A stretch of DNA of 41,011 nucleotides from Bacteroidales bacterium (GTDB lineage Bacteria; Bacteroidota; Bacteroidia; Bacteroidales; UBA7960): the NCBI GenBank assembly GCA_003559855.1, contig PWJZ01000084.1, forward strand, positions 1 through 41,011, in the 5' to 3' direction. The notes beneath the pieces were generated by a model that was not told the origin of the DNA, did not search any database, and saw nothing but the letters and a program-made list of their open reading frames with translations. Shown piece by piece: positions 1 through 41,011 of this stretch. Both the position numbers and the translations under genes were made by a program. Each line of letters opens with the position of its first letter. The first letter of the stretch is position 1.

Positions 1-264
1 AACCCAAATTTGTCATTAGCCGTTTGTTTCTAATTAACACCATTAGATAAAATTATATCCTATGCATTGTTTACAAGGACAGTAGAATGACAAATCGATT
101 AAGAATAACTAAAAATTTGCAATCAAATATGCTTACAAATTAAGTTTTTCTAAATCGGGGTTAAACCCAGCTAAGTCATTAGTTCGCTGCACTCCTAATG
201 ACCAATCTGGGATTAATTAAATAAAAACAATCAATATTAAACGATTACATAAAACCGATACAAC
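1..264. other. Intergenic region upstream of the acyl-CoA ligase
   Basis: No convincing gene is seen here. The octamer GTCATTAG at 12-19 recurs at 175-182, and its reverse complement CTAATGAC lies at 195-202. The second and third copies can form an 8-bp hairpin with a 12-base loop. A weak promoter-like pair on the plus strand, TTTG ending at 119 and TAAGTTTT at 141-148 with a 21-base spacer, could serve the gene at 265, but the -7 element deviates from TAnnTTTG. The hairpin may belong to the end of a gene left of the window or to the leader of the ligase. Confidence 0.4.
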
Positions 265-2052
265 ATGGAAGTAACACGAATATTTGATCTCCTACCCTGG
301 TATAAAGAATTATGTCCTGACAAGCAAGATGCAATTTGCGGAAAAGATAATGGAGAGTGGAAAAAGTATTCAACTGATGAATTCATTGAAAACAGCAACA
401 ATTTGAGTTACGGTTTAGTAAAGCTTGGCATACGAAAAGGTGATAATATAGCTTCTATAACTTTTAACCGGCCCGAATGGAATATTCTCGACATGGGCCT
501 TCAGCAGATAGGTGCTGTTCATATCCCCATATATCCGACAATCAGCGACAGCGATTATCAATACATACTCAATCATGCGGAAGTCAAATATATATTTGTT
601 TCCGGTGAAGAGATGCATCGCAGGATAGAGCATATTATTCCAAAAATCCCCACTTTAAAATCAATATACACTTTTAAAGATCTTTTTGGAGTGCGTCATC
701 TTAATGAGCTTATAGATCTTGGGAGAGACAATCCCGATCCTGAAAAGCTTGAGGGGATCAAAGAATCGATAAGACCTGGTGATCTTGCAACAATAATATA
801 CACAAGTGGCACAACAGGCACTCCCAAAGGAGCTATGCTTACACACGACAACATCGTAAGCAATTTCAAGGCTGCTTCCTATATTCCTCCATTTGGTCCG
901 GAACACAGAGCCATGAGCTTTCTTCCTATTTGCCATATTTACGAAAGGATGATGAATTACGCATTTTTTTATAAAGGGCTCTCGATCTATTATTTATCAA
1001 ACATTGCACAGGTTGCAGACTTTCTGAAGGAAGTACATCCGCATATTATGACCACCGTTCCAAGGTTGCTTGAACGTGTTTATGACAAGATCATGGCCAA
1101 AGGTCGTGCCCTGAAGGGTATTAAACGCCGGCTGTTTTTCTGGTCTCATAACGTTGGGATGAAATACGAGCCTGGGCGTGAAAAAGAGCTCATTTACGGC
1201 ACAAAGCTGAAAATCGCCCGAAAGCTTGTATTCTCAAAATGGAAAGCGGCTTTCGGTGATAACCTTGACATTATAGTATCAGGCGGTGCAGCATTACAAC
1301 CCCGGCTCAACAGAATATTCTGGGCTGTAGGCCTGCGCATCATTGAAGGATACGGGCTTACCGAAACTTCTCCGGTTGTTGCAGTCAGCGACTTCAGCCC
1401 TAACGGGATCAAATTCGGAACGGTCGGGCCGGTGCTGAGAGGCGTTCAGGTCAAAATTGCCGATGACGGTGAAATACTTGTCAAAGGACCAAACGTCATG
1501 AAAGGTTATTATAAAGCCCCCGATTTAACAAAAGAAGTATTTGATGATGAAGGATGGTTCTATACAGGTGATGTGGGGCACATAACACCGGAAGGCCAAT
1601 TGAAAATTACAGACAGAAAGAAAGTAATATTCAAAACCTCTTTCGGCAAATATATTGCTCCACAAATCATCGAAAATAAATTTAAAGAATCGCCTTTTAT
1701 TGACCAAATAATGGTTATAGGTGCCAATCAAAAGTTTGCCGGTGCACTGATCGTTCCAAATTTTGAACACCTGAAAACATGGTGCGAAGTAAAGGGTATT
1801 AAGTTCACAACAAACTCCGATATGATCAATTTACCAAGGATAAAGGAACGAATTGACGAAGAAGTTAAACATTACAATCAGTCATTCGGAGAATACGAAA
1901 AAATAAGAAAGTATGCCCTAATAGATCATGAATGGTCAATTGAAGGCGGACAGCTAAGCGCCACTCTTAAAGTCAGAAGAACACACCTTGAAAAAGAATA
2001 TGTGCACCTGATTAACAAGATATACGTTAACGGAAATAACAACAAGGAATAA
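265..2052 (+). CDS. Long-chain fatty acid--CoA ligase (AMP-forming)
   Basis: This protein activates a fatty acid with ATP to an acyl adenylate and transfers it to CoA, feeding lipid synthesis or degradation in the cytoplasm or at the inner membrane. The 595 aa chain is full length for the long-chain acyl-CoA synthetase (FadD/FAA) branch of the ANL superfamily. The AMP-binding P-loop YTSGTTGTPKG lies near residue 180, the adenylate motif GYGLTETSP near 361, YTGDVG near 433 and the hinge motif DRKK near 450. ATG 265 is used because homology-like sequence starts within about ten residues of it. It is a single gene facing tex tail to tail with an 87-base gap. The broad class is sure; acyl chain length is not readable from the sequence. 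Confidence 0.93.
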   Translation: MEVTRIFDLLPWYKELCPDKQDAICGKDNGEWKKYSTDEFIENSNNLSYGLVKLGIRKGDNIASITFNRPEWNILDMGLQQIGAVHIPIYPTISDSDYQYILNHAEVKYIFVSGEEMHRRIEHIIPKIPTLKSIYTFKDLFGVRHLNELIDLGRDNPDPEKLEGIKESIRPGDLATIIYTSGTTGTPKGAMLTHDNIVSNFKAASYIPPFGPEHRAMSFLPICHIYERMMNYAFFYKGLSIYYLSNIAQVADFLKEVHPHIMTTVPRLLERVYDKIMAKGRALKGIKRRLFFWSHNVGMKYEPGREKELIYGTKLKIARKLVFSKWKAAFGDNLDIIVSGGAALQPRLNRIFWAVGLRIIEGYGLTETSPVVAVSDFSPNGIKFGTVGPVLRGVQVKIADDGEILVKGPNVMKGYYKAPDLTKEVFDDEGWFYTGDVGHITPEGQLKITDRKKVIFKTSFGKYIAPQIIENKFKESPFIDQIMVIGANQKFAGALIVPNFEHLKTWCEVKGIKFTTNSDMINLPRIKERIDEEVKHYNQSFGEYEKIRKYALIDHEWSIEGGQLSATLKVRRTHLEKEYVHLINKIYVNGNNNKE

Positions 2053-2139
2053 TTGTCAGATAACGAGGCGGAAGGCGATAACCGAATTTATAAATAACCT
2101 GCACCAATTGCCAGTTGATGGTTACCGGTTTCCGGGCAA

Positions 2140-4278
2140 TCAAACTTTCATGCTCATATTGATGCGTTTTCTGTTTATATCCACATCAAGTATCTTTACC
2201 TTTACCATTTGGTTCAGTTTAATTATTTCGGCAGGGTCTTTGACGAATTTTTCAGACAACTGACTTATATGTACAAGTCCGTCCTGATGCACACCTACAT
2301 CCACAAAGGCACCGAAAGCAGTTATATTTGTTACTATTCCCGGCAATATCATACCACGTTTCAGATCCTCTATTGAGTTAACATTTTTGTCAAATTCAAA
2401 CGCCACGAATTTTTTTCTGGGATCACGCCCCGGACGTGCCAGTTCCTCAAGAATATCATTTAATGTAGGCAACCCGGTTTGCCCGGTAACATATCTGTTA
2501 ATATCTATTTTCTTTCGTAAAGCTTCATCATTTATCAAATCTGTTGTTGTAGTATTGAGGTCTTTAGCCATTTTTTCCACTACCGTATAACTTTCAGGAT
2601 GCACTGCTGACCGGTCTAATGGATTCTTCGACTGGTTCAACCTCAGGAAGCCGGCTGCAAGTTCGTAAGCTTTATCCCCAAAACGGCGCACTTTTTTCAA
2701 TTCCTCTCGTGATCCTAAAGGCCCGTATTTATTCCGGTATTCAATAATATTTTTTGCCAGCACAGGTCCGAGTCCTGACACATATTTCAACAGCTGCGTA
2801 CTGGCTGTATTAACTTCCACACCGACAGCATTGACGCAACTGATCACGACATCATCAAGGCTTTGCTGCAGTGCTTTTTGATCGACATCATGCTGATACT
2901 GTCCGACTCCAATTGATTTAGGGTCAATTTTTACGAGTTCTGCCAGCGGATCAGCCAACCGGCGTCCTATTGATACACCACTCCTTACTGTTACATCATA
3001 TTCAGGAAATTCTTCACGCGCCAATGGTGATGCCGAATACACTGATGCACCGCTCTCATTGACCATTACCGCTTTCACATCACGATCAAACCTGATACGA
3101 CGAATAAGATTTTCCGTTTCACGGCTGGCCGTACCGTTGCCAATAGCAATAGCCTCAATATCATATGCATCCACAAGGCTTTGTATTTTTTTTTGTGCTT
3201 GCCTCCATTCCTTTTGCGGAGGATGAGGGTATACAGTCTCATTATGAAGCAACCTTCCCTGTTTATCAAGACAAACTATCTTACATCCTGTCTTGAACCC
3301 GGGATCAACAGCAAGGATGTTTTCCTGGCCCAAAGGCGGTGCCAATAACAACTGCCGCAGGTTGTCGGCAAAAACTTTTATCTCTTTTTCATCTGCCTTT
3401 TGTTTATATAGCTGCCGCATCTCATTTTCCATAGAAGGTGCTATCAGCCTCTTATAACTGTCTTTCACAGCTTCGGCAACCTGATTGGATAACGGTCCAT
3501 TACCCTTAACAAAAAGCTGTTTGAGGATCTCCAAAGCCTTATTTTCGGAAGGTGCTATAGTGATCCTAAGAAATTTTTCATTTTCGCCTCTAAACATTGC
3601 AAGAATTCGATGTGACGGCACCCCCGACAGCTTCTCCTCCCAGTCAAAATAAGCCTGGTATTTGCTGCCTTCGCTCTCTTTATCCTTAATAACAGAGCTT
3701 TTGACAAAGGCTTCCTTTTCAAATAACCTTCGGATGCGATTGCGCGCTGTTGCATTTTCATTTACCCACTCAGCAATAATATCCCTTGCACCGGCCAAAG
3801 CCTCTTCAGTATCTGCCACCTCATTCTCTTTCGATACATAAATCCCTGCTTCATGCTCCAAATCCATTTTCTGCTGCGAAAACAGCTTTTTGGCCAACGG
3901 CTCAAGACCTTTGGCAATTGCAATGGTAGCACGTGTATTACGCTTCGGACGGTAAGGAAGATAAAGATCCTCAAGCTCACTGAGCTTCTGTGCAGATAAG
4001 ATCTTCCCTTCAAGTTCGTCAGTCATATATCCCTGCTCACGTAAAGATCCAAGAATAGCTTCCCTCCTCTTTTCCAGCTCCTTAAGCTGTGCATAACGGT
4101 CGCGTATATACCGTAGCTGAACCTCGTCCATCGAACCGGTCAACTCTTTACGATACCTCGCTATGAAAGGAATAGTAGCTCCGCCTTCCAACAAATCTGC
4201 CGCCTTAACCGTTTGCCACGACTTTACTCCAAGCTCAGCCGAAATTATCTCTATGAATTTATTCATTATTTCTGCCAT
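2140..4278 (-). CDS. tex: Tex family RNA-binding transcription accessory protein
   Basis: Tex is a cytoplasmic nucleic-acid-binding protein connected to transcription and RNA handling. The 712 aa length is that of a full Tex. Visible parts in order are the helical N-terminal domain with the ATIPFIARYRKE segment near residue 35, a YqgF/RNase H-like domain opening with ILAVDPGFKTG near 320, helix-hairpin-helix motifs near 495-565 (SGLGPVLAKNIIEYR) and a C-terminal S1 domain from about 640 (TNITAFGAFVDVGVHQDGLV). Two in-frame ATGs are possible, at 4278 and 4266 (MNKFIEII); the second resembles the usual family start more closely. The gene is divergent from the S9 peptidase, and a good promoter candidate lies at 4334-4361. 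Confidence 0.95.
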   Translation of the reverse strand: MAEIMNKFIEIISAELGVKSWQTVKAADLLEGGATIPFIARYRKELTGSMDEVQLRYIRDRYAQLKELEKRREAILGSLREQGYMTDELEGKILSAQKLSELEDLYLPYRPKRNTRATIAIAKGLEPLAKKLFSQQKMDLEHEAGIYVSKENEVADTEEALAGARDIIAEWVNENATARNRIRRLFEKEAFVKSSVIKDKESEGSKYQAYFDWEEKLSGVPSHRILAMFRGENEKFLRITIAPSENKALEILKQLFVKGNGPLSNQVAEAVKDSYKRLIAPSMENEMRQLYKQKADEKEIKVFADNLRQLLLAPPLGQENILAVDPGFKTGCKIVCLDKQGRLLHNETVYPHPPQKEWRQAQKKIQSLVDAYDIEAIAIGNGTASRETENLIRRIRFDRDVKAVMVNESGASVYSASPLAREEFPEYDVTVRSGVSIGRRLADPLAELVKIDPKSIGVGQYQHDVDQKALQQSLDDVVISCVNAVGVEVNTASTQLLKYVSGLGPVLAKNIIEYRNKYGPLGSREELKKVRRFGDKAYELAAGFLRLNQSKNPLDRSAVHPESYTVVEKMAKDLNTTTTDLINDEALRKKIDINRYVTGQTGLPTLNDILEELARPGRDPRKKFVAFEFDKNVNSIEDLKRGMILPGIVTNITAFGAFVDVGVHQDGLVHISQLSEKFVKDPAEIIKLNQMVKVKILDVDINRKRINMSMKV

Positions 4279-4333
4279 AATCTGTATATAACGTAAAAAT
4301 TTTAAGCCCGAACAAACAAATAAAATAAAAAAA

Positions 4334-4361
4334 CAAACTTAAAACAACCTAAAGAAATCAA
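4334..4361 (-). promoter_or_regulatory. Bacteroidota-type promoter for tex
   Basis: On the minus strand the sequence reads TTG (4361-4359), 17 bases, then TAAGTTTG (4341-4334), which matches the TAnnTTTG -7 element of Bacteroidota sigma factors. Transcription would start near 4329 and give a leader of about 50 bases. The other side of the 252-base divergent gap has no equally clear element for the peptidase. It holds a small inverted repeat, CCTTA-TAAT-TAAGG, at 4430-4443. Confidence 0.45.
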
Positions 4362-4530
4362 AAAATGAAACTTTAACAATACACAATATAATTTATTTCT
4401 CAAAAAAGTCATATATTTAACCCTTTAAACCTTATAATTAAGGCTTTTGAAATGTTTATATGAATCTTTTAAGTAATTATATAAACTTTCTTAAAATATA
4501 GAATGGTTTTTTCACCAAATAAATATCAAT

Positions 4531-7368
4531 ATGAAAACTTTCACATTTTTCCTTTTTTTATCTGCGGTCGCAATTATTAATATTACAGCCAATCAACACA
4601 AGCATCCTTTAACTCATGATGATTACGATCATTGGAACTACATTAACAGACCTGTTATAAGCGAAAACGGCGAATGGATAAGCTATCAGGTCCATCCGCA
4701 GGACGGCGACGGTATATTATGTATTTACGAGAGAAGGTCAAAAAAAACAGATACTGTACTCCGGGGCTCAGGGCACGTTTTTTCGGGCAACAGCAAATTT
4801 ATTGCATACAGGATAGTACCCCAAAAAGAGCTGGTAAGGCAGGCAAAGCTTAATAACAAAGGGAAACAAGATATGCCTGTAGATACATTGGGTATCACAA
4901 TTCTAAAAGAACGCAAAACAAAGCGTTTTCCGGCAGTAAAATCATATATGGTACCAGGAAAGGGCAAAAATTGGATGGCTTTTGTATATGAACATGAAAA
5001 AGAGATCATAAAAAACGACACAATACCTGGGGATCAAACTGAAAATAAGAATAACGAAAGTGATAACGGGGAGCCGGAAACAAAGGCTGTTGAGAAACTG
5101 GTAATTTACAACCCCATTGAAGATAAAAAGCATGAGTTCGCGAAACCGGCTCAATACAGAATATCTGAAAACGGAGAATTAATTGCTTTCGTAACAAAAG
5201 ACGACAAGGATACTATTGAAGTAAGCACATTGAACATTTTCGAGACACAAACCGAAAAACACAGCAAAATATTCAGCAAGGCGGGTGAACTCGCACAATT
5301 ACAAACGGACAAAGCAGGCAGACAGCTGGCTTTTGTATTTACTGCCGACACCAATGATGTGAAAACTTACGGGCTATATTATTATGAAATTGGCATGGAT
5401 GCTCCATCATTAGTTGCCGGTTCCTCTTCAAACCGGATCTTTGATGGCTGGCATATCAGTCCTCACCAAACTCTGAGATTTTCGGAATCCGGCGAACGTC
5501 TGTTTTTCGGTACTTGTCCTATACCTGAACCCGAACCTGAAGACACCCTCCTTGAAGAAGAAAAGTACAGCCTTGATATCTGGCACTGGCAGGATCCTCT
5601 CCTGCAAACTCAGCAACATGTGGAGCTTTCAAGCGAAAAAAGAAGGTCATATCTTGCTGTATACAAAACCAACGACAACGACATCTGGCAGATTGCAGAC
5701 ACGACAATACGCAATGTAAATACAGCAGGAAATGATGATGCCCGTTTTGCCATAGGCTATAATTATCAGCCTTACCAGATCAAACCCACATGGCACGTTA
5801 ACCGCCAGCGCGATGTATATCTTCTGGATATTGAAAAACAGGAAAAAAAAATGATACTGGAAGAAGCCATTTTAGTATACGGGCTTTCCCCAAACGGCAA
5901 TTATATTATATGGTTTGACAGCAATGATTCTCACTGGTATGTTCATGACAACAACACGGGTGATATTCGTATTATTTCTGAAATGGTTGATGTACCGCTA
6001 TACAGAGAACCGTGGGATCAGCCACGCACCCCCCCGCCTTCCGGAATAGCCGGATGGTTTAAAAATGATGAAGCCGTACTTGTTTATGATGATTATGATA
6101 TATGGCAACTTGACCCTGAAGCTGAAAAGGAACCTGTTAACATAACAATGAACCGTGGCAGGGATAATTATAACAGGTTTCGCTACATAAAAACCGACAG
6201 GGAAGAAATATTTATTGATAAAACCGAGCCTTTACTGCTAAGCGTTTTTAATGAAAAAACAAAGGTTTCGGGTTTTTGCAATTACTATTTAGACAGGTGG
6301 CGCACATTCTTTACCAATCTGATAAGTGAAGAAAGCACTTTCCGTTTTGTTGAAAAAGCACGTAATGAAGACAGAATAATATGGCGAAGAGGTAATTTTA
6401 AAGAATACAATGATCTATATGTCAGCAAGCCTGATTTTTCGGATATTGTCAGAATAAGCAATGCCAATCCTCAACAGCAGGACTATCTCTGGGGGGATGT
6501 TAAGCTGGTTGATTGGGTTTCATTTAACAATGATACGCTGCAGGGGCTTTTATACACACCTGAAAATATGGAGCCGGAAAAACGATATCCAATGATAGTA
6601 TATTTTTACGAACGACTTTCCAACACAAAGCATCGACATTACGTGCCGTCTCCAAGCCGTTCGGTGATCAATATACCTTTTTTTACCAGCAACGGTTATA
6701 TAGTATTTGTACCTGACATAAAATATCAAATAGGTTATCCGGGTCAGAGTGCATTTGATGCAGTTGTCAGCGGTACACAAAGCATGGTTGAAAAATATGA
6801 TTTTATTGACCGGGACAATATCGGGTTGCAGGGACAAAGCTGGGGAGGTTACCAGGTAGTATGGATAATAACCCGTACTAATATGTTTAAGGCAGCTATG
6901 GCCGGAACCCCTGTTTGTAATATGATCAGCGCATACGGCGGCATCAGGTGGACAAGTGGCAGATCCCGCCAATATCAGTACGAGCAAACTCAAAGCCGGT
7001 TGGGTGGCTCATTATGGGAAACACCACACCTCTATTACAAAAATAGTTCTATCTTTTTTGCCGATAAAATAGAAACACCACTGCTGATAATGCACAACGA
7101 CGAAGATGGCGCAGTGCCATGGTACCAGGGAATAGAGCTTTTTACAGCTCTGAGACGTTTGCAAAAACCGGTATGGATGCTCTCCTATGACGGCGAAGCT
7201 CATAACTTGCAACGCAGACCTAACAGGCTTGATCTTAGCATTCGAATGCACCAGTTCTTTGACCATTACCTGAAAGAAAAATCAGCTCCAAGATGGCTAA
7301 AATATGGAATACCGGCAATAGATAAAGGCAGGGTATCAGGGTATGAGCTTATTAATGGCGAACAATGA
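4531..7368 (+). CDS. Secreted S9 family peptidase (prolyl oligopeptidase-like)
   Basis: This is a serine peptidase expected to cleave peptides in the periplasm or at the cell surface. The first 20 or so residues form a signal peptide (hydrophobic core FTFFLFLSAVAII). A long beta-propeller-like region with many D/W-rich repeats follows to about residue 640, then the alpha/beta-hydrolase domain. The catalytic triad is readable: Ser770 in GQSWGGY, Asp859 in the HNDEDGAVP motif and His891 in GEAHN. At 945 aa it is longer than classic DPP4-type enzymes (about 700-800 aa). Part of the excess is a charged, low-complexity insert near residues 168-187. It has no T9SS sorting domain at the C-terminus, so Sec export to the periplasm is the simplest reading. 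Exact peptide specificity cannot be assigned. Confidence 0.9.
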   Translation: MKTFTFFLFLSAVAIINITANQHKHPLTHDDYDHWNYINRPVISENGEWISYQVHPQDGDGILCIYERRSKKTDTVLRGSGHVFSGNSKFIAYRIVPQKELVRQAKLNNKGKQDMPVDTLGITILKERKTKRFPAVKSYMVPGKGKNWMAFVYEHEKEIIKNDTIPGDQTENKNNESDNGEPETKAVEKLVIYNPIEDKKHEFAKPAQYRISENGELIAFVTKDDKDTIEVSTLNIFETQTEKHSKIFSKAGELAQLQTDKAGRQLAFVFTADTNDVKTYGLYYYEIGMDAPSLVAGSSSNRIFDGWHISPHQTLRFSESGERLFFGTCPIPEPEPEDTLLEEEKYSLDIWHWQDPLLQTQQHVELSSEKRRSYLAVYKTNDNDIWQIADTTIRNVNTAGNDDARFAIGYNYQPYQIKPTWHVNRQRDVYLLDIEKQEKKMILEEAILVYGLSPNGNYIIWFDSNDSHWYVHDNNTGDIRIISEMVDVPLYREPWDQPRTPPPSGIAGWFKNDEAVLVYDDYDIWQLDPEAEKEPVNITMNRGRDNYNRFRYIKTDREEIFIDKTEPLLLSVFNEKTKVSGFCNYYLDRWRTFFTNLISEESTFRFVEKARNEDRIIWRRGNFKEYNDLYVSKPDFSDIVRISNANPQQQDYLWGDVKLVDWVSFNNDTLQGLLYTPENMEPEKRYPMIVYFYERLSNTKHRHYVPSPSRSVINIPFFTSNGYIVFVPDIKYQIGYPGQSAFDAVVSGTQSMVEKYDFIDRDNIGLQGQSWGGYQVVWIITRTNMFKAAMAGTPVCNMISAYGGIRWTSGRSRQYQYEQTQSRLGGSLWETPHLYYKNSSIFFADKIETPLLIMHNDEDGAVPWYQGIELFTALRRLQKPVWMLSYDGEAHNLQRRPNRLDLSIRMHQFFDHYLKEKSAPRWLKYGIPAIDKGRVSGYELINGEQ

Positions 7369-7434
7369 AACCCGGGCTTTATACCGACATCCTGATTAAA
7401 ATCCTTTAAACACAGGCAGATTAAATAAATATTG

Positions 7435-8040
7435 TTACAACGGCAACTTTAACTGCTCATTAATTTTAAAAGTTTTTCTGTGGTATTGCGAAATACCATG
7501 CAACCGTATCATTTCCCTGTGATACGCTGTTGGATAACCTTTGTTTTTGTTCCAGCCATAATGCGGATACTCTTTATGAATACTCATCATATACTTATCA
7601 CGATAAGTCTTTGCTAAAATTGAGGCTGCTGCTATTGACATATACTTTGCATCTCCCTTTACTATACATTTATGGTGTATTTCACCGTAAGGCTTAAACC
7701 TGTTTCCGTCAACAATTATGTTTTCAGGTCGTATTTTAAGGTTATCCAATGTCTTATGCATTGCAAGAATAGAAGCGTTAAGAATATTAATTTTATCAAT
7801 TTCATTATTATCAATAGCTGCTACAGACCATGCAACGGCTTTTTGTTTGATAATCACGCAAATCTTTTCGCGTTCGTGCGGTGAAAGTTTTTTTGAATCC
7901 TGCAGCCGTTCTGAAAGGTGTCGTGAAGGACTGCCGGGCAAGATAACTGCGGCAGCAAAAACAGGACCCGCCAGACATCCCCTTCCGGCTTCATCGCAAC
8001 CGGCTTCAATTTTCCTTTTAGTATGACAGGGTTGCAACAT
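7435..8040 (-). CDS. rnhB: Ribonuclease HII
   Basis: RNase HII nicks RNA-DNA hybrids and removes misincorporated ribonucleotides. The 201 aa length from ATG 8040 is normal for the family. All four metal-binding acidic residues are visible: Asp16 and Glu17 in GCDEAGRG, Asp111 in VDGNRF and Asp130 in KGD. The SIAAASILAKTYRD block follows. The frame stays open upstream to 8118, but the extra 26 residues resemble nothing in the family and are cysteine- and tyrosine-rich, so ATG 8040 is preferred. It is the last gene of the minus-strand run, 117 bases after the glycosyltransferase, and faces the S9 peptidase tail to tail. Confidence 0.95.
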   Translation of the reverse strand: MLQPCHTKRKIEAGCDEAGRGCLAGPVFAAAVILPGSPSRHLSERLQDSKKLSPHEREKICVIIKQKAVAWSVAAIDNNEIDKINILNASILAMHKTLDNLKIRPENIIVDGNRFKPYGEIHHKCIVKGDAKYMSIAAASILAKTYRDKYMMSIHKEYPHYGWNKNKGYPTAYHREMIRLHGISQYHRKTFKINEQLKLPL

Positions 8041-8157
8041 TAGTTTTATTGTTTTAACAAAACATTGATGACGCCTATCATGCGGATATACACAGATATA
8101 TATAATATCAGCGATCATCCGTCAAGTCAGCGTTATCCGGATCCTATTACTTCATGT

Positions 8158-9240
8158 TCACTTTGCAATCTCTTTAAAATAGCTTAAATAAATGTCTTTA
8201 TGCGAATCAAACGAATATTTTTCTATAACGGTCTTCCTCCCTTCTTTTCCAAGTTGCCCGCGCAATTCAAAAGAATCAACAAGCATACAAAGCTTTTCAA
8301 ACCAATCATCATCATCAGAAGCAAGAAAACCATTAACACCATGTTGTATGATCTCTTTATTAACACCAACAGGCGACATAACAGCAGGAATTTCCAATGC
8401 CATGTACTGCAATCCTTTAAATCCACATTTCCCTCGTGTCCATTGATTATCGGGTAAAGGCATTATCCCTATATCAACATGGTTTAAATCTTCTATTTCA
8501 TTCACTTTCTTCCACCTTATATTTTCAAGGCCTTCAATACCAGCTTCTAAAGGCTCGTCAGATATAACTCTGAAACATACACGTTCTCCGTATTTTTCTC
8601 TCAATCTTTTCAATACCGGCACAGCCATGGCAAGATGTTTCAATGTTGTGGAGGAACCTGTCCAGCCTATACATACGGGATTATGCCCCGTTTTATTAAC
8701 AGGAGCATAGTAACCGGTATCTATTGTAGTAGGAAAGATTTTTACATTATGATTATATTTTGTTGCGTAATCTGCCAGGTATTTATTTCCAACAAACACG
8801 GTATCTGCCAGTTTTATTATTGCGGGCGTTTTTGAAGGTCTTTTCAGAAAAGCCAGGTTACGGTTGCCCTCCGAAACCTCTTTCAGCCATATGGAATCAT
8901 CAAAATCAAGAACTACAGGTATGCCTGTTTTTTTCAGGCGCATTTCAAAAAATGACGTTCCAAGCATAATAGCTTCACGGTAAAGAAAGATAATATCGAA
9001 ATTTTTTACCAGTTTCAGGTCTTTAATTCTTTTTCTGATACTTTTAAGCAAAATCCGGAATTTGGCAAAGAACTTTCCGGGTGCGTAGAATGCGTTGTCG
9101 TCAGACTCATCAATCAAATATGATATATGTGTATCAAATCCGTTTTTGTTGAGATAACCCGTATATTGCTCAAAACGGAATCTCTGTCCCGGTGATCTTC
9201 CCGGGCGATGAGCAACCAGAAAAAGTATCCTTTTATTCAC
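8158..9240 (-). CDS. Glycosyltransferase, GT4-like (GT-B fold)
   Basis: This is probably a cytoplasmic glycosyltransferase for a cell-surface polysaccharide or glycolipid. The N-terminal part begins KRILFLVAHRPGRSPGQRFR, typical of GT4-like proteins. The C-terminal half has GWTGSSTTLKHL and the nucleotide-sugar-binding region PLPDNQWTRGKCGFKGLQYM followed by ALEIPAVMSPVGVNKEI. The frame can be extended to a TTG at 9315, but the extra 25 residues do not look conserved and the family start coincides with GTG 9240, giving 360 aa. It lies 94 bases downstream of purQ and upstream of rnhB. Donor and acceptor are unknown. The rfbA/epimerase genes 4-6 kb upstream suggest a shared envelope role, but that is inference. 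Confidence 0.82.
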   Translation of the reverse strand: MNKRILFLVAHRPGRSPGQRFRFEQYTGYLNKNGFDTHISYLIDESDDNAFYAPGKFFAKFRILLKSIRKRIKDLKLVKNFDIIFLYREAIMLGTSFFEMRLKKTGIPVVLDFDDSIWLKEVSEGNRNLAFLKRPSKTPAIIKLADTVFVGNKYLADYATKYNHNVKIFPTTIDTGYYAPVNKTGHNPVCIGWTGSSTTLKHLAMAVPVLKRLREKYGERVCFRVISDEPLEAGIEGLENIRWKKVNEIEDLNHVDIGIMPLPDNQWTRGKCGFKGLQYMALEIPAVMSPVGVNKEIIQHGVNGFLASDDDDWFEKLCMLVDSFELRGQLGKEGRKTVIEKYSFDSHKDIYLSYFKEIAK

Positions 9241-9334
9241 AGCTTTTATTTTGTTGCCGGGTAACAAGTTGCAGGCACAAAAAGATGTTTGTTGTCGGCT
9301 ACCCGCAATCAGCAACCCAATACCACAATGAATC

Positions 9335-10033
9335 CTAAAAATTGACTTTCAGTCCGTCAAATATTGACTCAAATATTGCTTTCCCGTCAGTATTGAGCAA
9401 TTCCTTGTCGGCAGCTCTTTCAGGATGAGGCATCATGCCGATCACATTGCGCCGCTTATTGCATATACCGGCAATATTTTCAACAGATCCGTTAGGATTT
9501 GCCCCACGTGTGATGTTCCCAAACCGGTCGCAATACCTGAAAAGCACACGGTCATCATCATTCAACTCTTCCAAAACATCGCCGGATACATAATACCTAC
9601 CCTCACCATGTGCAATGGGAATTTTCAAGGGTTTATCTTTTTGAAGCAATGAGGTTGCAAAGCTGTTGGTCGTTTGTGGCATTATGTATGAATTGCGGCA
9701 TATAAACCGGTAGTTGTCATTTTGCAGCAAAGCCCCGGGCAATAAATGCGCCTCACAAAGAATCTGAAAACCATTGCAAATACCCATAACATATCCCCCA
9801 CGATCGGCAAATTTAACAACCTCTTTCATAATGGGCGAAAACCTCGCTATTGATCCCGCCCGCAAATAATCGCCGTAAGAAAAACCGCCGGGTAAAAATA
9901 CCAGATCGCAATTCCCTAAATCCTGTTCCTTATGCCACAAAACAACAATATCCTTGCGAAAAATCTTCTTCAAAACATAAATGATATCATGATCACAATT
10001 TGAGCCCGGAAAAACAACAACACCAAATTTCAT
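9335..10033 (-). CDS. purQ: Phosphoribosylformylglycinamidine synthase, glutaminase subunit (PurQ)
   Basis: PurQ releases ammonia from glutamine for the FGAM synthase step of purine synthesis and normally works with small PurL and PurS. The 232 aa protein is a complete class I glutamine amidotransferase. It starts FGVVVFPGSNCDHD and has the nucleophile Cys86 in MGICNGFQ, HGEGRYY near residue 142, and His203 and Glu205 in PHPERA. It stands alone and is not fused to PurL, so the genome should carry a small PurL and a PurS elsewhere. It follows the DUF6427-like gene after 49 bases and purD further upstream, forming a purine-linked cluster. Confidence 0.95.
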   Translation of the reverse strand: MKFGVVVFPGSNCDHDIIYVLKKIFRKDIVVLWHKEQDLGNCDLVFLPGGFSYGDYLRAGSIARFSPIMKEVVKFADRGGYVMGICNGFQILCEAHLLPGALLQNDNYRFICRNSYIMPQTTNSFATSLLQKDKPLKIPIAHGEGRYYVSGDVLEELNDDDRVLFRYCDRFGNITRGANPNGSVENIAGICNKRRNVIGMMPHPERAADKELLNTDGKAIFESIFDGLKVNF

Positions 10034-10082
10034 GTCAGCTTATATATTTTCTAAAATTAATCAAAAGTAAAAAATATTTCTT

Positions 10083-11093
10083 TTATGAATCATTTGACAA
10101 CAAATCATATCTGTCAAATTTTACAAGAAATAAAAAGACTATCAATAATGTAAACAACAGCTCATTCCATAATTTTTTCTTATTACTGTGAAAAAAACAT
10201 GACATCACAACAGCAATTGGAATACTTACCAGGCCGTGATGTATAATATGTATATCGGTAATAAAAAATAATGAAATAATTGATATTAACAGAAAATAAA
10301 GTATAATGTTATATCTTTTACGAATTCGCATGGGTCTTTCGCGTATTACAACGAAATAAACCTTAAACAGGGCTGTCAGGGCAATGAATGCAAAAACTAT
10401 CATATAAGCCCGGAAAAACAGCCCGGATTCTAAATTAAGAATAAAACACGGGCTGAATATATCTGCAAACATTGCAAAATAAATATGCAACTTGTCAATC
10501 ATGAAATAATACAGGCCCAGGAAAAAAAATGGTGTAAAGAATCCAATAAAAGTTGCCAATATAGCACGCAATGAAACGAGGTAATAAAGAAAAAGAGCTA
10601 TCATTGCCAGCAATATAAAAAATACGGCAGGAAAATAGAACAGGGAAGCTACCCCCGTGAGCAATCCTACATTAAAGATTTCAAAGTAAACTTTGTTTTC
10701 GTCAAAAATGTCTATTATCTTATCAAGTATCAGAATAAGAAAAAAATTTGCTATCAGTACCGGGTGAAATGAAAACATATCAAAAGAGCTGCTCATCAAC
10801 ACTGCATAAATGAATCCCGGCATATAGGAGTGTCTGTCAACAAGGTTTTTTGATGTTATAACATTATTGAGCATAAAAGCCTGTACAATCAAAAATATAA
10901 ATGCCAGCAGCACATTCAGCAACTTATAGGATTCGAAAAAGCCTGCAATAATATTATAAAAAGGGGCCCTGTTGTCATTCGCTACAATGGTTTCGTTATA
11001 AAACCAGAATCCGTCAAGCCAAAGCACAAAAGCTACTGCAATGAGCAAAACAGGCAGGTAAACACGGCTTGTTTTGAATGTACTTATAAACAT
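10083..11093 (-). CDS. DUF6427-like integral membrane protein
   Basis: This 336 aa protein of unknown function is almost entirely hydrophobic, with about nine predicted membrane segments and short loops. The N-terminus (FKTSRVYLPVLLIAVAFVLW) and overall form resemble the DUF6427 family of Bacteroidota, which I recall lying next to purD in flavobacteria; that link is from memory and not proven here. It sits 18 bases after purD and 49 bases before purQ, so it is very likely cotranscribed with purine genes. No catalytic motif or transporter signature is evident. A role in export, import or regulation connected to purine metabolism is a guess from position only. Confidence 0.7.
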   Translation of the reverse strand: MFISTFKTSRVYLPVLLIAVAFVLWLDGFWFYNETIVANDNRAPFYNIIAGFFESYKLLNVLLAFIFLIVQAFMLNNVITSKNLVDRHSYMPGFIYAVLMSSSFDMFSFHPVLIANFFLILILDKIIDIFDENKVYFEIFNVGLLTGVASLFYFPAVFFILLAMIALFLYYLVSLRAILATFIGFFTPFFFLGLYYFMIDKLHIYFAMFADIFSPCFILNLESGLFFRAYMIVFAFIALTALFKVYFVVIRERPMRIRKRYNIILYFLLISIISLFFITDIHIIHHGLVSIPIAVVMSCFFHSNKKKLWNELLFTLLIVFLFLVKFDRYDLLSNDS

Positions 11094-11111
11094 AGTATTG
11101 GATTATTCAGG

Positions 11112-12386
11112 CTAAATTAAATCATTCCCTATATCTCTGCGGTAATATTTCTCTATAAAATCAATTTTTTCCGCATTCAGCTTTGATTTTCTCAGTGCTT
11201 GTTTAAAATTACGCTCAAGCGAGGTAATTGCAAGTACTCTGCCTCCCGACGTAATTATTTTATCATTATGCAGGCTTGCACCGGCAAAAAAGACCAGGCT
11301 GTCTTTCACCATATCCAAACCGGTAATCTCATATCCTTTGCGGTATTTTCCCGGATAACCGCCGGATGCCAATATTACTGCCGAGGCACAGCGGGGATTA
11401 ATCTCCATCGGATACTCATGTACGTTATTATCGGTTATATGAATTAAAAGCTGAACGAAATCTGAGTTTATTCTTGGCAATATGGCCTCTGCTTCTGGGT
11501 CACCTAATCGCACGTTGTATTCTATAACATAAGGGTCACCCTCAACATTCATCAGACCAAAAAATATAAAACCTTTATACCCGATATTTTCTTTACTAAG
11601 CCCGTCTAAAGTAGGTTCAATAATACGCTTTCTCACTTTTTCCATAAACAACCGGTCGGCAAACGGCACAGGGCTTACACAACCCATTCCTCCCGTATTT
11701 GGGCCTGTATCGCCTTCTCCTATGCGTTTATAGTCTTTTGCTTCGGGAAGTAAAATGTAATTGCAGCCATCGGTAGCGGCAAATACCGAGATCTCTTTCC
11801 CATCCAAAAACTCTTCCACCACAACACAATCGGAAGCATTGCCAAACATTCTTTCGTTTATCATCTTCTTAAATGAACTCATTGCCTCATCGAGCTTATC
11901 AAAAATCAATACTCCTTTTCCTGCGGCAAGCCCGTCAGCTTTAAGGACATAGGGAGGATGCAGTGATTTCAAAAAATGCAGACCTTCATTCAAAGTATCT
12001 TTATTAAAAGACTGATATTTGGCCGTAGGTATGCGGTATTTATGCATAAATGCTTTTGCAAATGCCTTGCTTCCTTCGAGCCTTGCTCCTTCCGCTTTTG
12101 GTCCGATCACGGCAATACTTTTAAGGTTCGGGTCATGCAAAAAATGATCGGCAATACCATTTACAAGAGGCTCTTCCGGACCAACCACAACCATATCGAT
12201 ATTTTTTTCTTTGGCAAAAACACCTACCGCAGAAAAATCATTTGGATCAATTTTTACATTTTCACCGCACAAGCTTGTACCTGCATTACCGGGTGCCACG
12301 AATAATTTCTTACATAAATGACTTTGGCTTATCTTCCATGCAATCGCATGTTCCCTGCCGCCACCGCCTAATACTAATATCTGCAT
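11112..12386 (-). CDS. purD: Phosphoribosylamine--glycine ligase (GAR synthetase)
   Basis: PurD joins phosphoribosylamine and glycine using ATP, the second step of purine synthesis. The 424 aa length is standard. The N-terminal domain begins MQILVLGGGGREHAIAWKI, and the ATP-grasp core shows YVLKADGLAAGKGVLIF near residue 145, GDTGPNTGGMGCVSP near 230 and EYNVRLGDPEAEAIL near 285. The start ATG 12386 fits the family exactly. It opens a tight group with the DUF6427-like gene (18-base gap) and purQ. A 109-base gap separates it from the polyprenyl synthase upstream, in which I found no good TAnnTTTG element. Confidence 0.97.
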   Translation of the reverse strand: MQILVLGGGGREHAIAWKISQSHLCKKLFVAPGNAGTSLCGENVKIDPNDFSAVGVFAKEKNIDMVVVGPEEPLVNGIADHFLHDPNLKSIAVIGPKAEGARLEGSKAFAKAFMHKYRIPTAKYQSFNKDTLNEGLHFLKSLHPPYVLKADGLAAGKGVLIFDKLDEAMSSFKKMINERMFGNASDCVVVEEFLDGKEISVFAATDGCNYILLPEAKDYKRIGEGDTGPNTGGMGCVSPVPFADRLFMEKVRKRIIEPTLDGLSKENIGYKGFIFFGLMNVEGDPYVIEYNVRLGDPEAEAILPRINSDFVQLLIHITDNNVHEYPMEINPRCASAVILASGGYPGKYRKGYEITGLDMVKDSLVFFAGASLHNDKIITSGGRVLAITSLERNFKQALRKSKLNAEKIDFIEKYYRRDIGNDLI

Positions 12387-12495
12387 CTGTTATAATTTGT
12401 TTTATACCGGTCAGATGGTCTGCCCCGCTATGCGCAAGACTCCATATAATGAACATTGATATATGTGTGTAAATGCTTTAATTATGCCCGCTTCA

Positions 12496-13473
12496 TTATG
12501 ATTTCCTCTCAATTAAAAGGTTTATAAAATCAGATAAAGTGCTTTTAAATTCTTCAGGAATTTTTATTTTATCAAGGTAATCAAAAGCTCTCTGATGATA
12601 TTTTTCCATTTGATTGATCGCCAAATCATTCAGTTCAAGTTGCATATATATTTTTTTTACCGTATTGATTTTTTCTTCAGGATGTTGTATCCTGTTTGAG
12701 AATGCATCCTTTAATTCTTTAAGTTGTTGTTTATTTGCCTTTTCAAATGCCTTGATATATAGCCATGTTTTTTTGTTTGCAATGATATCGCCGCCGGTTT
12801 TTTTCCCAAAAATCTCTTCATCGCCAAAAACATCAAGCCAGTCATCTTTAAGCTGAAATGCCAGGCCAAACAACTCACCGAAAAGGTACAGATTTCGCAC
12901 TTCATTTTCAGGCGCACCCGCTATTATTGAACCTATTTTAAGACAGTTTGCGGGTAATACTGCCGTTTTGAGCCTGATCATGTTGAGGTATTCCACCTCC
13001 AAAACATTGTTAAGGGTTTCAAAATTTATATCATACTGTTGCCCCTCACATACTTGTATTACGGTTTCATTGAAAACATCAAGAACTCGCTTGAGATTTT
13101 TACCCGGAGTCCTTAACATATAATGATACGCAAGGGCAAACATGACATCACCCGACAAAATAGCAGTATTAATATTCCATTTTTTATAAACGGTAGGTTT
13201 ACCTCTGCGTATTGGCGACCGGTCAATAATATCGTCGTGCATCAAAGTAAAATTATGAAAAACTTCCAGTCCGACTGCCGGTGATAATGCATCTTCAACA
13301 TTACCACCAAACATATCACAAGCTATCAATGTCAAAATGGGTCTTACTCTTTTGCCCCCATTTTTCAGACAATACTCCGCCGGTAAATAAAGTTCCTTAG
13401 GTTCACCTGTTATATCCAGGTTATCTATTTCATCATTTATTTTTTTTAACAGCTCCTCAACGGTATAAGCCAT
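12496..13473 (-). CDS. Polyprenyl diphosphate synthase, probably short-chain (C15-C20)
   Basis: This enzyme condenses isopentenyl diphosphate with allylic diphosphates in the cytoplasm, supplying precursors for quinones, carriers or other isoprenoids. The 325 aa chain is a complete all-trans prenyl synthase with a first aspartate-rich motif DDIID at residues 80-84 followed by RSPIRRGKPT, and a second motif DDWLD at 210-214. Phe75, five residues before the first motif, is bulky and sits where large residues are known to limit chain length, with no two-residue insertion in the motif. That favours farnesyl or geranylgeranyl diphosphate over octaprenyl products. The chain-length call is inference. 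Neighbours are the epimerase upstream and purD downstream. Confidence 0.9.
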   Translation of the reverse strand: MAYTVEELLKKINDEIDNLDITGEPKELYLPAEYCLKNGGKRVRPILTLIACDMFGGNVEDALSPAVGLEVFHNFTLMHDDIIDRSPIRRGKPTVYKKWNINTAILSGDVMFALAYHYMLRTPGKNLKRVLDVFNETVIQVCEGQQYDINFETLNNVLEVEYLNMIRLKTAVLPANCLKIGSIIAGAPENEVRNLYLFGELFGLAFQLKDDWLDVFGDEEIFGKKTGGDIIANKKTWLYIKAFEKANKQQLKELKDAFSNRIQHPEEKINTVKKIYMQLELNDLAINQMEKYHQRAFDYLDKIKIPEEFKSTLSDFINLLIERKS

Positions 13474-13559
13474 AATTTACATGTTATTTTTCGTTATAAA
13501 GTTTTGATCATTTATTGTTTATCACTTTATAGTTTTATCATTACTCCTGTTTAATATCA

Positions 13560-14501
13560 TCAACTAATGATGAACCTGACATCTTCAAGGGTCTTCATTA
13601 TACCTTCCTCCAGAGAGATCAGTTCACGTTTAATAAGATTCCGCATTTTTCTGATGTCCGGGTACCTTCTTTTCATATCCCCTTCGGGTAAGGGAGGTTT
13701 AAAAACAATTTTCGATTTTGAACCCGCAATTTTGATAACTGCTTTAGCCAGATCCAGAATTGATATTTCCTTATCACATCCGATATTCACAACTTCGTTA
13801 ATATACTTATTGTATTTCAAGGAATTAATGCAAGCGTCAACATTATCATCTATATAGCAAAAAGTCCGGGTTTGTTCTCCGGTACCATAAATGGGTACAT
13901 CTTCATTAAGCAACGCATGTTTAATAAATTTTGACATTACAAAATCGGGGCTTTGCTTTGGACCATAAGTATTAAAAAATCTGAAAATAGTAAAGTCCAA
14001 ATCATATTCCTTTTTATATGAAGTCAGGAATGCCTCGGCAACGTTTTTCACTACGGCATAGGGTATTCTTGAGTTGAGAGGTGTAGTTTCCTCATTTTGA
14101 GGCAGATCTACAGGTTCGCCATACACTTCTGATGAAGAGGCAAAAAACACTCTGCGAACACTTGAGTTTTTGCACAGGCTGAAAACATTTTCAATACCTT
14201 TCAGATCATTCAAAACACTTATAGGATTAGCCTGGGTTCTTTGAACCCCTACAAAAGCGGAATAATGAAAAACATAGTCAAAATTGTATGAAAGCATTAC
14301 TTCAGCAATGTCATGATAATCATTAACGTCACATTTCAAAAATCGCCAGTTGTCTTTTGGCAGGTTAGGCAGTTTTTCCAAAGCTCCAGTCGATAAATTA
14401 TCGACAATGACAACGAAATTGCCGGGATCTTTAATAAGTTTTTCGGCCAGGCAACTACCGATAAATCCGGATCCGCCGGTAATGAGTATCTTTTTTTGCA
14501 T
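13560..14501 (-). CDS. NAD-dependent nucleotide-sugar epimerase/dehydratase
   Basis: This is an extended short-chain dehydrogenase acting on a nucleotide sugar, most like UDP-glucose 4-epimerases and related 4,6-dehydratases. The 313 aa protein has the NAD-binding GGSGFIGSCLAEKL at the N-terminus, SSSEVYG near residue 122, and the catalytic pair Tyr148/Lys152 in the YAVVK motif. The substrate-binding segment FRFFNTYGPKQSPDFV is followed by RTFCYIDDNVDA. It lies 28 bases after rfbA, so the two are almost surely cotranscribed and should serve surface sugar synthesis. The substrate (UDP- or dTDP-sugar) is not decided by the sequence. Confidence 0.88.
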   Translation of the reverse strand: MQKKILITGGSGFIGSCLAEKLIKDPGNFVVIVDNLSTGALEKLPNLPKDNWRFLKCDVNDYHDIAEVMLSYNFDYVFHYSAFVGVQRTQANPISVLNDLKGIENVFSLCKNSSVRRVFFASSSEVYGEPVDLPQNEETTPLNSRIPYAVVKNVAEAFLTSYKKEYDLDFTIFRFFNTYGPKQSPDFVMSKFIKHALLNEDVPIYGTGEQTRTFCYIDDNVDACINSLKYNKYINEVVNIGCDKEISILDLAKAVIKIAGSKSKIVFKPPLPEGDMKRRYPDIRKMRNLIKRELISLEEGIMKTLEDVRFIIS

Positions 14502-14529
14502 TATAAAAAAATTTAAATGGAACGCAGAT

Positions 14530-15390
14530 TTATGTAACCAAATTCAACAAATATTCTCCATATCCGCTTTTAATAAGCGGTTGTGCGATTTTTTCAAGCT
14601 GCACATCGTCAATAAAGCCCATCCTGTAAGCTACTTCTTCGATGCACCCAATCTTTAGTCCTTGTCTTTCTTCAATTACCTGGACAAACTGGGCAGCCTG
14701 TATCAGGGATTTAAATGTTCCGGTATCAAGCCATGCCGTACCTCTGCCCAACACTACTACATTCAGTTTACCCCTGTCAAGATAATGTTTGTTTATATCT
14801 GTTATTTCATATTCTCCCCTGTTGCTGGGCTTAATATTTTGAGCTACATTCACGACTGTATTATCATAAAAATAGAGGCCAGGAATTGCGTAATTCGACT
14901 TTGCATTTTTCGGTTTTTCCTCGATAGAAACAGCTTTTTTATTCTCATCAAACTCAACAACACCATATCTTTGGGGGTCTGAAACATGATAGGCAAAGAT
15001 GGTTCCGCCTTCAGGATCATTATTTTGTTGCAAAAGCCTGTGCAGTCCATCACCGTAAAAGATGTTATCGCCAAGAATCAATGCCACACTATCATTACCG
15101 ATAAATTCCCTTCCCACTACAAAAGCCTGTGCAATACCAAGAGGCTTTTCCTGTATTGCATAGCTGAAACGGCAGCCCAAAGTGTTGCCGTCTCCCAGCA
15201 AACGTTCAAAATGAGCAATATCGTTTGGGGTTGAAATAATCAGAATATCATTTATACCAGCCATCATCAGCACCGATAACGGATAATATATCATCGGTTT
15301 ATCATATATTGGCATCAACTGCTTGCTCATTGCCAGTGTAATCGGGTAAAGGCGAGTCCCCGAGCCTCCGGCCAATATTATTCCTTTCAT
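14530..15390 (-). CDS. rfbA: Glucose-1-phosphate thymidylyltransferase
   Basis: RfbA makes dTDP-glucose from glucose-1-phosphate and dTTP, the entry step to dTDP-rhamnose and related sugars of surface polysaccharides. The 286 aa protein is full length. It starts [20 protein letters not shown] and carries [18 protein letters not shown], the LGDNIFYG block near residue 107 and [11 protein letters not shown] near 219. The usual partners rfbB, rfbC and rfbD are not beside it; only one epimerase follows. The gene is first in a minus-strand run and has a long untranslated leader if the promoter at 15704-15733 is the one used. Confidence 0.96.
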
Positions 15391-15639
15391 CTGAATAAAA
15401 TATATTTAACGTTCTGAATTTTAATAATATATGCTTGTTTTAATTTATGCTATTAATAATATTGACTACATTGTAACGGGTAACGAAAGTTAAAAGTTAA
15501 AAGCCAAAAGTTGACACTCATGAGGGTTTTTATTTGTTGCCTTTATTGTTTTTAACCGAATATTGAGAATTTACTGCTTAATGAGCCCTGAAATATGCAA
15601 CCCGTAAAAAAAACACTTAACTTATGGTCAACTCAAATT

Positions 15640-15659
15640 AAAATAAAATAAAATAAAAT
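15640..15659. repeat. Pentamer tandem repeat (AAAAT x 4)
   Basis: Four perfect head-to-tail copies of AAAAT lie in the leader between the candidate rfbA promoter and rfbA. They are downstream of the promoter on the minus strand, so copy-number change would alter leader length and not promoter spacing. Confidence 0.8.
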
Positions 15660-15703
15660 TTTCAACTTATAAACATGATATATTAATAAGTTAAAAAGCG
15701 GAG

Positions 15704-15733
15704 CAAATATAAAACAATTGATGTTTTTGGCAA
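15704..15733 (-). promoter_or_regulatory. Bacteroidota-type promoter upstream of rfbA
   Basis: On the minus strand, TTG (15733-15731, within TTTTG) is followed by exactly 19 bases and then TATATTTG (15711-15704). This is the closest match to the Bacteroidota consensus in the window. The -33 element overlaps an inverted repeat, TGGCAAA (15728-15734) and TTTGCCA (15753-15759), which could be an operator. Transcription would start near 15697, about 307 bases before rfbA. Confidence 0.55.
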
Positions 15734-15858
15734 AATTTGTCGGTTGTTGCTGTTTGCCATGTTTTGTTAATTGGTTTTAGGGATATATTTTCCATACAGA
15801 ATCAGCAACTTTCAACTATTCAGATAATATGAATTAACCGATCGCATAACAGGAAAAC

Positions 15859-18800
15859 CTATCTAATGAGCGTAACATCTCCGGACTTATTGATTGTTAT
15901 TCCGTTTGTACATTTTCCCGAGACTTTCCAGACATATACGTCCATCGGAGCAAGTTTGCCTCGGAAATATCCATCCCAGCCTTTATCCGGCCGTGTTGAA
16001 CGAAATATAAGTTCACCCCAGCGGTTATAAATTTTAAGAACATATTTGTCTTCATCAACTCCTTCATAAACCGGAAGAAAAACAGCATTAGGATTATTTG
16101 GGTCATAAGTCCCTCCGATTGGTCCCGTTATGACAGGTTTAAAGGCATTTGGGAACAACACCTGGCAGGATTCATCAACGCGGAGGCTTGCATCAAGAAT
16201 TTTCATGTCAACGCATTGCGGGTCGGTATCGGTATAAACGGTAAGAGATATGTCGTAAATGCCAGGGGTTTCATAATAATGAACAGGTTCAGGTTCTGTT
16301 GAAGTAGCACCATCGCCAAACTCCCAGAAATAAAAATCAGCCAGTTCCGATTTGTTTATTACTTCCAAATGTTCGCGGGGTATTAATACAAGATTTGATA
16401 CCAACTCGAAATCGGACACAGGATTTTCGAACACTGTCACCTTTCTGTAGGCCGTATCTTTCCCTCCATCGCCAATAGCTATAAGCATAACATCATATTC
16501 TCCCGGATCGAAGAATATATGTTTTGGATTTTCCTCAACAGAAATTGTTCCATCTCCGAAATGCCAGCGATATTCATTGGTATATAAAGAATTATTGTAA
16601 AACTGTACTTCCAAAGGTACACAACCTTGAGTTGACGGCTCAAAATCAGCCATAGGCACTGGTGATGTAATTGTGACCTGCTGTTCTCTGATATCGTAGC
16701 AATATTCATTGGAAGCAGTTAAAACAATCGTGTATGTTTTTGTGGAGAGATCCTCTCCATCCCACTCATAAGTATGATCAAATGATGAATAATCAGTGGT
16801 TTCGTAAATATCGCTTCCATCACCTAAATCCCATTGAAACAAAAAGTCTCCCGGATTAGTAAGATTTGTTATGGTAACCGTTGTTTCAGGGTAAGGCTGT
16901 ACTTCGGGTAATGCCGTGAATTGAGCTTCAGGTGCAGGATACACTGAAATGTCCTTTATTATGGTGTCTTTACAGTAATACACCGATGTAGCCTCAAGGC
17001 TTACACCGAAAGTCAGGGGGTCGGAACCATCGTTAATGAATACATGCGTAGGATTGGCACTTGTTGAAGTTGCTCCGTCACCAAAATCCCATTTGTAGGA
17101 ATTACCCAGGTGAGACTGGTTAATGAATTTTACCATAAATGGCGAACAGCCGTCAAATAATTCATCGGAAGTTGTAAAATCTGCGGTAACTTCCGGAAAA
17201 ACCGTTATTGATTCAGTGGTATTATCGCTGCATCCAAACTCATTAATTGCGGTTAGCAATATTTGATAATTCAAGGGATTATCGGTTGTATTTTCCCAGG
17301 TATGAACGAAGGAAGCTTCATTTTCATTTGATTGACCATTTCCGAAATCCCATTCATAAATAAGTTGGTCGCCGACGGAATTATTGTATATTGTTGGTGA
17401 AAACGGCGAACACCCAGATGTTTCCGATAGCATAAAGCTTGCTTTGGGCACCGGCCAGATGAATACCGTATCAGTGTATTGAGCTTCGCAGCCATAGTTA
17501 GACGTAGCATACAAAGTAACCACACTTGTCATAACGTCTGTATTGGAGTAATTATAAAATACGTGTTGCGGGTTTTCTTTTTGCGACTGGTTTCCATCGC
17601 CAAAATCCCACAAAAAGCTGTCGCCGCCCACAGTATTATTTTCAAACTGAACCGTTAACGGATGGCATCCTTCACCGTTCATTTCAAACATGGCTTCTAT
17701 TTCAGGATAAATGGTCACTTCTTGCTGATACATATTGTAACAACCGTTTTCGCTCCATACCTCAAGGGTAATCGTAAATATAACCGGCCCTTCGCCGGCT
17801 GGTTGTGTGTATTGATGGGGATCAGGATGTTCTGCTTCCACAGGGTCGCTGCCGTCTCCAAAATCCCAGAGAAAACTTGCCGCCCCGACAGATTTATTTT
17901 CAACAACTATTTCATGAGGTGAACAACCGGGTGAGTTAAGCACCGAAAAATCAGCTAATGGAGTAGCCAATACAGTAACGTCGTTTTGTATGGTATCGGA
18001 GCACAGTTGTTCGTAATAAGCTACAAGGGTTATGGTAAAAGTAGTATCATCGGTGTGGCTGAAATTGTGAAAAGTATGCGAATGTATATATTCCGGATTA
18101 TTGGAAGTGTTGCCATCTCCATAATCCCATTCGTAAGGCAGGTAGCCCGATGCGCCCTCGGATTCGTTTATAAGGTCTACGGTAAAGGGATGACAACCTG
18201 TATCCTCACTAACATAAAAGCTGGCTATTACATCAGGGTGAATTACCACCTGCTGGGTAAACTCATCCGTACAACCTTCTTCATTGATCACTTCAAGCTT
18301 AATATCAAAAACCTGTGTCCCCTCACCGGGTTCGACATAATAGGTTACGGTAAAGGATTCCGAGCTGTTTTCAAATACGGGAGTACCATCGCCCAGATCC
18401 CACCAGAACTCTGTTCCGCCCTCCGAAGCATTATGTATTGTAACCTCATGGGGTGAACAGCCCTGACTATTCTCAACAAAGAAAGATGCCAACGGCTTGG
18501 GAAATACTGTAATATCTTGCTGTTCATATATATCCCAGCAACCATATTCCGACTCGGCGAAAAGAATAGCAGTAAAGAAATCATTTTCAGTGTGGCTTAG
18601 ATTAATATAAGTGTGTTCGGGATGTTGCTGAGTTGATGTTGTTCCGTCGCCAAATTCCCATTCATAATAGAGTCCGTTTTGAGTCGTATTAAAAAAATTA
18701 ACCATATGCGGATGACAACCATCATCCACCTCTTCGAAGCCGGCAATAACCTCCGGATATACGGTAATTTCCTGGCTTAATTCGGAAATACAGCCAAATT

Positions 18801-21800
18801 CATTTTCAACCAACAAATGAATCACGTAAGTGACCGGGTCGCCCGTATCGTTTTCAAACTCCCATTCAAAAATATCATCGTCGAAATTGTGAATTCCCGA
18901 ACCATCTCCAAAATCCCAATAATAAGTATCAACACCCTGAGAGTTGTTGTAAATTGTTACGGTAAATGGTGAGCATCCTGAAGCTTCTTCTACCGTAAAA
19001 TCTGCCTTGGGCGAGGGAAATACTTCAATTGTATGAATAAGGGTATCATAACATAAATAGGCGGATTCAACAATAAGTGTAACATCAAAATACTCTGTCT
19101 GATGGTATTCTGGATTTTCAAAGATATGCTCCGGTTCTGTTTCAGTAGAGGAAGCGCCATCGCCAAAGTCCCACAGATAATTCAGACCACCGGAAGAATA
19201 ATTTTCAAACAAAACACTCAAAGGACAACAGCCCGAATCGGGTATTGGCTGAAAATCCGCCGTAACTTTCGGATAAATAATAATGGAATCAATAGCTGTA
19301 TCAACACAATTTTGCTCATTGGTAACGGTAAGCACTATTTCATAGGTTTGCGGATCTTCTTCATCATGATCATATAAATGGGGTTCGGGGTTTTCGAGTG
19401 TGGAAGTATCCCCATAGCCGAAATCCCAATGATATGTCATTTCGCTACCCGAAGATGAAGTATTGGTAAATTCGGCATAGTGCGGATTGCAGGCATAAGC
19501 GGGGCTGAAATCAAAACCGGCGCTAACCTGCGGATGAACTGTAATTGTAATACCTGTAGTGTCGTAACATGAATGTTCTGACCATGCTATCATCTCAACC
19601 TCATATTCAATGGTTTCACCGGTTGTATTATTAAAAGTATGTATTGGGTTAGTCTGCGAAGATGTGCCACCATCTCCGAAATCCCATAAGAAATTAGTAG
19701 CGTTCTGAGAATTATCAAAAAACTCAACAGCAAAAGGTGCACAGCCCTCATCTTCCGATACAGTAAAGTCGGCTTCAACTTCGGGATATATTGTAATATC
19801 CTTATCAAACTCCTTTATGCAAACCTCTTCGCCGTTTCGTTCGAGCCAAACGGTTTGCTTAAGGTTATAAATTTCAACCTCCGGGCCAGGGTTCTCATAT
19901 GTATGTTCTATTATATCATCACCCAAATTGGATAAAGGACTGCCGTCGCCGAAATCCCATTCATAAAATTCGGCATTTTTGGCGTTGTTCATGATTTCTG
20001 CATGATAAGGAGCACACGAGGATACCGGGCTAATCGCAAAACCCGCTTCAACATCAGGATATACGGTAATATCAAGAAAATATGAGTCGGTACAAAAGAA
20101 ATTATCAGAACCAACGATCAGTTCAACAGTATATACCGTATCTGTTCCGTAATAATTATAGAAGGTCTTGGATGGATTTTTTTCCAATGATAATGTACCA
20201 TCTCCGAAAATCCAAAGGTAAAATATAATGGGTCCTTCAGAAAAATTTTCAAATTCCACGGTCAGAGGTGAACAGCCCTCGGTTATATCAGCATCGAATT
20301 CTGCATATATATTTGGAAATACCGTTACCTCCCTTTCAATATAGTGATCACACCCTTCGTTATTCATGGCGGTTAATGAGATAGTATAAGTTTCCACTTC
20401 TTCGCTTTCGGGATAAATGTGTACAAAAACATCTTCACCGGTATTGCTTTGGGTACCATCTCCAAAATCCCATAAATATTGATCAGCACCGATAGAATGG
20501 TTAGAAATAGTTATTACGTTTGATTGACAGATATCTTCCACGCTGACATAGAACAAGGCTTCGACATATGGCAGAATCTCGAAAGGTTCCATATCATAAC
20601 TTTTACAACCCGTTACGGGGTCTGTATATTCATAAAGAACATAATAATTGCCTTCGCCGATATCATGCGGGTAAAAGTTGGAAAAATCAATATGCGGTAG
20701 AAACAGGACATTAAAATCTTCATCAAGCAGGTAATAGGTTCCCCCTTCCGGTTCGCCACCTGTAAGGGCGTAGTTTGGAGTATTTGCACAAACGGATGAT
20801 TCAGGCAGGTTTAATGTCACTTCCGGCAATTGATAGACCGTAACCACCACCGAACTATCCACTGTTCCAAGTTCAGGGTATTCATTATCACCCACTTCAA
20901 CAGTATATATTGTTGTAACTTCAGGGCTTACCAGCGGCGATTGCACATTATTCGGATCCAGGCTCGGGTCTGGCGGATCGGCTGTCCAATGGTAGTTGTA
21001 TGAACCCGAACCTCCCGACGGCAATACCCACAACTGAGTAGTGTCGCCAAAACATATTGCTTCAGGTTCAGCGGTAATATCAACAATTTTAAGGGTATCG
21101 CCTGTAACATAAATGGTAACCTTGTCGGTAGCTATACAGCCGGTTTCCAGATCCGTAACCGTAAGGGTAAATACCGTAGAAAGAACAAGAGGCACGGTAT
21201 TAGTAGACTGGGCAGCGGGTTCTTCAACCAAATGTTCCGGTTCCCAGTTGTATGAATGCGGGCCCGGCCCTCCGTCAGCGGCTTCGAGAAACGCAGAAGT
21301 ACCGTAAATTATTACCTGGTCTTCACCTGCATAAGCATTTGGCAAACCATAAACAATAACTAAGGCAGTATCATAGTTACTGCAGCCATACTCATCGGTA
21401 AAAAAATAAATAACCTCGTGTTCGCCGGGCGGAGCTGCATCCAGATCAAAATGATTATGTAATACATACTCTCCCGAATAATGACCTCCGGGAGGCTCAC
21501 CACCATATAATTCAACCATACCTCCGTAATCACACAATTCCATACCATCCCAATTCACTTCGGGAAGCTCAACCACGGTAAGTATCTGGCTTGCCGTACC
21601 CAAACAACCGCTTTCTTTATCATAATATATATATGTTATTTCATAATCGCCGGGTCCGTATTCGCCCGGATCGAAAAAAACACTCTCTTCACCGTCAATA
21701 TAATAAACTCCACCCGCAGGCGAACCACCTGAAAGCGGAAATGGAGGACTGTCTTCACAAACAGGATCAAAGGGCAAAAGCTCTATTTCAAATTCAAATA

Positions 21801-22308
21801 TTTGTGAAAAAATAGAAAATTGATAAGGAACCGGTGTACCACGACGACAAAAGCTAATCGAATGCGGACCAGCCCCGTCAAAACACAATAGAATGTGATT
21901 ATCATCCACAGGTTGTGGAGGACCGCAATTTACATATAACCATAAATTACCGGTAGGCCCGCCAAAAACAATAAGTATGGAATTTGCCTCCGGATGCAGA
22001 TTTACCACAAATTCCATGCAATTCCAACCTTCGTCAAGACCACAACACTGACCGGCAAGTACTATAGATCCCTCCGAATGCCACTCAGCCTCAGGATCTT
22101 CAGTCAAATCCACTTCAAAATAAGGCGTCTCGGGTGTACAATACTCTGACTGGGAAAACAAATAAAATGGTATATGAAAAATAAAACAGATAATAAAAAA
22201 CCTCAACAGCAAATTCGATAAACAGAAAGTTTTAAACGACAATAAAACAAACTTCCTGAAAACGCGGAAAATAACCGACAGGCATATATAATGATGTAAT
22301 TTAAACAT
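15859..22308 (-). CDS. Giant PKD-repeat surface protein with T9SS type B sorting domain
   Basis: This is a predicted cell-surface adhesin-like protein of 2149 aa. A signal-peptide core (LLLRFFIICFIFHIPFYLFS) ends near residue 53 after an unusually long n-region. The first ATG is used, but TTG codons at residues 33 and 35 would give a more normal signal. The head has three Ig-like domains with GGxPxGGxY signatures (about 180-245, 243-315 and 503-578) and two further Ig/PKD-like domains between (about 318-500). Then come 17 PKD domains, mostly with WDFGDG cores (about 578-2040), and a C-terminal type B sorting domain from about 2045 (VLFPNAFKP, YNRWGELIF, GWDGYFRG). The domains alternate S and H subtypes in seven pairs, then three unpaired. 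It is a paralogue of the gene at 28383, in inverted orientation. Ligand unknown. Confidence 0.9.
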   Translation of the reverse strand: MFKLHHYICLSVIFRVFRKFVLLSFKTFCLSNLLLRFFIICFIFHIPFYLFSQSEYCTPETPYFEVDLTEDPEAEWHSEGSIVLAGQCCGLDEGWNCMEFVVNLHPEANSILIVFGGPTGNLWLYVNCGPPQPVDDNHILLCFDGAGPHSISFCRRGTPVPYQFSIFSQIFEFEIELLPFDPVCEDSPPFPLSGGSPAGGVYYIDGEESVFFDPGEYGPGDYEITYIYYDKESGCLGTASQILTVVELPEVNWDGMELCDYGGMVELYGGEPPGGHYSGEYVLHNHFDLDAAPPGEHEVIYFFTDEYGCSNYDTALVIVYGLPNAYAGEDQVIIYGTSAFLEAADGGPGPHSYNWEPEHLVEEPAAQSTNTVPLVLSTVFTLTVTDLETGCIATDKVTIYVTGDTLKIVDITAEPEAICFGDTTQLWVLPSGGSGSYNYHWTADPPDPSLDPNNVQSPLVSPEVTTIYTVEVGDNEYPELGTVDSSVVVTVYQLPEVTLNLPESSVCANTPNYALTGGEPEGGTYYLLDEDFNVLFLPHIDFSNFYPHDIGEGNYYVLYEYTDPVTGCKSYDMEPFEILPYVEALFYVSVEDICQSNVITISNHSIGADQYLWDFGDGTQSNTGEDVFVHIYPESEEVETYTISLTAMNNEGCDHYIEREVTVFPNIYAEFDADITEGCSPLTVEFENFSEGPIIFYLWIFGDGTLSLEKNPSKTFYNYYGTDTVYTVELIVGSDNFFCTDSYFLDITVYPDVEAGFAISPVSSCAPYHAEIMNNAKNAEFYEWDFGDGSPLSNLGDDIIEHTYENPGPEVEIYNLKQTVWLERNGEEVCIKEFDKDITIYPEVEADFTVSEDEGCAPFAVEFFDNSQNATNFLWDFGDGGTSSQTNPIHTFNNTTGETIEYEVEMIAWSEHSCYDTTGITITVHPQVSAGFDFSPAYACNPHYAEFTNTSSSGSEMTYHWDFGYGDTSTLENPEPHLYDHDEEDPQTYEIVLTVTNEQNCVDTAIDSIIIYPKVTADFQPIPDSGCCPLSVLFENYSSGGLNYLWDFGDGASSTETEPEHIFENPEYHQTEYFDVTLIVESAYLCYDTLIHTIEVFPSPKADFTVEEASGCSPFTVTIYNNSQGVDTYYWDFGDGSGIHNFDDDIFEWEFENDTGDPVTYVIHLLVENEFGCISELSQEITVYPEVIAGFEEVDDGCHPHMVNFFNTTQNGLYYEWEFGDGTTSTQQHPEHTYINLSHTENDFFTAILFAESEYGCWDIYEQQDITVFPKPLASFFVENSQGCSPHEVTIHNASEGGTEFWWDLGDGTPVFENSSESFTVTYYVEPGEGTQVFDIKLEVINEEGCTDEFTQQVVIHPDVIASFYVSEDTGCHPFTVDLINESEGASGYLPYEWDYGDGNTSNNPEYIHSHTFHNFSHTDDTTFTITLVAYYEQLCSDTIQNDVTVLATPLADFSVLNSPGCSPHEIVVENKSVGAASFLWDFGDGSDPVEAEHPDPHQYTQPAGEGPVIFTITLEVWSENGCYNMYQQEVTIYPEIEAMFEMNGEGCHPLTVQFENNTVGGDSFLWDFGDGNQSQKENPQHVFYNYSNTDVMTSVVTLYATSNYGCEAQYTDTVFIWPVPKASFMLSETSGCSPFSPTIYNNSVGDQLIYEWDFGNGQSNENEASFVHTWENTTDNPLNYQILLTAINEFGCSDNTTESITVFPEVTADFTTSDELFDGCSPFMVKFINQSHLGNSYKWDFGDGATSTSANPTHVFINDGSDPLTFGVSLEATSVYYCKDTIIKDISVYPAPEAQFTALPEVQPYPETTVTITNLTNPGDFLFQWDLGDGSDIYETTDYSSFDHTYEWDGEDLSTKTYTIVLTASNEYCYDIREQQVTITSPVPMADFEPSTQGCVPLEVQFYNNSLYTNEYRWHFGDGTISVEENPKHIFFDPGEYDVMLIAIGDGGKDTAYRKVTVFENPVSDFELVSNLVLIPREHLEVINKSELADFYFWEFGDGATSTEPEPVHYYETPGIYDISLTVYTDTDPQCVDMKILDASLRVDESCQVLFPNAFKPVITGPIGGTYDPNNPNAVFLPVYEGVDEDKYVLKIYNRWGELIFRSTRPDKGWDGYFRGKLAPMDVYVWKVSGKCTNGITINKSGDVTLIR
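16190..20580 (-). repeat. Array of 17 PKD domains, seven S/H pairs plus three
   Basis: The W-[DEIH]-[FLY]-G-[DYN]-G core recurs every 255-270 bases, for example near 16313, 16555, 17076, 17594, 17852, 18902, 19670 and 20455. Reading in protein order, odd domains 1-13 (S type) tend to have GCSP or CNPH starts and end NExGC. Even domains 2-14 (H type) tend to have GCHP or GCxP starts, an NxSHTEN-like stretch and end SxYGC. Domains 15-17 break the alternation. Boundaries are approximate. Confidence 0.85.
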
Positions 22309-22383
22309 ACAATATTTAACTGTAATACATAATTATCAACACAAACTTGTAACGGACAATAAATTTAAACATTTAATTATAAA

Positions 22384-22391
22384 CAAAATTA
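22384..22391 (-). promoter_or_regulatory. Weak -7 element upstream of the PKD gene
   Basis: TAATTTTG on the minus strand (22391-22384) matches TAnnTTTG, 76 bases before the ATG at 22308. No TTG lies at the right distance for a -33 element, so this is a low-confidence call. Confidence 0.2.
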
Positions 22392-22514
22392 AAATCCGTT
22401 TCAAAAAAACGAAAAACTTATCCACTTTCAAAATTTAATTTCATTTTCAGTAACTTTCGTTTACTTTTTACACTTTTCAAAAATCCCTGAACCTTTTTTC
22501 AAACATACAGGGTT

Positions 22515-22535
22515 AAAAGAGCGAAATGCTCTTTT
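22515..22535 (-). terminator. Rho-independent terminator after the 1831 aa surface protein gene
   Basis: Directly after the TAG stop (22538-22536), the minus strand reads AAAAGAGC-ATTTC-GCTCTTTT. This is an 8-bp perfect stem with a 5-base loop whose 3' arm ends in four T. It should stop transcripts of this gene before the downstream PKD gene on the same strand, which would then need its own promoter. Confidence 0.7.
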
Positions 22536-25500
22536 CTATTGTTTTATGAATTTCAAGACTTTCCGTTGGTTATCAATTATTATTGTAATGAAATAAATTC
22601 CGGGATCAAAATTACCAACATGTATTTTACATTCATCTATCCCGTAGATTTTATAATCATTTTTGAAAACAATGCTTCCAGTAATTGAACTGATATAAAT
22701 GATTGTTTGCTGTTCACCTTTAACATCAAAATTAACATAGATATATTCATCAGCCGGATTGGGGTACAATAATACGTTATGACCGTCTTCAAATATGTTT
22801 TCAACCCCTGTTGCCTTGATGACTTTAAGTGTATCACTACCATGGCATCCATACATGTCGGTAACAACAACCCAGTGTATTCCAAAATCGTAAACATTAA
22901 ACAATTGACCTGCGAAGCCGTCATGCCACAAATAGGATTCAAATCCTGCCCCGGCATCCAACACTATGGTGTCGGGCTGAGACGTATATATATCTTCTCC
23001 AAGATCCACCTCCGGCAAACCTGTCACAACAACAGTTTCTTCGAGAATATCATTCTGACTGTTTGCATCTTTACCGGTATATGAAATTTTTATTTCATAC
23101 TCACCGGTATCTGAAAAATCGAATTTTTCATCCGAATAAAAAGTATAGACATTGCCAGGCAATAAGTCATTATCAATAACAAAACTTTCCTCAATATATA
23201 TATTGTTGTTAATCTCATAAGCAAATTTAAACTCTTGCCCTTTTTCGAAAGTATCATACCCGTTGTTTAAAGCTGTAAATACGAGTGATTCCTCCATTCC
23301 CAGCATGCAAGAGTTCTGTGGTTCAATTAATTCTTCCATAGCCAGGTCGAATGTATTAACCCATATTGAATCGGCGTTGGAGCAGCCGTAATAATCAGTA
23401 ATGGTAACACTATATTGCTCCGTATAAATTGACGTAACGTTATAATACTGATCCTTTGAGCCATCCTGCCATAAATAATCCGCAAATCCATCGCCGGCAT
23501 CAAGTACCACAGTATCAGGCTTAGTAGTATAAATGTCTTCGCCCAGATAAATGTATGGTAATGTATATGGATTATCTTTACTTATAATCGTGTCGTTATA
23601 ATTATTTTCGTCTTTTTCATAATAGAGCCAAACCATTAAGCTCCAGTACCCGGTGCCGATATGTTCGATAAAAGTTTCATAAGTATAAAAAACAGATTCT
23701 CCGGGCAGCAGATCATTCTGAAGTATCATCGTTTCAATCACATTCTCGTTATCATCAAAACGATACCCCATTTCTATCAACGTTTGTTCTATTACTGGCA
23801 TATTACCTGCATTTGTTACTTCAACCACTACAAAAACATCGACAGCTTCTTCACATATACTCACGGGAGCAACAATCTCTGTCATTTCCAGATCACAGAT
23901 CTCCGGCACTACATTTATCGAATCATCTCCTTCGCAACCCAGTTCATTAGTGACAGTAACGCTGTAAGTGCCGTGATCACTTATTGCGAGGGTTTGTGAA
24001 GCAGACCCGTCGCACCACAAATATGTTGCAAAACCTTCACCGGCATCAAGCACAACTGTATCCGGTTGCATGGTAACGATATCTTCACCAAGGTCAACTT
24101 CCGGATAACCGGTTACTTCAACCGTGGTATTCAGTGTATCATTAACCGGATTTGCATCTTGTTCCGACATGTATATCTCAAATTCATATTCGCCGATATC
24201 CTCCATATTAACGGTTTCGGAAAAAGTAAGCTCTTTTGACTCCCCGGCATCCCATTGCCCGCTAATAATAAGATCGTCTTCAGAAATAAAATATGAATTC
24301 ATATAAAGGGCAAAAGAAAAAGCATCGCCGCTGTAAAAGCTTTCCGGACCATGATTTATCAAAAGCACCGTTACAGGCTCGGAGTTGCTCAGCTCACATG
24401 CATCTTCAGGCCAGACCAATTCGGATACTTCGATATCATAAGTAATAACCTTTACCGTATCCCATCCGGGACATCCGTTGAAATCAGTTACCGTTACACT
24501 GTAATCCTGCGAGTAGGGTGATGTCACATTATAGTACTGCCCTGAATAACCATCCTGCCAGATATAATCCACAAACCCTTCACCTGCATCAAGTATCACT
24601 GTATCGGGCTGCAATGTATAAATATCCTCACCAAGGTCAACATCAGGATATCCAAACACTTCGATAACGGCATCAAGAGTATCATTTTCGGCATAAGCAT
24701 CCTTATAGTGATGATAAATCCTGAATTTATGAGTGGTTTCTTCACTCAGATCAAACAGATGCTCAAAAGTATGTATAAGATAATCGGCAGGGTGCAGATC
24801 ATTATTCAACAATAATGATTCGGTAGCTATATATATCTCTTCATAATATATTGACAACGGCACTTCTGTACCGCTGCTTATCGTATCGGGTCCAACATTT
24901 TTTATTTTCACCGATATTTGTTCCTCTTCTCCCAGTTCACAATTACTTTCGGGTGATGTAATTTCCTCAACACTAAGGTCATTGGCAACAACCATAATAT
25001 TATCGGATGCGAAACAACCCATTTCATCCCAAACAGTAACATTGTATTGGTATGTGTAAGGCAGGGTTACATGGTAATGCTGGTTTTTAGAACCATCCTG
25101 CCACAGGTATTCGGTAAATCCATCGCCTGCATCAAGCACCACAGTATCGGGCTGCGCCGTATAAATATCTTCCCCAAGATCCACATCAGGATTACCATAT
25201 ACCGTAATGACCGACACCAGCGTATCGTTGTAAACTCCGGGCTCATAAAACCCCGTATCACCCGGCATCATCGTATAAGCTGTTATAGTATGGTCACCTG
25301 TCTCTGACAGGTCGAAAGTGGCCTCGAACGTGTAATTGACTGTTTCTTCCGGTTCCAGAACCTGACTCAGTTCAAAATTTTCATAAACAGGGTTCAGTTC
25401 ATTCACATCAACCCCTACGGGTATTTCCGTATTCTTTTCAATAGGATTGATGCCGAAGTTTTTAATTGAAACGGTTATTATTTGATTTACCGACAACTCG

Positions 25501-28031
25501 CAATCACTTACCGGTTCTATCAATTCAACAACACCAACATCGTGTGGGGCTTCAAAAAGCTGTATATTGTCAACAGCCACACCTTCATATAGCTGAAGAT
25601 TATTACCGGAAGCAAATACAAATCTGAATTTGACATCCGGATAATTCAATATTTCGGGCGGTAGCACTATACGCGGTCTGAACCATTCGTTGCTTTGCCC
25701 GTCCCAACCTTTTCCACTTCCAAATTTATTTTCAAGATAAGTTATATTATCATTGCCAAACCAGTTCCAGACTAGCTCTTCATCAAACGGCTCAAGAGTT
25801 TGCCATGTTTCACCTTCATTTAATGAATATTGCAAAGAAACGCCATCAACATCTTCATAGGTATCGGTGTTGAGCCAAAACTCCATGGCCGACAACTCCA
25901 AACCCGTAAAATCAAAGCATGGGCTTTCGAGCCACGATGTTTCATAATCATTATAATGACCTGCCGCATCAGTGATCCATGCGTACTGACCTGATTGCGC
26001 ATTTTTTATAACCTCGCCATCCGGTATTGCCCATTCCCATGATATATTTTCGCCAAAGGCAATCCACAGTCCGTCATCGTTTTCAAAATTTTCGGCATAT
26101 GGCAGTGTATAAGTAGGTAAAGATAATACAACCGGATAATAAGCATCATTGGAGGGGTCCTGATCCCCTTCGAGGAATGTCTTGGCAATAATATTATCAT
26201 ATTTGCCCGGTTGAGAAAAATCGGCTTTGGGTTCAAAAACAAAAACGATGCTGTCTTCAACAGCTATTGCCTCTTCAACATAGTCCATATACCATGTTTC
26301 ACCTCCGTCAAGAGAAAAGCCAACCGGTATATTTTCAGGACTTGGCTGTGCGCCAAAATTCCTGATTACCACTGCCACTTCTTCTTCGCCTGTTAGCCCG
26401 CAACCATAATTTGGATAAAGCCAGTCGGTAACACCAACATCTTTTGTAATATGACTGCCGGAAATAAACAGGTTATCAATATTCCATCCGCTATAATTAT
26501 GAAAATCGCCTGTTGGTCCAAGTGTGAACCTTATTCTGACACTATCCTGACGATTTAACTGCGGAAGCGATATGTTTTTCTGAGTCCATGAGGTAGCTAT
26601 CTGATGAAAAAAGGTGTTTCTCCAGACTTCCTCCCATGACTCACCGTTGTCCGTGCTTACATCAATCGTAGCTTTGTCAATATAGCCTGAAATATAGACA
26701 TTGATCCAACCATGAAAGCTTAACACTATATCATCATAATAGAAACAATCTATAAGAGGCGATACTGCTTGATATTCCCTGTCTCCAAGATTAGGTTCAT
26801 AATTTCCGGGGAAATTGCCCAGCCCCGTAAGGTCAGTACCCAAAACATTTGTACCGGCAAAAGCATAACATGCACCGGGTTGTCCTCCACTACCATGATA
26901 TACAGGAGAATACCCGCCCAAACCCTGTGGCTCATCACGCTCAAATTCTCCACTTAGCTCCCACCCTTTGTCATAATCAAAATCATCATAAAAAACGGTG
27001 TGATATATCAGCCTGAAACCGGAAGGATTGTGGTTTTCAGGCGGATAAAGCGTATCATTTGCCAGAATACCCTCTTCAGGAATAAAACAATTTGCTATGT
27101 TTAAGTTTCCGGCTTCACTTTTTATATCATACGTTACCCATACATAAGAATAACCCGTAGGCAGATCAACATTAAGCCCGGTAAATTCGGCCACACCATT
27201 TACAAAATTAACACCACTGTAAGATATTTGATTTGAAGTATGGAAGTCTTTCTCACTGGTTAAAAACAGCCTGACACCCTGGTTCTTTATATCATCATCA
27301 TCAGTATTAAGAGAATTGACCGTATATTCCTCAAGTATAAAATCTCCCGTATTTCCATAAACCCTGAACTCTGTTCTCAATATATCATTATTATCGGTGC
27401 CTGCGGCTATTCTGTCAGATGATGCCATAACGGTGTTTATGTTCGTTAGATACTTTTCTAATATACCTGTTTCAATAACAGTAACACCATCTATACATAC
27501 TCCCATTCCCCAGCCATTAATACCTTCAAAAGCAATGTAAGTTTCATCGGATTCTGTTTCCAGAAATATAAACCTCTCCATCCATTCTTCCTCCCCCGTA
27601 CTTGATGCATAATGGGCAATCTCTATCCAGTCACCTTCCGTTCCTTCACGGTAATAAACTTTAAGCTCATCCTGACCTACCATAGGCAATTGAGCATGCC
27701 AAAACCTTAATTCGGGTTCAACCGCAAACTCCATATTTATGGGTGGTGTTATCAATTTAGTGATTTCACCATAATTACCTTGTTTTTGAAATGTTGCATT
27801 ATAATCGCCAACTGCCGCAGTGTCGGGAACCCCGATATTGCCGGGTCCAACATAACCGGCACCCTGCCTGATGTCCCAATCCAGACTAAGGTGCACATAT
27901 TCCTGCACCCAGCCCGAAGGCATTGAACCACCGGAAAAATCTTCATAAAACAATATCTCCTGGGCCGGCAAAACTTTTGTGATTACGAAAAGTAAAATTA
28001 TTGATATTAAATATGAACGCATCCTTTGCAT
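22536..28031 (-). CDS. Giant multidomain surface protein (MAM-like, CARDB-like, LGED modules) with T9SS type A sorting domain
   Basis: This is a predicted secreted or surface protein of 1831 aa with no catalytic domain that I recognise. A signal peptide (SYLISIILLFVITKVLPAQ) is followed by a MAM-like jelly-roll (about 28-190), a domain resembling the one found N-terminal to BNR neuraminidases (about 195-340), a second MAM-like domain (about 345-530), a CARDB-like domain, a third MAM-like domain (about 640-825) and another CARDB-like domain. Then come five modules that open with VDLGEDIYTxQPDTVVLDAG at about 947, 1125, 1307, 1490 and 1672; the first four are each followed by a CARDB-like domain. 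The last 75 residues (LLYPNPADEYIYV to VLKFIKQ) form a type A sorting domain. It lies between the two inverted PKD paralogues and has its own terminator. Confidence 0.88.
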   Translation of the reverse strand: MQRMRSYLISIILLFVITKVLPAQEILFYEDFSGGSMPSGWVQEYVHLSLDWDIRQGAGYVGPGNIGVPDTAAVGDYNATFQKQGNYGEITKLITPPINMEFAVEPELRFWHAQLPMVGQDELKVYYREGTEGDWIEIAHYASSTGEEEWMERFIFLETESDETYIAFEGINGWGMGVCIDGVTVIETGILEKYLTNINTVMASSDRIAAGTDNNDILRTEFRVYGNTGDFILEEYTVNSLNTDDDDIKNQGVRLFLTSEKDFHTSNQISYSGVNFVNGVAEFTGLNVDLPTGYSYVWVTYDIKSEAGNLNIANCFIPEEGILANDTLYPPENHNPSGFRLIYHTVFYDDFDYDKGWELSGEFERDEPQGLGGYSPVYHGSGGQPGACYAFAGTNVLGTDLTGLGNFPGNYEPNLGDREYQAVSPLIDCFYYDDIVLSFHGWINVYISGYIDKATIDVSTDNGESWEEVWRNTFFHQIATSWTQKNISLPQLNRQDSVRIRFTLGPTGDFHNYSGWNIDNLFISGSHITKDVGVTDWLYPNYGCGLTGEEEVAVVIRNFGAQPSPENIPVGFSLDGGETWYMDYVEEAIAVEDSIVFVFEPKADFSQPGKYDNIIAKTFLEGDQDPSNDAYYPVVLSLPTYTLPYAENFENDDGLWIAFGENISWEWAIPDGEVIKNAQSGQYAWITDAAGHYNDYETSWLESPCFDFTGLELSAMEFWLNTDTYEDVDGVSLQYSLNEGETWQTLEPFDEELVWNWFGNDNITYLENKFGSGKGWDGQSNEWFRPRIVLPPEILNYPDVKFRFVFASGNNLQLYEGVAVDNIQLFEAPHDVGVVELIEPVSDCELSVNQIITVSIKNFGINPIEKNTEIPVGVDVNELNPVYENFELSQVLEPEETVNYTFEATFDLSETGDHTITAYTMMPGDTGFYEPGVYNDTLVSVITVYGNPDVDLGEDIYTAQPDTVVLDAGDGFTEYLWQDGSKNQHYHVTLPYTYQYNVTVWDEMGCFASDNIMVVANDLSVEEITSPESNCELGEEEQISVKIKNVGPDTISSGTEVPLSIYYEEIYIATESLLLNNDLHPADYLIHTFEHLFDLSEETTHKFRIYHHYKDAYAENDTLDAVIEVFGYPDVDLGEDIYTLQPDTVILDAGEGFVDYIWQDGYSGQYYNVTSPYSQDYSVTVTDFNGCPGWDTVKVITYDIEVSELVWPEDACELSNSEPVTVLLINHGPESFYSGDAFSFALYMNSYFISEDDLIISGQWDAGESKELTFSETVNMEDIGEYEFEIYMSEQDANPVNDTLNTTVEVTGYPEVDLGEDIVTMQPDTVVLDAGEGFATYLWCDGSASQTLAISDHGTYSVTVTNELGCEGDDSINVVPEICDLEMTEIVAPVSICEEAVDVFVVVEVTNAGNMPVIEQTLIEMGYRFDDNENVIETMILQNDLLPGESVFYTYETFIEHIGTGYWSLMVWLYYEKDENNYNDTIISKDNPYTLPYIYLGEDIYTTKPDTVVLDAGDGFADYLWQDGSKDQYYNVTSIYTEQYSVTITDYYGCSNADSIWVNTFDLAMEELIEPQNSCMLGMEESLVFTALNNGYDTFEKGQEFKFAYEINNNIYIEESFVIDNDLLPGNVYTFYSDEKFDFSDTGEYEIKISYTGKDANSQNDILEETVVVTGLPEVDLGEDIYTSQPDTIVLDAGAGFESYLWHDGFAGQLFNVYDFGIHWVVVTDMYGCHGSDTLKVIKATGVENIFEDGHNVLLYPNPADEYIYVNFDVKGEQQTIIYISSITGSIVFKNDYKIYGIDECKIHVGNFDPGIYFITIIIDNQRKVLKFIKQ
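22830..25200 (-). repeat. Five tandem LGED modules of about 182 residues
   Basis: The DNA encoding DxGEDIYTxQPDTVVLDAGxGF recurs at intervals of about 540-550 bases, near 25190, 24655, 24110, 23560 and 23015 on the minus strand. Each copy has a YLWxDG strand and a TVTDxxGC end. Copies 1-4 are followed by a CARDB-like domain of about 100 residues; copy 5 runs directly into the sorting domain. Boundaries are approximate. Confidence 0.85.
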
Positions 28032-28096
28032 GATTTTATGTTATTTAACTAAACAAATTAAGGTTTTTCATTTATTTAAAAATTTAATATGATATC

Positions 28097-28136
28097 TCAG
28101 TTTGTTCAGGTTTTTAACCTCAACTGAACAAACTGA
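28097..28136. promoter_or_regulatory. Long inverted repeat in the divergent control region
   Basis: TCAGTTTGTTCAG (28097-28109) and CTGAACAAACTGA (28124-28136) are perfect 13-base complements. The 14-base loop adds a nested AGGTT/AACCT stem. No T-run follows on either strand, so it is unlikely to be a terminator. It could be an operator for the two divergent genes, an RNA structure in one leader, or a dispersed palindromic repeat. Confidence 0.65.
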
Positions 28137-28307
28137 AAATTCATCTGTGCCGTCGCTTAATCTTAAGCCTTTTATAACACCATAAAATAACAAAAAAGAT
28201 GCTCATGGTCTTATAGGTGTTGCAACTATTTTTTTTAGGTGTTTCTACGGAGGAGTGAGGCCGGAAAATTGGGTGTTTTTACGTATTATTATTTATTGAT
28301 CCTTATC

Positions 28308-28315
28308 TATATTTG
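28308..28315 (+). promoter_or_regulatory. -7 element for the IgGFc/PKD surface protein gene
   Basis: TATATTTG matches TAnnTTTG perfectly and lies 67 bases before ATG 28383. The expected -33 TTG is missing; only a T-rich stretch occurs at 28276-28280. Its position supports ATG 28383 over the TTG at 28338. Confidence 0.35.
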
Positions 28316-28382
28316 ATTGGATTATTAAGGGTACTTTTTGGAGGTAAAAAACGATCAAAAAAAACATAAAATCTTAATTGAA

Positions 28383-31300
28383 ATGCGAACCAGAATTGTT
28401 GTAATTTGTCTGCTTTTATTTTCCCTGGCAACTTTCCGTAGTTATGCCCAGACAGATACCGAATTTTGGTTTGTAGCCCCAAATGTTACCACAGGGCACG
28501 ACGGCAACAGGCTGGCTTTCAATATAAGATTTTCCTCATTGAATTTGCCGTCTCAGGTTACCATCCGTATGCCGGCTAATCCCGGATTTGCTCCAATTGT
28601 TCATGATATGGAGGCCAATGAAACCAGAACGGTTGATATGACCAATCTTTTCAATGACATTCGCAACTACCCTCCTAACAATATATTGAACCGGGGGATA
28701 CTTATCGAAGCAACCAATAACATAACAGCATATTATGAAATTTCAACGCCCAACAATCCCGACATTTATGCTTTGAAAGGCGATAACGCCCTTGGCAAAG
28801 AGTTTTATGTGCCTTTTCAAAATTTCTGGGATAATTCTCCAAGCTACAGCCCCAGGCCGTTTTCTTCAATTGATATTGTTGCTACACAAGACAACACCCT
28901 CGTTACCATTACACCCACCAAACCGGTTTTCCCAAACAGGCCCGCGGGTGTATCTTTTACGGTCAGTTTGAATCGGGGACAATCTTTTTCGGTGGTACCT
29001 GATGATTACGAAAGTACCGGTCAAAAGGCAGATATGCATCTTGGAGGCACCAAGGTAGAATCAACCCACCCTATCACAGTCATATCAAGTGACGATTCAA
29101 TAGATGCACTTACTCACCCGGGTCAGGGAGGATGCAAGGATGTAGTAGGCGATCAGATAATACCTACCGACCTTATTGGCACCGAATATATTGCAATGAA
29201 AGGTTATCTTACGGCTTATGAACATTTTTATGTAATCGGAACGCATGATAATACGGAAATATACATTGATGATGTTTATGAAACTACCATTCATGAAACT
29301 GAAGTATTCCGATATGAATTTGAAAAGAAAGCATATCATATAAAAACCAGCTACCCTGCATATGTGTATCATATTGGCGGCTTTGGCTGTGAAATGGGTG
29401 CTGCAGTATTGCCTCCGATTAATGTCTGTACAGGTTCAACACAAGTATCTTTCACACGATCAAAGGGCGAAAGCTTCTTTTTAAACATATTGGTGCGTGC
29501 CGGTGCAGAAGACAGTTTTATACTTAATGGAGACCCTAATCTGATAAATGCCAATGATTTTCAATATGTGTTGGGAAATCCTAACTGGCTTGTTGGGGAA
29601 TTTCAGTTCAACACGGGAGTTATTCCTGTTGGCGTAGCCAGTCATATACAAAATACTTCAGATGTTTTTCATCTGGGTATTATTAACGGAGGTGCGGCAA
29701 CCGGAACGATGTACGGCTATTTCTCAGATTTTAACGAGGTTGATGTTGACGCCCATATAAGCGGCACGAATATGCTGCTCGGTTGCCACGGCGATTCTTT
29801 TCAAATGATAGCATCAGGTGGTGTTAACTATATCTGGGATCCCCCCGATCACCTGGATGATCCCACAAGCCCGACACCTATAGCTACTCCTCCTCACTCA
29901 ATAGTATATAAGGTGATCGCCAGCGGAGCCTGTCAAATGGTTGATTCGGCTTATGTTACCATTAATCTCATAGACCCTGTCATCAGCCTATATACAATCG
30001 AAGAAGCAACAGGTTGTTCACCTTTTGAAGCAACCATATACAATCAATCAATGGGTGTTAAAAACTATTCATGGCGATTTGGAGACGGACAAACATCAAC
30101 AACAGGAGCAGATACTATAACCCATATCTACACAAACGATGATGACGAACCTGCTATTTACGAGTTGATGCTCGTTGGAAGAAATTTATTTTGCAGAGAT
30201 ACAATGGCTACAAATATTGTTGTAATGCCCGAAATTCGAGCTGAAATAGTCAATAATGATATCAGCGGCTGCTCACCGGTAACCGTTTCATTCGAAAATA
30301 ATTCAAAAGGAGCATCCAACTTTCTATGGGATTTTGGCGATGGAAGTTCTACGACGAATATAGAACCAACTCATACATTTCATAATTATTCCGATAAGGA
30401 CACAACTTATACGGTTATTCTGAAAGCATTGTCGGAACATGGATGTATTGATTATGACACAGTTAATATAAACGTTAAGCCATATGTAAAGTCCGGTTTT
30501 GAGTTTGATCCGCCCTCACATTGCAACCCTTATTATATGGAAATTACAAACACCTCTGTCGGGGCTACTTCACATATATGGGATTTTGATGACGGCACGG
30601 GTCAAACCGAAATAAATGAAGATACAATATTTTATCTGCTGGAAAATACCGAATCATTGCCTAATACCTTTAACATACAACTTTATACCTTCAACGAATA
30701 TGAATGCAGCGACTCACTTATAAGGCAAGCCGTAGTATATCCATATCTGAAAGCTGATTTTCAAGCTTCTGCCGTTGAGGGTTGTAACCCGCTGGAAGTT
30801 AATTTTTCGAACATTTCGGAAGGTGCTGCATCTTATCACTGGTATTTTGGCCATCAGCAAGGAACATCTTCAAAGCATAGCCCGGAACATATTTTTAACA
30901 ACCCAAGTTCGACCGAAAAAGCTGTATTTGATGTTATACTTACTGCTACTTCCGAGTATAACTGTGAAGACACCGCATCAATAGAGATCACTGTTTATCC
31001 GATATTAGAAGCAGGTTTTACGGTAGATAAAAGTTCATACTGCAGCCCTCATGAAGTTGTTTTCTATAACAATGCCGTGGGAGCAGAAGCCGTTCACTGG
31101 GATTTCGGCGACGGCACCAGTTACTATGACAATTCAAAAGAGGTCATTAATAACTATAAAAATCTAACCGGTATGCCGGTAACTCATACTGTAATCCAAA
31201 CCGTTATAAATGAACAGGGATGCGAGGATACCACATCTGCCCAGATCACTGTTTACCCTGAAATAGAAGCCGATTTTAATATTACAGATACCGGCAACGG

Positions 31301-34154
31301 CTGCCATCCGCTCGAAGTAACTTTTGAAAACAATTCAAGCGGTGCATCTTATTATCACTGGGATTTTGGAGATGGGGGCACATCTTCACAGAAAAGCATA
31401 ACAAGAAAATTCTACAATTACAGCCATACTGAAAACAAGCAATATGATATTACACTCACGGTGGAGTCAGATTACGGCTGCGTTGATTCAACCACAAAGC
31501 AATTAACAGTACACCCCAAACCAAAAGCTGCTTTTCACATGCCTGTAAACCAGGGCTGTTCTCCTCTGACGGTCGATTTTATTGATCAAAGCATAGGTGG
31601 TGAATCCTACAACTGGATCTTCGGTGATGGCCATGATGTAACAACATACCCTGGAAGCATATATCATACATATCATAATACAAGCAACTTTTCCGACAGT
31701 TTGAACCCCGAGTTAATCATAAAGAATCAATACGGCTGTACTGACACGACAATGCAAAACATCATAGTGGTATATCCTGAGATAACGGCAGATTTTACTG
31801 TTTCAGAAACGTCAGGCTGTCATCCCTTAGAGGTAACCATCTACAATAATTCTTCAGGTGCTACAGGATCCACCCCTTATATGTGGTATTACGGCGACGT
31901 CAACACCTCCACCAATCATAATCCTGAACACACTCATGTTTTTCACAATTCGGATCATGAACAAAATGCTTATTATACCATTTCTTTGACCATCGAATCA
32001 AAATATGGTTGCAAGGATTCCCTTTCGCTTAATATTACCGTTCATCCGGTACCAAAAGCTTATTACGAAGCTGACAAGCATACCGGCTGTTCTCCTCATA
32101 ATGTAGTATTCGGTGATCTGTCCGTTGGAGGCAACTATAATTATCTCTGGACATTTGGCGATGGGCAAACATCAACTACAAAAGGCAACATATCACATAC
32201 TTATGTTCAACCGGCAGAAACAGGAACCGGCACATTCAATTCGCAACTGGAAATATCCAATATTTATGGTTGTAATGATAATCATGAAAAAACTATAACA
32301 GTTTATCCTGATATTGAAGCTGATTTTACGGCTGAAAACATGGAAGGATGCCATCCTCTGGCTGTTGCTTTTGAGAACTTGAGCGAAGGTGCTGATTTTT
32401 ATCAATGGAACTTTGGCGATGGAAATCATTCAAATAAAGCAGAACCTGAAAATACATTTTTCAACAATTCTCACACTGCAACCATAGATTACCACGTAGA
32501 ACTGCACGTTGGCTCACAATATGGTTGTGAAGCTACTGTAGCCAAGCCGGTTACGGTTTTTCCCAAACCCAAGGTAGCATTTGATACAGATGTTACAGAT
32601 GGCTGTTCACCATTGAATGTTTTGTTTGAAAACCAATCGATTGGCGTTGACCATTATGAATGGGATTTTGGCAATAATAAATCGAATACTTCTCAGGCAT
32701 ATTTCAACCATTTATTTCAAAACACCGGCAGCCAGCCATATACTTATAATGTATACCTGGCGGGTTCCAACCAGTGGGGCTGCTCAGAAGAAGCCAGCCG
32801 CAATATTACAGTATACCCCGAAGTAAAGGCTGATTATACAACCGAAACAGGCGATTATAAAGGCTGTACACCCCTAAATATTAACTTTATAAACAATTCG
32901 AAACTGGCAGATACATATTTTTGGTCTTTCGGGAATCAAGCAACATCCACTAATGTAAACCCAAGCTATACATTTTTTAACGAAGGTAATGAAGATCTTC
33001 TCATTGATGTGAAACTGCTCGCTGAGTCATCATACGGATGCAAAGATTCGGTTGAAAAAATAATAACCATTTATCCGCAGCCAATAGCCGATTTTGAAGC
33101 TTTACCACATGACCAGATATTTCCGTCAAAAACAGTAACCGTTTATAATTACTCCAGCGAGGGCGATTGGTCCTACGATTGGGATATGGATGACGGAACA
33201 AGTTTCACAACCCAAAACGCCGATCCTTTTGAACATACTTTTATCTGGGAAAGCGGCGATTATGCAACAAGGCATTTCTATATTGACTTACAGGTATATA
33301 ATGATTATTGTTATGATAATATTCAGCAAAAAGTTACCATCTCCTCACCCTATCCGGTAGTAGGGTTTAGCCCTTCTGCATCGGGTTGTCCTCCATTTGA
33401 AGTACAATTTACGAATAAATCGAAATATGGTTTTTATTTCTTCTGGGATTTTGATGACGGCAACTATTCTAATGAAAAGAATCCATCGCACGTATTTGAA
33501 AACCCGGGAGTTTATCAAGTGACCTTAAAAGTGACCGGTGAAGGAGGGGTTGATTCAGCGAAAAGTATTATTAAGGTTTACGAACCACCAATTGCTAATT
33601 TCAGGGTTGAACCGCAAGTAGTTCAATTGCCATTTGAACCTGTTCAGCTGATAAACCTTTCCAGCCTCGGAATTACTTACGAATGGGATTTTGGAGATGG
33701 TACCATCTCTTGGGATTATGAACCGGAGCATTTTTACAACAAACCGGGAAGCTATGACATAACACTCAGGGTTGGATCCGATACCGATCCTCAGTGTTTT
33801 GACGAGATAACCAAACAAAATGCCGCTATAGCCGAAGAAGTATGCAAAATTGTTTTTCCGAATGCTTTTAAGCCTAAAAAGAGTGGCCCAACAGGAGGGC
33901 ATTATAATCCCAATGACCCTTCAAATCACATTTTTCATCCGATCTACGACGGTATTGATGTAAACAATTACATACTGGAAATTTATAACCGCTGGGGAGA
34001 ACTTGTATTCAGAACAACGGATATTAATAAAGGATGGGATGGTTATTATCGCGACAAGTTAGTTACCATGGACGTTTATGTCTGGAGATTAAATACCAAA
34101 TGCCATAACGGAAAAAAGATTGATGAAACAGGTGATGTAACAGTAATACGATAA
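28383..34154 (+). CDS. Giant PKD-repeat surface protein with IgGFc-binding-like head and T9SS type B sorting domain
   Basis: This is a predicted surface adhesin-like protein of 1923 aa. The signal peptide (RIVVICLLLFSLATFRSYAQ) sets the start at ATG 28383. Residues about 20-450 resemble the IgGFc-binding domain family: it opens TDTEFWFVAPNVTTGHDGN and contains HPITVISSDDS and PAYVYHIGGFGCEMGAAVLP. An Ig-like domain follows (about 460-530), then 15 PKD domains (about 533-1816) and a type B sorting domain (IVFPNAFKPK, YNRWGELVF, GWDGYYRD, ending TGDVTVIR). The PKD domains form six S/H pairs plus three C-terminal domains, the same plan as the protein encoded at 15859-22308. The porP/sprF-type gene follows after 74 bases and is probably cotranscribed, fitting T9SS type B cargo and anchor pairs. 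Actual IgG binding is not implied. Confidence 0.9.
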   Translation: MRTRIVVICLLLFSLATFRSYAQTDTEFWFVAPNVTTGHDGNRLAFNIRFSSLNLPSQVTIRMPANPGFAPIVHDMEANETRTVDMTNLFNDIRNYPPNNILNRGILIEATNNITAYYEISTPNNPDIYALKGDNALGKEFYVPFQNFWDNSPSYSPRPFSSIDIVATQDNTLVTITPTKPVFPNRPAGVSFTVSLNRGQSFSVVPDDYESTGQKADMHLGGTKVESTHPITVISSDDSIDALTHPGQGGCKDVVGDQIIPTDLIGTEYIAMKGYLTAYEHFYVIGTHDNTEIYIDDVYETTIHETEVFRYEFEKKAYHIKTSYPAYVYHIGGFGCEMGAAVLPPINVCTGSTQVSFTRSKGESFFLNILVRAGAEDSFILNGDPNLINANDFQYVLGNPNWLVGEFQFNTGVIPVGVASHIQNTSDVFHLGIINGGAATGTMYGYFSDFNEVDVDAHISGTNMLLGCHGDSFQMIASGGVNYIWDPPDHLDDPTSPTPIATPPHSIVYKVIASGACQMVDSAYVTINLIDPVISLYTIEEATGCSPFEATIYNQSMGVKNYSWRFGDGQTSTTGADTITHIYTNDDDEPAIYELMLVGRNLFCRDTMATNIVVMPEIRAEIVNNDISGCSPVTVSFENNSKGASNFLWDFGDGSSTTNIEPTHTFHNYSDKDTTYTVILKALSEHGCIDYDTVNINVKPYVKSGFEFDPPSHCNPYYMEITNTSVGATSHIWDFDDGTGQTEINEDTIFYLLENTESLPNTFNIQLYTFNEYECSDSLIRQAVVYPYLKADFQASAVEGCNPLEVNFSNISEGAASYHWYFGHQQGTSSKHSPEHIFNNPSSTEKAVFDVILTATSEYNCEDTASIEITVYPILEAGFTVDKSSYCSPHEVVFYNNAVGAEAVHWDFGDGTSYYDNSKEVINNYKNLTGMPVTHTVIQTVINEQGCEDTTSAQITVYPEIEADFNITDTGNGCHPLEVTFENNSSGASYYHWDFGDGGTSSQKSITRKFYNYSHTENKQYDITLTVESDYGCVDSTTKQLTVHPKPKAAFHMPVNQGCSPLTVDFIDQSIGGESYNWIFGDGHDVTTYPGSIYHTYHNTSNFSDSLNPELIIKNQYGCTDTTMQNIIVVYPEITADFTVSETSGCHPLEVTIYNNSSGATGSTPYMWYYGDVNTSTNHNPEHTHVFHNSDHEQNAYYTISLTIESKYGCKDSLSLNITVHPVPKAYYEADKHTGCSPHNVVFGDLSVGGNYNYLWTFGDGQTSTTKGNISHTYVQPAETGTGTFNSQLEISNIYGCNDNHEKTITVYPDIEADFTAENMEGCHPLAVAFENLSEGADFYQWNFGDGNHSNKAEPENTFFNNSHTATIDYHVELHVGSQYGCEATVAKPVTVFPKPKVAFDTDVTDGCSPLNVLFENQSIGVDHYEWDFGNNKSNTSQAYFNHLFQNTGSQPYTYNVYLAGSNQWGCSEEASRNITVYPEVKADYTTETGDYKGCTPLNINFINNSKLADTYFWSFGNQATSTNVNPSYTFFNEGNEDLLIDVKLLAESSYGCKDSVEKIITIYPQPIADFEALPHDQIFPSKTVTVYNYSSEGDWSYDWDMDDGTSFTTQNADPFEHTFIWESGDYATRHFYIDLQVYNDYCYDNIQQKVTISSPYPVVGFSPSASGCPPFEVQFTNKSKYGFYFFWDFDDGNYSNEKNPSHVFENPGVYQVTLKVTGEGGVDSAKSIIKVYEPPIANFRVEPQVVQLPFEPVQLINLSSLGITYEWDFGDGTISWDYEPEHFYNKPGSYDITLRVGSDTDPQCFDEITKQNAAIAEEVCKIVFPNAFKPKKSGPTGGHYNPNDPSNHIFHPIYDGIDVNNYILEIYNRWGELVFRTTDINKGWDGYYRDKLVTMDVYVWRLNTKCHNGKKIDETGDVTVIR
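29970..33830 (+). repeat. Array of 15 PKD domains, six S/H pairs plus three
   Basis: Core WDFGDG-like motifs recur every 250-270 bases, near 30077, 30327, 30580, 30841, 31099, 31361, 31615, 31883, 32149, 32406, 32660, 32921, 33179, 33446 and 33683. Domains 1, 3, 5, 7, 9 and 11 are S type (GCSP or similar; mostly NxxGC ends) and 2, 4, 6, 8, 10 and 12 are H type (often GCHP; NYSHTEN-like stretch, SxYGC ends). Some copies lack the canonical FGDG (YFGHQ, YYGDV, FGNNK, FGNQA). Confidence 0.85.
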
Positions 34155-34228
34155 TTAATTTATTAATTAAATATAACTATATGCAGAATTAAATTCAATA
34201 ATTAATCTAAAAAGAAAAAAAATAACTG

Positions 34229-35281
34229 ATGTTTAGTTTTTTCGGCAAATATTATTATTCTTACTTATTACGGTCATTGATGATGATTGTGATAATGTTG
34301 TCCTTGAGTCATTCAAATGTTTTGAAGGCACAGGCGCCCCAGTTTTCCCAGTTTTATGCGGCACCTTTGTATCTTGCGCCTTCATTTACCGGAGCTACCG
34401 ACGGCAGTCGTATAGCATTGAATTACCGCAACCAGTGGCCTCAACTTTCCGGCACATTTGTAACGTATGCTTTTGCTTTTGACCATTATTTTCATGACTA
34501 TAATAGCGGGGTTGGATTGCTGCTTTTCCGCGACCAGGCTGGCAGTGCCAACCTTGCAACTACTAACGCCGGCATTTTGTATTCCTATAATTTTAAAGTT
34601 AATCAAAACTGGACAATGCGACCCGGATTACACTTTCTCTATTCACAACGTACAATAAATGAAGGCAAGCTCATTTTTGGCGATCAGTTAAATCTTGAGG
34701 GCGATAATTATGCTACATCGCAAACATCTCTCGATCTTTACAGAATAGGTTATTTTGATGCTTCCGTCTCGCTGCTTGCATATACAAAAGACCTTTGGCT
34801 TGGATTTACTTTTGACCATCTTATGACACCCGACCAGTCAATGACAAACCAGGAAAGCAATATACCATTGAAAACATCGCTCTACGGCGGGTACAGGTTT
34901 AAGCTTAACAAGCCTTTCGCAGGCGTAACTGAAGAAAGTGTTTCGATCATTTTCTTATATAAGAATCAAGGTCCCTTCAACCAATTCGACATTGGTACCT
35001 ACTGGACTAAAGAACCGATTTCGATCGGCCTGCAATACAGAGGTATACCAATTTTCAACAACCCAATACACGGAACATTCAACAATGATGCAGTTGTTTT
35101 GATGGCAGCTTTAAGAACAAAGGGACTTCGCGTTGGTTATAGTTATGATTTTACAATTTCAAACCTGTTGGGTTCAACAGGAGGTGCGCATGAAATATCA
35201 ATAATTTATGAATTCAATCAAGGAAAACCAGGGAAAAAACATGATGCAATCCCTTGCCCTACAAGCCCTTATACAAGATAA
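34229..35281 (+). CDS. PorP/SprF family T9SS outer-membrane protein
   Basis: PorP/SprF proteins are outer-membrane beta-barrels needed to export or anchor specific T9SS cargo with type B sorting domains; SprF serves the gliding adhesin SprB. This 350 aa protein has a signal peptide ending near residue 35 (VLKAQ), then the family opening APQFSQFYAAPLYLAPSFTG, NYRNQWPQLSG, and the alternating pattern of a barrel to the C-terminus. It lies 74 bases after the giant PKD gene on the same strand, with no clear promoter between, so it is the likely partner of that cargo. Whether it also serves the second PKD protein is open. Confidence 0.92.
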   Translation: MFSFFGKYYYSYLLRSLMMIVIMLSLSHSNVLKAQAPQFSQFYAAPLYLAPSFTGATDGSRIALNYRNQWPQLSGTFVTYAFAFDHYFHDYNSGVGLLLFRDQAGSANLATTNAGILYSYNFKVNQNWTMRPGLHFLYSQRTINEGKLIFGDQLNLEGDNYATSQTSLDLYRIGYFDASVSLLAYTKDLWLGFTFDHLMTPDQSMTNQESNIPLKTSLYGGYRFKLNKPFAGVTEESVSIIFLYKNQGPFNQFDIGTYWTKEPISIGLQYRGIPIFNNPIHGTFNNDAVVLMAALRTKGLRVGYSYDFTISNLLGSTGGAHEISIIYEFNQGKPGKKHDAIPCPTSPYTR

Positions 35282-35368
35282 AAACGATATGGAGCAAGGG
35301 CAAAAGGTCACAATTAAAAAGCAAAACGCATACTTAAGGCATTGAAATCGTATCGGGTAAAAAATAAA

Positions 35369-35385
35369 TTGCCCGGTACCGGCAA
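35369..35385 (-). terminator. Probable terminator hairpin after mazG
   Basis: The sequence TTGCC-CGGTACC-GGCAA can form a hairpin. On the minus strand it is followed by a T-rich stretch (TTTATTTTTTA), consistent with an intrinsic terminator about 100 bases after the mazG stop. On the plus strand the T-run is weaker, but the element may also stop transcripts from the porP/sprF gene. Confidence 0.4.
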
Positions 35386-35483
35386 TAAATTGTCAAAAAA
35401 TCTTTGTAAACATAAAAAGTAACCGGTGAAAACCAGAGAAAGCGACGAAACAAAACATCAATAAAACTCTCTTACCTGTTTTC

Positions 35484-36254
35484 TCATTCTTTACTTTTCG
35501 CTTCATTCCAGAACACATCCATCTCTTTCAATGACATTTTTTTCATGTCCTTGCCTTTTTCTTTAACCTGCCTCTCAAGGTATTCGAATCGCTTAATAAA
35601 TTTCCTGTTTGTTTTCTCAAGGGCATTTTCAGGGTTAACGCCAATGAAGCGTGCATAATTAATAAGTGCAAAAAGAAGATCACCAAACTCTCCTTCAATG
35701 TCTTTATCCGGGCTATCCTCCTCGGCAATGGTTTTTAACTCGTTCAACTCTTCCAACACTTTATCCCAGACCTGGGAGGGTTTTTCCCAGTCAAAACCCA
35801 CTCCCCTGGCTTTTTCCTGTATACGGTATGCTTTAACCATAGCCGGCAAAGATACAGGCACACCCGATAAAACCCTGGCACATCCCTGTTTCATCTTGAT
35901 CTTCTCCCAGTTACTCTTTACCTCTTCATCACAACTTACCTTGGTATCACCAAATATGTGAGGATGCCTGGAAATTAACTTGTCGCAAATAACCTGTAGT
36001 ACGTCTGCAATATCAAAATCACCCGCTTCCGAACCTATCCTGGCATAAAATACAACATGTAATAATAGATCACCAAGCTCATTTTTTATTTCATCAGGAT
36101 TTTTCTCAATTATGGCATCTGCCAGTTCATAGGTCTCTTCTATTGTCAAATGCCTCAGAGTCTCAAAAGTCTGCTTTCTATCCCATGGGCATTTCTCCCT
36201 TAAATCATCCATTATCCTGAGCAGCTTCCCAAAAAGTTCCAGTCTTTTATCCAT
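35484..36254 (-). CDS. mazG: Nucleoside triphosphate pyrophosphohydrolase MazG
   Basis: MazG hydrolyses (d)NTPs to monophosphates and pyrophosphate, cleaning the nucleotide pool. From ATG 36254 the protein is 256 aa, close to the 263 aa of E. coli MazG. The first MazG domain has CPWDRKQTFETLRHLTIEE with the metal-binding residues Glu39, Glu40, Glu43 and Asp62 (ELGDLL). The second domain repeats the pattern with EFGDLLFALINYARF. The frame is open to a TTG at 36461, but the 69 extra residues are unlike the family and a promoter candidate at 36272-36304 would lie inside them, so ATG 36254 is chosen. It is divergent from the PfkB kinase. Confidence 0.94.
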   Translation of the reverse strand: MDKRLELFGKLLRIMDDLREKCPWDRKQTFETLRHLTIEETYELADAIIEKNPDEIKNELGDLLLHVVFYARIGSEAGDFDIADVLQVICDKLISRHPHIFGDTKVSCDEEVKSNWEKIKMKQGCARVLSGVPVSLPAMVKAYRIQEKARGVGFDWEKPSQVWDKVLEELNELKTIAEEDSPDKDIEGEFGDLLFALINYARFIGVNPENALEKTNRKFIKRFEYLERQVKEKGKDMKKMSLKEMDVFWNEAKSKE

Positions 36255-36271
36255 GTTTATCTCTTTTTTTG

Positions 36272-36304
36272 CAAAGTTATTATTTTGCTGGCATAAAAAA
36301 CCAA
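36272..36304 (-). promoter_or_regulatory. Promoter candidate for mazG
   Basis: TAACTTTG on the minus strand (36279-36272) matches TAnnTTTG. A TTG at 36304-36302 is 22 bases upstream, slightly long for the usual spacer. Transcription would start about 13 bases before ATG 36254, which decides that start. Confidence 0.4.
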
Positions 36305-36448
36305 CAAGCTGAATTTTCGCGAGGCAATATTGAAAGGATATCTTCCAACTAAGATAGCAGATGCAACGAATTATCCCGGTTAAAAATATATTATCATTTA
36401 TCATGACAGTTTCTAATAATATACTGAATCCGTCATACAGCATTGTTG

Positions 36449-36477
36449 TTTGATCACTCAAAATTTATGTATCTTTG
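36449..36477 (+). promoter_or_regulatory. Promoter candidate for the PfkB kinase
   Basis: TTTG (36449-36452) is followed by 17 bases and TATCTTTG (36470-36477), a full TAnnTTTG match. An overlapping TTG at 36446-36448 gives a 21-base spacer. The start point would be near 36484, about 44 bases before ATG 36528. Confidence 0.5.
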
Positions 36478-36527
36478 ACTTTTTGTTATATTTTGATATC
36501 TGTTTTTTTTCAGGGAAATGAAAAATT

Positions 36528-37496
36528 ATGAAAAAAGTAATAGGAATAGGTAATGCGCTTGTAGATATAATGGTGCGCCTTGAAAATGACAATCTTTTGG
36601 AAGAGCTAAATATTCCGAAAGGAAGTATGCAGCTGGTTGACGAAGATGAGGTTCAAAAGGTTGCACTTAAATGCGAGGGTTTGGAAAAAGTAAAATCAAG
36701 CGGAGGTTCAGCGGCTAATACTGTTCACGGACTTGCACGCCTTGGTGTTAACACCGGTTTTATTGGCAAAGTCGGAAAAGATGATCTTGGAAATTTCTTT
36801 ATTGAAGATCTGAAACGGCAAAAGATTGCCCAGCAATTGCTTTTCGGAAAAAATCAAAGCGGCCATGCATTAGTCTTCATCTCACCCGATTCTGAAAGAA
36901 CCTTTGCCACATATCTTGGTGCTGCACTCGAATTAGACGCCGGCGACCTTAAAAGTGAGTTTTTTGAAGGTTATGATTATCTGCACATTGAAGGATACCT
37001 GCTGCAAAATCACAGCCTGTTGCAGAAAACTTTTGAACTTGCAAAAAAAAATGATTTGAAAATTTCATTGGATCTGGCAAGTTTTAATGTAGTTGAAGAG
37101 AATATTGGTGTGTTGACAAATTGGGTAAAAAACTATGTTGATATCTTGTTTGCAAATGAAGAGGAAGCCAGATCCTTTACGGGCAAGGAACCTGAAGAGG
37201 CACTGCGTGATATCTCCGATAAGTGTGAAATAGCAGTAGTTAAAACCGGAAAGCATGGTTCATTGGTTGGTAAAAACAATGAAACACATAAAATTGATCC
37301 TGTTATAGCTGATGTTGTTGATACTACAGGTGCAGGTGATGCCTATGCTGCAGGATTTTTATTTGGATTGGTCAAAGATTACAGCCTGGAAAAATGCGGT
37401 GAGATTGCTTCAATAATGGCAGGTAAAGTCATAGAAGGAACCGGCGCCAAAATGAGTAAGAAACAGTGGAAAGAGATCTATGGATTGATGGGTTGA
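36528..37496 (+). CDS. PfkB family carbohydrate kinase, adenosine kinase-like
   Basis: This is a cytoplasmic ATP-dependent kinase of the ribokinase (PfkB) family. The 322 aa protein has the N-terminal signature SGGSAANTVHGLARLG near residue 63 and the C-terminal signature DTTGAGDAYAAGFLFG with catalytic base Asp271. The sequence closely resembles the adenosine-kinase branch seen in Bacteroidota (IGIGNALVDIMVRLEND at the start), but other nucleosides or sugars cannot be excluded. Its last codons and stop lie inside an octamer tandem repeat (37485-37524). The importer genes follow on the same strand after 41 bases, so readthrough is likely. Confidence 0.88.
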   Translation: MKKVIGIGNALVDIMVRLENDNLLEELNIPKGSMQLVDEDEVQKVALKCEGLEKVKSSGGSAANTVHGLARLGVNTGFIGKVGKDDLGNFFIEDLKRQKIAQQLLFGKNQSGHALVFISPDSERTFATYLGAALELDAGDLKSEFFEGYDYLHIEGYLLQNHSLLQKTFELAKKNDLKISLDLASFNVVEENIGVLTNWVKNYVDILFANEEEARSFTGKEPEEALRDISDKCEIAVVKTGKHGSLVGKNNETHKIDPVIADVVDTTGAGDAYAAGFLFGLVKDYSLEKCGEIASIMAGKVIEGTGAKMSKKQWKEIYGLMG

Positions 37497-37524
37497 TGTG
37501 TTGATGGGTTGAAAAATTGATTGG
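37485..37524. repeat. Octamer tandem repeat (TTGATGGG-like x 5) spanning the kinase stop codon
   Basis: Five consecutive 8-base units read TTGATGGG, TTGATGTG, TTGATGGG, TTGAAAAA and TTGATTGG. The kinase stop codon (37494-37496) lies within the second unit. Change of copy number by slippage would move the spacing to the importer gene and could alter the last residues of the kinase. Confidence 0.85.
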
Positions 37525-37537
37525 TTTTTATAAAAAG

Positions 37538-38350
37538 ATGAAATACCGTTTATATTTAATATTTGTATTTTTCTTTTGCTGCGTTCTAACTGTTAATAGT
37601 CAGACAAAGAGCATTGTTTCGCTTGCCCATTCACTTACCAAAATGATCTATTTACTGGAAGCACAGGATAATCTTGTTGGTAGCACAGGTTTTTGTGAGC
37701 AGGCAATAGATGACGGCAAACATGTTGTTGCCTCCCAAATGAATGTTAATGTAGAGAAAATTTTATCTTTATCACCCAATGTTGTAATAACCACCGATCT
37801 GACACCGGCAAGAGATTTGGAAGCTCTGAAAAAACTCGGCATTAATGTAAAAGTGTTTGACACTCCTGCTTCATTTCGGGAGATATGCGAACAGTTTGTT
37901 TTATTAGGAAAAATAACAGGCAGGGAAGAACTGGCAGCCTCGATTGTAAACCGGGAAAAATCAAGGCTGGAAAGCCTCCGGAAACAGATCCCTGAAAACA
38001 GCAAGCCGGAAATTTTTATGCAATTGGGTGTCAAACCTTTATTTGCTGTTATTCCGCACACTTTTATGGATGATTACATAACAATGGCGGGAGGAATTAA
38101 TATTGCAGCCGGTATTAATATAGGTACAATCACCCGCGAAACCGTCCTGGTCAGAAATCCGGATGTTATTTTGATCGTGTTGATGGGCCTTGTCGGCAAA
38201 GAAGAGAAGCAGAACTGGGAAAGCTATACGGGCTTGAAAGCCGCCGAAAATAATAAGATATTTCTTATTGATGCAGATAACGCATGCAGCCCGACACCCG
38301 TATCTTTTGTGGATACTGTCGAGGAAATTATTAAGTTTGTTTATTTTTAA
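37538..38350 (+). CDS. ABC importer substrate-binding protein (BtuF/FepB-like)
   Basis: This is a periplasmic binding protein that delivers a metal chelate or corrinoid to the FecCD-type permease encoded next. ATG 37538 starts a signal peptide (YRLYLIFVFFFCCVLTVNSQ); the open frame back to TTG 37517 lies in the octamer repeat and is dropped. The 270 aa protein has the class III binding-protein layout: SIVSLAHSLTKMIYLL opens lobe 1, VEKILSLSPNVVIT and LEALKKLGINVKVFDTP follow, a long helix bridges, and lobe 2 ends with NPDVILIVLMG. No lipobox is clear, so it may be soluble. The ligand (cobalamin, heme, siderophore-iron) is undecided. A palindromic repeat separates it from the permease. Confidence 0.85.
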   Translation: MKYRLYLIFVFFFCCVLTVNSQTKSIVSLAHSLTKMIYLLEAQDNLVGSTGFCEQAIDDGKHVVASQMNVNVEKILSLSPNVVITTDLTPARDLEALKKLGINVKVFDTPASFREICEQFVLLGKITGREELAASIVNREKSRLESLRKQIPENSKPEIFMQLGVKPLFAVIPHTFMDDYITMAGGINIAAGINIGTITRETVLVRNPDVILIVLMGLVGKEEKQNWESYTGLKAAENNKIFLIDADNACSPTPVSFVDTVEEIIKFVYF

Positions 38351-38382
38351 GAAAGTTTTTTAAGTTGAACCTGTTTTTAAAT

Positions 38383-38481
38383 ATGTTATCCCGCTGATAA
38401 CGCAGATTTTCGCAGAAAACAATATTCATTATCATGAATTTTCAATCTGCGTTTATCAGCGAAATCAGCGGGATATAACAT
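38383..38481. repeat. Imperfect palindromic intergenic element
   Basis: The left arm (38383-38408, ATGTTATCCCGCTGAT then AACGCAGATT) pairs with the right arm (38444-38481), which reads AATCTGCGTT then ATCAGCGGGAT and ATAACAT. The right arm has a 10-base insertion and a 2-base insertion relative to the left. It lies in the 218-base gap between the binding-protein and permease genes. The sequence style resembles interspersed palindromic intergenic repeats and could also attenuate transcription between the two genes. Confidence 0.75.
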
Positions 38482-38568
38482 TATTTTACTTTTTCAACAT
38501 ATTCAGATCCAAAATTGGCGCAGTTTAAGCCAACAATAATTAAATAACTTATAATTAAACAAAAAGGG

Positions 38569-39582
38569 ATGCGCAAAAAATACCTCAGATGGATTATATT
38601 TCTCTCAACGCTTATCCTGCTTGGAGTAATAACCTTTCTTGTTGGTTTAACCACAGGTGAACTGAGTATTTCAATATTTGATATTCCCGGGATCTTTCGT
38701 GATAAAGAAGGCATAGAGTATGTGGTATTAAACCAGATAAGGTTGCCACGCATAGTGTTGGGGATAGCGGTTGGAGGCGGGTTGAGCCTTTCGGGTGCGA
38801 TTTTGCAGGGAATATACCGTAATCCGTTGGTAGAGCCGTACACTTTGGGCATTTCCGGTGGTGCCGCCATGGGTGTTGCCCTGGCAATAGTTTTTGCACT
38901 TCCGGCGGTTTTCGGAGCCTTCATTTTACCTGCTGCAGGATTTGCCGGTGCCTTATTAACCATCTTCCTGGTTTATTTTTTGGGTATTCGCCATGGAAAC
39001 ATCAATATAAACAATATGCTGCTCATCGGTGTGATGGTTAGTTTCGTGGCTTCAGCAGCCATGATGTTTCTGATGGCTGTTACAACTTCTGAAAATCTCC
39101 ACAGTATTGTTTTTTGGATGATGGGTTCGCTTGATGAACCGAACAGGTTGCTTATAAGGATAACATTGATAATAGCTGCAACGGGGCTTGTAACATCAGC
39201 TTTTTTCTCAGGCACATTGAATGCTTTACGCCTTGGTGAATCAAACGCAAAACATTTGGGAATCAATACCGGAGCCTCTATACGTATATTATTTGTAATA
39301 GCCTCACTGATGGCCGGTGTTTGTGTTGCAGCCGCCGGTGTAATAGGTTTTGTGGGGCTGGTAATACCCCACCTGATAAGGTTGATTGCGGGGTCAGATT
39401 ACAGAATATTGTTGCCGGGTTCGTTTCTGGGCGGTGGCATATTCCTGATAATCTGCGATACCATTGCCCGTACAATTATTTCACCCAACGAACTGCCCAT
39501 AGGTGTTATAACAGGTATGGCAGGTGGAATTATGTTTATTGTAATACTGAGCAGGTCAAAATCAAATTTTAAAATGAGCTAA
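38569..39582 (+). CDS. FecCD family ABC transporter permease
   Basis: This is the inner-membrane channel of a BtuC/FecCD-type importer for iron chelates, heme or vitamin B12. The 337 aa protein is full length with about ten membrane segments. It shows the family blocks LRLPRIVLGIAVGGGLSLSG near residue 58, YRNPLVEPYTLGISGGAAMG near 84, the ATPase-coupling loop LGIRHGN, and GFVGLVIPHLIRLIAGSDYR near 262. ATG 38569 is preceded by AAAAAGGG, one of the few purine-rich start contexts here. The ATPase gene starts 3 bases after its stop, so translation is probably coupled. Confidence 0.94.
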   Translation: MRKKYLRWIIFLSTLILLGVITFLVGLTTGELSISIFDIPGIFRDKEGIEYVVLNQIRLPRIVLGIAVGGGLSLSGAILQGIYRNPLVEPYTLGISGGAAMGVALAIVFALPAVFGAFILPAAGFAGALLTIFLVYFLGIRHGNININNMLLIGVMVSFVASAAMMFLMAVTTSENLHSIVFWMMGSLDEPNRLLIRITLIIAATGLVTSAFFSGTLNALRLGESNAKHLGINTGASIRILFVIASLMAGVCVAAAGVIGFVGLVIPHLIRLIAGSDYRILLPGSFLGGGIFLIICDTIARTIISPNELPIGVITGMAGGIMFIVILSRSKSNFKMS

Positions 39583-39585
39583 ACT

Positions 39586-40398
39586 ATGCCGGCTTTTTTA
39601 AAAATAGAGGATTTTTCATGCGGCTACGAAAAGTTTGTTCTGAAGAACATAAACTTTGAAACAGAACGTGGTATGCTAACCGGTATCGTTGGCCCCAACG
39701 GCTCAGGCAAAACCACGCTTTTCAGGGGAATAACCGGAGAGCTGGATGTTAAATCTGGCTGCGTTTTTCTTGACGGCAAATCTGTTCATTCGATGAGTTT
39801 CAGGGAAAAAGCAAAACATATGGCTGTGGTTTCCCAGCATATCAGCGCTACGGACATTACTGTTGAAGACTATGTGTTAATGGGCAGGTTGCCGCACAGA
39901 AAAAAGTTACGGTTTTTTGAAACCTCCGAAGATTACACCATAGCTTATGAATACATGAAGCTTACCAATGTTTTTCATTTAAAGGACAAGTTCATGTCAA
40001 AAATAAGCGGTGGCGAGCAACAACTTACCAACATTGCAAGGGCTCTGGCTCAGCAACCCCAACTGCTGCTTCTTGATGAACCTACATCACACCTTGATAT
40101 TACACACCAGGTGCAGATATTGAATCTTATCCAAAAGCTCAGCCAGGAAATGAACCTCTCGATACTGATGATAATCCACGACCTGAACCTTGCCGGTGAG
40201 TATTGCGACTATCTTATTATGCTCAATGACGGTAAAATCCATAAAAAAGGCTTACCGGAAGAAGTCCTTAATTATAAAGATATAGAAGATGTTTATAAAA
40301 CAATAGTTGTAGTAGAACAAAACCCCGTCTCAAAAAAGCCGGCCGTATTTCTTGTGTCGGAGAAAATTTTAAAGCAGGGAAATGGAAGCAGAATTTAA
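39586..40398 (+). CDS. ABC transporter ATP-binding protein (BtuD/FhuC-like)
   Basis: This is the cytoplasmic ATPase of the importer formed with the two preceding genes. The 270 aa protein has Walker A GPNGSGKTT near residues 36-44, the Q-loop within VSQHISATDITVEDYVLMGR, the signature SGGEQQ near 141 (glutamine in place of the more common arginine in SGGERQ), Walker B LLLLDEPTSHLD with Asp164/Glu165, and the H-loop IHDLNLAGEYCDY. The length and the linked FecCD permease put it in the siderophore/cobalamin importer class. Its stop overlaps an inverted repeat that also carries the antitoxin promoter candidate. Confidence 0.94.
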   Translation: MPAFLKIEDFSCGYEKFVLKNINFETERGMLTGIVGPNGSGKTTLFRGITGELDVKSGCVFLDGKSVHSMSFREKAKHMAVVSQHISATDITVEDYVLMGRLPHRKKLRFFETSEDYTIAYEYMKLTNVFHLKDKFMSKISGGEQQLTNIARALAQQPQLLLLDEPTSHLDITHQVQILNLIQKLSQEMNLSILMIIHDLNLAGEYCDYLIMLNDGKIHKKGLPEEVLNYKDIEDVYKTIVVVEQNPVSKKPAVFLVSEKILKQGNGSRI

Positions 40399-40423
40399 GT
40401 TTAAAAAAAAATTCTTAAATTTG
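40392..40423 (+). promoter_or_regulatory. Inverted repeat and promoter candidate upstream of the antitoxin
   Basis: AATTTAAG (40392-40399) and CTTAAATT (40414-40421) are perfect complements. The right arm overlaps TAAATTTG (40416-40423), a full TAnnTTTG match 17 bases before ATG 40440; the -33 region is only TTT. A palindrome over a toxin-antitoxin promoter is a usual autorepression site, but an AT-only terminator for the importer operon is an alternative. Confidence 0.4.
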
Positions 40424-40439
40424 TACTATAACACGCGTG

Positions 40440-40646
40440 ATGCAAGAAATATTAAAATTAAGCGTTCCCGAACGCATACTGATGGTTGAAGCCATCTGGG
40501 TCAGTATTGCTGAAAAATATGAAGAATTGGAATTGCCATCAGAAACAAAACAGCTACTGGATGACAGGCTTGAGGCTCATAAAAATAATCCAAATGAAGG
40601 CTCCTGTTGGGATGAAGTGAAAGCCAAAATTAAGAGGCAGTTCTGA
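40440..40646 (+). CDS. Antitoxin of a ParE/RelE-type addiction module
   Basis: This 68 aa protein matches the small 'putative addiction module component' antitoxin family. It has LSVPERILMVEAIWVSI at the start and the acidic, tryptophan-containing tail SCWDEVKAKI. Such proteins neutralise a ParE/RelE-fold toxin and repress their own promoter. The GTG at 40437 directly precedes ATG 40440 in frame; the ATG is chosen. The stop TGA overlaps the ATG of the toxin gene by one base, the usual coupled arrangement. The toxin that follows is truncated, so this antitoxin may be an orphan. Confidence 0.82.
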   Translation: MQEILKLSVPERILMVEAIWVSIAEKYEELELPSETKQLLDDRLEAHKNNPNEGSCWDEVKAKIKRQF

Positions 40647-40816
40647 TGTATAAACTCATAATTAAGCCTTTTGCGGAATTAGATGCAATAGAAGCAGCTA
40701 ACTGGTATAATGATAAAAGAGAAGGTTTGGGGGATGAGTTCTTATTGGTTTTAGATGCAAAGATAAATGCAATACTGAGAAATCCAAAACAATTCCGGCT
40801 TTCCCAGGCTAAATAA
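40646..40816 (+). pseudogene. Truncated ParE/RelE-family toxin
   Basis: This 56-codon frame encodes a recognisable N-terminal half of a RelE/ParE toxin: YKLIIKPFAELDAIEAANWY and then LGDEFLLVLDAKINAILRNP. Full family members have about 95-100 residues. Here a TAA follows FRLSQAK, and the next codons in frame quickly meet another stop. The C-terminal strands with the catalytic or gyrase-contact residues are absent, and intergenic repeats begin 35 bases later. It is therefore probably inactive. It overlaps the antitoxin stop by one base. Confidence 0.75.
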
Positions 40817-40850
40817 TATTTTGATGTGCTACGAGTAAATGAATAAATAA

Positions 40851-40909
40851 GCCACGAATGCACGAATAAAATAATGAATAAAATTGTACTCAATTTATGC
40901 ATTCGTGGC
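40851..40909. repeat. Inverted repeat GCCACGAATGCA / TGCATTCGTGGC
   Basis: Perfect 12-base complementary arms at 40851-40862 and 40898-40909 are separated by 35 bases. The right arm merges with the tandem repeat that begins at 40901 and shares its ATTCGTGGC core. Confidence 0.85.
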
Positions 40910-41011
40910 AAACAAAAAACAATTCGTGAATTCGTGGCTTTCTTTTTATTCGTGAATTCGTGGCAAACAAAAAACAATTCGTGAATTCGTGGCTTTCTTT
41001 TTATTCGTGAA
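40901..41011. repeat. 55-base tandem repeat running off the window edge
   Basis: Two perfect head-to-tail copies (40901-40955 and 40956-41010) contain the words ATTCGTGGC, AATTCGTG and TTTTTATTCGTGA. Base 41011 matches the first base of a possible third copy. No variable spacers separate the copies, so it is not a CRISPR array. Confidence 0.9.

Follow-up and report, generated by a model that had tools for sequence, protein, structure and literature searches.

Two giant proteins encoded on opposite strands of a 41,011-nucleotide stretch of Bacteroidales DNA (hereafter, the window; contig PWJZ01000084.1) carry long stalks in which two types of PKD domains, S and H, alternate, and among the sampled relatives that have the IgGFc-like head of one of them, P0003, the number of PKD domains is odd without exception. 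In all 56 complete arrays of this class that include the terminal trio of domains, the count is odd, ranging from 11 to 27, and on the one tree built it stays odd through at least 19 changes of domain number. The best overall explanation, which we consider quite likely to be correct, is that these are adhesin-like stalks that are exported by the type IX secretion system (T9SS), anchored by PorP/SprF-type proteins and changed in length by even numbers of domains.

Two giant PKD proteins and their neighbors

P0001 (15859-22308, minus strand) is an ORF of 2149 aa with 17 PKD domains. Its N-terminal region (residues 1-580; 20569..22308) consists of a hydrophobic leader, recognized by eye, and a head that lacks the IgGFc module. 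It is followed, all on the minus strand, by a stalk body of 14 PKD domains, d01-d14, in seven S-H pairs (16933..20568), the terminal trio T1-T3, d15-d17 (16177..16932), and a type B-like T9SS C-terminal domain (15859..16176). P0003 (28338-34154, plus strand), an ORF of 1938 aa with 15 PKD domains, follows the same plan on the plus strand: an N-terminal region (28338..29978) with an IgGFc_binding module at residues 150-412, a stalk body of 12 PKD domains, e01-e12, in six S-H pairs (29979..33080), the terminal trio e13-e15 (33081..33833), and a type B-like T9SS C-terminal domain (33834..34154). The leader of P0003, which by eye resembles a signal peptide, starts at an internal ATG, at residue 16.

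Between the two giants lies P0002 (22536..28031, minus strand), which contains choice-of-anchor J and CARDB-like stretches and a type A T9SS C-terminus. Judging by its sequence, this protein also looks to be built of two-module units: the motif LGEDI occurs at residues 952, 1133, 1314, 1496, and 1677 (window positions 25178, 24635, 24092, 23546, and 23003), marking five copies of a module that are 181-182 residues apart and seem to alternate with the CARDB-like stretches (34 bits to Pfam CARDB). P0004, a PorP/SprF-family outer-membrane protein (34229..35281, plus strand), begins 74 bp past P0003. The gene order of the window is kept in another genome of the same genus, G002, and the P0004-P0003-P0002 segment is kept in G001. 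A scan of the divergent intergenic region for promoters found 3 against 2.4 expected, that is, no excess over chance. In a plasmid collection, 30 records contained matches, none of which covered 80% of P0003, and the best were below 60% identity. The contig ends (40901-41011) with a 55-bp tandem repeat in two exact copies, rich in ATTCGTG.

Alternation of two domain types along the stalk

The domains of both proteins belong to the PKD families (PF18911/PF00801) by profile scores above the cut-off and by the PKD fold. Pfam PKD_4 matches P0001 with 359 bits (E 1e-109, 11 stretches) and P0003 with 291 bits (E 2e-88, 8 stretches), and the individual PKD-type domains, 17 and 15 in number, span 78-92 aa each. 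The arrays were originally described as seven pairs plus three domains in one protein and six pairs plus three in the other, in strict S/H alternation up to the last three, and both parts of this description are borne out. We built position profiles from 9 P0001-like and 11 P0003-like orthologues, all complete and picked by eye, with at least 17 or at least 15 domains required, respectively; the best match across the paralogues was of the same type at 14/14 and 12/12 body positions. Typing models derived only from the window assign SHSH...123 to most of the orthologues, with a few positions off.

In a tree of the individual domains, the S type requires three changes and the H type two, compared with 10.4 each for shuffled labels, and none of the 500 shuffles gave values as low. 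Neither of the two tree outcomes that would have spoken against the prediction was observed: S domains do not group with their adjacent H domains, and an S/H split is present. The two types largely separate, as expected, but S is not one clean clade because two S domains, d09 and d11, cluster next to members of the terminal trios (d15/e13 and d17/e15); support is strong on only 5 of the 29 inner branches. The predicted length of a pair, about 174 residues or 520 bases, agrees with the mean of about 173 aa in the window and with a self-match of the P0003 array DNA at an offset of 519 bp. Of the linkers proposed to alternate in the later domains, PxPxA marks later S domains only; across the order, 55 of 378 S domains and 8 of 378 H domains are preceded by P-x-P. 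The additional pair of P0001 is best placed at the N-terminal end of the array, a weak preference (total of 2630 versus 2601 for the next best placement).

Exactly two cysteines are present in 369/378 S and 374/378 H domains of the stalk body, and these would form disulfides.

The terminal trio

The last three domains of P0001 and P0003 correspond one to one, as predicted, the two trios being reciprocal best matches (scores 178-201). The further claim that the fixed block comprises three domains does not survive: P0001 and P0003 correspond over about eight positions from the C-terminal end of the array, which rules out a fixed block of only three. The register d_i = e_(i-2) holds for approximately d10-d17, with d12 tied between e06 and e10, and is blurred further in.

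In the window, d15/e13 lean to the S type and d16/e14 to the H type, and the trio can be read there, within the window's family, as a degenerate S-H pair plus one domain. We dropped this reading as a general one because order-wide models type T1 as S in only 12 of the 56 arrays (as H in 20, with 24 untyped); T2 is typed as H in 51 arrays and T3 in 48. On these assignments, the array is best written as (S-H)n followed by a trio of its own kind, a formula that makes the total odd. The two-cysteine pattern of the body is absent from the trio, where T1 keeps the second cysteine, T2 the first, and T3 the second, each in 117/117 trio blocks. Additional cysteines are found in T3 of 30/117 blocks, and others in the C-terminal domain. 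This arrangement suggests a disulfide between T1 and T2, with the third cysteine bound to a partner that would vary.

Odd domain numbers across the order

A search of the order with the trio produced matches at E 1e-40 in at least 183 of 393 genomes, from which 80 regions were fetched; scanning genome contigs contributed 80 named loci, and the sources were mostly metagenome assemblies of Bacteroidales and other Bacteroidetes. The trio profile matched 208 frames at E 1e-20, of which 117 were kept, with a whole trio required and near-copies removed. Twelve of these 117, with at most 120 aa before the array, were set aside as cut; they include even counts (12, 12, and 12-14 domains), as expected of cut arrays. 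The remaining 105 complete arrays comprise 56 with an IgGFc-like head and 49 with other heads. The sample is not exhaustive, since it excludes several frames of very large size, incomplete trios and matches further down the ranking, and each species is represented by one genome in the collections. The sampled proteins are kin to one another, so that 56 arrays are not 56 independent trials.

The counts in the IgGFc class are 11 (one array), 13 (one), 15 (22), 17 (nine), 19 (15), 21 (four), 23 (three), and 27 (one). Odd counts could, in principle, be produced by a PKD model that splits or misses domains, and three of the 56 arrays did require a correction, namely, two merges and one missed domain. 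All three corrections stand on inspection, and in both merges the fragments cover successive parts of the PKD model. The 53 arrays that needed no correction are all odd; the number of cysteines in the body is twice the number of body domains in 46/56 arrays and divisible by 4 in 47/56; and the same caller returned 26 odd and 23 even counts for the 49 arrays with other heads, so the method is able to see even numbers. Given the uniformly odd uncorrected arrays and the even counts in the other classes, we rejected a caller artefact as extremely improbable.

Parity could also be mere ancestry, that is, the legacy of one ancient odd array that underwent few real changes. The domain number is, indeed, nearly frozen within the window's family according to the sequences sampled: among the orthologues picked as complete, 11 P0003-like proteins have 15 domains and 9 P0001-like proteins have 17. 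The exceptions among the P0003-like proteins are L062 and G001, with 23 domains each; L069, from the same family, has 11 domains behind a 58-aa leader and was therefore set aside as cut. Across the class, however, there are eight different counts, sister proteins differ by clean two-domain gaps (see below), and a tree built from the head and the terminal block only implies at least 19 changes of count, an approximate number that comes from one quick search. On these changes, we rejected ancestry as the source of parity; it is very improbable. If single and double steps were equally likely, the chance of 19 consecutive even changes would be about 2 in a million, a value that depends on this tree.

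Alternation itself is widespread in the IgGFc class. In a permutation test, it is significant (p<0.05) in 48/56 arrays, with a positive statistic in 55/56; the contrast between even and odd similarity has p>=0.05 in L098, L105, L112, L176, L180, L202, L234, and L240, in one of which it is negative. Thus, as judged from sequence similarity, alternation is faint in some lineages while parity holds. The first domain is typed as S in 53/56 arrays and is untyped in the other three. Of the 652 fully typed junctions, 632 alternate (344 S-H and 288 H-S) and 20 join domains of the same type (15 S-S and 5 H-H); 97 further junctions were not fully typed. The models used for junction typing exclude the array in hand, but the training types are defined by position and related arrays are present in both halves, so that this typing is not fully independent.

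Among the arrays with other heads, those of one sub-class, in which the head measures about 700 aa, contain 6, 8, 8, 8, 10 (five times), 12, and 14 domains, and 7 in one case, after a merge. The 11 even members of these 12 are L161, L171, L172, L174, L175, L178, L179, L183, L200, L206, and L216, and the odd one is L091, counts that are consistent with pair steps at the opposite parity. In five other proteins without the IgGFc head (L218, L223, L181, L207, and L225), a run consisting mostly of H domains gives way to S-H alternation toward the C-terminus, an arrangement from which it appears that S may have arisen from H.

Stalks of sister proteins differ by one pair or by several

The predicted growth and loss of the stalk by pairs agrees not only with the parity of the counts and their changes over the tree but also with direct comparison of sister proteins: in each of five lineages, the sisters are set apart by a clean two-domain gap, 171-181 residues in length. 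In genus g97, 23 domains are present in L208 and in L196 and 21 in L210, and the 181 residues of one pair are the only gap of at least 12 residues between L208 and L210. In L191/L193, L234/L240, L180/L176, and L166/L083, the sisters likewise differ by a clean gap, here of 171-176 residues; gaps aside, L180/L176 and L234/L240 differ at the N-terminal end only. Neither L191 nor L240 contains a close copy of its extra pair, suggesting that the sister lost it, and one of the extra domains of L166 has a copy at 62% identity, suggesting a gain. Broken gaps were found in 3 of 11 pairwise alignments, all of them more distant comparisons: L202/L100, with broken gaps of 51, 39, and 101 aa; L062/L070, with seven gaps; and L084/L070 (44% identity), with two separate one-domain gaps of 86 and 84 aa. 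Single-domain steps, the type of variation that would speak against the pair as the unit, are absent from the counts, and the two gaps in the distant L084/L070 alignment are of this size.

A larger event was traced in the genus of the window itself. The P0003 orthologue in G001 (L061, G001:C209) went from 15 to 23 domains, with e02-e09 present twice in a row, the copies being 59-85% alike. The doubled block runs from H to S, so that an S is once more followed by an H at the new junction. This frame carries one in-frame TAA, which reflects either an assembly error or decay. Hence the claim that the unit of change is one pair has to be widened: the steps are even, but several pairs can apparently be gained at once. 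Whether they amount to whole pairs or to this eight-domain block, the differences between sister sequences preserve the S-H-S-H order.

The genes of the window retain only short DNA self-matches (48-170 bp, 67-79% identical), TRF detected no tandem repeats in either the P0001 or the P0003 gene, and the counts in the family are near-constant; ongoing length variation in these two genes would be an over-reading.

Self-similarity within arrays follows the same even periodicity. In the uncorrected arrays of both classes, identity reaches 55% or more in 24 domain pairs, every one of them at lag 2, 4, 6, or 8, with none at odd spacing and, specifically, 0 of 1053 pairs at lag 1. At the DNA level, the bodies of the 53 uncorrected IgGFc-class arrays contain 76 self-matches, of which 66 have an even and 10 an odd lag; among those of at least 150 bp, 12 are at even lag and 0 at odd lag, all odd-lag matches being shorter than 150 bp. 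In L208, a 675-bp self-match, 73% identical, has an offset of 543 bp, or 181 codons, and both L208 and L186 show recurrent offsets, of 510, 543, 1020, 1530, and 2040 bp.

These even-lag DNA matches, recurrent offsets and near-identical domains are what would be expected if parity were of purely mutational origin, with unequal crossing-over or slippage dependent on DNA similarity, which is found between domains of the same type, and with S-S and H-H junctions tolerated. The mixed parity of the other-class arrays, some of which contain H runs, points in the same direction. However, parity is kept in the eight arrays without a significant even/odd contrast, and none of the at least 19 changes yielded an odd-step count despite the short odd-lag DNA matches. 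We regard a purely mutational origin as a plausible but tentative explanation, falling short of probable.

Structure of the stalk and the possible basis of parity

A structural model of e05-e08, built from 53 sequences, consists of four PKD sandwiches (pLDDT 96.6), and the predicted arrangement of the four domains is fairly confident (pTM 0.78). The confidence of this model and the alternation at 632 of the 652 typed junctions both favor a purely selective explanation, under which the S-H pair is a structural repeat, with a fixed twist per two domains, and single-domain changes are purged. The apparent gains and the apparent losses both come in pairs, which is also in line with selection. The H runs in the related trio proteins argue against it, since H-H junctions are evidently tolerable in that setting, and we consider selection alone somewhat unlikely.

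The overall explanation that we favor combines both elements: recombination or slippage would need the similarity that exists between like domains, S with S and H with H, and the S-to-H and H-to-S junctions would not be interchangeable, so that S-S or H-H contacts would be disfavored. In a bolder reading of the parity rule, plausible but short of probable, S-to-H and H-to-S are two distinct interfaces and the pair is the structural repeat, so that a T9SS stalk would change only in one-pair steps between the head and an invariant terminal block with cross-links of another kind.

Probable export and anchoring, and the heads

By sequence, each protein consists of an N-terminal head, an S-H PKD stalk and a fixed end block of T1-T3 plus the C-terminus, and both are probably surface proteins. 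With leaders identified by eye, P0001 and P0003 would enter the periplasm by the signal peptide and then cross the outer membrane via the T9SS. In the C-terminal domain, P0003 scores 33.3 bits to CHU_C, above the cut-off of 27, and P0001 scores 26.9, 0.1 below it; for TIGR04131 (cut-off 35), both are below, at 29.2 and 27.7 bits, respectively. The genome encodes SprA (2670 bits), GldK (576 bits, with one stop in frame) and four PorP-like genes including P0004, which scores 206 bits to PF11751 and adjoins P0003, not P0001. Of the features by which a type B substrate is recognized, a PorP/SprF gene nearby and a T9SS in the genome are both present. Flanking sequence of 1500 bp or more is available for 18 IgGFc-class loci, of which 13 have a PorP-like ORF on the same strand at most 315 bp downstream, and 5 have none within 6 kb downstream or within the available flank.

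Type B cargo is reported to bind its PorP-like protein (PMC9143113 and PMC12618676), and the latter paper also describes three orphan substrates that use one common shuttle. By analogy, P0004 probably serves the type B cargo as both shuttle and anchor, its PorP/SprF-type barrel holding the type B C-terminus, and P0001, which has no adjacent PorP gene of its own, may share it. The C-terminal tail of P0004 (35150-35281) contains a single cysteine, in the motif PCP; a Cys-x-Cys of the SprF type was not found in this tail. Among 27 PorP-like ORFs beside relatives, which have single-cysteine tails, the motif is PCP in 23, PCA in 3, and ACP in 1.

Binding presumably takes place at the head. P0003 matches the IgGFc-binding family (PF17517) with 122.6 bits against a cut-off of 25.6, whereas P0001 has no IgGFc_binding match at E 0.001. 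Binding of IgG by the P0003 head is putative. The P0003 head (28443-29978) yields a confident fold model (pLDDT 92.3, pTM 0.91); among solved structures it has no convincing counterpart, the best TM by query length being 0.17, and there is no PDB sequence match at E 0.001. Proteins of this design would be adhesins with a reach set in steps of one pair, and changing this length may be useful to the cell.

Discussion

Free change of length might be expected of giant repeat adhesins. The IgGFc class, as sampled in many families of one bacterial order, instead stays odd through its repeated length changes, as traced on the tree used. This behavior poses a testable question, namely, whether the multi-domain steps result from the mechanics of recombination or from the fit between neighboring domains, and the recent events in L208/L210 and G001 are natural experiments that address it. 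If the bolder reading of the parity rule is true, the reach of the stalk would be a quantised, selectable trait.

The closest known parallels are SprB-SprF of Flavobacterium johnsoniae and PG1035-PorP of Porphyromonas gingivalis, which are similar to the window proteins in the type B-like C-terminus, the adjacent PorP/SprF gene, and the presence of SprA/GldK homologues; the window proteins differ by the PKD stalk made of S-H pairs. According to PMC12635249, the Cys-x-Cys of SprF is invariant and bonds to GldK, in contrast to the one cysteine (PCP) of the P0004 tail. With one cysteine and no twin motif, movement along a gliding track is not indicated, and we do not call these proteins gliding adhesins.

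In structural comparisons, the best match of e05-e08 is GhpA, the grappling hook protein A of Aureispira sp. CCB-QB1 (PDB 9flp and related entries; Z 13.8, rmsd 6.8, 313 aligned residues; Foldseek E 4.6e-14), with low identity, 13-21%. GhpA also matches A1, the profile of the trio plus the C-terminus (whole-sequence E 9.9e-41, with the best stretch at GhpA residues 5815-5882). However, GhpA is 5898 aa long, unlike P0001 with 2149 and P0003 with 1938, and the likeness is one of fold and C-terminus only. Over one domain each, the model also matches collagenase PKD domains and that of an S-layer protein from an archaeon (2y72, 4u6t, and 1l0q), with Z 11.3-13.1 and rmsd 1.4-1.9.

We found no account in the open-licence literature of a family that keeps parity through many length changes. 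Pair-wise duplication as such is known, and the strict parity rule, as it emerges from the sequences analyzed here, appears to be new. The survey by Bjorklund, Ekman and Elofsson (2006, PMC1553488) identifies two domains at a time as the commonest duplication unit among domain repeats. It describes tendencies over many families, whereas the parity observed here holds for every sampled member of one bacterial class and involves two recognisable domain types.
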